64,000 nt of DNA from Clostridiales bacterium (GTDB lineage: Bacteria; Bacillota; Clostridia; Christensenellales; Aristaeellaceae), in NCBI GenBank assembly GCA_015056205.1, contig SVGS01000009.1:1-64000 (forward strand), in the 5' to 3' direction. The translations under genes and the position numbers were made by a program. Each line of letters starts with the position of its first letter. Position 1 is the first letter of the stretch. The notes under the pieces are model-generated. The model was not told the origin of the DNA, did no database searches, and saw nothing but the letters and a program-made list of their open reading frames with translations. Positions 1 through 64,000 of this stretch are shown in pieces.

Positions 1-93
1 TACGTCCTGTCGGCGAAGATGAAGTATGACAGCGGGAAGTGGAATTCCGACGTGGTTCCTCTGCTGTTCAGGAAGCTAGGACTAAGCCGCTGA
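1..93 (+). CDS. C-terminal tail of an unidentified protein, possibly a transposase
   Basis: An open frame enters from the left edge and ends at TGA 91-93, giving 30 residues (ends FRKLGLSR). I do not recognise the family. It stops 34 bases before the point where a permease gene on the other strand is abruptly cut, and the bases between look like an insertion-sequence end. A transposase is therefore the likeliest identity, but this is inference from position only. Confidence 0.35.
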   Translation, partial: YVLSAKMKYDSGKWNSDVVPLLFRKLGLSR

Positions 94-127
94 CACGGCA
101 TTTACCCACAATTTTTAGGTACACTCA
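94..127. mobile_element. Possible terminal end of an insertion element
   Basis: AT-richer, non-coding bases lie between the stop of the left-edge frame and the truncated permease. Read outward on the - strand they start GAGTGTACC and contain AAAATTGTG and GTAAATGCC, which faintly recalls IS256-type terminal repeats. The permease reading frame breaks exactly here. The other end of the element and any target duplication are outside the window, so family and length cannot be stated. Confidence 0.4.
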
Positions 128-1240
128 GGGAACAAACAGGCAGACGGCCGCAACGGCCCAGACGGCGCGGTTCGGGATCCCTTTCCGGTTTACTTTTTTC
201 AGAACCCGGGAAGCGGTTCCCTCCCGCGCGGCAGCGTACAGCAGGCGGCTGACTGCCATCATATTGGCGATCAGACTGGTCAGAATCACGCCGAAAAGCG
301 CCGCCATCAGCACGATCACGCCGGTCTGCCCCAGGTAGTGCTGCGCCGCGTAGAACGCCGGGACCGCCATGATTCCCTTCAGATTTCCCATATCCCCGAG
401 GTAGGCAGCCCAGCTGTCGTACTCCGGCGGATAGGCGGAAATGGAAAGCAGGGATACAAACAGATACAGAAGCGTCGTGACCGTTACGGACCAGATCAGA
501 ATTCTGCGGATTCTTTTGACCGGAAAAGTATATTCCTCCGAAAAATGGGCGATATTCTCGAAACCGATGAACGCCCAGGGAGAAATGACCGCGATCCGGA
601 CGATCTGCCCGAAGGAAGAGGACCCCTCCATGTACAGCGGCTCATAGCTGAAGCCGATTTCATGCCGGGTCACGGCAAAAACGGCGCAGACGGTGAAGGC
701 GGCCGCGAACAGCAGGGCGGAGACAATCATGATCCGGTTCAGCGCGCGGGTAAAGCTGACGCAAAGCAGCGCGACGAGCCCCAGAGCGCAGAGCGAAAGC
801 AGCGCCTCCCCGAACCAGACTTCATACCCGAATATTTCATAACGGAAACCGAAGCGGAAGATATCCCCCAGGAAGAAACGGGCAAAAAGGGGAACGGAGG
901 TCATATTCGCCCACAGAATGGCCAGATAAGTCAGCAGGATAAACCAGAAGGCCAGAAACCCCAGATCCTTCTCTCCGTTCCGGCTTTCAAAGGAATAAAT
1001 CCCGCCGGCCGAGGGCGCCTGCCGGATCATATCCTGCAGGTTCCAGGTGATGATGAGAATGACGCCCATCCCCAGGAGCATCCCGAAAACCGTGCCCAGA
1101 AGACCTGATTTCAGCAGATAGGTGTTGCAGGTCACGATAAAAGAGCCCCATCCGATGCTCGTGCCGATGGAGAAGGCCCAGATTCCCAGGGGAGAAAACG
1201 CGGGACGAAGCCCGCCGCCTGGTTTCCCGTTATGGTTCAA
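125..1240 (-). pseudogene. APC-family amino-acid permease, 3' truncated
   Basis: An integral membrane protein with about ten predicted membrane spans. The N-terminal motif GIWAFSIGTSIGWGSF and the later conserved stretch RLLYAAAREG are typical of the APC superfamily (amino acid/polyamine antiporters). The start is TTG at 1240, preceded by AGGAGGTGA at good spacing. The frame ends after VCLFVP, where family members continue with two more membrane helices; 371 residues is short for a family usually above 430. The break coincides with the putative mobile-element end at 94-127, so the gene is probably inactivated by insertion. The substrate cannot be read from sequence. Confidence 0.8.
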
Positions 1241-1388
1241 GGTGTGTCACCTCCTGAAGCATAATATGGTTTCACGGGGTCTGTTCCGATCGTTGTAAAC
1301 TATTGACAAATTGAATGGTATCATAAAAAGAAAGCCATGACAATATAAAAAATCTATGGTTTCGTCTGGAGGAAAACCGTTGCGCGGC

Positions 1389-1874
1389 CTAGGATTTCAT
1401 CACCCGGCTCAGAACCGCCTTTTTGCAGATGGGCTGGAAAATGAAGACCAGAACAAACCCGATCAGCAGGCTGATGCCCAGAGAGGGAAGGAACATGGGC
1501 AGGAAGGGAATCTTCGCTCCGCCGGCAGCGGCGTTCCGCCAGGCCAGCAGCACGTTGGCCAGGGTGATGAAAGGGGTGAAGATCAGATCGGATACCAGCG
1601 TCTCAGCCAGCCTGGCTTTCAGGGTACCGGGTTCGCATTTCAGCTTTTGGCAGACGCTTTGCGAAACCTTTCCCATGGGGACGAGCCAGCCGATGATCCA
1701 GCTGACACAGACGCTCAGCGCCAGGGAGATCAGCCATCCGGGAAGGGTAAAGTGCCCGGAAAGCAGCATACCGGCGAGAGACTGGAAAAAGCTGAGAATC
1801 AGTCCCATCATCATACTGATGCAGCGCCCGGCGGATTTCATCCGGGCCGGATCCGGCTGTGAAGAAAACTGCAT
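1389..1874 (-). CDS. Small four-helix membrane protein (possibly DUF2798-like)
   Basis: 161 residues with about four hydrophobic helices and a basic C-terminus (CKKAVLSRVMKS). The start at 1874 is chosen because AGGAGA lies just upstream; longer frames reach back into the promoter region. The segment around SLALSVCVSWIIGWLVP resembles DUF2798-type membrane proteins, but this is a weak recognition. It is transcribed divergently from csoR-copA. Its TTGACA/TATATT promoter lies back to back with the csoR promoter, so it may also respond to copper. No catalytic or metal-binding motif stands out. Confidence 0.7.
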   Translation of the reverse strand: MQFSSQPDPARMKSAGRCISMMMGLILSFFQSLAGMLLSGHFTLPGWLISLALSVCVSWIIGWLVPMGKVSQSVCQKLKCEPGTLKARLAETLVSDLIFTPFITLANVLLAWRNAAAGGAKIPFLPMFLPSLGISLLIGFVLVFIFQPICKKAVLSRVMKS

Positions 1875-1910
1875 ACGGGAACTCTCCTTTTCATTATATG
1901 TTCTGATGGC

Positions 1911-1940
1911 AATATAGCATAGGCCCTGATGGGCTGTCAA
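1911..1940 (-). promoter_or_regulatory. Promoter of the divergent membrane-protein gene
   Basis: On the - strand TTGACA (1935-1940) is followed after 18 bases by TATATT (1911-1916). Its -35 box forms an inverted repeat with the -35 box of the csoR promoter (TGTCAA-TGGA-TTGACA, 1935-1950), so the two promoters are back to back, four bases apart. Confidence 0.6.
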
Positions 1941-1944
1941 TGGA

Positions 1945-1973
1945 TTGACAGATACCCTGTACGGGTATATAAT
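1945..1973 (+). promoter_or_regulatory. csoR-copA promoter with consensus boxes
   Basis: TTGACA (1945-1950), a 17-base spacer and TATAAT (1968-1973): a perfect sigma-A type promoter. The spacer is occupied by the CsoR-type palindrome, so repressor binding would block RNA polymerase directly. Confidence 0.85.
1952..1968. promoter_or_regulatory. CsoR-type copper operator, site 1
   Basis: The 17-bp perfect palindrome ATACCC-TGTAC-GGGTAT sits between the -35 and -10 boxes of the csoR promoter. The ACCC/GGGT half-sites match the G/C-tract architecture known for CsoR-family operators. Autoregulation of csoR-copA is the obvious reading. Confidence 0.8.
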
Positions 1974-1987
1974 CAGCAAGTCATAAG

Positions 1988-2002
1988 TACTCCTGGGGGG
2001 TA
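1988..2002. promoter_or_regulatory. Possible second CsoR site
   Basis: The imperfect palindrome TACTCC-TGG-GGGGTA lies 20 bp after site 1, just upstream of the csoR ribosome site. It has the same half-site style with one mismatch. It could be a second tetramer site or simply part of the leader. Confidence 0.45.
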
Positions 2003-2021
2003 TATGAGGAGGCGGATGGAA

Positions 2022-2333
2022 ATGCCGGGGATGCATGCGGGCGCGCACGCTTCAGTGCGAAAAAAGGTCCGGGATGAAGAGGAACGCCGGGAACTGATGA
2101 ACCGGTTAAAAAGGATTGAAGGGCAGGTGCGGGGGCTTCAGCGGATGCTGGAAGAAAACGCTTACTGTCCGGAAATCCTGACGCAGGCGTCCGCAGTGAA
2201 TTCGGCGCTGAACAGCTTCTGCAGGGTGCTGCTCACCGCCCATCTGCGTACCTGCGTATCAGAGGATATCCGGGCCGGACGGGAAGATACGGTGGATGAG
2301 CTGATGGCTGTACTGCAGAAGCTGATGAAGTGA
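2022..2333 (+). CDS. csoR: Copper-sensing repressor, CsoR family
   Basis: 103 residues, all-helical, containing the family core RLKRIEGQVRGLQRML at residues 28-43. The copper ligands are present in the canonical C-x24-H-x3-C arrangement: Cys49, His74 and Cys78. In the family, apo-protein binds the operator and Cu(I) releases it. The ATG at 2022 was chosen because GAGGAGG (2006-2012) is nine bases upstream; the ATGs at 2004 and 2016 are too close to or overlap it. The short His/Met-rich start (MPGMHAGAH) might add weak metal affinity. The stop overlaps the copA leader, so the two genes form an operon. Confidence 0.93.
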   Translation: MPGMHAGAHASVRKKVRDEEERRELMNRLKRIEGQVRGLQRMLEENAYCPEILTQASAVNSALNSFCRVLLTAHLRTCVSEDIRAGREDTVDELMAVLQKLMK

Positions 2334-2347
2334 CGGAGGGAACTGCG

Positions 2348-4885
2348 ATGAAACAATATCGGGTAACCGGGATGAGCTGCGCCGCCTGCTCCGCCCGTGT
2401 GGAAAAAGCGGTATCGGGAGTTCCGGGCGTAACGTCCTGCTCCGTAAGCCTGCTGACCAATTCCATGGGGGTGGAAGGTTCCGCACCGCCCGACAGGATT
2501 ATTCAGGCTGTGGAAGCCGCCGGATACGGCGCATCGCTGAAGGGGGCGGAAAAACAGAAGGACGGAAGCGCTCCTTCCTGGATGGACGCGGAGGCGCTGA
2601 AAGACCGTGAAACGCCGAAACTGAAAAAACGGCTGCTGCTTTCGGTGCCGATTCTGCTGATCCTGATGTATTTCTCCATGGGCCATATGATGTGGGGCTG
2701 GCCGGCGCCGGCCGCTTTCGACAATCATGTGTTTCTCGGACTTTTTGAGCTGCTCCTGGCAGTGTGCGTCATGATCATTAACGGACGGTTTTTTACTTCC
2801 GGCTTTCGGTCGCTCTTTCACGGCGCGCCGAACATGGATACGCTCGTCGCGCTCGGCTCAGGCGCTTCCTTCGTTTATTCCCTGGCGGAACTGTTTCTGA
2901 TGATCCTGGCGCAGGGCGAAGGGGACCATGAAACGGTCATGCGGTACGGGATGAATCTGTATTTCGAATCCGCGGCGATGATTCCCACCCTGATTACCAT
3001 CGGGAAAATGCTGGAAGCCCTGTCCAAAGGGCGCACGACGGACGCGCTGAAAGGACTGATGCGCCTGGCTCCGAAAACCGCGGTTCTGCTGAAGGACGGC
3101 GCCGAGACGGAGGTCGGGGTGGAGGAAGTGCATACCGGGGACATTTTTGCGGTCCGCCCGGGAGAACAGATTCCGGTGGACGGGGTCATTCTGAAGGGCG
3201 TGACGGCAGTGAACGAATCCGCCCTGAGCGGGGAAAGCATTCCGGTGGACAAGGCGGAGGGCGACACGGTTTCCGCGGCGACGATCAATCAGCAGGGCTA
3301 TATTGAATGCCGGGCGACCCGCGTCGGGGAAGACACGACGCTGGCGCAGATCATCCGGACCGTGGCGGACGCCGCCGCGACAAAAGCGCCGCTGGCGAGA
3401 ATCGCGGACAGGGTTTCCGGAATCTTCGTGCCCGCAGTGATCGGACTGGCCGTTCTGACGCTGGCGGGCTGGCTGATTGCGGGACGTTCCTTTTCCTTTG
3501 CGGTCGCGCGGGCCATTTCCGTGCTGGTAATCAGCTGCCCCTGCGCGCTGGGGCTCGCGACGCCTGTGGCCATCATGGTCGGCAGCGGCGTCGGGGCGAA
3601 GAACGGCATCCTGTACAAAACTGCCGCCGCGCTGGAGGGAACGGGCAGGACGCAGATGGTCGCCCTGGACAAAACCGGAACCGTCACGGAAGGACAGCCG
3701 GCGGTCACGGATGTGATTCCGCTGAACAGCACCGGCCGTGAGGAGCTGCTGAGCCTGGCCGCCTCGCTGGAAAAGCACAGCGAGCATCCTCTGGCCCGGG
3801 CGGTGACAGCGGCGGCGGAGGGGCTGCCCCTGTCGGAGGTCACGGACTTCGAGGCGCTGCCCGGAAACGGGCTGCGCGCGCTGCTGAACGGAAAGGAACT
3901 GGTGGGAGGAAGCCTGAAATACCTTGCCGGGAAAGGACTGGTATCCGCCTCCGGGCGGAGCTGTGCCGAGCAGCTGGCCGAAGAAGGGAAAACCCCGCTG
4001 CTGTTTGCACTGGACGGGAAGGCGGCCGGGCTGATCGCGGTGGCGGATCCGATCAGGCAGGATTCGGCGCAGGCGATCCGGGAGCTGCGGAACATGGGCA
4101 TTCAGACTGTTATGCTGACCGGGGACAATGAACGGACGGCCGGAGCGATCAGCCGGCAGGCCGGAGTGGACCGGGTGATCGCCGGCGTGCTTCCGGAGGA
4201 AAAGGCGGAGGTAATCCGCGGCCTGAAACCCCTGGGGAAGGTGGCCATGGTCGGCGACGGAATCAACGACGCCCCGGCGCTGACGGTGGCGGACAACGGA
4301 ATCGCGATCGGCGCGGGAACGGATGTAGCCATAGACGCCGCGGACATCGTGGTCATGAAGAGCCGGCTGACGGACGTGACGGCGGCGATCAGACTGAGCC
4401 GGGCAACCATCCGGAATATCCATCAGAATCTGTTCTGGGCGTTTTTCTATAACGCAATCTGCATTCCGCTGGCGATGGGACTGTATGGAATTGAGATGAA
4501 ACCGATGTACGGCGCGGCGGCCATGGCCCTGTCCAGCTTCTTTGTGTGCATGAACGCCCTGAGGCTGAATCTGATGAATCCCCATGACGCCGGGCACGAC
4601 CGCGGGGGGAAGCCGGTTTCCGCGGAAGCGCTTGCGGAAACCGTTGCCGCGATGACAAAGAAGGAGGAAAAAACCATGACAAAGACACTGAAGGTGGAAG
4701 GGATGATGTGCGCGCACTGTGAGGCGAGGGTAAAGAAGGCGCTTGAAGCGGTGCCCGGCGTGGAGAGCGCCGTGGCGGATCATACCGCGGGAACCGCCGT
4801 TGTCACCCTGAGCGCGCCGGTCGCCGATGAAACGCTGAAAGCGGCGGTGGAAGCGCAGGATTATTCCGTACCGGGGGTGGAATAA
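2348..4885 (+). CDS. copA: Copper-exporting P1B-type ATPase with C-terminal CopZ domain
   Basis: An 845-residue membrane ATPase expected to pump Cu(I) out of the cytoplasm. It has an N-terminal metal-binding domain with GMSCAAC near residue 13. The transmembrane CPC ion site is near residue 397 (SCPCALGLATP), the phosphorylation motif DKTGT near 441, then SEHPLA, and the hinge GDGINDAPAL near 636. A second heavy-metal domain (GMMCAHC) follows the last membrane helices after a short linker, in the same frame; most CopA proteins have such domains only at the N-terminus. The ATG at 2348 follows GGAGGG closely and lies 14 bp after the csoR stop. The C-terminal domain has its own ribosome site (see the next entry). 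Confidence 0.95.
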   Translation: MKQYRVTGMSCAACSARVEKAVSGVPGVTSCSVSLLTNSMGVEGSAPPDRIIQAVEAAGYGASLKGAEKQKDGSAPSWMDAEALKDRETPKLKKRLLLSVPILLILMYFSMGHMMWGWPAPAAFDNHVFLGLFELLLAVCVMIINGRFFTSGFRSLFHGAPNMDTLVALGSGASFVYSLAELFLMILAQGEGDHETVMRYGMNLYFESAAMIPTLITIGKMLEALSKGRTTDALKGLMRLAPKTAVLLKDGAETEVGVEEVHTGDIFAVRPGEQIPVDGVILKGVTAVNESALSGESIPVDKAEGDTVSAATINQQGYIECRATRVGEDTTLAQIIRTVADAAATKAPLARIADRVSGIFVPAVIGLAVLTLAGWLIAGRSFSFAVARAISVLVISCPCALGLATPVAIMVGSGVGAKNGILYKTAAALEGTGRTQMVALDKTGTVTEGQPAVTDVIPLNSTGREELLSLAASLEKHSEHPLARAVTAAAEGLPLSEVTDFEALPGNGLRALLNGKELVGGSLKYLAGKGLVSASGRSCAEQLAEEGKTPLLFALDGKAAGLIAVADPIRQDSAQAIRELRNMGIQTVMLTGDNERTAGAISRQAGVDRVIAGVLPEEKAEVIRGLKPLGKVAMVGDGINDAPALTVADNGIAIGAGTDVAIDAADIVVMKSRLTDVTAAIRLSRATIRNIHQNLFWAFFYNAICIPLAMGLYGIEMKPMYGAAAMALSSFFVCMNALRLNLMNPHDAGHDRGGKPVSAEALAETVAAMTKKEEKTMTKTLKVEGMMCAHCEARVKKALEAVPGVESAVADHTAGTAVVTLSAPVADETLKAAVEAQDYSVPGVE
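4676..4885 (+). CDS. copZ: Possible internally initiated copper chaperone CopZ, in frame with copA
   Basis: Inside copA, in the same frame, AAGGAGG (4660-4666) precedes an ATG at 4676 at ideal spacing. Starting here gives 69 residues: an entire heavy-metal-associated domain with GMMCAHC, the usual size of free CopZ. The linker just before it (TKKEEK) is encoded by the ribosome site itself. I infer that the gene yields both a CopA-CopZ fusion and a free Cu(I) chaperone by internal initiation. The alternative is that copZ was recently fused to copA and the site is a relic. Confidence 0.6.
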   Translation: MTKTLKVEGMMCAHCEARVKKALEAVPGVESAVADHTAGTAVVTLSAPVADETLKAAVEAQDYSVPGVE

Positions 4886-4944
4886 CACCGGGACCCTGTC
4901 CTGCGGTATACTTCCATTACGCCATGGGAAGGGAGATGAGGTTC

Positions 4945-5181
4945 ATGGCCGGATTTGTCCCGAAGGAGAAGCTGAGCAAGAAGGCCCGGAAGGAACTGAA
5001 CCGTCAGCGGCGGGTTGCGTGGGATTTCAGCCCTGTTACCCGGACCGTTGACAGCAAAAAGCGGTACAGCCGAAAAAGAAAAGCCCGCGACCGGTATGAT
5101 GATTCCGGTGCGGGCTTTTCCTTCACAATTACCCTTTCGGAAGATCCGGATCCGTCTCATATTCCAGAAAAGACTCCATGA
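4945..5181 (+). CDS. Small basic protein of a clostridial family of unknown function
   Basis: 78 residues, strongly basic in the first 55, beginning FVPKEKLSKKARKELN and including WDFSPVTRT and RDRYDDSG. I recall short proteins of this kind in many Clostridia, without known function. The ATG at 4945 follows a GGGAG-type ribosome site; the upstream ATG at 4924 has none. The sequence coding for RKARDRYDDSGAGF also forms a perfect terminator hairpin (5079-5119). The last 20 residues are therefore encoded beyond a likely terminator and may be made only by read-through. It overlaps the end of the convergent SpoIID-like gene. Confidence 0.6.
   Translation: MAGFVPKEKLSKKARKELNRQRRVAWDFSPVTRTVDSKKRYSRKRKARDRYDDSGAGFSFTITLSEDPDPSHIPEKTP
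5079..5119. terminator. Bidirectional intrinsic terminator
   Basis: AAAAGCCCGC (5079-5088) pairs with GCGGGCTTTT (5110-5119), extended by ACCGG/CCGGT around a ten-base loop. T-runs flank both sides, so it can serve the + strand copper/small-gene transcript and the convergent SpoIID-like transcript that ends at 5129. Confidence 0.85.
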
Positions 5182-6814
5182 CAAACCCTTCCGCGGCATC
5201 GGTCCGGACATGAACCCAGCCGGGAACGTCGCTCTCTTCCAGTACAATCAGCGGCTGGCGGTAGTACAGGCGCATGAGAATCTCCGCTCCGGCTGAAGGC
5301 TGGGCACGGAGATTCAGCGAGCTGTCCTGAGCGATTCCGGTGACAGTGGCCATGCGGGCGCCTTCAGGAAGGTCCTGTGTGACCGGCATGAGCGTGGGGC
5401 GCGGCGTGGCGGTCGGCGCCGGGCCGGGATCCCGCGCCAGCTCCGGCGGCGGGGTCGGCAGCGGAGACGGTTCCCCGGCGTAGCGCTTCAGCGCCGCGCC
5501 GGGGAAATAGAAGGACAGAATCTCCTGAAAATTCTTTCCGCCGGCGTTCGCCATCTGCTGTGCTCCGCGCTGGCTGAGCCCGACGCCGTGGCCGAAACGG
5601 CCAGCGGTCAGCGTGAAGGCGCTGTCATCTTCCTGCAGGGTGATGATTTCATTGTCCGCGCCGGATATGCTCAGACCGAGCGCGATCAGCGTTTCCGGAA
5701 ACAGATCCAGCGTGACCGTCATGGGATAGGAGGACAGCAGATCGGCTATGTCCAGCTCCTCTTCCTCTCCGGAAGAGGCCGCCTTCCCGGCGTTCCGGAA
5801 AGAATCGGTTTCAAAGGTAACCTCGAGCCGCGTCATCAGGCGGCTCGGCGCGGCATAGCGCGGCGTCGTCAGGGCCAGCGCGTTCAGCCGGGACAGGCGG
5901 AAATCCTCCTCCGGAATCAGATCGCGCAGGCGCGGGTCGGCGAGCGCCGCCCGGTGAATCAGTTTCACGAAGGCCGGGGACAACCCGGAAGCGTCCCGGG
6001 CCAGAACACAGGTCCGCACAACGGATTCCGGATTGGCGGCGTCCCAGGGATCCTCGGTGAGGGCGAAGCAGCGCGGTGCATTTCCCTCCCAGATGTTGGC
6101 GGGAAGCTCCGTCTGTCCGCCGTTTGAAGCGCTGTACCAGGCGGTGATCAGTTTTCCGTCACAGGTCAGAACCAGGCCAGCGGTATCCTCCACGGCCTGC
6201 ATGGATTTCGGACTCGCATCGTTCAGCCCCCGGAACACCTGATCGTTCGTGGTATCCACGACGTCCCAGGCGGCGGACGGCCGCATGCGGCTCAGTGCAT
6301 AGGTGCGGGCGCAGACGGCCTGCGCCTTCAGGGCTTCCGGCGGGAAACCGTCCCCCATCTCATAGGGGACGACGCCCTTCAGATAGGTTTCCAGCGGCAG
6401 GGAAAGGATCGGAACCAGCCTGTTGTCCTCGATGGAAACGGAAAGACTGCCGGGATAAAAGCCGGGCTGCAGATTGAAGCAGATTCCGGGATCCGCATCT
6501 CCGGAATGCAGGGCCAGGAAGGAGCAGGAAGCGCCCATCCCCGCGGAGATTCCTCCGGAGTAGAGAAAAAGCTGCCGGTCCCGCAGCAGGACGGTCACCC
6601 TGGCTTCCTCCGGCAGCAAAAGCTCCGAGCCGGAGGCGGAACGAACCAGATAGCGGCCGGACAGCGTCAGATCCATCCGGTCGGAAAGGGCCAGCCGGCG
6701 CAGCAACACCCGGATCGCGGAAGGGGATTCCGCGGCCGCCGGAGCGGCGAAAGAAAGCAGCAGGCAGCAAAGCGCCAGAATCCCGCAGAAACATTGTATG
6801 GTTTTCCTCCTCAT
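5129..6814 (-). CDS. SpoIID/LytB-domain protein with C-terminal SH3 domain
   Basis: A 561-residue exported protein. A signal peptide (CFCGILALCCLLLSFAAPAAA) comes first. The middle carries the SpoIID hallmarks: LETYLKGVVPYEMGDGFPPEALKAQAVCARTYA, then a region with WYSASNGGQTE and GRFGHGVGLSQRGAQQMA. After a Pro-rich linker (PLPTPPPELARDPGP) there is a bacterial SH3 domain (SLNLRAQPSAGAEIL). SpoIID proteins are lytic transglycosylases acting on glycan strands during engulfment, but longer SH3-bearing relatives are often sporulation-independent wall enzymes. The start at 6814 precedes the signal peptide and has AGGGGG upstream. It lies last in a run of surface-related genes on this strand. Confidence 0.85.
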   Translation of the reverse strand: MRRKTIQCFCGILALCCLLLSFAAPAAAESPSAIRVLLRRLALSDRMDLTLSGRYLVRSASGSELLLPEEARVTVLLRDRQLFLYSGGISAGMGASCSFLALHSGDADPGICFNLQPGFYPGSLSVSIEDNRLVPILSLPLETYLKGVVPYEMGDGFPPEALKAQAVCARTYALSRMRPSAAWDVVDTTNDQVFRGLNDASPKSMQAVEDTAGLVLTCDGKLITAWYSASNGGQTELPANIWEGNAPRCFALTEDPWDAANPESVVRTCVLARDASGLSPAFVKLIHRAALADPRLRDLIPEEDFRLSRLNALALTTPRYAAPSRLMTRLEVTFETDSFRNAGKAASSGEEEELDIADLLSSYPMTVTLDLFPETLIALGLSISGADNEIITLQEDDSAFTLTAGRFGHGVGLSQRGAQQMANAGGKNFQEILSFYFPGAALKRYAGEPSPLPTPPPELARDPGPAPTATPRPTLMPVTQDLPEGARMATVTGIAQDSSLNLRAQPSAGAEILMRLYYRQPLIVLEESDVPGWVHVRTDAAEGFVMESFLEYETDPDLPKG

Positions 6815-6955
6815 CCCTGCCTGTCCCCCTTCCGGCTGTCCGAAAATCTCTGACCCGTTCACTGTACCACAAAACAGGCGCCGCTACAATCCTGCGGAAA
6901 TCGGTATTTACAGCGCGGACATGCCGGCGCCGGGGGAGAGACGGAAAGCCGGGCA

Positions 6956-8713
6956 TTACGGGCTGCCCGGCATGAATCCGCCCGGAGCCGTTCCGGCACG
7001 CGATGCTTCTCCCGCGGTAACAGAAACGGATGTGATTTCGATGGCTTCTTCCGTTTCGCCGATCCGGAGCGTACAGGTCTGCCCGACCACCAGATCCGGA
7101 CAGCTGATTACGACCGATGAAAACCCGTACGGAATCGTTTCGCTGATCATTTCTTTTCCTTCGGCATCCAGCAGCGTGACGGTGCTCCCCGCCGCGGCGG
7201 CTTCCCGGAGGGAGTACAGGATGGAGGCCTGGGAGGATTCCGGTCCGAAACCTTCCGCCATGCTGCTGTCTCCGCAGGCGATCACCGTTCCGCCGCTGAT
7301 CGCCGCGATCCCGCCGCTTTCGCTGCCGCAGTCCAGGGCGCTGTTTCCGCTGTTTCCCGCAAGGCTGACCAGGACGGTGCCGCCGGTGATGGTGATGTTT
7401 CCGTTGGAGTCTATTCCGTCGGCATCCGTTCCGCTTTCATTGAGAACGGTCAGCCGGCCGCCGGAAATCAGAATCCAGGTATCCTCCACGCTGACAACCG
7501 TTTTTTCTTCCGCTGAGTCACTCCGGTTTTCCTGTTCCGGACCGGAGCCTTCTCCGAAGGGAGGCGGGGATCCCATCTCCTCCCCGGCCGGGGGTTCGCC
7601 GGTCCGGTCCGCGTCCGGGAAAGCAGGCGGTTCACCTGACCGGCCGCCACCCGGGAAAGCGGGATGGAAAGCTTCTTCTGAGGATGCCTCCGGGGATGCG
7701 GAGTTTTCCGCCGGAACGGCTGCTTCCGCGGCGGGCGGATCCTTCCCGGGGGAGGGCATGCCGCCCCATTCGATTCCGGTATAGCCGTTGGCGTTCAGGC
7801 TGTCGTCCCGGGAGTGAATCGTGGTATCGCCGCCGCTGATTTCAATCGTCAGGGCCTCGATACCTTCATAGCAGTCATTCACCAGGATGATTCCGCCCAG
7901 GATCAGAACGGATGCGTCGGAATGGACGGCGTCATCTCCCGCCGTAATCGTCAGGTTTCCGTCCTGAATAACGACGGCTCCTTCCGCATGGATGCCGTCC
8001 TGCCCGGCGGAAACCGTCAGATTCGCCGATGTCATCCGGAAGTGATCATTGACCCGGAGGCCGTGGCCGGAAACTGTGACGGAGACGGTTCCGCCGGTGA
8101 TGATCAGATCATCCTTCGAGGTGATTCCGTTCAGGGCGGAAGAAACGATACTCAGGCTGCCGTTTCCGTTAATTGTCAGATCATCATGGGAAAAGATGAC
8201 CGCGTCGGTTCCGTCCGCCGGGGCGTTCTCCGTGAATGCATCCCCGCCGGTCAGGCTGTTTTCCGATCCGTCCGCGAGGGTCAGGAAAACCTTATCCGCC
8301 TGATCGATCCGGATGCATGCGTCATCGCTGCAATGCAGGGTTACGCCGCTGAGCATGATCCAGACTTTGGAATTCCGCGCAGCGTCCACGACAATGTTTC
8401 CGTCGGTCAGCTCACCGGAAATAACATACTGTCCGCTCTGGGCAATCACCAGGCTGCCGTCCAGCCAATAGGCTCCGTTTCCGGAGATCTTCGCGGAATC
8501 TCCGCAAAGGGTGATCTTTACGGCTTCCGAGGGATCCCAGCTTCCGTTCAGGTCATTCTCCGTGAAATATTCACTGCCGGCGTATCCTTCCGCGTCCGTG
8601 TCCGCAATCCGTTGGATTCCGAGCTTTTCACCGTTCATGAACAGAATGGTCACAATCAGGGAAAGCACAATGACGACGACGCAAATCCGATCCATCCATC
8701 GATGAGTGGACAT
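6956..8713 (-). CDS. DUF4353 carbohydrate-binding beta-helix protein
   Basis: 585 residues with one N-terminal membrane anchor (VVIVLSLIVTILFMNGE) and an extracellular repetitive beta-helix rich in ITGG/ISGG turns, for example DDLTINGNGSLSIVSSALNGI. It matches the Cthe_2159-like DUF4353 family, calcium-dependent polysaccharide-binding proteins. Roughly residues 320-410 are a Pro/Glu/Gly/Ala-rich low-complexity insert (PAFPGGGRSGEPPAFPDADR) that interrupts the helix, an oddity. The start has GGAGGGAG upstream. It is encoded behind DUF4956 and VTC-domain genes, the usual partners, but no CotH kinase gene is seen. Confidence 0.85.
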   Translation of the reverse strand: MSTHRWMDRICVVVIVLSLIVTILFMNGEKLGIQRIADTDAEGYAGSEYFTENDLNGSWDPSEAVKITLCGDSAKISGNGAYWLDGSLVIAQSGQYVISGELTDGNIVVDAARNSKVWIMLSGVTLHCSDDACIRIDQADKVFLTLADGSENSLTGGDAFTENAPADGTDAVIFSHDDLTINGNGSLSIVSSALNGITSKDDLIITGGTVSVTVSGHGLRVNDHFRMTSANLTVSAGQDGIHAEGAVVIQDGNLTITAGDDAVHSDASVLILGGIILVNDCYEGIEALTIEISGGDTTIHSRDDSLNANGYTGIEWGGMPSPGKDPPAAEAAVPAENSASPEASSEEAFHPAFPGGGRSGEPPAFPDADRTGEPPAGEEMGSPPPFGEGSGPEQENRSDSAEEKTVVSVEDTWILISGGRLTVLNESGTDADGIDSNGNITITGGTVLVSLAGNSGNSALDCGSESGGIAAISGGTVIACGDSSMAEGFGPESSQASILYSLREAAAAGSTVTLLDAEGKEMISETIPYGFSSVVISCPDLVVGQTCTLRIGETEEAIEITSVSVTAGEASRAGTAPGGFMPGSP

Positions 8714-8751
8714 TGGCTCTCCCTCCTTTCTTCCGATGATTCTATCCCGCT

Positions 8752-9423
8752 TCAGCCCATATAATCCCCGTTGTAGGAGACCAGCACCGCGTTCCGAACG
8801 CCCTCCAGATCGGCCAGTTCATTCATAAAATCCGTTGCCGCGTCCTTCAGGCGGATTTCCAGGTTCAGCTCGATTTCGCCCTTCCGGACGCTCTTGCTCT
8901 TCACGCTCATCCGGTTCGTATGCTCTTTCAGGAAGGCAGACGCCCGGTTTTCGCTGTCCTGGCTGTCACACTGGAGCACCACGATGTACGGACGGGTGTG
9001 GGACTTCCTGTTGGCGAAGACCAGGATCATGACGCCGATAATCACGCTGCCGATGACCGCAAGCGGGATCATGCCCGCGGCCAGCACAATCCCTGCCGCG
9101 ATGGCCCAGAAAAGGAAAGCAATGTCCATCGGTTCCTTGATGGCTGTCCGGAACCGGACGATGGACAGGGCGCCGACCATCCCCAGGGAAAGCACCACGT
9201 TGCTGGTGACGGCCAGAATGACAAAGGTGGAAATCATGGTCATGGCGATCAGGGTGACGCCGAAGCTGGAGGAATACATCACCCCGGCGTAGGTTTTTTT
9301 GTAAATCAGGAAGATCAGCATCCCGATCCCGAAGGAAAGCGCCAGGGCCAGAAACATATCCGGCAGGGTAACGGAGGTTACGTTCGACAGGAAATTGGAT
9401 TTGAAAATATCGCTGAAGGTCAT
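8752..9423 (-). CDS. DUF4956 membrane protein
   Basis: 223 residues. About four membrane helices fill the first 150 residues, with the conserved stretch SLGMVGALSIVRFRTAIKEPMDIAFLFWAIAAG, and a soluble alpha/beta C-terminal domain follows. This is the DUF4956 family, which is almost always encoded next to VTC-type polyphosphate polymerase domains, as here. Its function is unproven; a role with the VTC-like protein at the membrane is inferred from co-occurrence. AAAGGAG precedes the start. Confidence 0.88.
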   Translation of the reverse strand: MTFSDIFKSNFLSNVTSVTLPDMFLALALSFGIGMLIFLIYKKTYAGVMYSSSFGVTLIAMTMISTFVILAVTSNVVLSLGMVGALSIVRFRTAIKEPMDIAFLFWAIAAGIVLAAGMIPLAVIGSVIIGVMILVFANRKSHTRPYIVVLQCDSQDSENRASAFLKEHTNRMSVKSKSVRKGEIELNLEIRLKDAATDFMNELADLEGVRNAVLVSYNGDYMG

Positions 9424-9512
9424 GGCTTGGAGCTCCTTTCAATAGTCCGTTATGTTTTCTCCGGCCGTCGTGTATCCGTTTCCGGGGATGCCGGATCTCC
9501 CCCGGATGCCGC

Positions 9513-10190
9513 TCAGTCAAGCATCCGGCACTGAGCGTATTTGGAAAAGGCCGTCACCCTGCGTCCTGGAGTCTGCACCGCGTCCCGGATGATGGCGGGC
9601 AGGAAAGCGTCCCATTTTACTTCCAGAATGATTCCGGAATCAGGCGCGGGAATGGTGATGCAGTCCGGATTCAGAAAGTCGGTGCTGTTCAGGCCGGTGC
9701 GGATATTGTAATCAAAAGTCACGCGCACGTTTCCCGGACCGTAAATGAAAGGCTCCCGGGTATAATCCACAATGGTTCTGGGGCGCAGGCCCTGATAACG
9801 CATTTTGCAATACAGTTCCTGTACCAGGTCTCTGCCGGAGTTCAGCATCCAGTCCAGACGGCCGTCCACAATCGCCTGGGCTTCCCCGGCAGTCAGGATC
9901 GCACTGTATTTGGTGCCCAGCCCGCCGACCTTGCTCTTCTTCTCCAGATGGATCAGGGACGGATCCCCGTTATAGTACCGGATGCGGAATTTCTCCCGCA
10001 GGTTGACCCCGTCCACCTTTTCCCGCAGGGCCTTATCGTTCAGGTTATCAAAATACAGGCTTCGGATCAGGTATTTTCCGTCCTGCGCATGGGGATCCGG
10101 GACAGCGACCGCGCGCAGCCGCTGACGGATCGCCAGCAGATCCGCGTATCGGATCTCATGCTTCCATTCGTGCCGGTAACGGATTTCCAA
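9513..10190 (-). CDS. VTC-domain protein (polyphosphate polymerase fold)
   Basis: 225 residues resembling the VTC catalytic domain, a tunnel-fold enzyme that makes polyphosphate from NTP in eukaryotes. Basic and acidic tunnel strands are visible: RHEWKHEIRY, YLIRSLYFDN, KFRIRYYN, IHLEKKSK, YTREPF and IILEVKWD. The start is TTG at 10190 with AGGGAGG upstream. It is the first gene of the run VTC, DUF4956, DUF4353 and SpoIID-like on this strand. Bacterial VTC proteins of this cluster type are associated with surface or spore-coat functions; polyphosphate synthesis is not shown by sequence alone. Confidence 0.88.
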   Translation of the reverse strand: MEIRYRHEWKHEIRYADLLAIRQRLRAVAVPDPHAQDGKYLIRSLYFDNLNDKALREKVDGVNLREKFRIRYYNGDPSLIHLEKKSKVGGLGTKYSAILTAGEAQAIVDGRLDWMLNSGRDLVQELYCKMRYQGLRPRTIVDYTREPFIYGPGNVRVTFDYNIRTGLNSTDFLNPDCITIPAPDSGIILEVKWDAFLPAIIRDAVQTPGRRVTAFSKYAQCRMLD

Positions 10191-10505
10191 GGTTCAGGCC
10201 TCCCTTCGCATCTCATCGGATCCAATCATATTCGTCTGACCTAAACTGAACTTAAAGCATGACCGGACGAGGGAGACGTTCTGAAAGATTTTCACAGAAA
10301 AAAAGCAGCCGGCCGCAGGCAGCCGGCTGAACAACAGGCATCATTACGATTTTATTGCAGGGAAAGGGCGGAAAGAAAAATTCCCCGGGACAGAAACAAA
10401 CGGAATGAAATAAATGCCAAAGAGCAAAAACAGGAAACAGAATCAGAAACTGCCCCCCGAGGAGCAGGGCGGACGGGACGGCGGAGCAACAGGAGGCTGG
10501 TAAAG
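10191..10505. other. Intergenic region without a gene
   Basis: It separates the VTC operon from ridA. It holds the ridA terminator (10296-10329) and presumably the promoter of the VTC operon, although no convincing -35/-10 pair was found. Short frames here lack ribosome sites. Confidence 0.6.
10296..10329 (-). terminator. Intrinsic terminator after ridA
   Basis: Read on the - strand, CAGCCGGC pairs with GCCGGCTG (10322-10329 and 10306-10313), and CTTTTTTT follows. It lies about 180 bp past the ridA stop. Confidence 0.75.
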
Positions 10506-10880
10506 TCAGTTTTTTTCGGCGATGACCTCCACTTCCACCAGGGCGCCTTTGGGCAGAGCGGAAACTTCCACGCAGCTGCGGGCGGGTTTGCCGGTGAAAT
10601 ACTTTGCGTATACCTCGTTAAATGCGGCAAAATGGCGGAGATCGCTCAGGTAGCAGGTGGTTTTGACCGCACGGTCCAGGCTGCTGCCCGCGGCTTCCAG
10701 CACCGCGGAAAGGTTGGTCATCACCTGCTCGGCCTGGCCGGCAATATCCGTCTGCTCAATCGCGCCGGAGGCGGGATTGATGGGAATCTGGCCGGAGGTA
10801 AATACCAGGCTGCCGGAGACGATGGCCTGGGAATAGGGTCCGATGGCGCCCGGGGCTTTGACGGTTTCGACGGTTTTCAT
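10506..10880 (-). CDS. ridA: RidA family (YjgF) enamine/imine deaminase
   Basis: 124 residues of the Rid fold. The conserved features are APGAIGPYSQAI at the N-terminus, VFTSGQIPINP, and the C-terminal RSCVEVSALPKGALVEVEVIA with the substrate-binding Arg. RidA hydrolyses reactive 2-aminoacrylate and related imines released by PLP enzymes, protecting other PLP enzymes. The start at 10880 follows GGGAGG. It is single and monocistronic. It sits just upstream, in the opposite direction, of a locus rich in PLP enzymes, which fits its role but may be chance. Confidence 0.93.
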   Translation of the reverse strand: MKTVETVKAPGAIGPYSQAIVSGSLVFTSGQIPINPASGAIEQTDIAGQAEQVMTNLSAVLEAAGSSLDRAVKTTCYLSDLRHFAAFNEVYAKYFTGKPARSCVEVSALPKGALVEVEVIAEKN

Positions 10881-11028
10881 AGCGTTTTTCCTCCCGGTTT
10901 CATTGATGCCGGTCAAAAGAGTACAACCATTTACCTTTCAAGTCAATAGGCGAACAACACGGATGGGTATCAATTCTGCTGAGAACTGATACTCATTTTT
11001 TTCTATGATTTAATAAGCCACGGGGGTA

Positions 11029-11057
11029 TTGACAGAACACTCCGCAGATGGTATCTT
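11029..11057 (+). promoter_or_regulatory. Promoter of the sulfur-uptake gene run
   Basis: TTGACA (11029-11034) and TATCTT (11052-11057) with a 17-base spacer, about 70 bp upstream of the first transporter gene. It is the only clear promoter seen for the long + strand gene run starting at 11129. Confidence 0.7.
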
Positions 11058-11064
11058 TGCACCC

Positions 11065-11098
11065 ATAAACCAATCACCTATTGGATCCATAGGTTTAT
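11065..11098. promoter_or_regulatory. Palindromic operator or leader hairpin
   Basis: A near-perfect 19-bp palindrome, ACCTAT-T-GGATCC-ATAGGT (11076-11094), is framed by ATAAACC and GGTTTAT. It starts about where transcription from the TTGACA/TATCTT promoter should begin, a typical place for repression. The LysR-type regulator at 17334 or an unlinked sulfur regulator are candidates for binding. Confidence 0.6.
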
Positions 11099-11128
11099 TG
11101 GCGAAATTAAAGTACGGAGGATAGAATC

Positions 11129-12100
11129 ATGAAAAACAGACTGATTTCCCTGCTGATCGCGGCAGTACTGGCAGTTGTATTTCTGAGCGGCATCGCGGCC
11201 GCGGAGGAGCTGGAGGTTCATCTCGGAGACCAGCCGTCCTTCTTCATTCTGAAGATCGCGGATTACAACGGCTACTTTACGGAAGAATTCGAAGGCACGG
11301 GCGTCAAAATCGTTGTGGACAACTTTGTGAATCAGGGATCCGCCATTGTGGAAGCGATGAACGCGGGCAACGTCCAGCTGGGCGTGATCGGAACCATGCC
11401 CCTGGTTACGGCGGACGCCAACGGCAGCGGCTTCAAAGCCCTGGCCAGCGTGAACCTTTCGGTGGACGGCTTCAAGCTTTACGCCGGGGCGGGCAAGGGC
11501 ATCACCACCGTGGAGGAATTCAAGGGAAAGAAGATCGCCGTCAAGTTCTCCTCCAACGAGCATGAGATGCTGCTGACCCTGCTGGCAAAAGCCGGCCTGG
11601 GAGATACGGATGTGGAAATTGTCAACATGTCCGCGGACGACAGCCTGAACTCCCTGATCACCGGGGATGTGGACGGCGCGATTCTGAAGGGCGACCAGCT
11701 GAACGCGGCCAATGCCAGCGGCGCCAATATCGTGGCGGACAACAGCCAGAGCGGCCTGATCGGCAACTATCTGATCGGCCGGGAGGATTTCATCACGGCG
11801 CACCCAGAAGTGGTGACCGGCGTTCTGAAGGTGCTGGAGAAGGCCAGGATCTGGATTGATGAGAATCCGGAAAAGACCGTAGACATCTTTGCCGGGCTGA
11901 CCAATACAGACAAGGAAGTGACGAAGACCAGCTTTGAGTCCCGGACCCGCTCCATCAGTATCGATGAGGATAAATTCGCGGCTCCGATTAACCGGACGCT
12001 TGAATTCCTGAAGGGACAGGGAACCATCGACGATTCCCTGAAGCTGGAGGACATCCTGGATCCCAGCTATTACACCAACGCGGGTATCAGCGAGAAGTGA
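11129..12100 (+). CDS. ABC transporter substrate-binding protein, TauA/SsuA/NMT1 type
   Basis: 323 residues with a signal peptide ending GIAAAEE and no lipobox cysteine. The fold is that of NMT1/SsuA/TauA periplasmic binding proteins: VDNFVNQGSAIVEAMNAGNVQLGVIGTMPLV, then FKGKKIAVKFSSNEHEMLLTLLAKAGL. Members bind sulfonates, taurine, nitrate or thiamine precursors. The start has GGAGG at good spacing. The matching permease (13472) and ATPase (15414) are separated from it by enzyme genes, which implies the imported compound is processed by them. A sulfonate is the best guess from the sulfur context. Confidence 0.88.
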   Translation: MKNRLISLLIAAVLAVVFLSGIAAAEELEVHLGDQPSFFILKIADYNGYFTEEFEGTGVKIVVDNFVNQGSAIVEAMNAGNVQLGVIGTMPLVTADANGSGFKALASVNLSVDGFKLYAGAGKGITTVEEFKGKKIAVKFSSNEHEMLLTLLAKAGLGDTDVEIVNMSADDSLNSLITGDVDGAILKGDQLNAANASGANIVADNSQSGLIGNYLIGREDFITAHPEVVTGVLKVLEKARIWIDENPEKTVDIFAGLTNTDKEVTKTSFESRTRSISIDEDKFAAPINRTLEFLKGQGTIDDSLKLEDILDPSYYTNAGISEK

Positions 12101-12132
12101 CCTGCGGGGAGGACAAGGAAACAAGCATGCAC

Positions 12133-12170
12133 GGGGAATGGCGGAGAAAAGGAACCTCCGCCATTTCCCC
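12133..12170 (+). other. Stable stem-loop between binding-protein gene and PLP-enzyme gene
   Basis: GGGGAATGGCGGAG (12133-12146) pairs with CTCCGCCATTTCCCC (12156-12170), with one bulged base and a nine-base loop. No T-run follows, so it is not a simple terminator. Hairpins in this position often stabilise the binding-protein mRNA and lower downstream expression. Confidence 0.75.
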
Positions 12171-12194
12171 GCGCAGATCGGGAGGGAAGAAAAA

Positions 12195-13406
12195 ATGGCG
12201 GCAACCGGAAGCCTGGCAAAAGCCCTGGTCTGTCCCCGGTGCGGGAAGACCTTTTCCATCGGAGAAGTGCATCAGCTGTGCGAATGCGGATCGCCCCTGC
12301 TGGTAGCATACGATCTTGAAAAAGCAAAGGAGACGCTGAACCGGAACAGCTTTCACGGACGCGGAGCCAGCCTGTGGAGATACCGGGAGCTGCTGCCGGT
12401 GCAGGATGACCGGAATATCGTGACGCTGGGAGAGGGTTACACCCCTCTTTTACCGCTGGAAAGAGCCGGAAAAAAATCGGGCATTCCGCACCTGTACCTG
12501 AAGGATGAAGGGATTATTCCCACGGGCACCTTCAAGGCCCGCGGCGCCGCGGTCGGTGTTTCCCGGGCAAAGGAACTGGGAATCCGGCAGCTGGCCATGC
12601 CCACCAACGGCAACGCGGGGGCCGCCTGGTCCGTATACGGCGCCAGAGCCGGCATCGGGGTGACGATCGTGATGCCGGAGGACGCGCCGAAGATTACCCG
12701 GAACGAGTGCGCCGCGGCCGGGGCGAAGCTTTACCTGGTCCGGGGGCTGATCAGCGACTGCGGAAAAATCGTGGGAGCGGGCGTAAAGGCCCACGGCTGG
12801 TACGACGCGTCAACCCTGAAGGAACCTTACCGCATCGAGGGCAAGAAAACCATGGGGCTGGAAATCGCGGAACAGTTCCGCTGGCAGCTGCCGGACGTGA
12901 TCCTGTATCCTACCGGCGGGGGCGTCGGCATGATCGGCATCTGGAAGGCGCTGAAGGAGCTGAAGGAAATCGGAATTGCGGAGGGGGCGCTTCCCCGGCT
13001 GGTTGCCGTACAGGCGGAAGGCTGCGCGCCGATCGTCCGGGCGTATCGGGAAGGGAAGAAGGAATCGGTTTTCTTTGAAAACTCGAAGACGGTCGCCTTC
13101 GGAATCAATGTGCCCAAAGCCCTGGGAGATTTCCTGGTGCTGGAGGCCATTGCGGAAACAGACGGCTGCGCAAAAGCTGTTTCGGACGAACAGATCCTGG
13201 CCGCCCTGGGAGAGCTGGCCCGGGAGGAAGGCGCCTTTGTCTGCCCGGAGGGAGCGGCGATCTACGCGGCGGCCAAAGCGCTGCGGGAAGAAGGCTGGAT
13301 CCGGGAGCAGGACCGGGTGGTACTGCTGAACACCGGCGCCGGCATCAAGTATCCGGATACGCTGAACGTATCCGTGCCGTATCTGGAAAAGGACGCGGCG
13401 CTCTGA
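12195..13406 (+). CDS. Threonine-synthase-like PLP enzyme (fold type II)
   Basis: 403 residues. An N-terminal zinc-ribbon with CPRC and CECG (residues 13-35) precedes a fold-II PLP domain. The PLP lysine is in GTFKARGA (Lys114), and the phosphate-binding glycine loop is PTGGGVGM. Relatives include threonine synthase and cysteate synthase, which catalyse beta/gamma replacement or elimination. There are no other threonine-biosynthesis genes nearby. Its position inside a TauABC-like transporter operon favours a role on an imported C3 sulfonate, such as cysteate cleavage or formation; that is inference. The ATG at 12195 follows GGGAGGG. Confidence 0.82.
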   Translation: MAATGSLAKALVCPRCGKTFSIGEVHQLCECGSPLLVAYDLEKAKETLNRNSFHGRGASLWRYRELLPVQDDRNIVTLGEGYTPLLPLERAGKKSGIPHLYLKDEGIIPTGTFKARGAAVGVSRAKELGIRQLAMPTNGNAGAAWSVYGARAGIGVTIVMPEDAPKITRNECAAAGAKLYLVRGLISDCGKIVGAGVKAHGWYDASTLKEPYRIEGKKTMGLEIAEQFRWQLPDVILYPTGGGVGMIGIWKALKELKEIGIAEGALPRLVAVQAEGCAPIVRAYREGKKESVFFENSKTVAFGINVPKALGDFLVLEAIAETDGCAKAVSDEQILAALGELAREEGAFVCPEGAAIYAAAKALREEGWIREQDRVVLLNTGAGIKYPDTLNVSVPYLEKDAAL

Positions 13407-13471
13407 CGGCGGCCGGGCAGCGACGGAACAGTTTCCGGCGATCTTTCCCGGAAGAAAGGAAGAAAACGGAC

Positions 13472-14278
13472 ATGGAAACGAAAAAAAACGGCGGCGGAAC
13501 TCCGGGAAAAAGAACGGGAAAAGGGGACGTGCGCTATCTGTGGTACGCGCTCTCCTGGGTGCTGCTGGCGGCTTTTCTGGCATTCTGGCAGCTTTCCGCC
13601 ACGAACCGCTGGGTGAATCCCACCATCGTTTCCATGCCATCCAAAATCTGGGACCGGTTTGTATCCATGGTTTCCAACGGATCCCTGTTCAACCATATCG
13701 GTTCAAGCCTGGGCCGCGTGCTGCAGGGCTTCCTGACCGGCGGCATCACGGGACTGCTGCTGGGGCTTCTGATGGGCCTGAGCCCGCGGTTTGAGGCGGT
13801 ATCCAGCCTGTTTGTCAGCCTGCTGCGGCCGATTCTGCCCATCGCGTGGATTCCGATCCTGATCCTGGCCATGGGAATCGGCGAGGAATCCAAGGTAGCC
13901 GTAATCTCCATCGGCAGCTTCTGGCCCATGCTGCTGGATACCATCAATGGCGTGCGCAGCGTGGACAAACAGCTGCTGGAGCTGGGCGATGTACTGGAGA
14001 AGGACCGGAAGACCAAAATTCTCCGGCTGGTGCTGCCCTCCGCCATTCCTTCCATCTTCACCGGGGCGCGCCAGGCGATCAGCCGGGCCTGGTCCTGCGT
14101 GGTGACGGCGGAGATGATCGCGGCCAGCTCCGGCGTGGGTTTCCTGATTCAGTACGGCCGGGAACTGTCCCAGCCTCCGCTGATGTTTGTCGGCGTCACG
14201 GTGATCGGGCTGATCGGCCTGGCCATTGACTGGCTGACCAGCCGCCTGGAGCGGCGGCTTCTGTACCGGAACCGGTAA
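13472..14278 (+). CDS. ABC transporter permease, TauC/SsuC type
   Basis: 268 residues with six membrane helices. The ABC permease EAA-like loop is present: ELGDVLEKDRKTKILRLVLPSAIPSIFTGARQAI, the sequence that couples to the ATPase. The length is normal for SsuC/TauC. It pairs with the binding protein at 11129 and the ATPase at 15414. It starts 65 bp after the PLP enzyme, with AAGGAAG upstream. Confidence 0.9.
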   Translation: METKKNGGGTPGKRTGKGDVRYLWYALSWVLLAAFLAFWQLSATNRWVNPTIVSMPSKIWDRFVSMVSNGSLFNHIGSSLGRVLQGFLTGGITGLLLGLLMGLSPRFEAVSSLFVSLLRPILPIAWIPILILAMGIGEESKVAVISIGSFWPMLLDTINGVRSVDKQLLELGDVLEKDRKTKILRLVLPSAIPSIFTGARQAISRAWSCVVTAEMIAASSGVGFLIQYGRELSQPPLMFVGVTVIGLIGLAIDWLTSRLERRLLYRNR

Positions 14279-14291
14279 GGAGGAAACGGAT

Positions 14292-15389
14292 ATGGTAACG
14301 GTCAAAGCTCCGGAGATGTATCTGAATGAATACGGCATCCGGAAAGAAACGGGAAAATATCTGTCGGAATTCGGCCCCCGCGTTTTCATTGTCGCGGGAA
14401 AGACTGCATGGGAAGAGACCGGCAGGGATGTGACCGCCGGCCTGGCGGCATGGCATTGTGTTCCGGATGTGCGGATTATGACCGGGTATCCGACCGTTGA
14501 GACGGTGCGGCAGTACGCCTGGGAAGCATACGTCGCGAAGGCGGACGCGGTTCTGGGGATCGGCGGCGGGCGGGTGATCGATGCCGCGAAGGCTGCCGGA
14601 AACCTGTGCGGGCTCCCGGTCGCCGCGCTGCCCACCATCGCCGCAACCTGTGCCTGCTGGGCGGCGAGATCCATCCTGTATGACGCGGAGGGAAGCTTTG
14701 ACCGGATCCAGTGGAACCGGGAAAACACCCGGCTGATCCTGGCGGATACGGAAATCCTGACCCGGGCGCCGCGGCGCACTCTGGCTTCCGGCATTCTGGA
14801 CAGCATGGCGAAATGGTATGAGTTTGAACCGCTGATTGCCGCGGATCCCGGAGATCTGGTGCTGCGGCACGACGTGGCAACGGCGCGGCTGACCCTGGAT
14901 CTGCTTCGGGAGGAAGGACCGGAGGTATACCGGGGCGGCGGGACGCCGAAACAGTGGCAGCGCGTGACGGACGCCATCTTCTACCTGACGGGTGCTACCG
15001 GCAGCTTTGCCGCGGGAAATGCCTACCGGGGTTTTGCGCATTCCTGGTATTTCTCCACCACCCGGATCCCTCAGAGCCGGCACCGGATGCATGGGGAAAA
15101 GGTCGCCTTCGGCCTGCTGGTTCAGTTTCTGCTGGCGGGAAAGGATGAAGCCTGGCTGCGGGATTTCATGGATACGCTGCTGATGTATGACATGACGGAC
15201 GTGCCGGGAGACTGGCAGGTGCCGGATGAGGAGACCATGATCCGGGAATTGTCCGAGCGAATCATCCGGGAATGGCCGGTAGTCCTGGAGAAAAAACAGG
15301 CGGAAAGCGCGTCGCAGATCGCGGAAGCTGTCCGGGAGGCTTCCGGGCGGCTGCGGAAAGCCCGGAAGAATGCTCTTCGGGAATCATGA
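14292..15389 (+). CDS. Iron-containing alcohol dehydrogenase, glycerol-dehydrogenase type
   Basis: 365 residues of the GldA-like family. The NAD-binding loop is GIGGGRVIDAAKA. Candidate metal ligands are the Asp in SGILDSMAKWYE and the His residues in RGFAHSWYF and HRMHGEKVAFG. Such enzymes oxidise vicinal diols or polyols at a secondary alcohol. In this operon a sulfonated diol such as dihydroxypropanesulfonate is conceivable, but plain glycerol-type activity cannot be excluded. AAGGAGG at 14277-14283 positions the start, and the gene directly follows the permease. Confidence 0.85.
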   Translation: MVTVKAPEMYLNEYGIRKETGKYLSEFGPRVFIVAGKTAWEETGRDVTAGLAAWHCVPDVRIMTGYPTVETVRQYAWEAYVAKADAVLGIGGGRVIDAAKAAGNLCGLPVAALPTIAATCACWAARSILYDAEGSFDRIQWNRENTRLILADTEILTRAPRRTLASGILDSMAKWYEFEPLIAADPGDLVLRHDVATARLTLDLLREEGPEVYRGGGTPKQWQRVTDAIFYLTGATGSFAAGNAYRGFAHSWYFSTTRIPQSRHRMHGEKVAFGLLVQFLLAGKDEAWLRDFMDTLLMYDMTDVPGDWQVPDEETMIRELSERIIREWPVVLEKKQAESASQIAEAVREASGRLRKARKNALRES

Positions 15390-15413
15390 GAACGCGGAAG
15401 AGGGAAGAAGAGA

Positions 15414-16208
15414 ATGACGGAAAAAGCGAAACAGGCCGGCGGGGAAATCTCCATCCGTCACGCGAAGAAAAGCTTCCGGATCGAAGGGCGGACGCTGGAG
15501 GTGCTTGGGGATATCGACCTGACCATTGAAGCGGGGGATATCGTCAGCATCATCGGCGCCAGCGGGTGCGGCAAATCCACTCTTCTGCGGCTGATCGCCG
15601 GGCTGGATTTCCCGGACGGGGGAGAGGTCCGGATCGGCGGGAAAAAAGTGGAGAAACCCTCCGTGAATGTCGGGGTGCTGTTCCAGGAATCCCGGCTGCT
15701 GCCCTGGGACACGACAGAGAAGAACATTGCCTTCGGTCTGCCGGAAAAGTTTCCCCGGGATCAGAAGAAAAAACTGGTGGCGGAGTATATGCACCTGGTG
15801 GGCCTGGACGGCTTTGAAAAGGCGCTGCCCAGCCAGCTTTCCGGGGGCATGCAGAAGCGCGTGGCGATTGCCCGGACGCTGATCAACCGGCCCGGGGTGC
15901 TTCTGCTGGACGAGCCCTTCGGCGCTCTGGACGCTTTTACCCGGATGAACCTGCAGGAGGAGATCATCCGGATCCGGAAACAGGAGCGCATGACCACCGT
16001 GCTGGTAACCCATGATATCGACGAGGCGATCTATATGGGCAACAAGGTGATCATCATGTCCGCCAAGCCGGGCGTGATCAGCAAGGTGATCCGGGTGGAG
16101 CTGCCGGAACCCCGGCGCCGCACCAGCGGAGATTTCGCGCTGCTGCGGGCCCGCGTATTCCGGGAATTCTACGGCGAACAGGAACTGCCGGAGGAATACT
16201 CCATCTGA
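15414..16208 (+). CDS. ABC transporter ATP-binding protein, TauB/SsuB type
   Basis: 264 residues. Walker A is GASGCGKSTLL, the signature LSGGMQKRVAIAR, and Walker B VLLLDEPFGALD followed by the switch His in THDIDEA. Sequence style and length fit the sulfonate/nitrate/taurine subfamily. It completes the transporter begun at 11129. Confidence 0.93.
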   Translation: MTEKAKQAGGEISIRHAKKSFRIEGRTLEVLGDIDLTIEAGDIVSIIGASGCGKSTLLRLIAGLDFPDGGEVRIGGKKVEKPSVNVGVLFQESRLLPWDTTEKNIAFGLPEKFPRDQKKKLVAEYMHLVGLDGFEKALPSQLSGGMQKRVAIARTLINRPGVLLLDEPFGALDAFTRMNLQEEIIRIRKQERMTTVLVTHDIDEAIYMGNKVIIMSAKPGVISKVIRVELPEPRRRTSGDFALLRARVFREFYGEQELPEEYSI

Positions 16209-16251
16209 AACCGGAAACGGAACGCGGACGAAAAGAAAGGGGGTGCGCGGC

Positions 16252-17337
16252 GTGACAGACGGGGAGCGGACCGGATACGGCGTGATTTCCGTCCGGGACT
16301 ACCGGAAAAAAACGGAAGCCGTTTTCCGGGGGCTGGGTTTTTCCCCGGAGGAGAGCCGGATCATCACGGGTGTGCTGCTGGCGGCGGACCTGTTCGGGGT
16401 GGAAAGCCACGGCATCTCCAGAATCATGAAATATGTGAGGCTGGTTCGGGAAGGGAGCGTGAACCGGAAGGCGGAAGCGTTGATCCTGAAGGAAACGCCG
16501 GTATCCGCTCTGCTGGACGCGCAGTCCGCCATGGGACAGCTGGTTTCCGAAAGAGCCATGGGACTGGCCATCGAAAAAGCCCGGAAGGCCGGTATCGGTA
16601 TGGTGCAGGTCCGGCATTCGAACCACTTTGGCATTGCCGGCTACTATGCCCTGAAGGCGGCGGAGCAGGGGCTGATCGGCGTGGCCATGACCAACACCCA
16701 GGCGATCATGGTGCCCACCTTTTCCGCTGAGGCGCTGCTGGGATCCAATCCCATCGCGGTTGCTTTTCCCGCGGGGGAGGTTCCCTTCCTGTTTGACGCG
16801 GCTGCCACCGTGGTGACCCGGGGTAAACTGGAACTGTATGACAAGCTCGGAAAGGAGCTGCCCAGCGACTGGGCTGTCAGCCATACGGGAACAGTCAGCC
16901 GGGATCCGGGAGAGGTGCTGCGGGACATCCGGGAGAAGCGGGGAGGCGGCATCCTGCCCGCCGGAGGCGCGGGCGAGGAAATGGCCGGATACAAAGGCTA
17001 CGGATTCGGCATGATCTGCGAGCTGATGACCGGCGTTCTTTCCGGCGGGACGACGGCGTACCATAAACAGGAAAAGGGCGATACCAGCCATGCTTTTTAC
17101 GCGGTCAGTCCGGAGCTTTTCGGCGATGCGGGGGAGATCCGGAGGGCGGCGCAGCGGCTGATGGATGAGATTCACGCGGCCCGGCCGGCGGAGGGACAGA
17201 AACAGATCTTCATCGCCGGTGAAAAGGAGTTCCGGCGCCGCGCGGAACGGACGGAGAACGGAATCCCCCTGAGCCTGAAGGTGCTGAAGGAGCTGGATTC
17301 GCTCCTTGCGGAAACGGCCGGAAAGGAGCAGCTATGA
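16252..17337 (+). CDS. Malate/L-sulfolactate dehydrogenase family oxidoreductase
   Basis: 361 residues of the Ldh2/ComC family of NAD(P)-dependent 2-hydroxyacid dehydrogenases, a fold distinct from classical malate dehydrogenase. Family landmarks include ADLFGVESHGISR near the N-terminus, the catalytic-region stretch VRHSNHFGIAGYYA, and KGYGFGMICELMTGVLSGG. The family contains true sulfolactate dehydrogenases, which interconvert sulfolactate and sulfopyruvate, but also malate, lactate and ureidoglycolate enzymes. The transporter context makes sulfolactate attractive. The GTG at 16252 is preferred because of the AAAGGGGG spacing; a GTG at 16243 is possible. It overlaps the LysR gene by four bases. 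Confidence 0.85.
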   Translation: MTDGERTGYGVISVRDYRKKTEAVFRGLGFSPEESRIITGVLLAADLFGVESHGISRIMKYVRLVREGSVNRKAEALILKETPVSALLDAQSAMGQLVSERAMGLAIEKARKAGIGMVQVRHSNHFGIAGYYALKAAEQGLIGVAMTNTQAIMVPTFSAEALLGSNPIAVAFPAGEVPFLFDAAATVVTRGKLELYDKLGKELPSDWAVSHTGTVSRDPGEVLRDIREKRGGGILPAGGAGEEMAGYKGYGFGMICELMTGVLSGGTTAYHKQEKGDTSHAFYAVSPELFGDAGEIRRAAQRLMDEIHAARPAEGQKQIFIAGEKEFRRRAERTENGIPLSLKVLKELDSLLAETAGKEQL

Positions 17338-18299
17338 CCCTGCAGCAGATCCTGTATGCGCTGACCGTCGAGGAATACGGCTCCATGAACAAGGCGGCGG
17401 AGAAACTGTTTATCGTCCAGCCCACCCTGACCAGCGCCATCCGGGAACTGGAGAAGGAAACGGGGGTTACGATTTTCCTGCGGACCTACCGGGGCATCCT
17501 TCCGACGCCGGAGGGCGCCGAGTTGCTGAAGGATCTGCGGGAACTGTACCGGCATTACACCGGGATCCGGCACAAATATGCGGAGGAAGGGGATTACAAG
17601 CGAAAATTCGGGGTTTCCGCCCAGCACTATTCCTTCGCGGTGAAAGCCTTTGTGGAGATGGCCCGGCAGTATGACATGAAGCAGTTCGACTTTGCCATCC
17701 GGGAGACCCAGACCCGGAGCGTGCTGACGGACGTCGGATCGCTCCGGAGCGAGGTGGGGGTACTGTATGTCTCCAGCCTGAACGAGCGCGCGCTGAAGCG
17801 GCTGATGGCGGAGCAGGATCTGGTCTTCACACCGCTGGTTCGCTGCCGGGCCTATGTCTATCTGTGGGAAGGGCATCCCCTGGCCGGGGAAAAGAACCTG
17901 GGCATGGATCAGCTGGAGCCCTATCCCTGCCTTTCCTTTGAACAGGAAGGGCAGGATGACCTCTTCGCGGAGGAGATCCTGACGGAAAACGTCTATTCCA
18001 GAACCGTGAAGGTGAACGACCGGAGCACCATGCTGAACCTGATGGTGGGACTGAACGGTTATACCCTCTGCTCCGGCGTGATCTCCAGCGATCTGAATGG
18101 CGACGGATTCAAGGTGATCCCCTTCCGGGAGGACCGGGAGAATCCGAACAGCATCATGGAGATCGGGTATATCATCAAACGCAACAGCCTGCTGAGTGAA
18201 ATGGGCGTGAAATACATCGCGGAGCTGAGGAAATATTTTCAGGAGAACCCGGAAAACGTGCTCTCCGTTGAAACGGAGGAAGCGGGAGGAGGATTGTGA
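17334..18299 (+). CDS. LysR-family transcriptional regulator
   Basis: 321 residues. The N-terminal winged helix-turn-helix shows the family pattern LYALTVEEYGSMNKAAEKLFIVQPTLTSAIRELEKETGVTIFLR. A periplasmic-binding-like effector domain follows. It is translationally coupled to the genes on both sides (ATGA overlaps), so it is part of the operon rather than divergent, which is unusual for LysR. It likely senses a sulfur metabolite, as CysB-type regulators do, and could bind the palindrome at 11076-11094. Both points are inference. Confidence 0.9.
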   Translation: MTLQQILYALTVEEYGSMNKAAEKLFIVQPTLTSAIRELEKETGVTIFLRTYRGILPTPEGAELLKDLRELYRHYTGIRHKYAEEGDYKRKFGVSAQHYSFAVKAFVEMARQYDMKQFDFAIRETQTRSVLTDVGSLRSEVGVLYVSSLNERALKRLMAEQDLVFTPLVRCRAYVYLWEGHPLAGEKNLGMDQLEPYPCLSFEQEGQDDLFAEEILTENVYSRTVKVNDRSTMLNLMVGLNGYTLCSGVISSDLNGDGFKVIPFREDRENPNSIMEIGYIIKRNSLLSEMGVKYIAELRKYFQENPENVLSVETEEAGGGL

Positions 18300-18550
18300 T
18301 GGCGGCATATGAAATCCAGGCGGATGAAAGGGTGGATATCACGGATGTGGTCTGCCCGGTGACCTTTGTGAAGACCAAGGCAGCCCTGGAGGAAATGGAA
18401 GACGGACAGATCCTGCAGGTGCATATGAACGATGGGGAACCCGTGCTGAACGTTCCCCGAAGCGTCAAGGAGGAGGGGCATCAGATCCTGAAGCTCTATA
18501 CCAATGACGACGGAACCTATGAACTGTTTATCCGGAAAGCGGGGGAATGA
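18299..18550 (+). CDS. TusA-like sulfur-carrier/sulfurtransferase protein
   Basis: 83 residues with a TusA-type beta-alpha start: DVVCPVTFVKTKAALEEM. Cys19 is the presumed persulfide carrier. The usual CPxP motif reads CPVT here, losing the second proline. The TK pair, which is also conserved, is kept. TusA relatives pass sulfane sulfur between enzymes. GGGAGGAGG precedes ATG 18299, which overlaps the LysR stop. It is followed four bases later by the sulfite reductase, suggesting it helps deliver or accept sulfur in that reaction. Confidence 0.85.
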   Translation: MAAYEIQADERVDITDVVCPVTFVKTKAALEEMEDGQILQVHMNDGEPVLNVPRSVKEEGHQILKLYTNDDGTYELFIRKAGE

Positions 18551-18554
18551 CAGA

Positions 18555-19415
18555 ATGGCAGCGGATTACGCGACACTGAAAAAAGGCGGCTTCATGCGCC
18601 AGAAACAGAAGGATCATTTTTCCCTCCGGCTGTCGGTGGTGGGCGGCCAGGTCAGCGCTCAGCAGCTGGCGGCCATTACCCGGGTGGCGGAAAAATACGG
18701 GCATGGCCACATCCATCTGACCTCCCGCCAGGGGATCGAGATTCCCTTCATCCGCCTCGAAGATATTGACGCGGTGAAGGACGCGCTGGCGGAGGGCGGC
18801 GCGAAACCCGGCGTATGCGGGCCGAGGGTGCGGACGATTACCGCCTGCCAGGGGTCGGAAGTGTGTCCGAACGGCTGCGTGGATACGGAGGGACTGGCCC
18901 GGGTGCTGAACGACCGGTATTTCGGCCGGGAGCTGCCGCATAAGTTCAAATTCGGCGTCACGGGCTGCCAGAACAACTGCCTGAAGGCGGAAGAGAACGA
19001 TGTGGGGATTAAGGGCGGCCTGAAGGTGGCCTGGAAACCGGAAGCGTGCATCAACTGCGGGCTGTGCGAGAAGGTCTGCCGGGAAAAGGCGGTCACCCTG
19101 ACGGACGGAAAGGTCGCCGTGGATCAGGAAAAGTGCAACTACTGCGGGCGCTGCGCCTTCTCCTGCCCCACGGATGCCTGGGATACCCGGCCGGGATACA
19201 TGGTCAGCTTCGGCGGCGTATTCGGCAACAAAATCCACAAAGGGGAAGCCATTATTCCCTTTATAGAAGATCAGGAAACCCTGCTGCGCGTGTGCGACGC
19301 GGCCCTGGACTTTTTCCGGGAGAACGCGCAGAGCGGTGAACGGTTCAGGTTTACGATTGAACGGGTCGGAAAGGAGAAGCTGGAAGCAGCGGTCAGAGAC
19401 GCTTATGAAGGATAA
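18555..19415 (+). CDS. Siroheme sulfite/nitrite reductase with ferredoxin insert
   Basis: 286 residues. The siroheme/4Fe-4S ligands are present as Cys98-x5-Cys104 and Cys138-x3-Cys142 (TACQGSEVC and TGCQNNCLK). Two 4Fe-4S ferredoxin motifs are built in (Cys165/168/171/175 and Cys194/197/200/204). This compact layout matches AsrC-like and other small anaerobic sulfite reductases rather than the large CysI type. It should reduce sulfite to sulfide in the cytoplasm using ferredoxin-type electrons. The neighbouring precorrin-2 dehydrogenase domain would supply siroheme. Nitrite is a possible alternative substrate. Confidence 0.9.
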   Translation: MAADYATLKKGGFMRQKQKDHFSLRLSVVGGQVSAQQLAAITRVAEKYGHGHIHLTSRQGIEIPFIRLEDIDAVKDALAEGGAKPGVCGPRVRTITACQGSEVCPNGCVDTEGLARVLNDRYFGRELPHKFKFGVTGCQNNCLKAEENDVGIKGGLKVAWKPEACINCGLCEKVCREKAVTLTDGKVAVDQEKCNYCGRCAFSCPTDAWDTRPGYMVSFGGVFGNKIHKGEAIIPFIEDQETLLRVCDAALDFFRENAQSGERFRFTIERVGKEKLEAAVRDAYEG

Positions 19416-20283
19416 AAGAAGACGGGGACTGTTTTTCCTGGCCGTGCTGCTGACGGCCCTGAGCCTGATTTTCGCCGGGACAGCGGAGAACCGGGTGATT
19501 GCCCTGTCCAGATCCAACGCGGAGCTGTGGATTCTGGCCGGGGGCAGCCTGACAGCCACGTCGGACGATGCCATGACCCTCCCGGGACTGAATCCGGACG
19601 TGGTTTCTCTGGGAGATATGGATCATGTCAGCCTGGAAAGCGTCGCGGCGCTGGAACCGGATCTGCTGATTCTCTTTTCGGACGAACCAGCCCAGCGGGC
19701 TCTGGGGGAGGCGGCCAAAGGCATCGGAATACAGGTGCTCGGCCTGGATATCAACGGCTTCCGGGATTATGCCGACACGATGAAGGATCTGACCGGGCGC
19801 ACCGGCCGGGAGGATCTGTATGAGAAGAACGTTCTCCGTGTGGAAGAGGAGATCAGCGCGGAGATTGCCCGGGCCGGCAGCCGCTTCGCCGGGAAAAGCT
19901 ACCTGCTTCTGCATGTATCTGCCACGAAAAGCAAGGCGGAGAAGAACAATTATTTCACCTGCGAGATGCTGAACCGCCTGGGCATGGTCAACATCGCGGG
20001 AGATGAAACGCTGTGGAACGAGCTGTCCATGGAAGCCATTGCGGCGGCGGATCCCGATTATATCCTGGTGGTGCCGCGGGGGAATGATCAGAAAGCCCTG
20101 GAAGGCTTCCGGGAAAAGTTCACCTCCGGTTCGGTCTGGGCGGAGCTGAAGGCCGTGAAGGAAAACCGCTTCCACGTGCTCGCCAAGGAGCTTTTCGGAC
20201 TGAAACCCAATACCCGGTGGGCTGAGGCTTACCGGCGGCTGAGGTCGATTCTGGAGGGGAATGAAGCCGGAGGAACGGAATGA
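19405..20283 (+). CDS. ABC transporter substrate-binding protein, FecB/BtuF type
   Basis: 292 residues with an N-terminal signal anchor (LFFLAVLLTALSLIFAGTA) but no clear lipobox. The class III binding-protein pattern is seen in LNPDVVSLGDMDHVSLESVAALEPDLLILF and AAADPDYILVVPRG. Substrates of this group include siderophores, heme, cobalamin and other metal chelates. It overlaps the reductase gene by 11 bases. In this location it may serve iron or tetrapyrrole supply for siroheme enzymes, or an unknown sulfur compound; sequence does not decide. Confidence 0.85.
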   Translation: MKDKRRRGLFFLAVLLTALSLIFAGTAENRVIALSRSNAELWILAGGSLTATSDDAMTLPGLNPDVVSLGDMDHVSLESVAALEPDLLILFSDEPAQRALGEAAKGIGIQVLGLDINGFRDYADTMKDLTGRTGREDLYEKNVLRVEEEISAEIARAGSRFAGKSYLLLHVSATKSKAEKNNYFTCEMLNRLGMVNIAGDETLWNELSMEAIAAADPDYILVVPRGNDQKALEGFREKFTSGSVWAELKAVKENRFHVLAKELFGLKPNTRWAEAYRRLRSILEGNEAGGTE

Positions 20284-21257
20284 AGAAAGCGGTTTTACCC
20301 GCACTTGTGATGCTGGCTGCCTGCGCGCTGGCGCTGCTGGCCGGGAACAGCGCGGTCAGCGCCGGCCGGACCCTGCAGGTGCTGCTGGGCGGGGGAAGCG
20401 CCACCGAACGCCTGATTGTGCTGCAGGTCCGCCTGCCGCGGGTGCTGGCCGCCGCCGCCGCGGGTGCGGGCCTTTCGGTGTCCGGTTTTCTGCTGCAGGG
20501 GAGCCTGGACAATACGCTGGCTTCCCCCGGCATCCTGGGCATTAACCACGGCGCGGGCCTGTTTGTATTGCTGGCCGCCCTGCTGTTTCCGTATCAGGCC
20601 GCGGCCCGGGGACTGATGGCCTTCGCCGGGGCGCTGCTGGTGACGGGGCTGGTGGTTTCTCTTTCGGCGGTATCCGGTCTGTCCCGGACGTCGGTGATTC
20701 TTTCCGGCGTCGCGGTTTCCGCACTCTGCACGGCGGTATCGGATGTTATCATCTCCCTGAAACCGGAGACCGTGGCGGACCGGGCGGCCTTTCAGCTGGG
20801 CGGCTTCGCCTCCCTGACCGCATCCTCCGTATCCCTGGCGGCGCCGGTGATTCTGGCCGGAATTCTGCTGGCGGCCGTTTTTGCGCCGGCCATGGATCTG
20901 ATGGCGCTGGGAGATGAAACAGCCGGCGGTCTGGGGCTGCCTGTCCGGGCTGTCCGGGGCGGATTCATTCTGTGCGCGGCGCTGCTGGCCGCGGCGGCGG
21001 TGAGCATGTGCGGAATGATCGGATTTGTGGGCCTGCTGGTTCCGAACACGCTCCGGCTGATCCGGCACGGCAGGAGCCGCGGAAGCCTGCTGCTGTGCGC
21101 GGCGTACGGAGCGGCGTTTCTGGTGCTTTGCGACACGCTGGCGCGGCTCGCCGCCTTTCCGTATGAGCTTCCCTGCGGGCTGATCCTGAGCCTGACGGGC
21201 GCACCGTTCCTGATTATGACTCTCCTTCGGAGAAGAAAGCGGCTGGGATTGCAGTGA
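20280..21257 (+). CDS. ABC transporter permease, FecCD type
   Basis: 325 residues, about nine or ten membrane helices. Recognisable FecCD motifs are RLPRVLAAAAAGAGLSVSG, LASPGILGINHGAGLF and the coupling segment CGMIGFVGLLVPNTLR. Overlaps of four bases with both neighbouring genes show tight coupling. Confidence 0.92.
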   Translation: MKKAVLPALVMLAACALALLAGNSAVSAGRTLQVLLGGGSATERLIVLQVRLPRVLAAAAAGAGLSVSGFLLQGSLDNTLASPGILGINHGAGLFVLLAALLFPYQAAARGLMAFAGALLVTGLVVSLSAVSGLSRTSVILSGVAVSALCTAVSDVIISLKPETVADRAAFQLGGFASLTASSVSLAAPVILAGILLAAVFAPAMDLMALGDETAGGLGLPVRAVRGGFILCAALLAAAAVSMCGMIGFVGLLVPNTLRLIRHGRSRGSLLLCAAYGAAFLVLCDTLARLAAFPYELPCGLILSLTGAPFLIMTLLRRRKRLGLQ

Positions 21258-22015
21258 TAGAACTGAAGAATGTGACGACCGGATATCCGGAGGGGGAAAG
21301 CTTTTCAATTCCCGAAGCCCGGTTTGAAAAGGGCCGGATCACGGCGGTCATCGGCCGGAACGGCAGCGGGAAATCCACCCTGCTCCGGGCCATGGCGGGC
21401 CAGCTGCGCTACGGGGGCAGCATCCGGCTGGACGGAGAGGAATGCCGGAAACTGACTCCCGCCGAGCGGGCCCGGAAGGCTGCGTATCTGCCCCAGTTCC
21501 TGCGGAGCGCCCGGATGGACGTGCAGACTCTGGCGGAGCATGGAAGATATCCCTGGCACGGTTCGCTTCGCCGGCTGACGGAGCGGGACCGCGAAAAGGT
21601 GGATAAGGCGATGGAGCGGGCCGGGGTGACGGAGTACAGGCACCGGATGCTGACCGGGCTGTCCGGCGGCGAACGCCAGCGGGCATATCTGGCCATGGTG
21701 ATTGCGCAGGATACGCCGATGATCCTGCTGGATGAGCCGACGACCTATATGGATCCCGGTATGCAGGAGGTGTTCTTTCGCCTGCTTCGGAGCCTGGCGG
21801 AGGAAGGACGCGGAATTGTAACGGTCTGCCATGACCTGCCCCAGACCTTCTCCTTCTGCGACAGGATCTGCGTGATGGCGGAGCATACCCTGTGCGCTTG
21901 CGGAACGCCGGAAGAGCTGGCCCGGCAGGAGGAACTGATGCAAAGGACGCTAGGGGTCAGCCTGAAGAATACCGGGGATCCGGAACTGGTGTTTCCCTGG
22001 GCCCTGAAGAGGTGA
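21254..22015 (+). CDS. ABC transporter ATP-binding protein, FecE type
   Basis: 253 residues. Walker A is GRNGSGKSTLLRAM, the signature LSGGERQRAYLAM and Walker B MILLDEPTTYMD. The start is GTG at 21254, overlapping the permease stop. It is the partner of the permease and binding protein just upstream. Confidence 0.92.
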   Translation: MIELKNVTTGYPEGESFSIPEARFEKGRITAVIGRNGSGKSTLLRAMAGQLRYGGSIRLDGEECRKLTPAERARKAAYLPQFLRSARMDVQTLAEHGRYPWHGSLRRLTERDREKVDKAMERAGVTEYRHRMLTGLSGGERQRAYLAMVIAQDTPMILLDEPTTYMDPGMQEVFFRLLRSLAEEGRGIVTVCHDLPQTFSFCDRICVMAEHTLCACGTPEELARQEELMQRTLGVSLKNTGDPELVFPWALKR

Positions 22016-22019
22016 GAAT

Positions 22020-23813
22020 ATGGCATATTTCCCAATGATGACAGACCTTTCCGGAGGAGAAACACTGGTGATCGGCGGCGGAGAGGAAGGCACGAAGAAA
22101 GTGCGCGTACTGAAGGATTTCGGCGCGCGGGTAACCCTGATCGCCCCGGAAGCCCGGGAGGAAGCGATCCGGGAAGCGGACCGGTATGCGCGCCGCGGCT
22201 TTGAGACAGCCGATCTGGATGCCGCGGAATGGAAGCTGGTGGTGGCGGCTACGGAGAACCGGGAGCTGAACCGCCGGATCAGCGAGGGCACCCGGGAAAG
22301 GCGGATTCCCGTGAACGTGGTGGACGATCCGGAGCTGTGCAGTTTCATCTTTCCGGCAGTGATCCGTGACGGGGATGTGATTTGCTCCATATCCAGCGGG
22401 GGAAAGAGCCCCTATGTGGCGCAGCTGGTAAAGGAAAAGGTCAGGGGGTGCTGGCCGGAAGGCATCGGCCGGATCAACGACCGGATGGGGGAGTACAGGG
22501 AACAGGCGAAGCGGGAATACGCGGACCGGGAGGAGCGGCGGCGCTTTCTCCGGGAAAGGCTGACGGAACTGCTGAACCCGGGGACGGGAACCACCGGCTT
22601 TACCACCGCGCTGCTGCATGGCGGGGAAGCTTTTCCGCAGGGCGGAACGCTGCCGCCCGTGGCCCAGGTGAATGCCTTCCGTTATGAGCGGATGGAGGAT
22701 CTGGAACGGGTGTTTGAACACAGGCAGGCGGGATATGCCTATTCCCGGATCGGCAATCCGACCGTCACGGCTTTTGAACAGCGGATCAACGCGCTGGAAC
22801 ATGGCCAGGGGGCTGTGGCCTGCGCAAGCGGCATGGCGGCGCTGACCGCGGCGATTCTGGCCGTATGCCGAAGCGGGGACGAAATCATCGCCGGCCGGGG
22901 GCTGTACGGCGGCACGATCGACCTGTTTCATGATCTGGAACAGCTGGGGATTCGTACGGTCTTCGCGGAAAAGATGACCGGAGAGAGCATTCGACCGCTG
23001 ATCACGGAAAAAACGCGGCTGGTCTTCGGAGAAGTGATCAGCAACCCGGCCCAGCAGGTGCTGGATATCCCTTCCGTGGCCGCAGCAGCCCACGAGGCAG
23101 GTATTCCGCTGTTCGTGGACAGCACGACGGCAACTCCCTGGCTGATCCGGCCACTGGAAAAGGGCGCGGATGCTGTGATTCATTCCTCCTCCAAGTATAT
23201 CAACGGGGGAGGAAATGCCATCGGCGGGATCATTGTGGACGGCGGAAAGTTCGACTGGAATTTCGAAAAGCATACCGCCCTGGCGGAATTCCGGAAATTC
23301 CGCAGGCGCGCCTTCATGGTCCGCCTCCGGACGGATCTGTGGGAAAACCTGGGCGGTTGCATGGCGCCGATGAATGCCTTCCTGAGCTATATCGGCTGCG
23401 AAACCCTGGGGCTCAGGATGAAAAGAATCTGCGGCAACGCGGCCGCGCTGGCGCGTGCGCTGGCCGGGATGCCGGGCATTCGGGTGAATTATCTGGGGCT
23501 GGAGCAGCATCCGGATCATGCGCTGGCCGGAAGCCTGATGAATGGCTTCGGCGGGATTCTGAACTTCAGGGCGGGCTCGCGGGAGAGGGCTTACCGGATC
23601 ATCAACGCGCTGAAATACGCGGCCATTGCCAGCAATATCGGCGATGTGCGCACGCTGGTGATCCATCCGGCCTCCACACTGTATATCCGGTCCGGGGTTC
23701 AGGAACGGGAAGCCGCGGGTGTATATGACGATACGGTCCGCGTCAGCGTGGGGATAGAGGATCCGGAGGATCTGATCGCGGATTTCCGCCGGGCTGTCGG
23801 GGCGGGCGGCTGA
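22020..23813 (+). CDS. Fusion of precorrin-2 dehydrogenase (siroheme synthase N-domain) and MetY-type sulfhydrylase
   Basis: 597 residues in two enzymes. Residues 1 to about 190 match the CysG N-terminal/Met8p family: VIGGGEEGTKKVRVLKDFGARVTLIAP, then NVVDDPELCSFIFPAVIRDGDVICSISSGGKSP. They should oxidise precorrin-2 to sirohydrochlorin. Residues from about 200 match Cys/Met-metabolism PLP enzymes: GQGAVACASGMAALTAAIL, SNPAQQVLDIPS, and the PLP lysine in HSSSKYINGGGN (Lys392). This fits O-acetylhomoserine sulfhydrylase (MetY). I do not know of this fusion elsewhere. It joins making the siroheme of sulfite reductase with using the sulfide produced. Confidence 0.9.
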   Translation: MAYFPMMTDLSGGETLVIGGGEEGTKKVRVLKDFGARVTLIAPEAREEAIREADRYARRGFETADLDAAEWKLVVAATENRELNRRISEGTRERRIPVNVVDDPELCSFIFPAVIRDGDVICSISSGGKSPYVAQLVKEKVRGCWPEGIGRINDRMGEYREQAKREYADREERRRFLRERLTELLNPGTGTTGFTTALLHGGEAFPQGGTLPPVAQVNAFRYERMEDLERVFEHRQAGYAYSRIGNPTVTAFEQRINALEHGQGAVACASGMAALTAAILAVCRSGDEIIAGRGLYGGTIDLFHDLEQLGIRTVFAEKMTGESIRPLITEKTRLVFGEVISNPAQQVLDIPSVAAAAHEAGIPLFVDSTTATPWLIRPLEKGADAVIHSSSKYINGGGNAIGGIIVDGGKFDWNFEKHTALAEFRKFRRRAFMVRLRTDLWENLGGCMAPMNAFLSYIGCETLGLRMKRICGNAAALARALAGMPGIRVNYLGLEQHPDHALAGSLMNGFGGILNFRAGSRERAYRIINALKYAAIASNIGDVRTLVIHPASTLYIRSGVQEREAAGVYDDTVRVSVGIEDPEDLIADFRRAVGAGG

Positions 23814-23883
23814 TCCGGATAAGCAATCCGGACAGAGAAAACAGAACGAATAGAAAGAACGGAAAGAACAGGAGGAACAGGAT

Positions 23884-24090
23884 ATGGTCATTACGGTAGC
23901 AGGCGAGAAGAAGGAAGTGGCGGAGGGAATTACCGTCGCGCAGCTGATTGAACAGGAGAAGGTGGAGATGCCGATGTATGTCACGGTGTCGGTCAACGAG
24001 GAGTTTATCGAATCCGGTTCCTTTGACACGCATGTACTGAAGGAAAACGATGAGGTGGAGTTCCTCTACTTCATGGGAGGCGGAAGATAA
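23884..24090 (+). CDS. hcyS: ThiS/MoaD-like sulfur-carrier protein, HcyS type
   Basis: A 68-residue beta-grasp protein (MVITVAGEKKEVAEGITVAQLI) ending FMGGGR. Active carriers end in GG, which becomes a thiocarboxylate. Here an extra Arg68 follows, so a protease must expose the glycine, as HcyD does for HcyS in Wolinella succinogenes. The JAMM protease two genes downstream is the obvious candidate. GGAGG-type sites precede the start, and the stop overlaps the start of the E1-like gene. Thiamine or molybdopterin carriers would be alternatives, but no thi or moa genes are nearby. Confidence 0.85.
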   Translation: MVITVAGEKKEVAEGITVAQLIEQEKVEMPMYVTVSVNEEFIESGSFDTHVLKENDEVEFLYFMGGGR

Positions 24091-24914
24091 TGGCTTTTAC
24101 GAATGAACAGCTGGAACGCTACTCGCGCCATATCATCCTGAAAGAGATCGGCGTGAAAGGACAGAAGAAACTGCTGAACGGAAAGGTGCTGATCATCGGC
24201 GCCGGCGGGCTCGGCGCCCCGGCGGCGATGTATCTGGCCGCGGCCGGTGTCGGTACCATCGGGATCGCGGACGCGGACGTGGTGGATCTTTCCAATCTGC
24301 AGCGGCAGGTGATTCATACCACGCCCGACCTGGGAAAGAAGAAGGTGGAATCGGCCGCGGAAACCATGCGTGCCATCAACCCGGACATTACCGTGAACAC
24401 GTATCATGAGTTCGTTTCCGCGGCCAACATTATGGACCTGATCCGGGATTACGATTTCATCCTGGACGGGACGGATAATTTTCCGGCCAAGTTCCTGATC
24501 AACGATGCCTGCGTCATGGCCGGGAAACCCTTCTCCCATGCCGGAATCATCCGGTTCAGAGGACAGCTGACCACGATCATTCCTGGACAGGGCCCCTGCT
24601 ACCGGTGCATTTTCAAAAATCCGCCGCCGAAGGATGCCGTGCCCACCTGTAAACAGGCCGGCGTAGTCGGGGCTATGGCCGGCGTCATCGGCTGCCTCCA
24701 GGCGATGGAAGCCATTAAATACCTGACCGGAGCGGGGGAACTGCTCGTCGGATACCTGCTGACCTATGACGCGCTGAAAATGGAATTCCATAAGGTGAAG
24801 CTTCCCCCCAGAGGGAAGGGCTGCGCCGTCTGCTCGGACACGCCCACCATTACGGAACTGATCGATTATGAACAGGCTGCCTGCGATCTGAAGCCGGGCG
24901 GCGGACAGGGATGA
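24090..24914 (+). CDS. hcyF: E1-like carrier-activating enzyme (ThiF/MoeB/HcyF type)
   Basis: 274 residues. The ATP-binding loop is IIGAGGLGAPAA (residues 36-46), with the adenylation motif DADVVDLSNLQRQ. A zinc site is formed by Cys170/Cys173 and Cys245/Cys248. The possible catalytic cysteine, Cys187 in PTCKQAG, is present. It should adenylate the C-terminal glycine of the carrier encoded immediately upstream (stop/start overlap), ready for attack by sulfide or persulfide. Confidence 0.9.
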   Translation: MAFTNEQLERYSRHIILKEIGVKGQKKLLNGKVLIIGAGGLGAPAAMYLAAAGVGTIGIADADVVDLSNLQRQVIHTTPDLGKKKVESAAETMRAINPDITVNTYHEFVSAANIMDLIRDYDFILDGTDNFPAKFLINDACVMAGKPFSHAGIIRFRGQLTTIIPGQGPCYRCIFKNPPPKDAVPTCKQAGVVGAMAGVIGCLQAMEAIKYLTGAGELLVGYLLTYDALKMEFHKVKLPPRGKGCAVCSDTPTITELIDYEQAACDLKPGGGQG

Positions 24915-24921
24915 AACGACG

Positions 24922-25380
24922 ATGAAGATCACCATACGGCAAACCGATTTTGATGCCATGACCCGATACGCGCGAAAGCTTTCCCCGGAGGAGGCCTGCG
25001 GACTGATTGCCGGGGAGGATCAGGCGGACGGCAGCCGGGAAATCCGGAAGGTATATTATCTGACCAACCGGGATCATACCAGCGAGCATTTCACGATTGA
25101 CCCACGGGAACAGCTGGCTGCCGTCCGGGATATGAGGGCGGAGGGGCTGAAGCCCCTGGGCAACTGGCATTCCCATCCGGAAACGCCCTCACGGCCTTCG
25201 GAGGAGGATCAGCGCCTGGCCAATGACAGCAGAGCCAGCTATCTGATTCTTTCCCTGGCGGAACCGGAGCATCCGGTGCTGAACGCCTTCCATATCGAAG
25301 GCGCGCCGGAATCAAAAAAAGTCCGGAAGGAAGATCTTGTCATCCTTCCGGAATCGGGGAGTAACGGCGATGATCAATGA
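24922..25380 (+). CDS. hcyD: JAMM/M67 metalloprotease, HcyD/Mec type
   Basis: 152 residues with a complete JAMM zinc signature: His83-Ser-His85, seven residues, Ser93, two residues, Asp96 (HSHPETPSRPSEED), and an upstream Glu in SPEEACGLIAGE. Prokaryotic relatives release cysteine (Mec with CysO) or homocysteine (HcyD with HcyS) from the carrier tail, and HcyD also trims the carrier precursor. The carrier here ends GGGR, so both trimming and release are plausible. It follows the E1-like gene by seven bases. Confidence 0.9.
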   Translation: MKITIRQTDFDAMTRYARKLSPEEACGLIAGEDQADGSREIRKVYYLTNRDHTSEHFTIDPREQLAAVRDMRAEGLKPLGNWHSHPETPSRPSEEDQRLANDSRASYLILSLAEPEHPVLNAFHIEGAPESKKVRKEDLVILPESGSNGDDQ

Positions 25381-26545
25381 AACATACCGTGCCATGCTGG
25401 GCCGGAAATCCGTGATCCGGGAGCTCAGCGAGCTGGCTGCCCGGATGGCGGGGGAGAAAAACGGGCCGGAGGAAATTTTCGATTTCAGCCTGGGAAATCC
25501 GTCGGTTCCCGTTCCGGAAGCGGTAACGGAATGCGCCGTTCGGCTGCTTCGGGATCAGCCGTCCCTGGTGCACGGATACAGCCCCACGCTGGGAATTCCC
25601 CAGGTGAAGGAAAAGCTCGCCGCCAGCCTCAGCAGGCGGTTCGGCCTTTCCTATACGGGGGCGGATATTTTTCCGACCAGCGGCGCCGGCGGCGCCCTCG
25701 CACATGCTTTCCGCCTGGTGACGGTGCCGGGGGATACCATCCTGACCTTTGCGCCGCATTTTCCGGAATACCGTCCATATGTCACGCTGGCCGGCTGCCG
25801 GCTGGAAGTGGTTCCGCCGGATCTGAAGGCTTTCCAGATTGACTTCGACCGGCTGGAGCAGTTTTTTACGAAAGACGTACAGGCCGTCCTGATCAACAGT
25901 CCAAACAATCCATCCGGCGCTGTGTATTCCGCGCAGACCCTGGAAAAGCTTGCCGGGGTGCTGGAACGGAAGGAGCGGGAATACAGCCATGAGATCTGGC
26001 TGATTTCCGATGAGCCGTACCGGGAAATTGTCTTCGGCGGCGGGACGCAGCCCTGTCCCGCCCGTTTCTGGCCCCGGACCATCACCTGCTATTCCTTCTC
26101 CAAATCCCTGTCCATGCCGGGGGACCGCATTGGGTATGTGGCGGTTAATCCGGAGAGCGGGGTCAGCCATGAACTGGCGGCCATGTGCGGACAGGTATCC
26201 AGGGGCCTCGGACACAACTGCCCGACAGCCCTGATGCAGCTGATCGCGGCCGAATGCTGCGACCTGACAGCGGACCTTTCTGTTTATGAGACCAATATGA
26301 ATCTGCTGTATGACGGGCTGACGGAGCTGGGATTTGACATCGTGCGGCCTGGCGGAACTTTCTACATGACGCCCCGGGCGCCCGAAGCGGATGCCGGGCA
26401 GTTTTCGCGCAGGGCGCTGGCGTACGGGATTGTAGTGGTTCCCTGTGACACCTTCGGCCTGCCGGGCTATTTCCGAATTGCCTACTGTACCGATACGGAA
26501 AAGGTCCGGCGTTCGCTTTCAGCCTTCAGAAAACTGATGGCGTGA
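25370..26545 (+). CDS. PLP-dependent aminotransferase, class I/II
   Basis: 391 residues of fold type I. Typical motifs are HGYSPTLGIPQVKEKLAASL, the Asn of SPNNPSGAVYS, the Asp/Tyr of SDEPYREIVF, and the PLP lysine in SFSKSLSMPGDRIGYV. The ATG at 25370 overlaps the protease gene by 11 bases, making this the last gene of the sulfur run. Substrates of such enzymes are not readable from sequence. Transamination of sulfopyruvate to cysteate, or of a methionine/homoserine-related keto acid, would fit the context. Confidence 0.88.
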   Translation: MINETYRAMLGRKSVIRELSELAARMAGEKNGPEEIFDFSLGNPSVPVPEAVTECAVRLLRDQPSLVHGYSPTLGIPQVKEKLAASLSRRFGLSYTGADIFPTSGAGGALAHAFRLVTVPGDTILTFAPHFPEYRPYVTLAGCRLEVVPPDLKAFQIDFDRLEQFFTKDVQAVLINSPNNPSGAVYSAQTLEKLAGVLERKEREYSHEIWLISDEPYREIVFGGGTQPCPARFWPRTITCYSFSKSLSMPGDRIGYVAVNPESGVSHELAAMCGQVSRGLGHNCPTALMQLIAAECCDLTADLSVYETNMNLLYDGLTELGFDIVRPGGTFYMTPRAPEADAGQFSRRALAYGIVVVPCDTFGLPGYFRIAYCTDTEKVRRSLSAFRKLMA

Positions 26546-26593
26546 CTAAAAAAAAGGACAGGCGGCAGGACCGGAGAAAGGCGGGGCGGGAGA

Positions 26594-27847
26594 TTACAGT
26601 AAGAACTGATCAAAACCGGTTGTTTCAAGGATTTCCCGAACCGCGTCGTTGACGCCGGTCATCTCAAACCGCTCTTTGTCTTCCAGACTTTTATACATCA
26701 TCAGCAGAACCCGCAGTCCGGCGGAGGATACATATTCCATCCGGCTGACATCCACATGAATGGCCTGGATTGTCCCTTCCGTATCCTGAAACAGCTTCAG
26801 AAGCTCCGGCGCGGTGATAGTGTCCATGCGGCCCTGAATGTTCACACTGAACACGCCGTTCTCCAGCCGGCCTTCTGCCGCAAACGGAAGATTCCGGTCG
26901 GCGGATGCCGGTTTCCTGTCTGCGGCCTTTTTGAGAGAAAGCTCCCAGAACATCATCTTTTTAAACACGTTCCGGACCGCCTCATCCGCTTCCGGATCAC
27001 CGCGGAGGGATCCCAGTTGATCCGGCAGGAAATCCGCCATACAGACTTCAGTCAGCTCAAAACCCATGTTTCCGATGAATGCCCGGACTTTTTCATCGTC
27101 AGGATCAAAGAAAACATTATCGTTGAACTTGACATCCGCCGTTGTGGCCGCTGCCTGGCTTGTGATGGCCGAATACAGGCCGATCAGCCGGGGGTCGTTT
27201 TTCAGCGAAGCCGCCACTACTTCCTGATCATGCAGGAAATAGGCCCGATCCGTGATAACCCAGCTGCCCCCGTATTGCCGCAGGATACGGCCGATGTTGT
27301 GAAAAACCTCTTCCAGTTCAGACTGATTGAAGTACATCAGGAGGCCTTCCGTTGTGAACATCAGGTCATGCGCGGTATCCGGGAATGCCTTTTTCAGGGA
27401 ATCGTAGTTGGTCGCGTCCACGGCACAATAGCGGATGTTGCTGTTTTCGCCGATGATGCCGGCCACGGCGGGACGGATGGTATCAATCACGGCGGGAAGG
27501 TCGAGGCCGTAGTAAACCCGCCCCTGGCGTGACAGGCGGATGCCGCGGGCGGTATATCCGCAGGGCAGATCGGCGATCTGACGGGTTTGCCGGCTTTCCG
27601 CCAGGCGGTTTACGGACTGAAACCGGGTTTCCAGGAGAATCATATACGCGGGGAAAAGACGTTTGACCTGTTCCTTCAGCTCAGGCGGAACAGGCTTTTT
27701 TGAGGTTTGGGACCCGAACGGTTCAAAACCCAGCGCTCCGAGAAGCTGCTTCGAATCCTCATCTCCTGATGCGGCGTCGAGCTGGACGCAGGATTTTGCC
27801 GTGTTGAAAACGGGGTTGACGATCTCCCACAATTCCTGGTTATTCAT
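26594..27847 (-). CDS. Methyltransferase-STAS domain fusion
   Basis: 417 residues. The first 300 resemble class I methyltransferases of the leucine-carboxyl/polyketide (LCM) group: IADLPCGYTARGIRLSRQGRVYYGLDLPAVID for the SAM site, then HDLMFTTEGLLMYFNQSELEEVF. The last 95 residues form a STAS domain with the phosphorylatable-serine motif VSRMEYVSSAGLRVLLMMYKSL, as in anti-anti-sigma factors. ATG 27847 has AGGGAGG upstream. The combination suggests that methylation is tied to a partner-switching signal, but neither partner is visible nearby. A MATE-ATPase fusion at 49745 carries an anti-sigma-like ATPase domain. Confidence 0.85.
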   Translation of the reverse strand: MNNQELWEIVNPVFNTAKSCVQLDAASGDEDSKQLLGALGFEPFGSQTSKKPVPPELKEQVKRLFPAYMILLETRFQSVNRLAESRQTRQIADLPCGYTARGIRLSRQGRVYYGLDLPAVIDTIRPAVAGIIGENSNIRYCAVDATNYDSLKKAFPDTAHDLMFTTEGLLMYFNQSELEEVFHNIGRILRQYGGSWVITDRAYFLHDQEVVAASLKNDPRLIGLYSAITSQAAATTADVKFNDNVFFDPDDEKVRAFIGNMGFELTEVCMADFLPDQLGSLRGDPEADEAVRNVFKKMMFWELSLKKAADRKPASADRNLPFAAEGRLENGVFSVNIQGRMDTITAPELLKLFQDTEGTIQAIHVDVSRMEYVSSAGLRVLLMMYKSLEDKERFEMTGVNDAVREILETTGFDQFLL

Positions 27848-27994
27848 AGAATTCCTCCCTTCAATATGCATCAGTGTTTTGTGGTCCGCAGGCCGCTATA
27901 CAAACAGCCCCTGTTTGATACGCACAGGCGGAGAGGGCTGTCAGTATAGAAGCAATTACCCTCGGGGAGTACGATTGACAAATTCTGTACCGCG

Positions 27995-28720
27995 TCAGAA
28001 GGACCAGGGCAGATATGCGGCGAGAATGGCGAGGAGGACGGCGGGAAGCATATTGGCAACCCGCAGCTGTTTTCCCCATACCAGGTTGACGCCGACGCAG
28101 AAGATCAGCACGGAGCCGATCAGCGAGAGATACGCGACCGCCAGATCCGTCAGGGCGGGAGCGATCAGCCTGGCCAGCAGGGTGACGGCGCCCTCAAAAA
28201 GGAAGACGGGGATTGCGGAGAAGGCGCTGCCTTTTCCCAGCGTGGAGGTCATCACGGCGACGATAATAAAGTCCAGCACTGCCTTTACTGCCAGGGTGGA
28301 ATAATCTCCCTGAATTCCGTCCCGGATGGCTCCGACAATGGCCATGGCGCCGATGCAGACGGTGAGGGAAGCGGTTACGAAGGCGTTGACAAACTGCCTG
28401 TCGCCGCTGTTTCCGGTTTTCCGCTTCAGCCATTCGCCAAACTGCTCAAATCCTTTTTCAATTCCGATCAGTTCGCCGATCACCGTTCCGATGGCCAGGC
28501 ACAGGACCACCAGCATGGATTTGCCGCTGAGGAGCGTGCTGCCGTCAATCTGCAGCATGCCCTGCATGGCTCCGGCGATGGCGATAAACAGGACGCTGAT
28601 GCCGCAGGCTTTGTTCAGAGATTCCTGCTGCTCCGGCCGGAACAGTTTTCCCGTAAAATGGCCGATCAGCCCGCCCACGACGATGGCTGCACTGTTAATG
28701 ACAGTTCCGAGTCCGATCAT
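27995..28720 (-). CDS. DUF554 membrane protein
   Basis: 241 residues, six to seven membrane helices, starting MIGLGTVINSAAIVVGGLIG as in the DUF554 (YdfK-like) family of possible transporters. The conserved stretches MQGMLQIDG and VGAIRDGIQGDYSTL are present. It is transcribed alone. Function is unknown for the family. Confidence 0.9.
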   Translation of the reverse strand: MIGLGTVINSAAIVVGGLIGHFTGKLFRPEQQESLNKACGISVLFIAIAGAMQGMLQIDGSTLLSGKSMLVVLCLAIGTVIGELIGIEKGFEQFGEWLKRKTGNSGDRQFVNAFVTASLTVCIGAMAIVGAIRDGIQGDYSTLAVKAVLDFIIVAVMTSTLGKGSAFSAIPVFLFEGAVTLLARLIAPALTDLAVAYLSLIGSVLIFCVGVNLVWGKQLRVANMLPAVLLAILAAYLPWSF

Positions 28721-28801
28721 ACTCTGCCTTTCCTTCTCCGGTGGGATTTTGTCTTTCCAGGCAGGTATTATATGCTTTCAGTCTCATGAAATCAATCCAG
28801 C

Positions 28802-28863
28802 AAGTCAGGGGGACGGTTCTCAGCGACTCGCGAATGAGTCGCTGAGAACCGTCCCCCTGACTT
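28802..28863. repeat. 62-bp perfect palindrome (REP/MITE-like)
   Basis: Two 28-bp arms (28802-28829 and 28836-28863) are exactly complementary around the loop GCGAAT. The arm contains GGGGGACGGTTCTC. From memory, similar G-tract palindromes recur in genomes carrying REP-associated IS200-like transposases. It lies in the gap between the FIST-GGDEF stop and the DUF554 start. A short direct repeat CCCCTGACTTA follows. No second copy was found in this window. Confidence 0.85.
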
Positions 28864-28876
28864 ACCCCTGACTTAA

Positions 28877-30646
28877 TTACTCCTCTTTGGCCTGGCAGAC
28901 GGTGTTTTTCCCGGATGCTTTGGCTTTATACAGCGCCGTGTCCGCCCGGACTACCAGGGGATCGGCATCTTCCGCGGGCATGGCCTGCGCCACGCCGAAG
29001 CTGGCGGAAACCTTGCCGCATTTCTCGAACTGCAGCTTTTCAATGGCCCGCCGAACCTCTTCGGCGAATCCGGCCGCGGTTTCCTGCGTGACGCCGGGCA
29101 GCATGAGCATAAATTCCTCTCCGCCCCAGCGGCCGTCTGCCGCGTTGATATTGAGCTTCGCGGTCGCTTCGTGAATCAGCTGTGAAATCCGCATCAGCAC
29201 CTGATCCCCTTCCTGGTGACCGTAGGTATCGTTGATGTGCTTGAAATCGTCCAGGTCGATCATGACCAGGCTGGTCGCGTCGACTCCGTCCGGGCTCGTC
29301 TTTTTCTCCTCGATCCGTTCCGTGATCCGCCGCTGAATCTCGCCGCGGTTATACAGCTTTGTCAGCTGGTCCGTGATGGCCATCAGGGAAAGCGTGGCGT
29401 TCGCCTCCATGACTTCCGCCGTGGCGGTGTTGATGAAGTTGACCAGCCGGTTGATCAGAGTCATGGTGGATTCGTTGTTCGCGGTTTCCTGATGGACCAC
29501 GGCCGTGGTTCCTTCCGGGGCGTCTCCTTCCCGCATTCCGGCAATGATCAGGGTCAGGTTGTGATGATCCATGTCGTTTTCCCAGCGGATCAGCTCGCCG
29601 GCCGTACAGAATCCATAGGTAGGGGCGATCTGGTGGAACGGAGTGATTTCCCGGGTGGCTTCCGTACCGCCCCAGAAGGTTTTTCTGCCGAAGCAGTCAA
29701 AAACCGAAATCACCTCCGGCTTGAATTCCGCTATGGACTGAGCGCACTGCATGACGTCCTGCATGATGGTTTCCGGATCGCCGTATGTGACATGCAGCAC
29801 GCTGCCCTCCGGAATCCGGGTGCTCATGGTCAGAGCGCCCTGGCTGTCGCAGGACATGGCGTGACGCAGCAGCGTCCTGTTTCCGTGCTGCACGGCAAAC
29901 GGGAACTCCAGCGCGTTATAGAAAATATGCTCGTCGTTGGGAATGCGCAGATAATGCTGATAAATCTGATAGGCGGGCTGCCCGTCCAGTTCATGAAGGA
30001 CATATCCTTCCGCCCGTGTGACCTTCAGGGGATAGCCCAGCGGTTTCCATCCGCTGACATAGGCGTAGTGAACATGAATATCCGATCCGCCGATCAGGGT
30101 CATCATGATGCCGGCGGACTGGAAGCCCGATCCCTTCCTGAAAAGAAACGCCCGGAACTGATTGTCGCCAAAGGCTCCGCCGCCCCAGACGGGGATTCCT
30201 TCCGGCACCTCTTCCTGAATAACCTTGCAGACGTCCCGGATCGGAATCGTATCGATGGTGGCAATCACCTCGATTGCTTTTACATTCGTGATACGCTGCA
30301 GGGTTTCACGGACGGAAAGCCGGAAAGAAGAAACATCCTCGCTGTCCACCGGGAAAAAGCAAACCTGCGCGAAGCTGTCCGGCTTTTCAAAGAGCATGCA
30401 GGAGACCACAAGCTTTTCCGCGGACACCTTGCCGTCATAGAGACAGCCGGACGCGGAGGCCCCGACATAAACCGCGTCCGGCATGAGCTCATCAATGATG
30501 CCGCAGGCGGCGGAAATATCCGCGGGATCGGCTCCGTCCGAGAACAGATGGATGAGCGCCGGCGCAGAGGCGGGAAGGGACTGCCATTCAGACACAACGG
30601 CCCGGAATGAGTCTTTATCGTGATACACGGTCTGGTACTGTTTCAT
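28877..30646 (-). CDS. FIST-sensor diguanylate cyclase
   Basis: 589 residues. The N-terminal FIST and FIST-C domains (LIHLFSDGADPADI, VYVGASASGCLYDG, FYNALEFPFAV, YGFCTAGEL) are thought to sense small molecules such as amino acids. A coiled linker leads to a GGDEF domain with DQLTKLYNRG, DLDDFKHINDTYGH and the active-site loop RWGGEEFML. The G-G-E-E-F motif is catalytically competent, so cyclic-di-GMP synthesis is expected. No RxxD inhibitory site is obvious upstream of the loop. GAGGAGT precedes the start. Cytoplasmic, with no membrane helices. Confidence 0.92.
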   Translation of the reverse strand: MKQYQTVYHDKDSFRAVVSEWQSLPASAPALIHLFSDGADPADISAACGIIDELMPDAVYVGASASGCLYDGKVSAEKLVVSCMLFEKPDSFAQVCFFPVDSEDVSSFRLSVRETLQRITNVKAIEVIATIDTIPIRDVCKVIQEEVPEGIPVWGGGAFGDNQFRAFLFRKGSGFQSAGIMMTLIGGSDIHVHYAYVSGWKPLGYPLKVTRAEGYVLHELDGQPAYQIYQHYLRIPNDEHIFYNALEFPFAVQHGNRTLLRHAMSCDSQGALTMSTRIPEGSVLHVTYGDPETIMQDVMQCAQSIAEFKPEVISVFDCFGRKTFWGGTEATREITPFHQIAPTYGFCTAGELIRWENDMDHHNLTLIIAGMREGDAPEGTTAVVHQETANNESTMTLINRLVNFINTATAEVMEANATLSLMAITDQLTKLYNRGEIQRRITERIEEKKTSPDGVDATSLVMIDLDDFKHINDTYGHQEGDQVLMRISQLIHEATAKLNINAADGRWGGEEFMLMLPGVTQETAAGFAEEVRRAIEKLQFEKCGKVSASFGVAQAMPAEDADPLVVRADTALYKAKASGKNTVCQAKEE

Positions 30647-30984
30647 GCTCGTACTCCTCTCGTGACTGATCCTGCATGGAAGGATGCGTGCGGGGCGGGG
30701 AATAAATGAAAGATGAATAAGCGGATTGCATTTTCCGGTTCATCATATTTCTTTCAGAAGCTTTCTGCTTCAGGACAGGGGAATGCGTTTTGGCGCAAAC
30801 ATCGCTACTTTGATATTATACAATTCCGGATGGAAATTCAAGTGAATTTCAAGTTTTTTTTACTCAGGAAAGTTAGCTTCATACGGTTTCCGAAGTTTCT
30901 GTTGTCCGGACTTTTATTCTGTGGTAAGCTAAGGACGGATGAAGAGACGGCGGGCGGGGAGACAAGGGCTGAGGAAGGATGACG
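30647..30984. other. Divergent intergenic region with candidate promoter and short hairpin
   Basis: It separates the FIST-GGDEF gene from the U32-like gene. On the - strand TATAAT lies at 30815-30820, with TTGAAT 15 bases upstream: a possible promoter for the cyclase gene. GAAATTC-AAGT-GAATTTC (30833-30850) is an inverted repeat followed by TTTTTTTT on the + strand. No gene seen. Confidence 0.45.
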
Positions 30985-31920
30985 ATGACAATCCGGACGG
31001 AACAAAGCGCGAAGGCGAAGAACGGGAAACAGGCCTTATACCATCTTCCCGGACTGTTCGAATTTTATGAACTGTACAGCAGGTTCCTGCCGCTGTTCCG
31101 GGAGCGCAGGGAATGGTTTTACGACTGGTGTGAGATCGGCTCCGTCTACGGCGCTCCGGCGGACTGCCGCTGGGGCGGCGGCCGGGTCGGATTCGGGGAG
31201 GAAGCACCGGCGGATGTGGCGGCGCTGATGCGGGAATACGGAATATCCGCCCGGTTGACCTTCAGCAATTCCCTGCTGCGGGAGGAGGATCTTTCCGACC
31301 GGCGGTGCAACCGCCTTTGCGCGCTGTTCGAAAACAGCGGGCCGGCAGGCAGCGGTATCATTCTTTGCTCGGATCTGCTGCTGGATTACGTGCGGAGTCA
31401 TTACCCGGGCTTTTATTTTGTTTCCTCCACAACCAAGGTGCTGACGCAGTTCCGGCAGCTGAGGGAAGAGCTGGAACGTCCGGAATTTCGTTTTGTGGTA
31501 CCGGATTTCCGGCTGAACAAAGCCTGGGATCAGCTGGATTCCCTTCCGGCGGAGCTGAAAGAAAAAACAGAATTTCTGTGCAACGAGGACTGCTGGTTCG
31601 ACTGCCCGGACCGGAAGGCCTGCTATGAGAATGTCTGCCGGAAGAATCTGGGAGAGGATTGTGAGGATCATATCTGCACATCCCCCCGGGCGGCGGAAGG
31701 ATACCGCTTTTCCGACGCCATGAACAATCCCGGATTCATCGGAATCCGGGAGATTCAGGATCTGTATCTGCCCAAAGGGTTTACCCATTTTAAAATCGAG
31801 GGGCGGAGCCTGGGCAGCGCCATGATTCTGGAATTCCTGCTTTACTATCTGACCCGGCCGGAGTATCAGCTGCGGGTGCGGGAGGAAATCTACCTGAGCA
31901 GTTCCCTGGATCTGTTCTGA
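30985..31920 (+). CDS. Cysteine-rich protein resembling U32-family peptidases
   Basis: 311 residues, soluble. The C-terminal third has a Cys cluster (CNEDCWFDCPDRKACYENVC) and HFKIEGRSLGSAMILEFLLYYL, reminiscent of the U32/UbiU group in which the KIEGR segment is conserved and cysteines hold an Fe-S cluster. The middle has a TIM-barrel feel (FYFVSSTTKVLTQF, FRFVVPDFRLNK). True U32 activity is not established for most members. GAGGAAGG sits six bases before ATG 30985. Confidence 0.6.
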   Translation: MTIRTEQSAKAKNGKQALYHLPGLFEFYELYSRFLPLFRERREWFYDWCEIGSVYGAPADCRWGGGRVGFGEEAPADVAALMREYGISARLTFSNSLLREEDLSDRRCNRLCALFENSGPAGSGIILCSDLLLDYVRSHYPGFYFVSSTTKVLTQFRQLREELERPEFRFVVPDFRLNKAWDQLDSLPAELKEKTEFLCNEDCWFDCPDRKACYENVCRKNLGEDCEDHICTSPRAAEGYRFSDAMNNPGFIGIREIQDLYLPKGFTHFKIEGRSLGSAMILEFLLYYLTRPEYQLRVREEIYLSSSLDLF

Positions 31921-31951
31921 TCCGGGAGAAAACAGTGAGGAATTCTTGACG

Positions 31952-33301
31952 ATGATTCGGACAAAGGATATGACATCCGGCAATCCGGTGAAACTGATTC
32001 TGGTTTTTGCGCTTCCGATTCTTGCCGGCAACACGCTTCAGCAGTTATACAGCCTGGTCGATTCGCTGATCATCGGCCGAATGCTCGGCGTAACCGCGCT
32101 GACTGCCGTTTCGGCTTCCGGCTGGCTGGACTGGGCGGTCCTCTCCGTTCCCATGGGACTGGCGCAGGGGTACTCCATTCACGCGGCTCAGTGTTACGGA
32201 GGGAGAAGGTTTGCCGATCTGAAAAGAAGCGTGGCACAGAGCTACCTGATCTCCGCCGTGGCCATCCTCTTTCTGGAAACCGCCAGTCAGCTACTGCTGC
32301 ATCCTGTTCTGGTATGGATGAATTCCCCTGACGAAACGATCGGAATGACGGAAAACTATCTCCGGATTATTTATGCCGGTCTTCCGATCGTCATGTGCCT
32401 GAATCTGTTCAGCGGTTTTCTGCATGCGCTGGGGAACAGCAGAGTTCCGCTGATTGCGCTGGCGTGCTCCACAACTGTCAATATCATCCTTGACTGGTGG
32501 TTTGTCGGTTCGCTCGGGATGGGAACAAACGGCGGCGCCTTTGCAACCGTGATCGCCCAGGCCGTGTCGGCTGCGATCTGCTTCGCGGAAGTGCTGCGGA
32601 TTCCGGAACTGAAGCCCGACAGGGCGGATTTCCGGCCGGACGGAAAAGTCATCCGGAAACTGGTGCGGCTTGGATTTTCGATCGCCTTTCAGAATCTGAT
32701 TATTTCCCTGGGCGGTCTGGTTCTGCAGGGCGTGGTCAACGCGTTCGGCTTCATCTTTATGGCCGGCTATAACGCCGCTGCCCGGTTCCAGGGCCTGATC
32801 GAGATCGCGGGCACCGCTTTGGGAAATGCCGCGGGTACATTTACGGGACAGAACTTCGGAGCGGGAAGGATGGACCGTGTCAAAACCGGCCTGCGGCGGG
32901 CAGCTCAGATCGGTTTTCTGCTGGCCGTCACGGTCGGCCTGATCATGGTATGCTTCGGAAAACCGCTTCTGTCCCTGTTTATTCGTGAAGAGGCGGGCGT
33001 CTCTGACCGGGTTCTGGCATTCGGCTATGACTTTCTGAGAATTATGGCCGCGGGACTGCCGATGCTCTATCTGCTGTTTATCTACAGAACCACGCTGCAG
33101 GGACTCGGAGATACGATGGTTCCGATGCTTTCCGGCTTTGTGGAGCTGGCGCTTCGCATCGCTTCGGCTCTGCTGCTGCCGCTCGCGATCGGCTACTGGG
33201 GCGTATATCTGGCGGAAATCACCGCCTGGATCGGCGCGGGTATCTTTCTGATCATCGGGTATTACCGCAGACTGAAAAGAATCGCGCAGCCGGCCGCTTG
33301 A
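31952..33301 (+). CDS. MATE-family multidrug/organic cation exporter
   Basis: 449 residues with twelve membrane helices in two repeats. The start (TSGNPVKLILVFALPILAGNTLQQLYSLVDSLIIGRMLG) is characteristic of the DinF/NorM-like MATE group. The second repeat begins near LVRLGFSIAFQNLIISLGG. ATG 31952 has GTGAGG upstream; a TTG at 31946 is less likely. It follows the U32-like gene by 31 bp and may be co-transcribed. The substrate is unknown. Confidence 0.92.
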   Translation: MIRTKDMTSGNPVKLILVFALPILAGNTLQQLYSLVDSLIIGRMLGVTALTAVSASGWLDWAVLSVPMGLAQGYSIHAAQCYGGRRFADLKRSVAQSYLISAVAILFLETASQLLLHPVLVWMNSPDETIGMTENYLRIIYAGLPIVMCLNLFSGFLHALGNSRVPLIALACSTTVNIILDWWFVGSLGMGTNGGAFATVIAQAVSAAICFAEVLRIPELKPDRADFRPDGKVIRKLVRLGFSIAFQNLIISLGGLVLQGVVNAFGFIFMAGYNAAARFQGLIEIAGTALGNAAGTFTGQNFGAGRMDRVKTGLRRAAQIGFLLAVTVGLIMVCFGKPLLSLFIREEAGVSDRVLAFGYDFLRIMAAGLPMLYLLFIYRTTLQGLGDTMVPMLSGFVELALRIASALLLPLAIGYWGVYLAEITAWIGAGIFLIIGYYRRLKRIAQPAA

Positions 33302-33416
33302 TTTTTAGAACGGGCGGGAATATACTTGTCAGTGACTTGCAAATTGCCAGGCTTGAAAAGATTCAGAGGCGGTTATCCATCGAAACTTCCCGAATACAGC
33401 GAAGGAGGATCAATCC

Positions 33417-34646
33417 ATGTCTTCTATCAAGCAGGAAGCAGAAAGATGTCTGAAATGCAAAAAGCCCCAATGCTCCGCGCACTGTCCGGTATCGACGGAC
33501 ATTCCGAAGGTTATGGAGCTTTTTCTGAACGGAGGGATCCGGGAAGCGGGGGAGATGCTCTTTATGAACAACCCCATTTCCGCCGTGACTTCCGTCATCT
33601 GTCCCCATGAAAGAAACTGCGCCGGCCACTGCGTGCTGGGAAGAAAAGGAGAGCCGGTGCAGTTCTACCGCGTTGAGGAATATATTTCGAGATTCTATCT
33701 TGAAACGATGAAAATTCCGAAGATTGAGAAGAACGGGATCAAAATCGCGGTCGCGGGTTCCGGCCCCGCCGGGATTACCATGTCGCTCCTGCTGCTTCTG
33801 CATGGATATGACGTGACCATGTTTGAGGCGCAGGACAATATCGGCGGCGTGCTGCGGTACGGCATCCCTCCGTTCCGCCTTTCCAGGGAGCTTCTGGACA
33901 TGTACAAGGATATCATGCTGCGCATGGGACTGCGCCTGAGGCCGAATACGAGAATCGGCAGCAATATCAAAATCGAGGATCTTTTCCCGGACGGCTACAA
34001 GGCCGCGTTCGTTTCAACCGGTACAGGAAGGCCCAACAAGCTGGGCCTGCTGGGCGAAACGCTGGGACACGTTCACTTTGCCGTGGACTATCTGAAATCG
34101 CCCGAAGCCTTTCATTTGGGAGAACGGGTCGCCATTGTCGGAGCGGGCAACGTGGCCATCGACGCGGCCAGAACAGCCATCCGGCGCAGTCACGCGCATG
34201 TCACCATCCTGCATTTCATGGGCGAAAACGATATGACCGCCAATTCGGACGAGATTGAAATGGCCCAGCTCGACGGCGTTGAATTCATCCACTATGCGCA
34301 GACGGTTCGCATTATGGAAAACGCTGTGAGGTGCGTGCGGGTAAACCGTACCGTGAAAGAAGACGGCAGCGTCAGCTTCGAGGAGGATTACAGCAGTACC
34401 TTCGATGTTCCCGCGGATTCCGTGATTATCGCCATCGGTCAGGGACCGGGCGCGGACATGAAAGCCGCCGGGGTCAGACTGACGCAGCGGGGCCTGCTGG
34501 ATGTGAACGAATGGGGCGAGACGGACACCCCCGGCGTCTTTGCCGCCGGAGATATCGTTTCCGGCCCCCGGACGGTTGTCGACGCGGTCGCCTTTACGAA
34601 AAAAGTATTCCGGAGGATGGAAGAATACCTGGGGATGGCGCCGTGA
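33417..34646 (+). CDS. GltD-like FAD/NAD(P)-dependent oxidoreductase with Fe-S cysteines
   Basis: 409 residues resembling the small subunit of glutamate synthase. The N-terminus holds cysteines for two 4Fe-4S clusters (CLKCKKPQCSAHCPVSTDIP and CPHERNCAGHC). Two nucleotide-binding folds follow: VAGSGPAGITMSLLLLLHG for FAD and VAIVGAGNVAIDAARTA for NAD(P)H. Near the end FAAGDIVSGPRTVVDAVAF closes the FAD site. No large GltB-type partner is nearby, so it likely passes electrons for another enzyme. AAGGAGG precedes the start. Confidence 0.9.
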   Translation: MSSIKQEAERCLKCKKPQCSAHCPVSTDIPKVMELFLNGGIREAGEMLFMNNPISAVTSVICPHERNCAGHCVLGRKGEPVQFYRVEEYISRFYLETMKIPKIEKNGIKIAVAGSGPAGITMSLLLLLHGYDVTMFEAQDNIGGVLRYGIPPFRLSRELLDMYKDIMLRMGLRLRPNTRIGSNIKIEDLFPDGYKAAFVSTGTGRPNKLGLLGETLGHVHFAVDYLKSPEAFHLGERVAIVGAGNVAIDAARTAIRRSHAHVTILHFMGENDMTANSDEIEMAQLDGVEFIHYAQTVRIMENAVRCVRVNRTVKEDGSVSFEEDYSSTFDVPADSVIIAIGQGPGADMKAAGVRLTQRGLLDVNEWGETDTPGVFAAGDIVSGPRTVVDAVAFTKKVFRRMEEYLGMAP

Positions 34647-35042
34647 TTGGATGAAGGCAGAACCACACTCCTATGCCGGTATTCCTGAAACAGGCCTGTG
34701 TATTACCGCTTCCGGAAAAAGGACCGGACACGGCCGGATGGGTGCATGACAAGGAAATTCAGAAAAGCCTCGGGAATGGCTTTTCTCCGAAAAAAAGGCC
34801 GGGAACAGGGGCGGTGATCAGCTGGGAAGAGGGACGGGTGCTTTCGGATTCCAATCCGGCCCATGTGGTTTCGGGGGGTGTGATTCACAGGGACGGAACA
34901 GCGGAAGTCCGCGGCGAAATCCAATGCACTGAGCAGGCTCCTTCTCCGGGAAGATACGGCGGAAGGTTTCAGCTGCTGACGGACCAGGACAGGACGGCCT
35001 GAACGAACGGACCGAGCCGCCTGCAGGAAGGATGTGACAGCC
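34647..35042. other. Gap with no confident gene
   Basis: A 109-codon frame on the + strand (34673-35002, beginning MPVFLKQACVLPLPEK) fills most of it but has no ribosome site. A 32-codon frame at 34651-34749 overlaps it. The base composition looks coding-like, so a decayed or unrecognised small gene is possible. Nothing supports a function. Confidence 0.35.
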
Positions 35043-35195
35043 ATGCCCTGGTACTGGATCCTGATCATTCTCTCGGCGATTATCGGACCGTTTGAGGCGA
35101 TGCATGCGCTGAACAAGGCCAGACGGAACCGGGAGAAGGCAAGAAAAGAAGAACGTGATTTGACGTCAACCGGGAAAATGAACCGACCGGCATGA
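35043..35195 (+). CDS. Small single-span membrane protein
   Basis: 50 residues: one hydrophobic helix at the N-terminus (MPWYWILIILSAIIGPFEAM) followed by a highly charged tail (NKARRNREKARKEERD). AGGAAGG lies about ten bases before the ATG at 35043. The stop (35193-35195) overlaps the ribosome site GAGGAGG of the NCS2 permease, so it is probably translationally coupled to it. Function unknown; an accessory or regulatory peptide of the permease is conceivable. Confidence 0.7.
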   Translation: MPWYWILIILSAIIGPFEAMHALNKARRNREKARKEERDLTSTGKMNRPA

Positions 35196-35208
35196 GGAGG
35201 CTTTTGTA

Positions 35209-36528
35209 ATGAAAGCACTTCTGGAAAGGAAATTCAGGCTTGCGGAACATCAGACAGACATCAGGACGGAAATCACCGCGGGAGTGATCACCTTTATGAC
35301 CATGGCCTATATCCTGGTGGTCAATCCCGGAATTCTGAGCGCCTGCGGAATGGATTTCGACCGGGTTTTCGCGGCTACAGCCATCGCCTCCGCGATCGCG
35401 ACGCTGGTGATGGGTTTCTATGCCAATCTGCCCTTCGCGCTGTCCGCGGGCATGGGGCTGAACGCGTTCTTCTCCTATACGGTCTGCATCGGCATGGGAT
35501 ATTCCTGGCGCTGGGCGCTGACAGCGATCCTCGTGGAGGGCATCATCTTTTTGCTGATGACTTTCTTTAATATCCGGGAAGCCATCGTGAATCATATTCC
35601 CGCCAGCCTGAAGAAAGCCATCGGTGCGGGTCTTGGCCTTTTTCTCGCTTTTCTCGGGCTGCAGAGCGCCGGGCTGGTTGTTGTGGACAACGAAACGCTG
35701 GTTAAACTGAACGGCGACTGGTTCAAGGGCGGATCCGGCGCGGCGCTGATCGGGCTGATCCTGACCGGTGTGCTGCTGATCAAAAAAGTGAAGGGCGCCA
35801 TCCTGATCGGCATTATCGCCACCACTCTGATCGGCATTCCCTTGGGAATCACGAGTTATGCAGGCGGCCGGTATCTTCCTTCCGCACCCTATTTCTTTCC
35901 TTTCGCCTTTGACGAGGTCTTCGCCAGCGGAAAATCCGTCTTTGATTTTCTGGTCGTTCTGTTTACCTTCCTGTTTGTGGATATGTTCGACACCATCGGC
36001 ACGCTGATCGGCTGCGCAAGCAATTCCGGCCTTGTGCGGGAGGACGGCACCATTCCCAACTGCAAGCAGGCTCTGCTGTCCGACGCTGTCGGTACCACCG
36101 CCGGCGCGATGCTGGGAACCTCAACCGTCACCACCTTCGTGGAAAGTGCTTCCGGCGTGGCCATGGGCGGAAGAACCGGCCTCACAGCCGTTACCACCGG
36201 TATCCTGTTCCTGCTTGCACTCTTCCTGAAGCCGCTCTTCGCCTCCATTCCGGGCGCTGCCACCGCTCCGGCGCTGATCCTTGTCGGAATGATGATGATC
36301 AAGCCGATCCTGGAGATTGATTTTTCCGATTATACGGAATCCATCCCCGCATTTCTCTGTATCATCTTTATGGTCTGCGCCTTCAGCGTTTCGGACGGCA
36401 TTATGTTCGGGATCCTGTCCTATGTGGCGATTCATGTGCTGATCGGGAAAGCCCGGAAAATTGATAAAATGATGTGGATTTTATCCGCCATGATGATCGC
36501 CCGATGCGCTGTCAAGTTTCTGCTGTAG
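35209..36528 (+). CDS. NCS2-family purine permease (AzgA type)
   Basis: 439 residues, about twelve to fourteen membrane segments. Motifs of the hypoxanthine/guanine/adenine branch are FMTMAYILVVNPGILSACGMD, SAGMGLNAFFSYTVC, the TM10 motif LGTSTVTTFVESASGVAMGGRTGLTAV, and the TM8 region DMFDTIGTLIG. Expected to import purine bases with protons. GAGGAGG precedes the start. No purine riboswitch was found upstream. Confidence 0.93.
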   Translation: MKALLERKFRLAEHQTDIRTEITAGVITFMTMAYILVVNPGILSACGMDFDRVFAATAIASAIATLVMGFYANLPFALSAGMGLNAFFSYTVCIGMGYSWRWALTAILVEGIIFLLMTFFNIREAIVNHIPASLKKAIGAGLGLFLAFLGLQSAGLVVVDNETLVKLNGDWFKGGSGAALIGLILTGVLLIKKVKGAILIGIIATTLIGIPLGITSYAGGRYLPSAPYFFPFAFDEVFASGKSVFDFLVVLFTFLFVDMFDTIGTLIGCASNSGLVREDGTIPNCKQALLSDAVGTTAGAMLGTSTVTTFVESASGVAMGGRTGLTAVTTGILFLLALFLKPLFASIPGAATAPALILVGMMMIKPILEIDFSDYTESIPAFLCIIFMVCAFSVSDGIMFGILSYVAIHVLIGKARKIDKMMWILSAMMIARCAVKFLL

Positions 36529-37053
36529 CAAGCCGCGCTCCCGTTCCGCATCCGGAGATTCCGGCAGAAGAAGCACCATCTCATGCCAGCGTTCACCGCC
36601 CCAGACAGAAGTGGATTCACCCGCATCGGAGAAGCCGAACTTTTTATACATTCCGACAAGGTTCTCCAGGCATGTCAGCACCAGCCGCTTCCTTTTTCCG
36701 GTTTCTTTTTCCGCGTAGGAGCGTACCAGTTCACGCGCAAGTCCGCGCATGCGATACTGAGGAAGAACATCCAGGCCTAAAATCAGGATGGTGCTGCCGT
36801 CCGGATCATGAAGGCCTGCATCCGTAAAGAACTCATCTCTGAAGGCATTTTCATTCGTTGCAAGCCCGTTGATAAACCCCGCAATCTGACCGGTGCCTTT
36901 ATCGACAGCCACCCAGAAGAGATCCGGCGCGGCTGCAATTCTGGGGAGCATATGCTCATAGCTGCAGGCTTCATGGGGAGGAAAGCAGATGCTCTCGATC
37001 ACAGCGGCCTCTTCTGCTTCGTCCTGATGAATTGTCCGAAATTCGAAATCCAT
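36481..37053 (-). CDS. GNAT-family N-acetyltransferase
   Basis: 190 residues. The acetyl-CoA motif A is ILGLDVLPQYRMRGLARELVRSYAE, followed by LTCLENLVGMYKKFGFSDAGES as motif B. ATG 37053 has GAGGTGG upstream; longer frames would run into the IS200 remnant. Its 3' end overlaps the convergent permease gene by 48 bp. The substrate is unknown. Confidence 0.88.
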   Translation of the reverse strand: MDFEFRTIHQDEAEEAAVIESICFPPHEACSYEHMLPRIAAAPDLFWVAVDKGTGQIAGFINGLATNENAFRDEFFTDAGLHDPDGSTILILGLDVLPQYRMRGLARELVRSYAEKETGKRKRLVLTCLENLVGMYKKFGFSDAGESTSVWGGERWHEMVLLLPESPDAERERGLLQQKLDSASGDHHGG

Positions 37054-37160
37054 ACGCCACCTCATATTGATCGGTTTGTATATTGCGGATCCGGGCCCGG
37101 CAGCCGGGAAGCTGCCCATATGCGGAATCTGTACAGGGTATCTGACTGGTAATCCATTAA

Positions 37161-37389
37161 GCCCCCGCCAGTAGGCGGGGCGAACGGAATAAACAGTAGT
37201 GTTCCCCATAGTACCAAAAGAACCTTCGCAATATAATAGAAGAGGTCTGGCAACCAAAACTATTATGAAGGCGAAGGTGTCACAATGGACGATCAGAGTT
37301 TAGCACACACAAAATATAATTGCAAATACCATATCGTTTTCATACCAAAATACAGAAGGAAAGCGATGTACGCTGATAAAGCAGTATAA
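37161..37389 (+). mobile_element. Remnant of an IS200-family element (left end and transposase start)
   Basis: The stem-loop CCCCGCC-AGTA-GGCGGGG (37163-37180) is followed by a second structured leader (CTTCGC ... GCGAAG and ATAATAG ... CTATTAT) just before the transposase start. This is the standard layout of IS200 left ends, where the leader hides the start codon. After the transposase fragment no right end could be recognised. Confidence 0.8.
37285..37389 (+). pseudogene. tnpA: IS200 transposase (TnpA), truncated after 34 residues
   Basis: ATG 37285 begins SLAHTKYNCKYHIVFIPKYRRK, the exact N-terminal pattern of IS200 Y1 transposases, including HIVF and PKYRR. A stop appears after 34 codons, whereas full proteins have about 130-150 residues. 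The catalytic HUH and tyrosine regions are missing. Inactive relic. Confidence 0.88.
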
Positions 37390-37579
37390 GCCACAATATA
37401 TTCTGCTTTTTTTGCTATCAAGCTTCAACGAGATAGAAAATTCGCCGGAAGTTAACAAATATGTACGTCGCGCCGGAATCCCGTATCCGGATCTGGGGCG
37501 CAGACGCAACCTGAGATACCGTGACAGGGTTCGTTACGAAACCTTCGCCCGGAAATACAGGCGAAGAACAATCCGGCAA

Positions 37580-37608
37580 TTGACAAACCCGACGGACTAC
37601 GCTATGCT
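37580..37608 (+). promoter_or_regulatory. Promoter of the T-box/trp transporter transcript
   Basis: TTGACA (37580-37585), 17 bases, TATGCT (37603-37608), immediately upstream of the first conserved T-box leader elements. Confidence 0.65.
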
Positions 37609-37614
37609 GATGAC

Positions 37615-37885
37615 AAACCTATGAGGGAGAAGAGTAGCTTCCCCGCGGCACGGTCCAGGGAGCCGCTGACAGTGGAACGGCGGCGCGTGCGGAGGATGTG
37701 AATGGGCTCCTGAGGGCGCTCCGAAAGGGTTCGAGTAGGAAGCGACGGGGGACGCACCCGTTATCAGGGCGGCACGTATCAGGGGTACGTGATGAAAAGA
37801 TGGCTTTCCTCCGGAAGGTCAAGCTGAGTGGCACCGCGGAAATATCTGCCTCAGCGCGCAAGGATCCTGCGCGCTGAGGCTTTTT
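37615..37885 (+). promoter_or_regulatory. T-box riboswitch, tryptophan specifier
   Basis: The leader shows GAGGGAGAAGAGTAGC at the 5' side of stem I. A candidate specifier loop GTGAA-TGG-GC has UGG (Trp) at 37703-37705. CACCCGTTATC follows in the stem III region and the T-box core GTGGCACCGCGGAA at about 37828-37841. A terminator (37848-37885) overlaps the antiterminator choice. Uncharged tRNA-Trp should stabilise read-through into the ABC transporter genes. UGG fits the trpXYZ-type transporter downstream. Confidence 0.88.
37848..37885 (+). terminator. T-box terminator
   Basis: GCCTCAGCGCGCA (37848-37860) and TGCGCGCTGAGGC (37868-37880) form a perfect 13-bp stem with a seven-base loop, followed by TTTTT. 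It is the regulated terminator of the T-box. Confidence 0.92.
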
Positions 37886-37951
37886 CTTTCCCGGCTCAAA
37901 AATGCCCCCTGAATTTCATGGATTCATTAAATGAAAGGAAGGACAAAGACA

Positions 37952-38968
37952 ATGAAAAAAGCGATGGCGCTGGTACTCTCTCTGATCCTGGTATTCTCGA
38001 TGGTTTCCCTGGCTTCCGCGGAAGGAAAAACCGCTTTCAGGGTCGGCATCTGCAACTTCGTGGACGACGCGAGCCTGAACCAGATTATTCAGAACATCCG
38101 GGAGCGGCTGGGTGAAATCGAAAAGGAGAAGGGCGTCACCTTTGAAATCAAGGAAGACAACTGCAACCTGGACGGCAGCGTGATGCAGCAGATCATTGCC
38201 GACTTCATGGCGGACGATGTGGATCTGATGGTCGGCATTGCGACCCCCGTGGCGATGACCATGCAGGGCATGACGGAGGAAAGCCGGATTCCCGTTGTCT
38301 TCGCCGCCGTATCCGATCCTGTAGGCTCGGGCCTGGTACAGAGCCTGGAGGCTCCCGGCGCCAATATTACCGGCACCTCTGATTATCTGGATACCGCCGC
38401 AGTGCTGAACCTGATCTTCGCGGCCAATCCGGAGGCGAAAAAGATCGCTCTGCTCTACAACCCCTCCGAAGACGCTTCCGCCACACCCATTGCTGCCGCG
38501 AAGGAAATCCTCGGCGCGAAGGGCGTAGAAGTCAAGGAGTACATGGGTACGAACGCCAGTGAAGTGGTACAGGCCGCCGAAGCCATCGTCAGCGACGACA
38601 TGGATGCGGTGTTTACCCCCACCGACAACACGATCATGAGCGCGGAGCTGTCCATCTATGAGAAGTTTGCCGAGGCTAAGATTCCGCACTACACCGGCGC
38701 GGACTCCTTCGCTCTGAACGGTGCTTTCCTGGGCTACGGCGTGGACTACGCGAACCTGGGACGGGAAACCGCGGATATGATCGCGGACATTCTGGTGAAC
38801 GGGGCCAATCCGGCGGAAACCGCCGTCAAAACCTTCGATAACGGCACCGCCACGGTGAACACCGAAATCTGCGCGGCGATCGGCTTCGACTTCGAAACGA
38901 TCCGGGAAGCCTTTGCTCCCTTCTGCACCCAGGTGAAGGAGATTAAAACCGCCGAGGCGTTTGAGTAA
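37952..38968 (+). CDS. trpX: ABC transporter substrate-binding protein, TrpX type
   Basis: 338 residues with a signal peptide (ALVLSLILVFSMVSLASAEG). The body matches the DUF534/TrpX-like binding proteins: ADFMADDVDLMVGIATPVAMTMQG, VVFAAVSDPVGSGLVQSLEAPGANITGTSDYL and VFTPTDNTIMSAEL. The T-box with a Trp codon directly upstream supports tryptophan or a precursor as ligand. ATG 37952 follows AAGGAAGG. Confidence 0.9.
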   Translation: MKKAMALVLSLILVFSMVSLASAEGKTAFRVGICNFVDDASLNQIIQNIRERLGEIEKEKGVTFEIKEDNCNLDGSVMQQIIADFMADDVDLMVGIATPVAMTMQGMTEESRIPVVFAAVSDPVGSGLVQSLEAPGANITGTSDYLDTAAVLNLIFAANPEAKKIALLYNPSEDASATPIAAAKEILGAKGVEVKEYMGTNASEVVQAAEAIVSDDMDAVFTPTDNTIMSAELSIYEKFAEAKIPHYTGADSFALNGAFLGYGVDYANLGRETADMIADILVNGANPAETAVKTFDNGTATVNTEICAAIGFDFETIREAFAPFCTQVKEIKTAEAFE

Positions 38969-39021
38969 CCGCCGTTCCTTCCGGCCCGGCCTGAATTCAC
39001 GCAACGGAAAGAAGATCGTTT

Positions 39022-39963
39022 ATGACCATGGATAAGTTTTTGGCCCTGAGCCAGACGGCAATGGAACTGGGGCTGGTCAATTCCCTCACGGTACTGAGCC
39101 TGTTTCTGAGCTATTCGATGCTGAATGTCTGTGACCTGTCCACAGACGGATGCTTTACTCTGGGCGCGGCTGTGGGCGCGCTGACGGCGATTGCCGGGTC
39201 CGCCTGGCTTTCTCTGCCGGCCGCCATGCTGGCCGGGGCGGTTTCCGGCTTTGTTACCGCCACCCTGCAGACCCGCATGGGCGTTCAGAGCCTGCTGGCC
39301 GGAATTGTGGTGAACACCGGGCTGTACTCCGTGAATATGGCGCTGACCGGCAACAAGGCAACCCTGAGTATGAACAAGGTTCCGACGGTCTTTTCCATGG
39401 CGAAGGACCTGCTCCGGGGCACCCCGCTGGCGGGACAGAGCACCCTGCTGGTGACGCTGGCGGCGGTGACGCTGGTGGTGGCTTTCCTGTGCTGGTTCCT
39501 GAAGACCAGACTGGGTCTGGCGATCCGGGCAACCGGCAGCAACGCGGACATGGTGCGTTCCTCCTCCATCAATCCAACCTTCACGACCACAGTCGGGCTT
39601 TGTATTTCCAACTCCTTCACCGCGCTGAGCGGGTGTCTGATGGCTCAGCAGCAGAAAAACTTTGAGATCAATATGGGCTCCGGCATGGTTACGGTGGCCC
39701 TGGCCAGCCTGCTGATCGGCGGCGTGTTTTTCGCGAAGCACCGGCCGATTCCGCTCCGCACCGTCGGAGCGGTGCTGGGAGCCTTCATTTTCCGGCTGGT
39801 TTACGGCCTGGCTCTGCGCCTGGATATGCCGGCTTTCATGCTGAAGCTGGTTTCCTCCGTCATCGTGGTGATCGCGATTTCCGGACCTTACCTGAGGCGG
39901 CAGCTGCCGCTGATCATCCGCCGCTGGCGGATGATCCGGGAGGGGAGGAATCCTCATGCTTGA
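39022..39963 (+). CDS. trpY: ABC transporter permease, TrpY type
   Basis: 313 residues, about eight to nine membrane helices, in the branched-chain amino-acid-like permease family: GLVNSLTVLSLFLSYSMLNVCDLSTDGCFTLGAAVGA at the start and GLAIRATGSNADMVRSSSIN in the coupling loop. It overlaps the ATPase gene by eight bases. It is partner of the binding protein upstream. Confidence 0.9.
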   Translation: MTMDKFLALSQTAMELGLVNSLTVLSLFLSYSMLNVCDLSTDGCFTLGAAVGALTAIAGSAWLSLPAAMLAGAVSGFVTATLQTRMGVQSLLAGIVVNTGLYSVNMALTGNKATLSMNKVPTVFSMAKDLLRGTPLAGQSTLLVTLAAVTLVVAFLCWFLKTRLGLAIRATGSNADMVRSSSINPTFTTTVGLCISNSFTALSGCLMAQQQKNFEINMGSGMVTVALASLLIGGVFFAKHRPIPLRTVGAVLGAFIFRLVYGLALRLDMPAFMLKLVSSVIVVIAISGPYLRRQLPLIIRRWRMIREGRNPHA

Positions 39964-40756
39964 GCTCCGAAACGTCTGCAAAACCTTTCACGCGGGCACC
40001 CCGGATGAAAAAAAGGCCCTGTCGGATCTGTCCCTGAAGATTCCGGACGGGGACTTCGTGAGCATCATCGGCGCCAACGGCGCCGGAAAATCGACGCTGT
40101 TCAACGCCATCTGCGGAAGCTTTCCGCTGGATTCCGGATCCGTCTGGCTGGACGGCCGGAATGTGACCTGGATGCCCGAACACCGGCGGGCAAAGCAAAT
40201 CGGCCGCCTGTTTCAGGATCCCATGCGCGGCAGCGCTCCGGACATGAGCATCGAGGAAAACCTGGCGCTGGCGGCCGGAAAGGGCGGATGGCTGAGCCGG
40301 GTCTCGGCGGCGGACCGGAAATCCTTCCGGGAACGGCTCAGCCTGCTGGGCATGGGCCTGGAGGATCGGATGAGGCAGCCGGTGGGGCTGCTTTCCGGCG
40401 GCCAGCGCCAGGCGCTGACCCTGCTGATGGCGACGTACCAGGTGCCGAATGTGCTGCTGCTGGACGAGCATACCGCGGCACTGGACCCCGGCACGGCGGA
40501 AAAGGTGCTGGCGCTGACGGAAAAGATCGTGAGGGATCACCATCTCACCTGCCTGATGATTACCCATAATATGCAGAGCGCCCTGGATCTGGGCAACCGG
40601 ACGCTGATGATGGACCGGGGGCGCGTGATTTACGACGTGACCGGAGAAGTAAGAAGCCGCCTGACCATCGAAGATCTGACGGACCGCTTCCGGCAGCTCA
40701 GCGGCAGGACCCTGGACAATGACCGGATGCTCCTCGGAATCAAAAAGGAGCCGTGA
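39956..40756 (+). CDS. trpZ: ABC transporter ATP-binding protein, TrpZ type
   Basis: 266 residues. Walker A is GANGAGKSTLFNAI, the signature LLSGGQRQALTLLM and Walker B VLLLDEHTAALDPGT. In Walker B the usual DEPT reads DEHT, as in other members of this transporter group. It is the last gene of the T-box operon and is followed by a strong terminator. Confidence 0.92.
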   Translation: MLELRNVCKTFHAGTPDEKKALSDLSLKIPDGDFVSIIGANGAGKSTLFNAICGSFPLDSGSVWLDGRNVTWMPEHRRAKQIGRLFQDPMRGSAPDMSIEENLALAAGKGGWLSRVSAADRKSFRERLSLLGMGLEDRMRQPVGLLSGGQRQALTLLMATYQVPNVLLLDEHTAALDPGTAEKVLALTEKIVRDHHLTCLMITHNMQSALDLGNRTLMMDRGRVIYDVTGEVRSRLTIEDLTDRFRQLSGRTLDNDRMLLGIKKEP

Positions 40757-40772
40757 AAAAAGCCGCCCACGC

Positions 40773-40805
40773 AAAAGGATCCCGGGATGATCCCGGGATC
40801 CTTTT
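40773..40805 (+). terminator. Strong intrinsic terminator after the trp transporter
   Basis: AAAAGGATCCCGGGA and TCCCGGGATCCTTTT form a perfect 15-bp stem around the loop TGA. T- and A-tracts on both sides allow function in both directions, so it may also end the small - strand gene at 40822. Confidence 0.92.
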
Positions 40806-40821
40806 ACATGGCTGAGCCGGC

Positions 40822-40932
40822 TTATTTCTTTTCGGTGAATACGAAGTCCAGGTCGCTCAGGAATTTGACGCAGGTATCGATCTGCTCCTGGGTCAGTTCC
40901 GTTCCGTCGACGTTGAGCAGGTCAAACTCCAC
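40822..40932 (-). CDS. Small acidic protein of unknown function
   Basis: 36 residues from a GTG at 40932, with AGGAGG (40940-40945) seven bases upstream. The peptide reads EFDLLNVDGTELTQEQID at its start and ends DLDFVFTEKK. Third codon positions are G/C-biased like neighbouring genes, which supports translation. An in-frame ATG gives 51 residues but has no ribosome site and lies in an inverted repeat (CAATGGG ... CCCATTG). I do not recognise it. Confidence 0.5.
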   Translation of the reverse strand: MEFDLLNVDGTELTQEQIDTCVKFLSDLDFVFTEKK

Positions 40933-40945
40933 TTCATATCCTCCT

Positions 40946-41264
40946 GAATCAAAATTCAATGGGTGCTTTGCAGCCCATTGAAAACGTTTTGGTGAAACCA
41001 CAGGTCCGGGAGCATACAGATTCCGCGTGAACCGGATTCCGGATACGCCGTTCCCTCCTTCCTTCCCGGACTTTATTACGCGTTATACTATAAAACGCCA
41101 TCAAACGTAACAAAAAATTCAAAAATTTTTGTTTTTTTCTGATTTTTTGGGCTCTTTGTTTTTTCGGGGCGGTTCGGATCCTCCGGCGCAGGCTGGGCTG
41201 TGGGTGAAAACGATATTGAATTCACACCGGTTCTCTGCTATAAACAGGGGAGGAGGCGAGAACG
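40946..41264. other. AT-rich regulatory gap
   Basis: It contains the inverted repeat CAATGGG ... CCCATTG (about 40958-40981) and an AT-rich stretch near 41100-41165 containing several T- and A-tracts. It probably carries promoters for the 36-residue gene and for the acetyltransferase at 41265. No gene seen. Confidence 0.5.
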
Positions 41265-41783
41265 ATGAGCGATAACGGAACTCAGACGAAAGAAAACCGC
41301 CCGGAGAAATCCGTACCGGAGGTCCGCTTCGCGCGGGAAGAGGACCTGGAGCGGGTGAACGAGCTGCGCCGGGTGGTGAATGATCTGCATGTAAAAGGAA
41401 AACCGGATGTGTTCAAACCCGGTTTCTGCGATGAGCTGCGCGACTATATCCACGTGATCCGGTCGGATCCGAACAAGGAGATCGTGGTTGCGGAGCTGGA
41501 GGGAAAAATCTGCGGATTCGCCGTGCTGAACCATATCGTGAAGCCGGAAAACCCGTTCATGTACGAGCGGGACTTCCTGGACATCGATGAATTTGCCGTG
41601 GACACGGCCTGCCGCCGGCGCGGCGTGGCAAGCGCAATGGTTGCCTTTATCCGCGGCTGGGCGAAGGAACAGGGGTATAAACGGCTGGAACTGAATATGT
41701 GGGAGTTTAATCAGGGCGCCCTGGCGTTCTATGAATCGGCCGGTTTCTCCACGTACCGGAGATACATGGAGATGTTTCTGTAA
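41265..41783 (+). CDS. GNAT-family N-acetyltransferase
   Basis: 172 residues. Acetyl-CoA motif A is DEFAVDTACRRRGVASAMVAFIRGWAKEQG, and ELNMWEFNQGALAFYESAGF is the motif B region. GGGGAGGAGG precedes ATG 41265. Single gene; substrate unknown. Confidence 0.9.
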   Translation: MSDNGTQTKENRPEKSVPEVRFAREEDLERVNELRRVVNDLHVKGKPDVFKPGFCDELRDYIHVIRSDPNKEIVVAELEGKICGFAVLNHIVKPENPFMYERDFLDIDEFAVDTACRRRGVASAMVAFIRGWAKEQGYKRLELNMWEFNQGALAFYESAGFSTYRRYMEMFL

Positions 41784-41789
41784 CGGATG

Positions 41790-44294
41790 TCAGGGAGAAT
41801 CCTGAAGCGGGAAAGCACCGGATCCATGGGACCGGGCTTCATCGGTGAGCGTTAACAATCCGTGCAGGAGGATGGAACCGTCCGGATTCCATTCCGGAAC
41901 GACGGATGTATCCAGACTGGCGAACCAGTCTTCCTGGACCGCTTCCCCCTCGCTGTTCAGACTGGCTTTTTTCTCCGGATCCCAGTAGAAGCAATCCTTC
42001 CCGGTCACGGAATCAGCCGCCTGTCCCTGCGGATCCAGCCGGTCCGGCGGTGTTTCTTCTTCCGTCTTCGTGCGGAAGCTCAGAATCCCGCGGGCTTCAA
42101 AGTCCGTGACAGTGTCCCGATTCCCGCAGTACAGATATACATTGCCGCTGCCGTTGCCGTAGGAAGTACAGTTGTAAATCTTCACGTCCGGACAGCCGTT
42201 GGTATCAATGCCTTTGTTCCGGTTTTCATAGGCAATGGAATGAAGCAGGATATGCCCGCCGGGCAGGTTGGATCCGCCCAGCTTAAACCCGTTTCCGTTT
42301 CCGGCTTCCATTTCTTCCGACTCCGCGAACGACAGATTTCCCTGCCCGTCGCAGACAGCGGCTGCCTTTTCAAATCCTTTGGCGTTTCCGCCGGGCACCA
42401 CGCGTATCTGGCCGTTCCTGAAGGAAACGCAGTTCCGGATGGTTACCGAACCGATTGGACCGGTGGAAATCTTGGCGAACAAATCCCAGCCGTCGTCCGC
42501 GTTCCAGGCGGCAATACAGCTGTCAAACGTATTTCCTTCACCGGCTGTCAGCTTCGCGGCAAATCCGTCCGCATCCTCCAGGGCTTTGTCGGCGTTATTC
42601 ATGGACGCGCAGCTTCTGACCAGGTTGTGCGAAGGCCAAAGGTCTCTCTTATCCCGGGATGAACCGGAGATCTGCAGGCCGGTGCCCCCGTTGCCGTAGA
42701 AATTCATCCGTTCCAGAACACAGTGATGGCCCGCCAGGCTGAGACCCGGCTGCCGGTCCTTTGTTCCGGTAATGTTGATCCGTGAAAAATGCCAGTAGTC
42801 TCCGGCAACAACCATGCCTGAGCCGGTACCGCCAAAGTCCAGCGTCACAAAAGCGTTTTCCGCGGGCTTGACGGCGATCGGCTCTTCTTCGGTGCCATCG
42901 CGCCCTCTGGCTACCGTCAGCGTCCTGCCTGACAGATCATAGACGCCTGCCGATAACAGAACCGTCTGTCCGGGCGCCGCATAATCCAGCGCTGTCTGAA
43001 GATCCACGGCGTCTTCCGGGGAAGTGCCGCCGTTTTCCGCCTTTCCGTTTTTGGAAACCCGGATCACGCCGTCCTTTCCCAATGCTCTGCGGGTGACGGT
43101 CTGCGTGAAGACACAGGGGTCATAGCTGGAAAGACGCCTGAAAGCGCTGAATGCAAAATCGGGGTCCGGTGTGAATTCCACCGCCAGCTCTGTTTCGTTC
43201 CCGGTCAGTTCCACCGGCATTTCACAATATTCATCCGCCCTGATCCGGAGCGTTCCGGTGACGGCTGTTCCGTCTCTTAACACCCGGGCCGTCCCGTCCG
43301 CATTGGTCCGGAAAACCAGCTGATAAACATCGCCGGACGCGGTGGCGGGGCTGGTCACCGCCGCTTCCAGATCCGTATATTCGGTTTCCTGCGGAGTCCA
43401 TCCCGCCGCATTCCACTCGCTGGTTGTAAACTGAATGTTGCTGAAGGTGGCGTTCAGCCCCCGGGCGACAACCAGTGCAATATACGCCGCATGCTCTTCC
43501 TGGCAGGAAAGCGGATCATCCAGTTCGCTGTAAGCGGTCACCGCGGCTGCCATGCTGTCCCTGGCCGGAATGTACCAGACCGACCTGCCGATCTCTTCCC
43601 CGGTCTCCGGATCGGACTGGGAGGCAATGTAAGCATTGTCTGTTTTCTCAAGACAGACCCGGTAGGTTTTTCCCTGCTCGATTCTGCTTTCATCCGTGCC
43701 GCCGCCCCAGCTGTATCGAAATGGCTCAATTTCGTTCAGATCGGAAGCTTCCGGGGATACGATTCCCCTGTATGCCCGGAGCCCTATTGTGCAGGGGACG
43801 TTCGGAGATTTGTTCATTCCGCCGCAGGGAAGCTTCGTGGCGCAGACGGATACCAGATTTGACATCCAGCTGCCGGATACGCCTTCTTCTCCGAAGGAAT
43901 CCCGGGCCATCAGCGCAAACCCCTCCTGACCGTCCGGCGCCGGATTCAGTTCATCCACGGTGACATCCGCCTGCAGCCGGAAATTGGTCGTGGTGGGGTC
44001 AATCACGGTATAGTAATAACTGCCGCCGTCCGCGGGCGCGTCGGCAACAAACTTTCCGCCTTTTTTGCTGACGGTACCGTCCTCCTTGAACAGGGCGGAG
44101 CTTAAAGATACCGGACTGTCTGTCCCGGGGCCGCCGGAGAGGAGTCTGTTACGATCCCCGCCGACAGATACGCCGAAGAATCTGAACTGCCATTCCTCTT
44201 CCGCTGCGGCGCATTCCGGAAGCGGGAGCATCAGGAGGCTGTAAACCAGCACGATCACCGGCAGGATCTGCAAAGCTTTTTTCCATGATTTCAT
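41790..44294 (-). CDS. Secreted pectate lyase, PL9-type right-handed beta-helix
   Basis: 834 residues with a signal peptide (LQILPVIVLVYSLLMLPLPECAAA). An N-terminal beta-sandwich-like region (residues to about 390) may bind substrate. The C-terminal part is a parallel beta-helix of the PL9 type: DAVDLQTALDYAAPGQTVLLSAGVYDLSGRTL, calcium-site candidates in DADGFAAKL and ADDGWDLFAK, and RNCVSFRNGQ. PL9 enzymes cleave polygalacturonate by Ca2+-assisted beta-elimination. The start at 44294 is chosen for the signal peptide; 44315 (MSKDEIAMKS) is possible. Confidence 0.82.
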   Translation of the reverse strand: MKSWKKALQILPVIVLVYSLLMLPLPECAAAEEEWQFRFFGVSVGGDRNRLLSGGPGTDSPVSLSSALFKEDGTVSKKGGKFVADAPADGGSYYYTVIDPTTTNFRLQADVTVDELNPAPDGQEGFALMARDSFGEEGVSGSWMSNLVSVCATKLPCGGMNKSPNVPCTIGLRAYRGIVSPEASDLNEIEPFRYSWGGGTDESRIEQGKTYRVCLEKTDNAYIASQSDPETGEEIGRSVWYIPARDSMAAAVTAYSELDDPLSCQEEHAAYIALVVARGLNATFSNIQFTTSEWNAAGWTPQETEYTDLEAAVTSPATASGDVYQLVFRTNADGTARVLRDGTAVTGTLRIRADEYCEMPVELTGNETELAVEFTPDPDFAFSAFRRLSSYDPCVFTQTVTRRALGKDGVIRVSKNGKAENGGTSPEDAVDLQTALDYAAPGQTVLLSAGVYDLSGRTLTVARGRDGTEEEPIAVKPAENAFVTLDFGGTGSGMVVAGDYWHFSRINITGTKDRQPGLSLAGHHCVLERMNFYGNGGTGLQISGSSRDKRDLWPSHNLVRSCASMNNADKALEDADGFAAKLTAGEGNTFDSCIAAWNADDGWDLFAKISTGPIGSVTIRNCVSFRNGQIRVVPGGNAKGFEKAAAVCDGQGNLSFAESEEMEAGNGNGFKLGGSNLPGGHILLHSIAYENRNKGIDTNGCPDVKIYNCTSYGNGSGNVYLYCGNRDTVTDFEARGILSFRTKTEEETPPDRLDPQGQAADSVTGKDCFYWDPEKKASLNSEGEAVQEDWFASLDTSVVPEWNPDGSILLHGLLTLTDEARSHGSGAFPLQDSP

Positions 44295-44528
44295 CGCGAT
44301 CTCATCCTTACTCATTGCGGGCCTTCCGATCCGGGAGGCTTCTTTTTCTTCAGTATATCATAAAAAGAGAAAAATGCCAAATTATTACAATTCAATACAC
44401 GCGTTATCGCCTGCCGTGTATGACACTGACGGGAAAACGCGATGCTGCTGCCCGGCAAAAAACGAAAACAGCGAAGCAGAAAAGCTTGCTCCGCTGAAAG
44501 CCGTGACTTATGAGATTCCGCCGGGCCG

Positions 44529-45824
44529 TCATTTCTGCTCTTCGGGCAGTTCTACTTCCGGATTCAGATAGGAATCGAACGGGAGCCTTTCATAAGGAAT
44601 GCCCAGTTCGTCCAGAATGTCCCCAAAGGCCAGATAATAACGGTCTGACGGAATCGTCTGGGTGAAATTGATATGGAAATACCCGGCGGTCTCACTCATC
44701 AGAAGGAAGGTGGCTCCGTTGGCCGGGGGTGCGTTCAGATAACGCACATGCCTGATCTGACCGGCATAGTCATTGGTGCGCAGGCCGCCGACATAATCCA
44801 CAAAGAAGGTATTCTGAGGATTGTTTTCGCTCATGGCCATGACTTTGTTTTTGAGATAGTAGGTGGGCATTCTGGAACCCAGATGGATGATCGTGTTCAT
44901 CCCGGCGCTGACCAGCTTCGGGAATTCACCGGTCAGCTTCTCCTTCATGGCGACCCGGATCCGGGCCGCCAGTTCGCCTGTGGAAAGACGCCGGGCATCT
45001 TCCGGCGTGGTAGGAACGAAGATGGCGGCATAGGCATTCTTAAAGGTTTTCTCGGCCTGGAGCGCTTTCCGCAGGGAGATGGGGATCACGCTCATGATTA
45101 CGCCCTCCCGGATTCCGATTTCCCGGACAATGGCCTGGGTCATGATCGCGGCGGCTCCGGCAGCGGGGGAAGCGTTGTTTGCCTTACACCAGCCCAGGAA
45201 GTCCCCCGTCTTCACGCGCAGAGGCAGGGAATACATCTTCTCCACCTCGGTTCCCTCCAGCTCCGGAAGCCGGATCCGTGTCTCGGTTCCCATCGCCGCT
45301 TTCACCTTTTTGATATCGGCTTTCCGGCGTATGCTGTGGATATCGGCAGTCTCTGCCGGATCATACGGGATCTTATCGGTGTAGATTCCCTCATCATTGT
45401 AAACCCGGCCGTCCTTGAAACAGACATAATGGTAAAGAACAGCCTCAATGAAGCGGTTGAACCCCAGCCCGTCACACAGACCGTGAAACATGGCGAACGA
45501 AATTTTATCCTTCCAGTAAGTGATGTCCACCATGTGGTAGTTGGTGATTTTTCCTCCGATCACGCGGGGCTGTTCGCTCTCAGCCACAAGAAGGGGCAGG
45601 TCGTTGTCGGCATAGTAATAGAGGCCCTTTTTTCGGACAAACGCCGACCGGTAATAGGGCAGGCGGACGAGGGCCTTGTCCACGGCCTGCTGCAGGAATT
45701 CGCCGCGGATCGGCTCCGACAGGGTTATTTCCACGATGTAGCTGCGTTTTTTCTTTCCGTAAAACTGGGTTGCGCCGCAGGCATTCCACTCCCCGGGCGT
45801 AAAATGCGGGGCTGTGCTTTTCAT
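44529..45824 (-). CDS. Condensation-fold acyltransferase (alcohol/peptide acetyltransferase-like)
   Basis: 431 residues of the chloramphenicol-acetyltransferase/condensation superfamily. The active-site motif HxxxDG is FHGLCDGLGF. Near the C-terminus FFVDYVGGLR and FHINFTQTIPSDRY fit the family. No adenylation or carrier domains are nearby, so it is a stand-alone acyltransferase with unknown acceptor. AAAGGAGG precedes the start and lies inside the stop region of the 53-residue gene upstream, with which it is coupled. Confidence 0.85.
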   Translation of the reverse strand: MKSTAPHFTPGEWNACGATQFYGKKKRSYIVEITLSEPIRGEFLQQAVDKALVRLPYYRSAFVRKKGLYYYADNDLPLLVAESEQPRVIGGKITNYHMVDITYWKDKISFAMFHGLCDGLGFNRFIEAVLYHYVCFKDGRVYNDEGIYTDKIPYDPAETADIHSIRRKADIKKVKAAMGTETRIRLPELEGTEVEKMYSLPLRVKTGDFLGWCKANNASPAAGAAAIMTQAIVREIGIREGVIMSVIPISLRKALQAEKTFKNAYAAIFVPTTPEDARRLSTGELAARIRVAMKEKLTGEFPKLVSAGMNTIIHLGSRMPTYYLKNKVMAMSENNPQNTFFVDYVGGLRTNDYAGQIRHVRYLNAPPANGATFLLMSETAGYFHINFTQTIPSDRYYLAFGDILDELGIPYERLPFDSYLNPEVELPEEQK

Positions 45825-45826
45825 AG

Positions 45827-45988
45827 TTATTTTTCCTCCTTTATAACCTGCTGTAAATCATTATCGGCATTGGCGCCGGCGGCTTCAGCCACGCCGCCCT
45901 TACAGACGAACAGACTGCCGCCCGGGCTGAGCTGGAAGCTGTGTTCCCTGAAGCGCATGGCAAAGATTCCTTTTTTCGGATCATCCAT
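45827..45988 (-). CDS. Small protein upstream of the acyltransferase
   Basis: 53 residues starting MDDPKKGIFAMRFREHSFQL and ending LQQVIKEEK, with a central Gly-rich SPGGSLFVCKGG. Its stop lies two bases from the acyltransferase start, and its last codons contain that gene's ribosome site. This spacing and the G/C-rich third positions support real translation. Its own ribosome site is weak (GCAGG). Not recognised; a substrate peptide or partner of the acyltransferase are possibilities. Confidence 0.6.
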   Translation of the reverse strand: MDDPKKGIFAMRFREHSFQLSPGGSLFVCKGGVAEAAGANADNDLQQVIKEEK

Positions 45989-46087
45989 TTTATTTTGCCT
46001 GCAGAAAGGCTTCGTGTCAAGGAAATATTGCGTTATGCGGGGATTTTTCGGCTTTTGTTCCTGAACGGCTCATGCGCCGGCTTTCTT

Positions 46088-46300
46088 TTGAAAACGGGAG
46101 GACCGGCCGGATACGGCTTTTATTCCCAGCGCTACGTGGGAGATCCGCAGCAGCGGCAGTCCGCGAACGAGACGATTGTGGGGAACCTGATCGGACAGAT
46201 CGAGCGCATCGATGACGTGCTGCGTTACCCCGCGGACGTCCCGGAAACGGAGGAGGAAGCGGCGGAGGGGGAAACGCGAAAACTCCGGAGGACGCCCTGA
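46088..46300 (+). CDS. Possible small protein or 3' gene remnant before a terminator
   Basis: The open frame on this strand has coding-like codon use from about 46096 (AGYGFYSQRYVGDPQQ, then SANETIVGNLIGQIERIDDVLRY and an acidic tail). It ends right at a terminator. No convincing start exists: the TTG at 46088 has no ribosome site, and the frame upstream is antisense to another small gene. It may be the surviving 3' part of a larger gene. Not recognised. Confidence 0.4.
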   Translation: MKTGGPAGYGFYSQRYVGDPQQRQSANETIVGNLIGQIERIDDVLRYPADVPETEEEAAEGETRKLRRTP

Positions 46301-46331
46301 AAAGATTCATTTTCTTTTCGGGGCGTTTTTT
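46293..46331 (+). terminator. Intrinsic terminator
   Basis: CGCCCTGAAAAG (46293-46304) pairs with CTTTTCGGGGCG (46314-46325) with one mismatch, followed by TTTTTT. It marks the end of a + strand transcript carrying the 46088-46300 frame. Confidence 0.8.
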
Positions 46332-46425
46332 GATGCGGGGACAACGGATCCATGATACAATAAGCTGTCAGAAACTGAATCAGACAAGGGTGGAAGACGG
46401 CATGTATACCGGAGGAGATGATGAA

Positions 46426-49089
46426 ATGGCAGCAGGCGGAGGAGCAAAAATCCGGCCGGACGATCTGGCGGATCACGGAAAAAGAATCTTTACCGTGACG
46501 GACTATGGGGTGACCGGCACAACCAGTCCTGTGGAAAATACACGAATCATCAATGAACTGATTGCCCGGGCTTCCGAAAGCGGGGGCGGAACCGTCCTGA
46601 TTCCGAAAGGAATATATGGGATATATACCCTTCGAATGAGAAACGATGTGACACTGCATATGGAAACGGGCGCCGTGCTTCGCGCTGCCAGGCCGGGAGC
46701 GGAAGGGGGAAACTATGATGAACCGGAGGTTAACCTCTTTGCAGGCATTCAGGATCACGGGCACAGCTATCTGGCCAACAGCCTCATCTACGGAAGGGAG
46801 CTGCGCAGGATCGCGATTACGGGCAGCGGGGTACTGGATGGCAGCAATTATCATACCCGGAAACCCGGTGAACCGCTCGAATACATTCTGAACCGGTGGG
46901 ATCCGGCTTTTCCGGAAAAAAGATCGGAGAAGGGACATACGGGGACCTGGTTCGGCAATAAAGGCATTGCGCTGGATAGCTGTGAAGGCATTGTGCTGAC
47001 CGGCTTCACCTTCCTGATCGGCGGCCATTTCGCGCTGATCCTGAGCGGCTGCAGGGATATCTGGATGGACCGGCTGCTGGTGGATACGGCGCGGGATGCA
47101 CTGGATCTGGACGGAAGCCAGGATGTTACGCTGAGGCACTCGGTTTTCAATTCCCTGAACGATGACGCCATCTGTCTGAAGGCATCCTTCGGGGCGAGGA
47201 AGTTCATGCCCGTGAGAAACATCCTGGTGGAGGACTGCAAGGTGACGGGCTTTGACGCGGGCAGCGTTTATGCCGGACAGTATACCCGGGACAAGCTGGC
47301 CGCCACGGACCGCTGCAAGCCCTGCGGGCGGGTGAAATTCGGCACGGAAGCCAGCTGCGGCTGCGATCATGTTACCGTGAGAAGGGTGGAATTCATCCGC
47401 TCCCGGGGGATCTGTCTGGAATCCTGCGATACCGCGGATATGCATGACATCCTGATTGAAGACTGCCGGATGACGGAGGTCAGTTCCTCTCCGGTCTTTA
47501 TCCGGCTGGGGATCAGAAACCGGTTTCCCGTTACGGGAAACAGCGGAGAGGATACTCTGGGAACGGTTCGGAGCGATCCTGTGAACATCGGGGAGGAAAG
47601 GCCGGCGGAGGAAACGCAGGTCCGGCTGGATCACCGGGAATGGATTCTTCCCAGCGGAAAAGAATGGCCTGCGTATCCGGCCGCGGGGTATTTGCCCTCT
47701 GTCCGGAGGGACCGGACGGTCAGCGTGGACGGCGTCAGCGAATTTACAATCCCCCGGGAGAAAGATCCCTGCGAGATCAATCCCGCCAACTATGATACGG
47801 CCGTTGAAGACGGGAAGACGCTGTACTATGCGAAAAAATGGGATCCGGAGAAGGGAGCCTACGTCCGGGATGCGCATCATCTCATTCCGGAAAGGGAACT
47901 GTCCCTGTATGCCAACGCTTTCGGGGCGGCTCCCGGAAACACCTCGGCAAGGGCCTGGAATATCACGATCCGAAACCTGAAGGTGCGGGACGCGGATCCC
48001 CGATATCCGATTCTGATCCAGGGCCTGACGGACAGCCCTGTCCGGAATGTCACACTTGAAAACATTGATGTGGAATACCGGGGCGGAATCACCCGGAAAA
48101 TGGCGGAGGAGCAGCGTCAGCTGAATACCGTCTGGAATTTTTCCCAGTTCGGGGCGCCGAGAGACCGGCAGATTCTTCCATGGCTGGTTAATACTTTTTT
48201 TACCAAAGATGAGGGACTGCTTCCGCGGGCGGACTGGGATCCGGAGAGCCGGCAGTGGGTTCCGGATCCCTACAATGTGCCGGAACTGGCGGAGGTATAT
48301 CCGGAACCGTCGAACTACGGGATCCTTCCTGCCTACGGAGTATATGCCCGGCACGCGGAAGGCCTGCGGATGAAGAACGTGAACCTCTCGACGCAGGCGC
48401 CCGATGAACGGGATGCCGTTGTGCTGGACGATATCCGGGGTGCGGAGCTGACCGGCTTCCGGGACGGCGGGAATGTGACAACGGTCCGCAGCGCGTGGCG
48501 CAGACCCTCCGGCCTGGAGATGGTGCCGGACTATCCCTGCCACGAGGAGAGGGTGGAAGGCCTGAAAACAGACGGGACGGTGCGGATCCGTGAGATCACG
48601 CTTCCCGCGCCGGCCCCGGGAACGCCTCCGGATTCCCTGTATCCCTGGCCGACGGCGCCGGTTCCGGAGAACGGATACCGTTATGCTGAAAAGACGGAGC
48701 AGGTTCCGCTTCCCCGCTGCGTATACCGGCCGTATGTGATCTGGGAATGGGAGGAGGCCGGAAAACTCCGGCTCCGGGTCAGAGATCCCGCGGGGGACCG
48801 GCAGACGCAGGATGTGGATTCCGATTCCGGTGAAATCATCCGGCAGGACGCGTTTGTTCCGCCGCAGCCGGTTTCCCTGTCTGTCGCTGCGGAACTGAAA
48901 AAGGGAGAGCGGAGCACTCCGCTGACCCTGATCCCGATGGCGGGGGAGGACGGGCATGCATACTGTATTGAACTGTCGGAAGAGATGCCGGGAGACAGCG
49001 AAATTGAGATTACGGTTCATGACGGATTCCGCGCGGAAAAGCAGCTGATCCGGAAAAATGATCCTGAAAAAACCGCCGGACATTATTGA
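46426..49089 (+). CDS. Large GH28-type (polygalacturonase-like) glycosidase
   Basis: 887 residues. The beta-helix of GH28 is recognisable: an N-terminal VTDYGVTG segment, ITGSGVLDG, HFALILSGCRDIWMDRLLVD, and the catalytic Asp pair in FNSLNDDAICLKASFG. It lacks a signal peptide, suggesting intracellular action on oligogalacturonides. At nearly twice the usual GH28 length, residues from about 600 form an extra C-terminal region with beta-rich segments of unknown role. GGAGGAG precedes ATG 46426 by eight bases. Together with the PL9 lyase it makes a small pectin locus. Confidence 0.8.
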   Translation: MAAGGGAKIRPDDLADHGKRIFTVTDYGVTGTTSPVENTRIINELIARASESGGGTVLIPKGIYGIYTLRMRNDVTLHMETGAVLRAARPGAEGGNYDEPEVNLFAGIQDHGHSYLANSLIYGRELRRIAITGSGVLDGSNYHTRKPGEPLEYILNRWDPAFPEKRSEKGHTGTWFGNKGIALDSCEGIVLTGFTFLIGGHFALILSGCRDIWMDRLLVDTARDALDLDGSQDVTLRHSVFNSLNDDAICLKASFGARKFMPVRNILVEDCKVTGFDAGSVYAGQYTRDKLAATDRCKPCGRVKFGTEASCGCDHVTVRRVEFIRSRGICLESCDTADMHDILIEDCRMTEVSSSPVFIRLGIRNRFPVTGNSGEDTLGTVRSDPVNIGEERPAEETQVRLDHREWILPSGKEWPAYPAAGYLPSVRRDRTVSVDGVSEFTIPREKDPCEINPANYDTAVEDGKTLYYAKKWDPEKGAYVRDAHHLIPERELSLYANAFGAAPGNTSARAWNITIRNLKVRDADPRYPILIQGLTDSPVRNVTLENIDVEYRGGITRKMAEEQRQLNTVWNFSQFGAPRDRQILPWLVNTFFTKDEGLLPRADWDPESRQWVPDPYNVPELAEVYPEPSNYGILPAYGVYARHAEGLRMKNVNLSTQAPDERDAVVLDDIRGAELTGFRDGGNVTTVRSAWRRPSGLEMVPDYPCHEERVEGLKTDGTVRIREITLPAPAPGTPPDSLYPWPTAPVPENGYRYAEKTEQVPLPRCVYRPYVIWEWEEAGKLRLRVRDPAGDRQTQDVDSDSGEIIRQDAFVPPQPVSLSVAAELKKGERSTPLTLIPMAGEDGHAYCIELSEEMPGDSEIEITVHDGFRAEKQLIRKNDPEKTAGHY

Positions 49090-49108
49090 CAGGAGTGTTT
49101 CCTTCCGC

Positions 49109-49136
49109 AGCATCCCGGCTATGCCGGGCTTTTTTT
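49109..49136 (+). terminator. Intrinsic terminator after the GH28-type gene
   Basis: AGC-AT-CCCGGC and GCCGGG-CT pair around the loop TAT and are followed by TTTTTT (49130-49136). Confidence 0.8.
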
Positions 49137-49744
49137 ACGTACCGGGCATGGTACGGTTCTGTTCAGGGAATCTTTGGCCGGGTTTCTGCTTCCTTTTCAT
49201 TGACGGAAAAGAGACCGGTTGTTACAATAAAATCAGAAAGAAAAAAAGATCCCGCAGGACAATGTCATTAAGATAAGCGGAGTTTCGGCTCCGCTTTCTT
49301 AATTGTCCGAGAATGGTCCCCAAATACGTTAAGTTAGGGATCAGCACAGAAGAAATCCCGTTCCAATCGGAGCGGGATTAGCTTTTATACGGCATATAGC
49401 TGAAATTTGAATATGGCGAACAGGCATCCCATTCCTCCTGTTAAGACCCGTGGCTTCCCAGTGCTCCCTATGGGGATTAAGGGCTGTTCATAATTTTTTT
49501 GACACAGGCGGAATAAAATCCTGCCCCCTCTTCGCGGCCTCCGGGATATTTTATGGTTTTCAGGGCAGCCGATGACAGGCCGGCCGTTATCATGCGGGTG
49601 CGGAAGCCGTCCGCCCCGATCCATTCAAAGAAAGTCACGGAAGAGCGATGGCCCGATCTTTTCGCGGAATGCAAAAAAGCGATATGGAAAAATATGCAAG
49701 GCTGTGATATAGTTACTTATAGATTGAAAGACGGAGTGGGGTTC
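49137..49744. other. 608-bp region with further hairpins and no clear gene
   Basis: Two more terminator-like stem-loops occur: AAGCGGAG/CTCCGCTT (49275-49296) and AATCCCG/CGGGATT (49354-49379), the latter followed by GCTTTT. On the - strand two overlapping frames (49477-49674 and 49385-49624) look weakly coding-like in different phases, as if one gene had been frameshifted. Neither has a ribosome site nor a family I recognise. The upstream extension of the MATE-ATPase frame (to 49553) is not used, as no ribosome site supports it. Confidence 0.5.
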
Positions 49745-51526
49745 ATGCAAGCGAACAAAGGATCTTCTGAGTACCGCCTGTTGTCCGGACTTTTCTTCAA
49801 ACTTCTGCCATACCATGTTTTGCTGCTCGCGATTTCCGCCATCAACGGAATCGTGGACAGTGTATACGCCAGCAATGTGATCGGGAAGAGCGCCATGACC
49901 GCGATCGGTCTGTTCAGCCCGTTCAATCATTTTCTGTATGCGGCGAGTATGCTGTTTGTCAGCGGGACGCAGATGCTTTACGGCCGCTATCTCGCGAAGG
50001 ACCGGCAGAATATCAACGGTCTGCTCAGCGTCAACCTGGTGGTTTCCGGCGGGCTGGCGGTGCTTTCCGCCCTGCTGATGGTGGTCGCCGCAATGACCGG
50101 GGCGACGAGAGTTTTCATCAGTAAGGATCCGGATCTGCAGATGCTGAATGACTATATCTTCGGGCAGGCGATCGGCATTCCGGCTCTGGTGCTGGGGCAG
50201 CAGCTCTTCTCCTTCCTTTCGCTCGAAAACCAGAGAAAGCTGACCATGGTGGCCAGCATTGCCTGCCTGGCGGTCAACACGCTGTTTGACCATCTCTTCA
50301 TCGTCGTTTTCCGGATGGGGACTTTCGGCCTGGGACTCAGTACCTCCATCTCTTTCCTGGTGTTTCTCGGAATTCAGGCCTCCTTCTATATCAGGGGAAA
50401 ATCCGAATGGAAGCTTTCCCTGCGCGGATGCCGATGGGTGGATGCCGGGAAGATTGTCACACTGGGATATCCCGGCGCGCTTTCCCGGTTTGTGGAAATG
50501 TTCCGCTGCCTGATCGTAAACGCGCTGGTGCTGGCGTACATCGGGAGTGACGGTATGTCCTCCTTTGCCGCATCCAATTCGGTGCTGGCGGTGATCTGGG
50601 CGGTTCCGTTCGGCATGGTTGCCGTTTCCAGAATGCTGTTCAGTATCAGTATCGGCGAGGAAGACCGCCGGTCTCTGGTGACTGTTTTCAGAATCGTGCT
50701 GACCAGAGGCATGGCCATGATGGCGCTGATCGTCGCGGCACTGATCTTCCTGGCGGAACCGCTGACCCAGATGTTCTATCAGGATCCTTCTGATCCGGTT
50801 TACCGGATGACGGTGATGGGATTCCGGATGCTGCCTCTGTGCATGCCGCTGGCTGTTATCAGCCTTGATTTCGCAGCCTATGCCCAGACAGCGGAGAAGA
50901 AAGTCCTGTCTACGGTGCTGCCGGTGGTGGACGGAATGGTCGGCGTGACGCTGTGCAGCCTGATCCTGATTCCGTCGATGAAGAGAATGAGTGCCCTTTA
51001 TCTTGCCAATATTCTGAACGGCGTGATCTGTCTGGCCGTGATTGTGATCAGCGCCTGGATTCACCGGAAAGAGTTTCCGAACACATTTGAAGAATGTCTG
51101 GACATTCCGGACGATATCGGCGTGGGCGAGGAAGACCGGATTGACATCAGCGTAACGAAAATTGAAGAGGTTATGGCTGTTTCCCGGCAGATCACAGCCT
51201 TCTGCAAAGAGCACGGCGTGGATTCCCGCAGGGGCTATTTCGCAGGCCTCTGCATGGAGGAGATGGCCGGCAATGTGGTGGAACACGGGTTTAAAAGCGA
51301 TGATAAGGCCCATTCCGCGGATATCCGTGTGGTTCTGAAAGGAAATGAAATTATCCTTCGGATCCGGGATAACTGCAAGGGATTCGATCCCGCCATCCTG
51401 TACGCGAAGGCGACGGATGAAGAGGATGCGGGAAAGAATGTCGGTATCAAACTGGTATACCGTATCGCAAAGGATGTCAGCTATCAGAACCTGCTGGGGA
51501 TGAATGTGCTGACGATGCGGATCTGA
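49745..51526 (+). CDS. MATE-type transporter fused to an anti-sigma-like ATPase domain
   Basis: 593 residues. The first 450 form a twelve-helix MATE-like transporter (FFKLLPYHVLLLAISAINGIVDSVYASNVIG at the start). After a linker (ECLDIPDDIGVGEEDRIDISV), residues from about 465 form a small HATPase_c domain of the RsbW/SpoIIAB type: GYFAGLCMEEMAGNVVEHGF (N-box), LRIRDNCKGFDP (G1) and NVGIKLVYRIA (G2). This joins transport to a domain known from partner-switching kinases. ATG 49745 has GGAGTGGGG upstream. Confidence 0.85.
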   Translation: MQANKGSSEYRLLSGLFFKLLPYHVLLLAISAINGIVDSVYASNVIGKSAMTAIGLFSPFNHFLYAASMLFVSGTQMLYGRYLAKDRQNINGLLSVNLVVSGGLAVLSALLMVVAAMTGATRVFISKDPDLQMLNDYIFGQAIGIPALVLGQQLFSFLSLENQRKLTMVASIACLAVNTLFDHLFIVVFRMGTFGLGLSTSISFLVFLGIQASFYIRGKSEWKLSLRGCRWVDAGKIVTLGYPGALSRFVEMFRCLIVNALVLAYIGSDGMSSFAASNSVLAVIWAVPFGMVAVSRMLFSISIGEEDRRSLVTVFRIVLTRGMAMMALIVAALIFLAEPLTQMFYQDPSDPVYRMTVMGFRMLPLCMPLAVISLDFAAYAQTAEKKVLSTVLPVVDGMVGVTLCSLILIPSMKRMSALYLANILNGVICLAVIVISAWIHRKEFPNTFEECLDIPDDIGVGEEDRIDISVTKIEEVMAVSRQITAFCKEHGVDSRRGYFAGLCMEEMAGNVVEHGFKSDDKAHSADIRVVLKGNEIILRIRDNCKGFDPAILYAKATDEEDAGKNVGIKLVYRIAKDVSYQNLLGMNVLTMRI

Positions 51527-51612
51527 CCGGTCTTGCCAACCGCAAGCGCGGAATGGAGCATCTGACAGTCTGCCGGCTTCCGCGGTAATGCCCGGAACGG
51601 AGAACAGCAAAT

Positions 51613-52092
51613 TCAGTCAGTCACGGTCAGCTTATCCAGGGAGTATCCCTGCTGATAGCGCTGCATATACACTTCCGTACAGCGTTTGCAGCGCGCGAAC
51701 TGCCGGGAAGCGCCTTCCACGTCGCAATATACTTTCCAGATCCCGGAAAGCTTGCATGCATGCTTCCGATGGATAAATCCGTCCACGTCTGCCGGCGGAT
51801 AACCAAGGAACAATCCGACTTCATGCGGGAAATCCTGTCCATCGCGAAGCCGCACGATCAGCTGGGCGATGCAGCTGTTCGGATTTCCGCATGCATATCC
51901 GCATTCGGTCAGAAGCTTTAAAGCAAGATCATTCCGGAGATCCTGTTCCAGCATTTTCGGACGGTAGAAATAGACCAGCGCCCGGTCGTCGCCCCAGCGC
52001 AGGGGAAGGACACAACCCCCCTTGTGCCGAAGAACCTGATTCAGCCTTCTCAGCTCCGATGTCATTTCTTTCCTGCTGCTGAACCGGTTCAA
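51613..52092 (-). CDS. DUF3793-family protein, N-terminus short or missing
   Basis: 159 residues from TTG 52092 (or 150 from ATG 52065). The C-terminal core is clear: DFPHEVGLFLGYPPADVDGFI, CKLSGIWKVYCDVEGA and RCKRCTEVY. Family members usually start 30 or more residues earlier with a conserved N-terminal segment; it is not visible in any frame upstream, so the gene may be 5' truncated. Ribosome sites for both starts are poorly spaced. Function of the family is unknown. Confidence 0.7.
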   Translation of the reverse strand: MNRFSSRKEMTSELRRLNQVLRHKGGCVLPLRWGDDRALVYFYRPKMLEQDLRNDLALKLLTECGYACGNPNSCIAQLIVRLRDGQDFPHEVGLFLGYPPADVDGFIHRKHACKLSGIWKVYCDVEGASRQFARCKRCTEVYMQRYQQGYSLDKLTVTD

Positions 52093-52453
52093 CCTCCCGC
52101 CGCCCGGCCGGGCTCACTTTGAATGAAACACTGCAAACAAAACTCAGTTTCTGTTTCGGATTGAGAAAGGAACCCCTGACGTGAACGGTCCGGGAGTCAA
52201 CGGCTGTTTTCCTCCGGATCACACACAAATCCGCTATTCATTTCAGCACGGAACTATGATATAATACCGGTATAGAATCGATAACCAGGGAAAAGCTATC
52301 GAACCGGTATAAGGAACATCCCGGGAGCGGGAAGAGTCGGTTTCATGCGAAAACGATCATTCGGATCATATCAGGCATCGGCCGCCGGCATGGGCTCAGC
52401 CCGCTGGGCGGCGTGGACAAACGGCTGAATAACGGATGAGGAAGGTCGGGAAA
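52093..52453. other. PTS leader region
   Basis: It holds a TATAAT at 52260-52265 with a weak -35 (ATTCAT), the inverted repeat at 52264-52310 and the GAGGAAGG ribosome site of the PTS gene. No further gene was found. Confidence 0.55.
52264..52310. promoter_or_regulatory. Inverted repeat at the PTS promoter or leader
   Basis: ATACCGGT ... TCGATA (52264-52283) is complementary to TATCGA-ACCGGTAT (52297-52310) with a six-base bulge and a 13-base loop. It begins at the TATAAT box, so it can be an operator or an RNA hairpin. A role in sugar-dependent control of the PTS genes is inferred. Confidence 0.6.
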
Positions 52454-54334
52454 ATGAAATATCTTCAAAAGCTGGGAAAGGCGTTGATGCTGCCGGTGTC
52501 GGTCATGCCGATCTGCGGGCTGCTGATGGGACTGGGATACTGCCTGTGCCCGGCGGCGATGCAGGGCGGGGAGATCGCCGGGATCTGGGCGGAAATCGGT
52601 TATTTTCTGATCCGGGCCGGAGGCGCGCTGATTGATCACATCGCCTGGCTGTTCGCCATCGGGGTCGGGATCGGTATGTCTGAAAACAATGACGGAACGG
52701 GCGCAATCGCGGCGCTGGTTTCCTGGCTGATGATCATTACGCTGCTGAATGTGGAAACGGTGAAAACCCTGATCCCTTCCGCGGCAGAGGACAGCAGCCG
52801 GATTCTGGCGTTCACCAGGATTGAAAACCCGTTCATCGGCATTCTTTCGGGGATCATCGGTTCTGTATGTTATAACCGCTTCCACGGGACAAAGCTGCCG
52901 GACTGGCTGTCATTTTTCAGCGGAAAGCGGGCGGTGGCGATTGTCGCGGGGCTTGCGTCCGTCGTCATCGCTTTTGCGCTCCTGCTGATCTGGCCGCTGC
53001 TTTTCTCCGGCCTGACTGCCCTCGGACGCGGTATTGAACAGCTTGGACCGGCGGGCGCAGGGCTTTACGCGTTCCTGAACCGTCTGCTGATCCCCTTCGG
53101 CCTGCATCACGCACTCAACAACGTGTTCTGGTTCGATACAATCGGCCTGGGGGATCTGACGCATTTCTGGGCAGGGGAGACCAGCGCGGATGTGACATGG
53201 TCCCTGGGAATGTACATGTCCGGATTCTTCCCCTGCATGATGTTCGGCGTTCCGGGCGCGGCGCTGGCAATGCTCCGGAGCGCAAAACCGGAACGGAAGA
53301 AAGCCGCTGCCGGCATTCTGCTGTCCAGCGCGCTGTGCGCTTTTGTATGCGGAGTAACGGAACCTTTTGAGTTTGCCTTCATGTTCCTTGCGCCGGCCCT
53401 TTACGCGGTGTATGCCCTGCTGTACGGTATCATTTCCTTTGTCACGGTGGTTTCCGGGTTCCGGGGCGGCTTCAGCTTTTCCGCCGGCGTAACGGATCTG
53501 TTTTTCTCCTCGACGCTGCCGGCGGCCGCGAAAACCTGGCTGATCATACCGCTGGGGCTTCTGTCCTTCGCCCTTTTCTACGGTATATTCCGTTTCATGA
53601 TCGTGAAATGGAATATGAAAACACCGGGGCGTGAGGATGCTGCGCCGGCGGAAACGGGCGCGGCGGTGACCGGAAATCCGGATGGTAAATATGCCGATAT
53701 GGCGAGGATCATTCTCCGGGGGCTGGGAGGCCCGGAAAATATACTGTCCATCGACAACTGCATTACCCGGCTGCGGCTGGAAATCAGGGATATGAGCAGA
53801 GTGGACGAAAGCGTGATCCGCTCGTCCGGCGCGGCCGGCGTGATCCGCCCCGGCAAAAACGCCCTGCAGATCGTAATCGGCACCACGGTACAGTTTGTGG
53901 CAGATGAGCTGAAGCAGCTGTGCGGGCCGCAGGCTGCGGTCCCGGCGCCCGGGCAAAACGGCGGAGAAAAAACAAACGATGGACCGAAGCAGGCTGTTCC
54001 GGCACCGGCTTCCGGAACATACCGAAGGGTCACCCCGCAGGATCTGATCTTCGGCCTGCCGGCCGTATTTCCGGACGGAGACAGCTTTGACTATGTCATC
54101 ACGGAACAAACCGGGATTCATGCCCGGCCGGCGGGCGAAATCGTCAAAATAGTCAAACAGTATGACTGTAAAGTAACTGCGGAAGCCGGAGGGAAAACCG
54201 TCGCCGCGGACAGCGTGATCGAACTGATGTCCCTGGGCGCGGCGGAAGGCACCCGGATTACGTTCCGGGCATCCGGTCCGGATGGCCCCCAGGCGCTTGC
54301 GGCGCTCTATCAATATGTGAAGGAGAAACTCTGA
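52454..54334 (+). CDS. PTS fusion protein EIIC-EIIB-HPr, glucose superfamily
   Basis: 626 residues. Residues 1 to about 395 are a glucose/maltose/GlcNAc-type EIIC membrane domain (GKALMLPVSVMPICGLLMGLGY, PFGLHHALNNVFW, GVTEPFEFAFMF). EIIB follows, with its phosphocysteine in SIDNCITRLRLE (Cys436). A Pro/Ala-rich linker leads to an HPr domain with the phosphohistidine in QTGIHARPAGE (about His556). HPr is normally a free protein. ATG 52454 has GAGGAAGG upstream, and the gene overlaps the EI-EIIA gene by one base. Confidence 0.92.
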   Translation: MKYLQKLGKALMLPVSVMPICGLLMGLGYCLCPAAMQGGEIAGIWAEIGYFLIRAGGALIDHIAWLFAIGVGIGMSENNDGTGAIAALVSWLMIITLLNVETVKTLIPSAAEDSSRILAFTRIENPFIGILSGIIGSVCYNRFHGTKLPDWLSFFSGKRAVAIVAGLASVVIAFALLLIWPLLFSGLTALGRGIEQLGPAGAGLYAFLNRLLIPFGLHHALNNVFWFDTIGLGDLTHFWAGETSADVTWSLGMYMSGFFPCMMFGVPGAALAMLRSAKPERKKAAAGILLSSALCAFVCGVTEPFEFAFMFLAPALYAVYALLYGIISFVTVVSGFRGGFSFSAGVTDLFFSSTLPAAAKTWLIIPLGLLSFALFYGIFRFMIVKWNMKTPGREDAAPAETGAAVTGNPDGKYADMARIILRGLGGPENILSIDNCITRLRLEIRDMSRVDESVIRSSGAAGVIRPGKNALQIVIGTTVQFVADELKQLCGPQAAVPAPGQNGGEKTNDGPKQAVPAPASGTYRRVTPQDLIFGLPAVFPDGDSFDYVITEQTGIHARPAGEIVKIVKQYDCKVTAEAGGKTVAADSVIELMSLGAAEGTRITFRASGPDGPQALAALYQYVKEKL

Positions 54335-56346
54335 TGCCCCGATATGAATGCAGAACGGCCCAGAAAGGATTCGCCGCGGGGAAGGCTTTTGTGATCCGTC
54401 CGGACCGGACCGGAGAATACCGGCCGGGAGATCCCGTGGAGGAGGCAGCCCGGCTGGAAACCGCGGCGACGGAAATGAAGCGCAGGCTGACGGCGGGAAA
54501 GAAAGATGCCGATCCGGCGGGAGCGGCAGTCATCGACGCGGAAATTTTGATTCTGGACGATGAGAATTTCCTCGGTTCAGCCCGCCGGGCGATCCGGGAG
54601 GAACGGCTGGGCGCGCCGGATGCGGTGAAACAGGCGGCGGAGAAACTGTGCGAAAAACTCATGGAAAGCGGACAGGACTATATCCGTCAGCGGTGCGAGG
54701 ATGTCCGCGGATTCGCCGCGGGCCTGACCGCGCTGATTGCGGGCGGACTGGAGGTCCCCTCGGAGCCCTGTATCCTGGCAGGAAGCGAACTGAGTCCGGG
54801 GCAGATTACCATGATCGGCCCGGAAATGATCCGGGGAATCCTGACGGAAATCGGATCGCCCACCTCCCACGTATCCGTACTGGCGGGCAACTATGGCATT
54901 CCCTATCTGTACGGGCTGGAAAACCTGACGGAAAAGGTGCGGCAGCAGGACTACCTGATTCTTGACCCGGATGGGGACGGCGTCTGGGTGAACCCGCCGG
55001 AGGAAAAAATCCGGGAGGCGGAAGCACGCCAGGAAGAGATTCGGGAAGCCCGGGAAAAACAGCAAAAGCAGGCGACTGGGAAAGTCACACGGACGAGGAT
55101 CTGCGCCAATATTTCCCGGGCGGAGGAAGCGGACGGACTCCCGGAGAAGGGAGCGGACGGGATCGGGCTGTTCCGGTCGGAACTGCTGTTTCTGAACGGA
55201 GCGGAGGCGCCGTCTGAAGAGGAACAGTTCGGGGCGTACCGGCACGCGGCGGAAGCGATGGCCGGCCGGGAAACCGTGATCCGAACGATGGACATCGGAT
55301 CGGATAAACATGCGGCATGGCTGAAGATACCGGAGGAGATCAACCCGGCGCTGGGACTCCGGGGACTGCGCGTATCCCTGGAGTACCGGGAATTGTTCAG
55401 ATCGCAGCTGCGGGCGATGCTCCGTGCTGCGGCATACGGCAACGTCCGGATCATGATCCCGATGGTGGCCTCGGAATGGGAACTCGATGAAGTACTGAAG
55501 GAAATACAGACCGCCTCGGAGGAACTGGAACGGCGGGGAGAAAAATTCAGAATTCCAGAAACCGGCGTAATGATAGAGACGCCGGCAGCGGTGATGATTG
55601 CCCCGGCGCTGGCGGAGAAGGCACGGTTTTTCAGTATCGGAACAAACGATCTGACGCAATATACGCTGGCGGTGGACCGTGAGGCGCGCGGCATGGAACG
55701 GTACAGCAACCCGATGCATGAGGCCGTCCTGCGCATGATCGCCCTGGCGACGGAAGCGGCGCACGCAAAACATATCCCGGTTGCCGTATGCGGCGAACTG
55801 GCCGGAAATCCCGAAGGGGCGGAACAGCTGATCCGGATCGGCGTGGACGAACTGTCCGTATCCCCCGCAAAGCTTGCGGCGGTTCGCAACCGGGCGGCGG
55901 AAATCGAGGACAGCATGGCACAGGAAACCGGGAAAGACAGGAACGAGGGAATCCGGTCTCCCGCGGAGGGAGAGCTGGTCCCGATGGCAGAAATCCCGGA
56001 TCCCGTTTTTTCAGGCGGCGTGATGGGAGAATGCGTCGGCGTGATTCCGGCAAACGGAAAGATCTATGCGCCTGTCAGCGGAACCGTGACGACGGTGGCC
56101 GCTACCGGGCACGCGGTCTCCCTCAGGGGAAATGGGGAGGAGATCCTGGTCCACGCAGGACTGGACACGGTCCGGCTGAAGGGGGAAGGCTTCAGGGTTC
56201 ATGTCAGCGAAGGGGAGCACGTGAAGCAGGGGCAGCTGATCATGGAGATGGATCCGGAGCTGATCCGCGCCCGGGGATTCAATCCGATGATCATCGTTGT
56301 CCGGATGAGTCAGGGGGACGATTCTGGCGAAAAAAGGAACAATTAA
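54334..56346 (+). CDS. PTS fusion protein EI-EIIA
   Basis: 670 residues. The EI part has the phosphohistidine in GSPTSHVSVLAGNYGIP (His179), the PEP-site stretches RTMDIGSDKHAAW and NPALGLRGLRVSLEYRELF, and VCGELAGNPEGAEQL. After about residue 545 an EIIA-Glc domain follows: PDPVFSGGVMGECVGVIP, GTVTTVAATGHAVSL, and the active His in ILVHAGLDTVRLKGEGF. With the gene upstream this covers EI, HPr, EIIA, EIIB and EIIC. HPr lacks visible regulatory context, so a link to CcpA-type control is unknown. Confidence 0.92.
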   Translation: MPRYECRTAQKGFAAGKAFVIRPDRTGEYRPGDPVEEAARLETAATEMKRRLTAGKKDADPAGAAVIDAEILILDDENFLGSARRAIREERLGAPDAVKQAAEKLCEKLMESGQDYIRQRCEDVRGFAAGLTALIAGGLEVPSEPCILAGSELSPGQITMIGPEMIRGILTEIGSPTSHVSVLAGNYGIPYLYGLENLTEKVRQQDYLILDPDGDGVWVNPPEEKIREAEARQEEIREAREKQQKQATGKVTRTRICANISRAEEADGLPEKGADGIGLFRSELLFLNGAEAPSEEEQFGAYRHAAEAMAGRETVIRTMDIGSDKHAAWLKIPEEINPALGLRGLRVSLEYRELFRSQLRAMLRAAAYGNVRIMIPMVASEWELDEVLKEIQTASEELERRGEKFRIPETGVMIETPAAVMIAPALAEKARFFSIGTNDLTQYTLAVDREARGMERYSNPMHEAVLRMIALATEAAHAKHIPVAVCGELAGNPEGAEQLIRIGVDELSVSPAKLAAVRNRAAEIEDSMAQETGKDRNEGIRSPAEGELVPMAEIPDPVFSGGVMGECVGVIPANGKIYAPVSGTVTTVAATGHAVSLRGNGEEILVHAGLDTVRLKGEGFRVHVSEGEHVKQGQLIMEMDPELIRARGFNPMIIVVRMSQGDDSGEKRNN

Positions 56347-56465
56347 AACAGAAAGAGGAATTTCCTTGATTAAAGAAACACTGAGAAGCACCGTTGGCTT
56401 GCTGGCGGGAATGAATACCGTTCCCACGGCGATACAATCCGGCGACGGGGGATACCGGACGGAAC
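56347..56465. other. Start of a broken frame between PTS and aspartase remnant
   Basis: AGAGGAA precedes a TTG at about 56365 that opens a short frame (IKETLRSTVGLLAGMNTVPT) and soon runs out of phase across the aspartase remnant. It may be the 5' end of a former third PTS-operon gene, joined to the remnant by deletion. Confidence 0.3.
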
Positions 56466-56798
56466 ATGATTCTCTACAATCTTTTCCAGTCCATCGACAC
56501 TCTTGGATTCGCGACGGAAACCTTTGTGGATAACTGCATTTCCGGTATTACGGCCAATGAGAAGAGATGCCGCGACCTGGTGGAAAACAGCGTGGGCATC
56601 GTGACGACACTGGCGCCTGTGATCGGCTATCAGCGGGCGGCGGATATCGCCAAGAAAGCCCTGAAGGAGAACCGGCCCGTACGGGAAATTATTCTGGAAG
56701 AAAAGGTGCTGGAACCGGAAGAGGTTGAACGGATTCTGGATCCGGTGCGCATGACGGAACCGACATTCTTCGGCGCTCAGGAGCATCCGGCTCCCTGA
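56466..56798 (+). pseudogene. Aspartate ammonia-lyase C-terminal remnant
   Basis: 110 codons matching only the C-terminal domain of the aspartase/fumarase family: NLFQSIDTLGFATETFVDNCISGITANEKRCRDLVENSVGIVTTLAPVIGYQRAADIAKKAL, ending near ERILDPVRMTEP. The catalytic SS loop and the first 350 residues of the enzyme are absent and no ribosome site precedes ATG 56466. A deletion remnant. Confidence 0.88.
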
Positions 56799-56920
56799 CG
56801 GGGAAAATGATGTCCGCTTTCATGCCGGATTTTTTTCAGAATGCTGTTGATCTGGCTTTTGATCGTGGCTTCGGAAACAAAACGGGTTTTGGCGACCTCC
56901 CGGTAGTTGTCTTCATGTTC
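56777..56920 (-). pseudogene. LuxR-type helix-turn-helix remnant
   Basis: An open frame without a start, bounded by stops, encodes NYREVAKTRFVSEATIKSQINSILKKI. This matches the DNA-binding helices of LuxR/NarL regulators (pattern EIAxxLFISEATVKxHVxxILxKL). The rest of the regulator is missing. It overlaps the aspartase remnant tail-to-tail. Confidence 0.6.
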
Positions 56921-57042
56921 TCAGTCCTCCTTCACAGATGAGTCAGCACGCGTACCGGTCATCCGGTACGCCTACAGATTACGATAACGGAAGCGGAAAT
57001 TACAGGCTCACTTCCGAAAAATACAGCCGGTTATTTCTCCGA

Positions 57043-57108
57043 AGAAAAAAAGGCCGTTTTCCTCTCAGGGAATCCGGCCGCCGGGCCAGAGAAGGGAAGG
57101 CCGGATTC
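57043..57108 (-). terminator. Probable end of the cobalamin operon
   Basis: An inverted repeat GAATCCGGCC/GGCCGGATTC (57099-57108 and 57070-57079) spans the last codons of the cobC-like gene. Further on in the - strand transcript, CGGCC is followed by TTTTTTT (about 57047-57053). The stems are long-looped, so this is a moderate call. Confidence 0.45.
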
Positions 57109-57649
57109 TTTCGTATGAACCGTCGCTGTTCAGAATATAGCCATCACCGTTCCCGATCTGGAAATCATAATAATTCCCGCGCGGAAGGGCCATCGCTTCC
57201 ATAATGGCCATGATGGTTCCGCCGTGAACGATCAAAGCGCAGTTTTCGTTTTCGGAACAGGCCGGAAGAGAATAAAACGCCTTCAGGCTCCGGGCCGAAA
57301 ACGCTTTGCGGCTTTCGCCGCCGGGGAAGGGCAGTTCCCCTCCGGAATCGATCCAGGCCTGATAGTCTTCCCGGCCGTTCAGTTCCGCGTAATTCCGATA
57401 TTCAAAAGCACCGAAGTCACATTCCCTGAAATCCGGGATGATCTGCGGGGAAAGACCCGGATAAAGGACAGCCGCTGTTTCCAGGCATCTTCGCATAGGA
57501 CTGGTATAGACACGCTGAACCGCCGGGTACGGATGCTGCTTTAGCTGCCGGATCCCTTCCGGGCAGAGCGGCTCATCCGTCCGGCATCCGACATACCGCT
57601 TTTGCAGGTTTCCTTCCGTCAGCCCGTGGCGAATCAGAATCCAGCTCAT
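57065..57649 (-). CDS. cobC: Histidine phosphatase, alpha-ribazole phosphatase (CobC) type
   Basis: 194 residues of the phosphoglycerate-mutase-like family. The catalytic RHG is ILIRHGLTEGN, the second His is in LIVHGGTIMAIM, and Arg/Glu landmarks include VYTSPMRRCLETAAVL and FRECDFGAFEYRNYAEL. In a cobalamin operon this is most likely alpha-ribazole-5'-phosphate phosphatase. ATG 57649 overlaps the CobU-like gene upstream by four bases. Confidence 0.85.
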   Translation of the reverse strand: MSWILIRHGLTEGNLQKRYVGCRTDEPLCPEGIRQLKQHPYPAVQRVYTSPMRRCLETAAVLYPGLSPQIIPDFRECDFGAFEYRNYAELNGREDYQAWIDSGGELPFPGGESRKAFSARSLKAFYSLPACSENENCALIVHGGTIMAIMEAMALPRGNYYDFQIGNGDGYILNSDGSYERIRPSLLWPGGRIP

Positions 57650-57975
57650 TTGATCCGCACCCCGATTCCGCATATGCAGCGTGTGACCTGCTCCGCGTTT
57701 CGGGCCAGGACACACAGCACCCGTCCGACCGCTTCCCTGAAAGCCCGGTCTTCCGCAGCCATCGGAACCACACCCGCGCCGACTTCATTCGCGATGACAA
57801 CAGCGTCCGGATGATCCCGGCAGAATGCCGCCGCAAACGCAAGAGGATCCCGGCCCTCAGCCAGGACAGCCTTCCGGATGGTTTCGTGAAAATCACGATA
57901 AAGCGGCATCCCGGGATTTTCCGCCTGCGCCATTTCCGCCTGCCCCTGATAAGCCCCGCCGATATACAGCTTCAT
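57646..57975 (-). CDS. Short CobU-like protein, P-loop degenerate
   Basis: 109 residues. The C-terminal half matches CobU (adenosylcobinamide kinase/guanylyltransferase): VVIANEVGAGVVPMAAEDRAFREAVGRVLCVLAR. The N-terminus reads LYIGGAYQGQAEMA where a CobU P-loop GxxGxGKS is expected, so kinase activity is doubtful. A full CobU is encoded at 58724. ATG 57975 overlaps the cobS stop (ATGA). It may be a regulatory or structural paralogue. Confidence 0.75.
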   Translation of the reverse strand: MKLYIGGAYQGQAEMAQAENPGMPLYRDFHETIRKAVLAEGRDPLAFAAAFCRDHPDAVVIANEVGAGVVPMAAEDRAFREAVGRVLCVLARNAEQVTRCICGIGVRIK

Positions 57976-58733
57976 ATCCATTTTCCCCCGATGACGATGA
58001 CGGCGGATAAAACCAGCTCGGTGATCTGCAGAAACCAGCCTGCCAGATCACCGGTGACTCCGCCGAAATGCTTATAGGCCATATGCTGATAATAAAAATA
58101 GCAAAGCACGGACGCCAAAGCGCAGGCCGGAGCCGGCCAGCCGCCGGAGACAGCCCACAGGACCAGGCAGAATGCCGCGTACACACAACCGCTGAGCGGT
58201 ACCGTCCGCTTTTCGGCGGCTTTGGAAAGATCCTTCAGCATGCCGTTTTGCCTGGCGCTTTTCATCCGGACCAGCGCCAGGGCGCTGAGGGCCCGGGAAA
58301 GCACAAAAACCCCGATGAGCCGGACGCCTGCCGCCGTATCCGCTTCGGCGTAAATCGCCGCCGACAGCAGCAGATAACCCGCACAGCCCATGACGGCAAA
58401 CGCGCCGGTATGGCTGTCCTTCAGAATCTCCAGGCGCTTTTCCCTGGGCTGCCAGGAAGCCAGCGCGTCCAGGGTGTCCATATACCCATCCATATGGATG
58501 CCTCCCGTAATCAGCAGGGGAAGCAGCGCGGCAAACGCGCCCTGCAGGAACATGCTGATCTTCAAACGGGCGCATAACGCCATCCAGCCCCAGAGGAGCA
58601 GGCCGATGACCAGGCCGACAAGCGGGAAAAAGCACAGGCTGTACCGGCGGTTCTCCTCGTTCCACTCCACCTGCGGAACCGGAATCCGGGAGTAGGTCGA
58701 AAAGGCGGTCAGCAGGGAACGGATCACAGGCAT
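57972..58733 (-). CDS. cobS: Cobalamin synthase CobS
   Basis: 253 residues, about six to seven membrane helices. The CobS signature is GIHMDGYMDTLDALASWQPREKRLEILKDSHTGAFAVMG, containing the acidic metal-binding motif. It joins adenosyl-GDP-cobinamide with alpha-ribazole at the membrane. The N-terminal FSTYSRIPVP is also typical. GGAGAG precedes the start, and it overlaps cobU by ten bases. Confidence 0.95.
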   Translation of the reverse strand: MPVIRSLLTAFSTYSRIPVPQVEWNEENRRYSLCFFPLVGLVIGLLLWGWMALCARLKISMFLQGAFAALLPLLITGGIHMDGYMDTLDALASWQPREKRLEILKDSHTGAFAVMGCAGYLLLSAAIYAEADTAAGVRLIGVFVLSRALSALALVRMKSARQNGMLKDLSKAAEKRTVPLSGCVYAAFCLVLWAVSGGWPAPACALASVLCYFYYQHMAYKHFGGVTGDLAGWFLQITELVLSAVIVIGGKWI

Positions 58734-59239
58734 GGAAGCTCTCCTTTCAGCGCGACGGGGATGGAATAAACCACTTCAATCACATGGTCGGCCAGCCCGG
58801 CGGCCTGCCGGTTAATCTCCGCCAGGCACCGCAGGTATTCCTGAACCGAGGATGAATAGGTTTCGCCGTCTGAGAACAGGTCGTTGGTTACCATAATCAG
58901 ATGGCTGCAGCGCTTGGAAAGCTTTTGCAGATCCGGGAGGATCCGGTTCGGATCCCCGCCGTCAAACATCTCATTGGCGGCCAGATTGACCAGGTCCTCC
59001 AGCAGGACAACGCTGTCTGCCTCAATCTGCGCGGCGGACAGGTTTTTTTCACATTCAACGGTCCGGAATCCAAGATGGGCGCGCTGGGCGCGATGCCGCC
59101 GGACCCGTTTCTCCGATTCCGGGTCATAGACCTGCATCGTCGCGAGATAGATCCGTTTTTCGGCAGGCAGGCTCCGCACCAGCTTCTCCGCCCAGGTGGA
59201 TTTTCCGCAGCCGCTGCCCCCTGTTACCAGCCAGATCAT
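58724..59239 (-). CDS. cobU: Adenosylcobinamide kinase/guanylyltransferase CobU
   Basis: 171 residues. The P-loop is VTGGSGCGKSTWAEKL, the guanylylated-histidine region is RRHRAQRAHLGFRTVE, and VLLEDLVNLAANEMF and TNDLFSDG fit the family. It phosphorylates adenosylcobinamide and transfers GMP. It overlaps cobT (ATGA) and cobS. Confidence 0.94.
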   Translation of the reverse strand: MIWLVTGGSGCGKSTWAEKLVRSLPAEKRIYLATMQVYDPESEKRVRRHRAQRAHLGFRTVECEKNLSAAQIEADSVVLLEDLVNLAANEMFDGGDPNRILPDLQKLSKRCSHLIMVTNDLFSDGETYSSSVQEYLRCLAEINRQAAGLADHVIEVVYSIPVALKGELPCL

Positions 59240-60255
59240 TCCGATTCCTCCTGGGGCGTATAGGCCTCCATTTTCAGCGCGTCAAAGGTATGGGGCCCGT
59301 CATAGACATTCAGGGCCATGTCCAGCAGCGGCAGCAGCAGGATGCCGCCTGTCCCTTCGCCCAGGGCTGTCTGCGCGTGGATGACAGGGGTCAGGCCCAG
59401 CGAATCCAGGATCAGCCGGTCCGCGGGTTCTTTGCTCACCGGTCCGGGTAAAACCGCGCCCAGTACCTCGGGCTCCATCCGGACTGCGGCCAGGGCGGAG
59501 GCCATGGGGATCATGCCGTCCGGGATGACGGGAATATGATACTTCAGCCCGCCGAGACAGGCCCCGGCCATCCCGGCCAGTTCAAAACCGCCAACCTTGG
59601 CCAGGACATCGACAGGATCCCCGGGATCCGGCCTGTTGACCCGGATGGCCTGATGAATGGCAGCGATTTTTCTTTGCAGTCCCGCATCCGAAAGGCCCGC
59701 GCCGCGGCCGGTCACTTCTTCCGGGGACAGCCGGAGCAGGACGGAGGTGACCGCGCTGGCTGCCGTTGTATTGCCAATCCCCATTTCACCGATCACAGCG
59801 ATCCGGTACCCCTGTTCATGCAGGACCCGCATCTGTTCGATTCCCGCCGCAATCGCGTCTTCCGCCTGTTGGCGGCTCATGGCGGGGCCTTCCGTGATGT
59901 CGGATGTGCCCCTTCCCACATGCCGGTCCACCGTGCCCGGAACCGGTGCGAGCATTCCCAGATCCACGGCGATGACATCCGTATTCGCGGCGGATGCCAT
60001 CAGATTGATGTTGCCGGTTCCTTCCGCAATGGATTTTGCCACAAGGGCTGTCACCGAACTGTCCGACTGGCTGACGCCTTTCCGGACGACGCCGTGATCG
60101 CCGCAGAATACAAGCGCGCAGCGCCGGTCAATGCACACATCCGCGGTTCCCTGGATTGCGGCGATCCGGACGACCAGGTCTTCCAGCAACCCAAGAGAAT
60201 GCAGCGGCTTGGCAATCCTGTCCCACTTTTTCCGTGCCTGCAGCTGAATGTTCAT
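59236..60255 (-). CDS. cobT: Nicotinate-nucleotide-dimethylbenzimidazole phosphoribosyltransferase CobT
   Basis: 339 residues. The family motifs FCGDHGVVRKGVSQSDSSVTALV, GEMGIGNTTAASAV and LGEGTGGILLLPLLDMALNVYD (with the catalytic Glu) are all present. It makes alpha-ribazole-5'-phosphate, the lower-ligand nucleotide. It is coupled by ATGA overlaps to both neighbours. Confidence 0.95.
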   Translation of the reverse strand: MNIQLQARKKWDRIAKPLHSLGLLEDLVVRIAAIQGTADVCIDRRCALVFCGDHGVVRKGVSQSDSSVTALVAKSIAEGTGNINLMASAANTDVIAVDLGMLAPVPGTVDRHVGRGTSDITEGPAMSRQQAEDAIAAGIEQMRVLHEQGYRIAVIGEMGIGNTTAASAVTSVLLRLSPEEVTGRGAGLSDAGLQRKIAAIHQAIRVNRPDPGDPVDVLAKVGGFELAGMAGACLGGLKYHIPVIPDGMIPMASALAAVRMEPEVLGAVLPGPVSKEPADRLILDSLGLTPVIHAQTALGEGTGGILLLPLLDMALNVYDGPHTFDALKMEAYTPQEESE

Positions 60256-60536
60256 GCTTCTTCTCCGTCTGTCTTCCTGATGATGGCCCGGATCTCCTGA
60301 AAACGGCCCGTGATCTGCCCGAAGTTTTCCTTATGATGGGGAAAGGTACAGTTTTTGCAGCTTTTAACGCCCTTCTCCGTGTAGAAAAACCGGCCGCCGC
60401 ACTGCTTTCCGAGCATATACAGCGGACAATAACAGAACAGGCAGTTAAAGTCCTCTTCGGCGATGCCTTCATGGCACGGAAAGTGTTCGCAGTCCCTGTT
60501 CTGGAAAAAACGGCTGCTGTATTTTTCTGCGTCCAT
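60252..60536 (-). CDS. Cysteine-rich small-domain protein of cobalamin clusters
   Basis: 94 residues with eight to nine cysteines: CEHFPCHEG, FNCLFCYCPLYMLGKQCGG and VKSCKNCTFPHH. It matches the cysteine-rich small domain family regularly found in clostridial cobalamin operons. Probably binds metal; its role is unknown. It lies between cbiB and cobT with four-base overlap to cobT. Confidence 0.88.
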   Translation of the reverse strand: MDAEKYSSRFFQNRDCEHFPCHEGIAEEDFNCLFCYCPLYMLGKQCGGRFFYTEKGVKSCKNCTFPHHKENFGQITGRFQEIRAIIRKTDGEEA

Positions 60537-60548
60537 CTCTGCTGTCTC

Positions 60549-61490
60549 CTATGTGAATAATCCGACGGCTGTAATGATCGCCATCATCAGTATAGCCGTT
60601 CCGTATAGCAGGGAAACCGACCGGCGAATGTCTCTTCTTTCCGCCGGACGGTCCGCGTCCCCGATGGTTGGCTTCACTACCGGTTTTCCAAAGTATTCAT
60701 GGGTTCCTCCCAGCTGGATATGAAGCGCTCCGGCCGCCGCGGCTTCACTCCAGGCGCAGTTTGGACTTCGATGGTTTGCGTGGTCCCGGCACATAATGCG
60801 GAACGCGTTCCTGCCGTCCAGCTTCACCAGAAAAGCTGCGCCGGTCATCAGCAGTGCGGTCAGCCGGGCAGGAATATAATTCAGCGCGTCATCCAGTTTC
60901 GCGCTGCTCCAGCCGATATCCCGGTACTTTTCATCCATATAGCCGACCATGGAATCCAGCGTGCTGGCGGCCTTGAACCCCCAAAGCAGAACCGGTCCGC
61001 CGAGCAGCGCCCAGAAAAGCGGGGAGACCACGCCGTCCGTGGTGTTTTCCGCGACCGTTTCCACGGTGGCCTTGATGATTTCTTCCTCGCTGAGGCGGCC
61101 GGTATCACGGCCGACAATCCGCGCCACCTGTTTTCGGGCCGCGACGATTCCCCGGTCCAGGGATCTTTCAACCCCCATGGCTTCCTTCGCCATACACCGG
61201 ACGGCAATTCCCATCCAGTTCATCAGCGCCATCCCGATGAAGAGCGGAATCCGGCCTGCCAGATGCAGCAGCCACAGAATCAGCGCGGCGGATGCCATGG
61301 CCAGAAAGACGGTGGATCCGGTCAGGAGGACCGCTTTTTTCCGCAGGCTGCCGCCGTGGGAACGGAGCCGCTTCTCCGCAAAGGAGATATATTTTCCGAT
61401 CAGCCGGACCGGATGATACAGCCATTCCGGATCTCCCAGAAGCAGATCCAGCAGAAAGCCGGCAATCAGCGCGGCAATTCCGAAGCGCAT
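60549..61490 (-). CDS. cbiB: Adenosylcobinamide-phosphate synthase CbiB
   Basis: 313 residues with several membrane helices. Landmarks are LLDLLLGDPEWLYHPVRLIGKYI at the start, ATVETVAENTTDGVVSPLFWALLGGPVLLWGFKAASTLDSMVGY, and RDHANHRSPNCAWSEAAAAGAL. It attaches aminopropanol phosphate to cobyric acid. ATG 61490 lies inside the 3' end of cobQ (25-bp overlap). Confidence 0.95.
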   Translation of the reverse strand: MRFGIAALIAGFLLDLLLGDPEWLYHPVRLIGKYISFAEKRLRSHGGSLRKKAVLLTGSTVFLAMASAALILWLLHLAGRIPLFIGMALMNWMGIAVRCMAKEAMGVERSLDRGIVAARKQVARIVGRDTGRLSEEEIIKATVETVAENTTDGVVSPLFWALLGGPVLLWGFKAASTLDSMVGYMDEKYRDIGWSSAKLDDALNYIPARLTALLMTGAAFLVKLDGRNAFRIMCRDHANHRSPNCAWSEAAAAGALHIQLGGTHEYFGKPVVKPTIGDADRPAERRDIRRSVSLLYGTAILMMAIITAVGLFT

Positions 61491-62995
61491 GGCACCGCCT
61501 CCCCGCGTATAATCCGGTATATGGCATCCATATCCACGCTGCTCCGGACAATCGCCGCAATCCGGTCGAATTCCTTTTCGCGAAACGCCTCGAAACTGAG
61601 CGGCGCGGAAGGCTGTGCGGAATCTCCGCGCAGCGCGCGGATTTGGGAGGCGACCGCCGCGAACCACTGCCCGTCATCAAACAGGCCGTGCAGATAGGTA
61701 CCCATCACATTTCCCCGCGGATTCATGATTCCGTCGGTCCGGCCCTGAATCTGCAGCCACGGGACCGCTTCCGGCCCGGTTGTATTCCGGCCCGCATGGA
61801 TTTCATATCCGTCAAGGGCCAGCCCGTTATGCTGCGCAGGCCATCCGGATGAACAGGCGATCCTGCCGGAAGCCTGCACGGTCCGCTTTTCTTTTTCAAA
61901 CACCACATCCATGTCCAGCAGTCCCAGCCCCGGCGTTTCCGGAATACCGGATTCCGTGTGGTCCGGATCCCGCAGCCGGTTTCCGAGCATCTGGTATCCT
62001 CCGCAGATGCCGAAGACCATCTTTCCGCTCCGCGCGTGCCGGATAATCGCCTGGTCCAGTCCCCGTTTCCGCAGGTCCATCAGGTCCTCAATCGTGTTTT
62101 TTGTTCCGGGGATCACAATCAGGTCGGCGTGTTCCAGGTCCCCGGCCTTTTCCGCGTAACGCAGCCTGCAGCCGGGCTGAAGCGCCAGGGACTGAAAATC
62201 GGTAAAATTGGAGATATGGCGGAGCTTCACAACGGCCACTTCGATATCCCCGGACCCGCTTTGGCGCCGGAAGCGTTCCGTGGCGCTGTCCTCGTCCTCC
62301 AGCTCCACATCCATCCACGGCACGACGCCGAGAACGGGGATATGGATCCTGTCTTCCAGCATCCGCAGCCCCGGTTCAAGAATCTTCACATCGCCCCGGA
62401 ACTTGTTGATGAGGATCCCTTTGACCCGCTTCCGTTCTTCTTCCGTCAGCAGCATGACCGTGCCCAGCAGCGAGGCAAAAACGCCGCCCAGATCGATATC
62501 CCCCACAAGAAGGACAGGAGCGTCAGCGGCCTGCGCCATGCTCATATTGACAATATCCCCGTCCCGGAGATTGATCTCCGCGGGGCTTCCGGCCCCTTCA
62601 ATCACAACGCAGTCCACTTTGGATTCCAGCGTTTCATAGATTTCCCGGATCCGTTTGCGCAGGGCCGGCTTATACTGATGGTATTCCATGGCGGTCATGT
62701 TCCCGATGGCTTTCCCTTCCACGATCACCTGGCTGCGGCGGTCGCCGGTCGGCTTCAGCAGCACCGGATTCATACAGGCTTCCGGTTCCAGGCCGGCAGC
62801 CTGGGCCTGGGTAACCTGGGCGCGCCCCATTTCCAGCCCGTCCCGTGTTACAAAAGAATTCAAAGACATATTCTGCGCTTTGAACGGAGCGGCTTTCAGC
62901 CCGTCCTGCTTCATGATGCGGAGAAAAGCGCTGCACAGGACGCTTTTCCCGACAGAGGAGGCGGTCCCCTGGATCATCAGGCATTTACCGTACAT
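61466..62995 (-). CDS. cobQ: Cobyric acid synthase CobQ/CbiP
   Basis: 509 residues. The N-terminal synthetase domain starts CLMIQGTASSVGKSVLCSAF with a P-loop, followed by KAQNMSLNSFVTRDGLEMGRAQVTQA. The C-terminal class I amidotransferase domain has the nucleophile in FGICGGYQMLG and the His of GTYLHGLFDD. It amidates adenosylcobyrinic diamide with glutamine. The start at 62995 was preferred over 63016 because conservation begins there; it overlaps cobD by 11 bases. Confidence 0.95.
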   Translation of the reverse strand: MYGKCLMIQGTASSVGKSVLCSAFLRIMKQDGLKAAPFKAQNMSLNSFVTRDGLEMGRAQVTQAQAAGLEPEACMNPVLLKPTGDRRSQVIVEGKAIGNMTAMEYHQYKPALRKRIREIYETLESKVDCVVIEGAGSPAEINLRDGDIVNMSMAQAADAPVLLVGDIDLGGVFASLLGTVMLLTEEERKRVKGILINKFRGDVKILEPGLRMLEDRIHIPVLGVVPWMDVELEDEDSATERFRRQSGSGDIEVAVVKLRHISNFTDFQSLALQPGCRLRYAEKAGDLEHADLIVIPGTKNTIEDLMDLRKRGLDQAIIRHARSGKMVFGICGGYQMLGNRLRDPDHTESGIPETPGLGLLDMDVVFEKEKRTVQASGRIACSSGWPAQHNGLALDGYEIHAGRNTTGPEAVPWLQIQGRTDGIMNPRGNVMGTYLHGLFDDGQWFAAVASQIRALRGDSAQPSAPLSFEAFREKEFDRIAAIVRSSVDMDAIYRIIRGEAVPCASELPR

Positions 62996-63971
62996 GCAGT
63001 ATTTCCTCCAGTTCATGGATCAGACGCGTATTCTCCGCTTCCGTTCGCACCGCCAGGCGCCAGAAACTGTCCGGAAGGCCGAAGGAAGCGCAGGAGCGGA
63101 CAAGGATGCCGCGGGACCGCAGCCGTTCCCCGGCAGCCTTCATGTCCCGATGAAAATCAACCAGCAGAAAATTGCTTTCCGAAGGGAAGACTTCCGCGCC
63201 GAGCTTCGCCAGCTGCTTTGCAAAGGCGGACCGGCGCGCGGCGTTCTGTTCCGCGTCCCTGCGGATCTCTTCCCGGTGATCCGGAAGCTGTGCGGCGATT
63301 TCCGTTGCGAAAGCGTCCAGAGGCCAGGAAAAAAGTCTGCGGCGCAGAAGCGGAATGGTTTCAGGATCCGCGCAGACATATCCGAGCCGGATCCCCGGGA
63401 TTCCCAGAATCTTGGATAAAGAACCCGCGATCAGGAGCCCCGGGCGGATCAGCCGGCGCATACTGTGTTCGGGGCAGTACTCGATAAAGGCCTCATCGAT
63501 CATCAGCTCCCCGCCGTCCGCGGCCACGATTTCCCACAGGCTGAGCAGCTCCGGCTGCGTCCGGATTTCTCCGGTCGGATTGTTGGGGTTGCAGAGGACC
63601 AGGGTATCGCCTTTCCGGCACTTTCCGGACCAGGCTTCACAGGGACGGCCGTAAACCGCCGCGCGCCCGGCATACTCCCCGAAGGTCGGCGGCTGAATAT
63701 ACACACAGCCGGCTGACGAACCGAGAACCAGGTCAATGGCCGCAATGCCTCCGGCGACAGGCAATACGCATGCTTCCGGAAGATCCAGGAATTGTGCGAG
63801 GCCTTTTCCGGCACGCCGCATGTCAGCATCCGGATAAAAACGGATATTCTTTTGAGCGTCATGGACCGCTTCCCGGATCCATGAAGACGGGCCGTCCGGG
63901 CGGAGGTTTGCGGAAAAATCGATCCAGTCGTATGGATTCCCGGTATGCCATACGCCGCCCCCGTGCTTCAT
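62985..63971 (-). CDS. cobD: Threonine-phosphate decarboxylase CobD
   Basis: 328 residues, a fold I PLP enzyme related to histidinol-phosphate aminotransferase. HGGGVWHTGNPYDWIDFSANLRPDG at the start, NPNNPTGEI, and the PLP lysine in GSLSKILGIPGIRLGYV identify CobD. It makes aminopropanol phosphate for CbiB. GGGAGGGG precedes the start. It is the first gene of the operon visible here; the promoter and any cobalamin riboswitch would lie beyond the right edge. Confidence 0.93.
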   Translation of the reverse strand: MKHGGGVWHTGNPYDWIDFSANLRPDGPSSWIREAVHDAQKNIRFYPDADMRRAGKGLAQFLDLPEACVLPVAGGIAAIDLVLGSSAGCVYIQPPTFGEYAGRAAVYGRPCEAWSGKCRKGDTLVLCNPNNPTGEIRTQPELLSLWEIVAADGGELMIDEAFIEYCPEHSMRRLIRPGLLIAGSLSKILGIPGIRLGYVCADPETIPLLRRRLFSWPLDAFATEIAAQLPDHREEIRRDAEQNAARRSAFAKQLAKLGAEVFPSESNFLLVDFHRDMKAAGERLRSRGILVRSCASFGLPDSFWRLAVRTEAENTRLIHELEEILHVR

Positions 63972-64000
63972 TTCATCCCCTCCCGGATCATTCCTGTCCT

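Follow-up and report, generated by a model that had tools for sequence, protein, structure and literature searches.

A clostridial 17-gene unit combining a sulfonate-type importer with carrier-thiocarboxylate genes, and a proposed route from organosulfonate to homocysteine

The window, meaning the whole 64-kb stretch of DNA that was analysed, carries a 15-kb run of 17 genes on the + strand between 11129 and 26545 (Table 1). The host is an oxygen-avoiding gut bacterium. An ORF check and family searches found all 17 genes open as named and the families in agreement, so that the run stands, 17/17, where the preliminary description had placed it and in the families given there. Spacing across the run varies from -14 to +70 nt, computed with the fecB start taken as 19402 and that of the sulfite reductase gene as 18549 (also the first base in the sulfite reductase searches); in these two genes the earliest Met codon falls at 19405 and 18555, respectively. 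The lysR gene overlaps both of its neighbours, ldh2 and tusA, by 4 nt, and the importer and carrier halves of the locus are thereby joined into one unit. The following catalytic motifs are intact: ExnHxHx7SxxD in the JAMM protease, two CxxC in the E1-like enzyme, Cx5C and Cx3C at the siroheme site, the PLP lysines and the D/H/H of the Fe-ADH.

Table 1. Genes and promoter-like sites of the locus, with the matches on which each assignment rests
Feature	Position	Strand	Evidence
Promoter-like site TTGACA, 17 nt, TATCTT, preceding TG	11029..11057	+	10/12 matches; site number not above shuffles
Second promoter-like site	11098-11127	+	5' of tauA
TauA/SsuA-type binding protein, signal peptide (by eye)	11129..12100	+	SsuA-type family match
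Threonine-synthase-like PLP enzyme, proposed C-S lyase	12138..13406	+	PRK08197; further Met at 12195
Permease, TauC/SsuC type	13472..14278	+	PF00528; best relatives 43-49% in G548, G520, G480, G498
GldA-like Fe-ADH	14292..15389	+	PF00465; D/H/H; glycerol DH subfamily 165, below cut-off 336
ATPase, TauB/SsuB type	15414..16208	+	PF00005
Ldh2-type 2-hydroxyacid dehydrogenase	16243..17337	+	PF02615, 373 bits
LysR regulator	17334..18299	+	PF00126, PF03466
TusA-like sulfur relay protein	18296..18550	+	PF01206; CP motif
Siroheme sulfite reductase, inserted 2[4Fe-4S] ferredoxin, two [4Fe-4S] motifs	18555..19415	+	PF01077, PF03460, Fer4
FecB/BtuF-type binding protein	19405..20283	+	PF01497
FecCD-type permease	20280..21257	+	PF01032
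FecE-type ATPase	21254..22015	+	PF00005; FecE model 205 bits, below cut-off 375
Precorrin-2 dehydrogenase-like domain (Met8) fused to MetY	22020..23813	+	PF13241, PF01053; MetY PLP Lys
ThiS-like carrier (HcyS-like), C-terminus MGGGR	23884..24090	+	TIGR01683 64.2, over 37.45
E1-like adenylyltransferase (HcyF-like; ThiF/MoeB)	24090..24914	+	PF00899, 293 bits; two CxxC
JAMM protease (HcyD-like)	24922..25380	+	PF14464, 87 bits
Class I aminotransferase	25370..26545	+	PRK06836 466, over 376

Both + strand promoter-like sites found between 10900 and 26700 lie upstream of tauA; promoter-like and terminator-like sites in this interval were no more numerous than in shuffled sequence (5 vs 4.5 and 15 vs 14.6). 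Riboswitch control was considered and found no sign in its favour, since no Rfam family reached its gathering score in a scan of the 64-kb window and an RNA search returned only one weak miRNA match (E 0.22). The complete 17-gene combination was seen in one lineage. A contig from a yak jejunum MAG (L122) has a gene order identical to that of the window from tauC to the JAMM gene, and as it begins inside tauC it leaves thrC out of view. For the 13 genes compared between the two, dN/dS was 0.009-0.26 (407/597 codons aligned for metY), a range that points to purifying selection on every one of them and, together with the shared order, argues against an arrangement by chance. The Met8-MetY fusion is not a constant feature, the yak contig having two overlapping ORFs in its place.

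The importer had been described as of the TauABC/SsuABC type, an assignment that held. The binding protein scores 167.5 against TIGR01728 (cut-off 163.5), it falls below the taurine- and alkanesulfonate-specific NCBIfam cut-offs (76 vs 304; 73 vs 299), and by model SsuA and TauA are nearest. Family match and model together support an importer of the sulfonate kind, with a sulfonate as its predicted ligand. Three of the four closest permease relatives adjoin either IsrBHDK-like isethionate reductase genes or carrier genes. Two of them (L275 in G520 and L277 in G498; 43-47%) have as neighbours NifHDK-like genes and one for a radical SAM protein, with one shared Cys in the D subunits and three in K, the pattern stated for IsrBHDK in PMC11423573, with whose description, rather than directly with the R. 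capsulatus sequences, they were compared. The fourth (L276 in G480) has neither Isr-like nor carrier genes within the 19.5 kb examined. Importer and carrier genes stand side by side in G548 (L079) and ~22 kb apart on the same contig in G498 (L277 and L075). Their overlap by genome is 3/4 vs 14/390, for which the hypergeometric p of 1.5e-4 is a guide only, as the thresholds were set post hoc and two of the genomes come from one genus.

The PLP enzyme is filed by NCBIfam as a threonine synthase, exceeding the PRK08197 cut-off (649 bits vs 303). It lies below the cut-off of the TIGR00260 thrC model (147.5 vs 167.1; its L275 relative, at 179.9, lies over it) and far below that of the cysteate synthase model TIGR03844 (74 vs 325). 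Aligned with the solved ThrC proteins 2zsj, 2d1f and 6cgq, it lacks the STGNTSAS loop and the NSVNP segment and has PTNGNAG and STLKEP. A second, type-1 ThrC is encoded elsewhere in the genome (C14), which excludes the PLP enzyme as the cell's sole ThrC. In L275 a gene for a 56% relative sits inside the Isr-like run beside its own binding protein gene. Relatives in Azospirillum adjoin genes for a binding protein, an ATPase and a permease in 10/10 records, and in 9/10 also an Ldh2 and a SerA-like 2-hydroxyacid dehydrogenase, a pair that by analogy resembles the SlcC/ComC sulfolactate pair; this binding protein is a weak match to the sulfonate family (80.9 vs 163.5), and this Ldh2 is of a different subfamily from that of the window (YbiC type, 28% identity). 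In Aliarcobacter (L288) the relative occurs with a sulfonate binding protein, SsuD, a CysM-like cysteine synthase, JAMM, ThiS and ThiF, and in Aeromonas beside a polar amino-acid ABC set (by eye). Among the best 16 plasmid matches, those from Microvirga, Sphingomonas, Chlorohelix and Natribaculum have no adjoining sulfonate importer, and 15 phage records also matched the enzyme. The extra ThrC, the divergent ThrC stretches and the importer or Isr-like neighbourhoods of the relatives favour the PLP enzyme as the one that would cut the C-S bond.

The best NCBIfam match of the Ldh2-type enzyme is L-sulfolactate dehydrogenase ComC (NF040650), at 228 below the cut-off of 500, and the enzyme is nearer to an archaeal malate dehydrogenase (1v9n, 268 bits) than to ComC (2x06, 192 bits). 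It does not serve as a marker of the unit, being found in 40/200 genomes of the order, its own included, at E 1e-20. In six regions around 46-50% Ldh2 relatives (L036-L041, four of them additionally inspected by eye), blastp with the window proteins gave as other matches weak tauB-type ATPases, in two regions only. The nearest relatives of GldA are glycerol dehydrogenases; 12/29 GldA-like loci, from four families, have a TauA-like neighbour and 5/29 an aminotransferase neighbour.

As a module the carrier half recurs among clostridia: TusA, E1 and JAMM genes are present in 10/15 of the best sulfite-reductase loci, and neither a ThiF nor a JAMM gene appears in the other 5/15. Plasmid searches with JAMM and the sulfite reductase were unproductive. 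The E1-like enzyme, MetY and sulfite reductase are all encoded beside the carrier gene; the reductase scores 154 with the AsrC model, below 324. The GGGR tail of the carrier leaves a residue after the glycines, as do all 11 homologous carriers found from 12 queried loci (L288 gave none at that threshold), and the protease has the full metal motif, E24 and HSHPETPSRPSEED. All the parts expected for homocysteine synthesis by a thiocarboxylate are present, as had been claimed, and homocysteine is their predicted product. Family searches of the genome found neither CysH/CysD nor Sat, so that these routes from sulfate to sulfite appear to be missing, although such nulls are not absolute, a PF00291 search having overlooked the second ThrC.

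We infer a substrate, an order of steps and a C-S cleavage as follows. The 17 genes would form a single anaerobic assimilation unit, in which an organosulfonate would be taken up by TauABC and a hydroxy-sulfonate (3-sulfolactate in both its forms being the likeliest) converted to sulfopyruvate by the Ldh2-like and GldA-like enzymes. The aminotransferase would then yield cysteate, from which the threonine-synthase-like enzyme would eliminate sulfite; this would be reduced to sulfide by the siroheme sulfite reductase, the Met8-like domain aiding siroheme maturation. The carrier tail would be trimmed by the JAMM protease before adenylation by the E1-like protein, and carrier-COSH, perhaps loaded by TusA, would donate its sulfur to MetY for homocysteine. 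That the unit leads in general from a sulfonate to homocysteine is considered probable; for the C3 route in detail, from sulfolactate through sulfopyruvate, cysteate and sulfite, the balance is close to even. Of the island proposed in the preliminary description, the single overlapping unit, the sulfonate-type importer and the full carrier half were borne out, but its halves also occur separately elsewhere. That the PLP enzyme elsewhere too keeps company with importers of sulfonate type and with 2-hydroxyacid dehydrogenases also favours that description, in which the C3 substrate and the release of sulfite from cysteate stand as proposals, as does any part played by GldA. Independent occurrence of the halves had been named as evidence against the whole, and here the findings divide: thrC, gldA or ldh2 occur in 0/15 of the best sulfite-reductase loci, which makes the halves separable, and L275 has thrC and importer but, over the 19.5 kb examined, none of the carrier genes, whereas importer and carrier genes are together or near in G548, G498 and Aliarcobacter.

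It seems rather unlikely that the operon serves another sulfonate (isethionate, taurine, DHPS or homocysteate), with GldA as an alcohol dehydrogenase acting on the substrate and the PLP enzyme on a different amino-acid intermediate. Importer relatives beside isethionate-reductase-like genes would fit such a substrate, as would the closeness of GldA to glycerol dehydrogenases, DHPS being an analogue of glycerol; however, family searches found no Isr-, Xsc- or Isl-type family among the 17 genes, and the Ldh2 and SerA-like enzymes beside the PLP enzyme in Azospirillum point to a 2-hydroxyacid. We think it quite improbable that two functions are merely neighbours, a general sulfite-to-homocysteine module next to an unrelated importer and dehydrogenases that might, for example, turn methionine hydroxy acid into methionine with the aminotransferase. 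Such an arrangement would explain halves found apart and aminotransferases beside GldA-like genes, and ComC of M. jannaschii is described in PMC5695019 as also oxidising 2-hydroxy-4-mercaptobutyrate, yet lysR overlaps both halves, the binding protein is of sulfonate type, and Aliarcobacter has both kinds of part together.

There is a slim chance that the PLP enzyme serves biosynthesis, either condensing a phosphorylated amino acid with sulfite or sulfide in the manner of cysteate synthase or acting as no more than a second threonine synthase. Its PRK08197 score agrees with this, as does the derivation of cysteate synthase from threonine synthase given in PMC5695019, but a housekeeping ThrC exists, the cysteate synthase model is far from matched, two conserved ThrC stretches deviate, and an adjoining sulfonate importer suggests breakdown rather than synthesis. 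A wider proposal may be put forward tentatively, and with more doubt than belief: that the PRK08197 branch with P[TS]xGNAG and STLKEPYRIEGKKT, at least in sulfur-linked lineages, consists of misnamed oxygen-independent C-S lyases acting on cysteate or a close amino-sulfonate, and that the operon provides the first instance of such an enzyme feeding sulfite directly into carrier-thiocarboxylate homocysteine synthesis.

The acquisition of sulfonate sulfur by anaerobes that lack oxygenases is partly understood. If the proposal is true, it would add a PLP-based assimilatory route independent of nitrogenase-like and glycyl-radical enzymes, would correct the name of a family that is filed as threonine synthase in several phyla, and may, in the ruminant gut, connect methionine synthesis with the C3 sulfonates that derive from plant sulfolipid. 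A literature search, beyond whose reach most subscription journals lay, found no description of this gene combination.

Several known systems share parts of it. The SlcC/ComC pair interconverts sulfolactate through sulfopyruvate (PMC10507020), a source that also cites, by title, a cysteate lyase branch in Roseovarius. As outlined there, that route (with SuyAB or CuyA) likewise relies on a pair of 2-hydroxyacid dehydrogenases, of which one is an Ldh2-type enzyme; the window differs in having a GldA-like enzyme for SlcC, a threonine-synthase-like one for CuyA and predicted assimilatory carrier chemistry downstream. IsrBHDK with SsuCAB, published in 2024, frees sulfite from isethionate in Rhodobacter capsulatus (PMC11423573) and shares with the window a related importer and, on the route proposed here, anaerobic sulfonate import and assimilatory sulfite release. 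L275 links the two by carrying the gene for the PLP enzyme alongside its Isr-like genes, whereas the 17 genes include no nitrogenase-like enzyme. Mycobacterial CysM-CysO-Mec+ cysteine synthesis also employs a JAMM-trimmed carrier thiocarboxylate, and the CysM-like gene of L288 with JAMM, ThiS and ThiF recalls it; the window, in contrast, has MetY, with homocysteine as the predicted product. In Wolinella succinogenes HcyS, HcyF, HcyD, MetY and Sir reportedly make homocysteine by a protein thiocarboxylate and are linked to sulfate-reduction genes. Protein-thiocarboxylate methionine synthesis in that organism goes back to work of 2011, as cited in PMC5764234. The window likewise unites a carrier with a post-glycine residue, an E1-like enzyme, a JAMM protease, MetY and a sulfite reductase, but unlike the Wolinella system it has a Met8-like/MetY fusion and a FecBC-type importer, and its unit contains a sulfonate importer and oxidising enzymes in place of sulfate reduction.

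All 17 genes of the island lie on one strand and belong, in Pfam and NCBIfam searches, to the families named in the preliminary description. The source genome (2.94 Mb, 46 contigs, 91% complete) carries the window on contig C31. Intergenic gaps across the island run from -14 to +70 nt. The overlaps of lysR with ldh2 and with tusA are 4 nt each, so that lysR physically links the importer half to the carrier half. Both plus-strand promoter-like sites found are upstream of tauA; counts of promoter-like and terminator-like sites were not above those of shuffled sequence, and no Rfam-type RNA family reached gathering score within the window. The island has a G+C content of 0.61 and its flanks 0.59 and 0.57, with GC3 of 0.66-0.80 in the 14 island genes measured, and the composition is thus without sign of recent import. 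Divergent from tauA is a RidA-family gene (TIGR00004, 166 bits), the product of which could clear 2-aminoacrylate made by a PLP beta-eliminase. RidA genes are common and housekeeping.

Positions of the island and of features in the window and related loci
Feature	Location	Strand
RidA-family gene	window 10506-10916	-
17-gene island	window 11129-26545	+
FecBC-type importer genes, inside island	window 19405-22015	
Isr-like run with threonine-synthase-like gene	L275 5678-16764	
Met8-like and MetY ORFs	L122 7903-9736	
Fused BcrAD/HGD-D gene	L276 12607-14646	-
Second activator-like gene	L276 14615-15523	-
Radical SAM and small-protein genes, tauA-tauC interval	L079 16160-17934	
JAMM, ThiS-like, Met8-like and tetrapyrrole genes	L091 1-8820	

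A yak jejunum MAG contig (L122, JAGCBO010000016.1) matched the window from inside tauC through jamm at 84-99% identity, with dN/dS of 0.009-0.26 over the 13 genes compared (metY by 407/597 codons only). In that contig the Met8-like part and the MetY part each have an ORF of their own, the two overlapping, where the window has a single one; the fusion may be a recent event or a sequencing matter. The sulfite reductase was matched at E 1e-40 or better in 79 of 391 genomes of the class, its own included, and regions were taken around the 15 best places outside the window (14 genomes, identity 45-65%). TusA, E1-like and JAMM genes occurred together at ten of these loci and were absent as a set at five, but a thrC-, gldA- or ldh2-like gene was found at none. 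The reading of the halves as one unit is favoured by the lysR overlaps and weakened by this separability.

The JAMM gene was found in 2/200 genomes of the order, including the window's own, and residues past GGG were seen in all 11 carrier homologues found (12 loci queried). In L091, a locus from the same order, JAMM and a partial ThiS-like gene adjoin Met8-like and tetrapyrrole genes (hemA, hemC, cobA/hemD, hemB and hemL, read by eye), which agrees with the Met8-like domain of the window's MetY fusion having a role in siroheme supply. The carrier-linked MetY is an additional copy, since two other MetY-type proteins of full length are encoded in the genome. At a carrier-module locus, L077, fecB/fecC-like genes (40-42%) lie close by on the opposite strand.

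Searches for PF01507 (CysH, CysD) and PF01747 (Sat) found none in the window's genome or three genomes of its genus. Such nulls are not absolute, since PF00291 missed the genome's second ThrC, recovered with PF14821.

The top NCBIfam model for Ldh2 was L-sulfolactate dehydrogenase, although at 228 it was far below the cut-off of 500, and the solved structure of an archaeal malate dehydrogenase (1v9n) outscored that of ComC (2x06). According to PMC5695019 ComC prefers sulfopyruvate and also accepts oxaloacetate, so that sequence is insufficient to fix the Ldh2 substrate. Relatives of Ldh2 reached at most 50% identity among 200 genomes of the order; six regions around the best held no carrier gene, and their importer genes were limited to weak ATPase matches. 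The GldA-like protein is divergent with metal ligands retained, and was matched at E 1e-35 in 33/398 genomes of the phylum, its own included. A TauA-like gene adjoined gldA in 12 of 29 loci (drawn from the 33 places outside the window), from four families with 7/12 from one genus. Among 19 regions of ~14-20 kb, picked after TauA-like neighbours had been noticed, ten held gldA, tauA, tauC and tauB together. The link of GldA-like proteins with sulfonate-type importers thus extends beyond the window operon. Runs of gldA-tauA-tauC-tauB were seen at L202, L203 and L206-L213 in several families of the phylum, that of L202 being followed by an NtaA/DmoA-type monooxygenase gene.

The PLP enzyme was assigned to threonine synthase (PRK08197, 649 bits) and was detected in one of 24 selected genomes, the window's own. 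Its score is below the cut-off of the general thrC model, which its relative in L275 (genome G520) passes. Compared with solved threonine synthases, the loop STGNTSAS and the stretch NSVNPYRIEGQKT, which we take to be substrate-contacting, are replaced by PTNGNAG and STLKEPYRIEGKKT. With housekeeping ThrC counted apart, P[TS]xGNAG was conserved in all nine aligned branch sequences; STLKEPYRIEGKKT was exact in six, had one change in two (L275 and Chlorohelix) and was divergent in Natribaculum.

Gene contexts of the enzyme varied among the best 16 of 365 plasmid-collection records. All ten Azospirillum records had a binding protein (weakly SsuA-family, 80.9 bits), ATPase, permease and PLP enzyme, nine of them with Ldh2 and a SerA-like dehydrogenase. 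In Aliarcobacter a sulfonate binding protein, SsuD, permease, ATPase and amidohydrolase precede the PLP enzyme, past which lie a polar amino-acid ABC set, sulfate binding protein, cysteine synthase, JAMM, ThiS and ThiF. In Aeromonas the genes directly after it look, by eye, like a pair of polar amino-acid permeases with an ATPase and a binding protein. No sulfonate importer adjoined it in Chlorohelix, Microvirga, Sphingomonas or Natribaculum; in Chlorohelix a phosphoglycerate-dehydrogenase-like gene lies ahead and a TauE/SafE gene ~4 kb beyond. In L275 the enzyme's relative adjoins a binding protein of its own within a single run that holds an IsrBHDK-like set, two binding proteins and one importer, perhaps serving two sulfonates.

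Other genes were found near related importers. In G548 (locus L079) the tauA-tauC interval, where the PLP enzyme lies in the window, holds a radical SAM gene of a variant type (NF045502) and one for a small family-less protein, and thioredoxin and MetK genes (by eye) separate carrier from importer genes. In G480 (L276) a fused BcrAD/HGD-D protein, with a second activator-like gene (by eye), is a possible partner for ATP-driven reductive C-S cutting.

The halves are separable modules brought together more than once. The window lineage and Aliarcobacter both combine them, and in G548 and in G498 genes of the importer lie not far from those of the carrier half. The sulfonate-type importer, two dehydrogenases, aminotransferase and beta-type PLP enzyme would best be linked by 3-sulfolactate, converted to sulfopyruvate and then cysteate. 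Cysteate would be the intermediate handled by the PLP enzyme, as it accounts for both sulfonate- and polar amino-acid-importer contexts. Neither the joined unit nor this candidate role was found described in the literature searched; each half taken alone resembles known systems. A dissimilatory parallel to the proposed route is described in PMC10507020, where SlcC and ComC are followed by SuyAB, or CuyA acts on cysteate.
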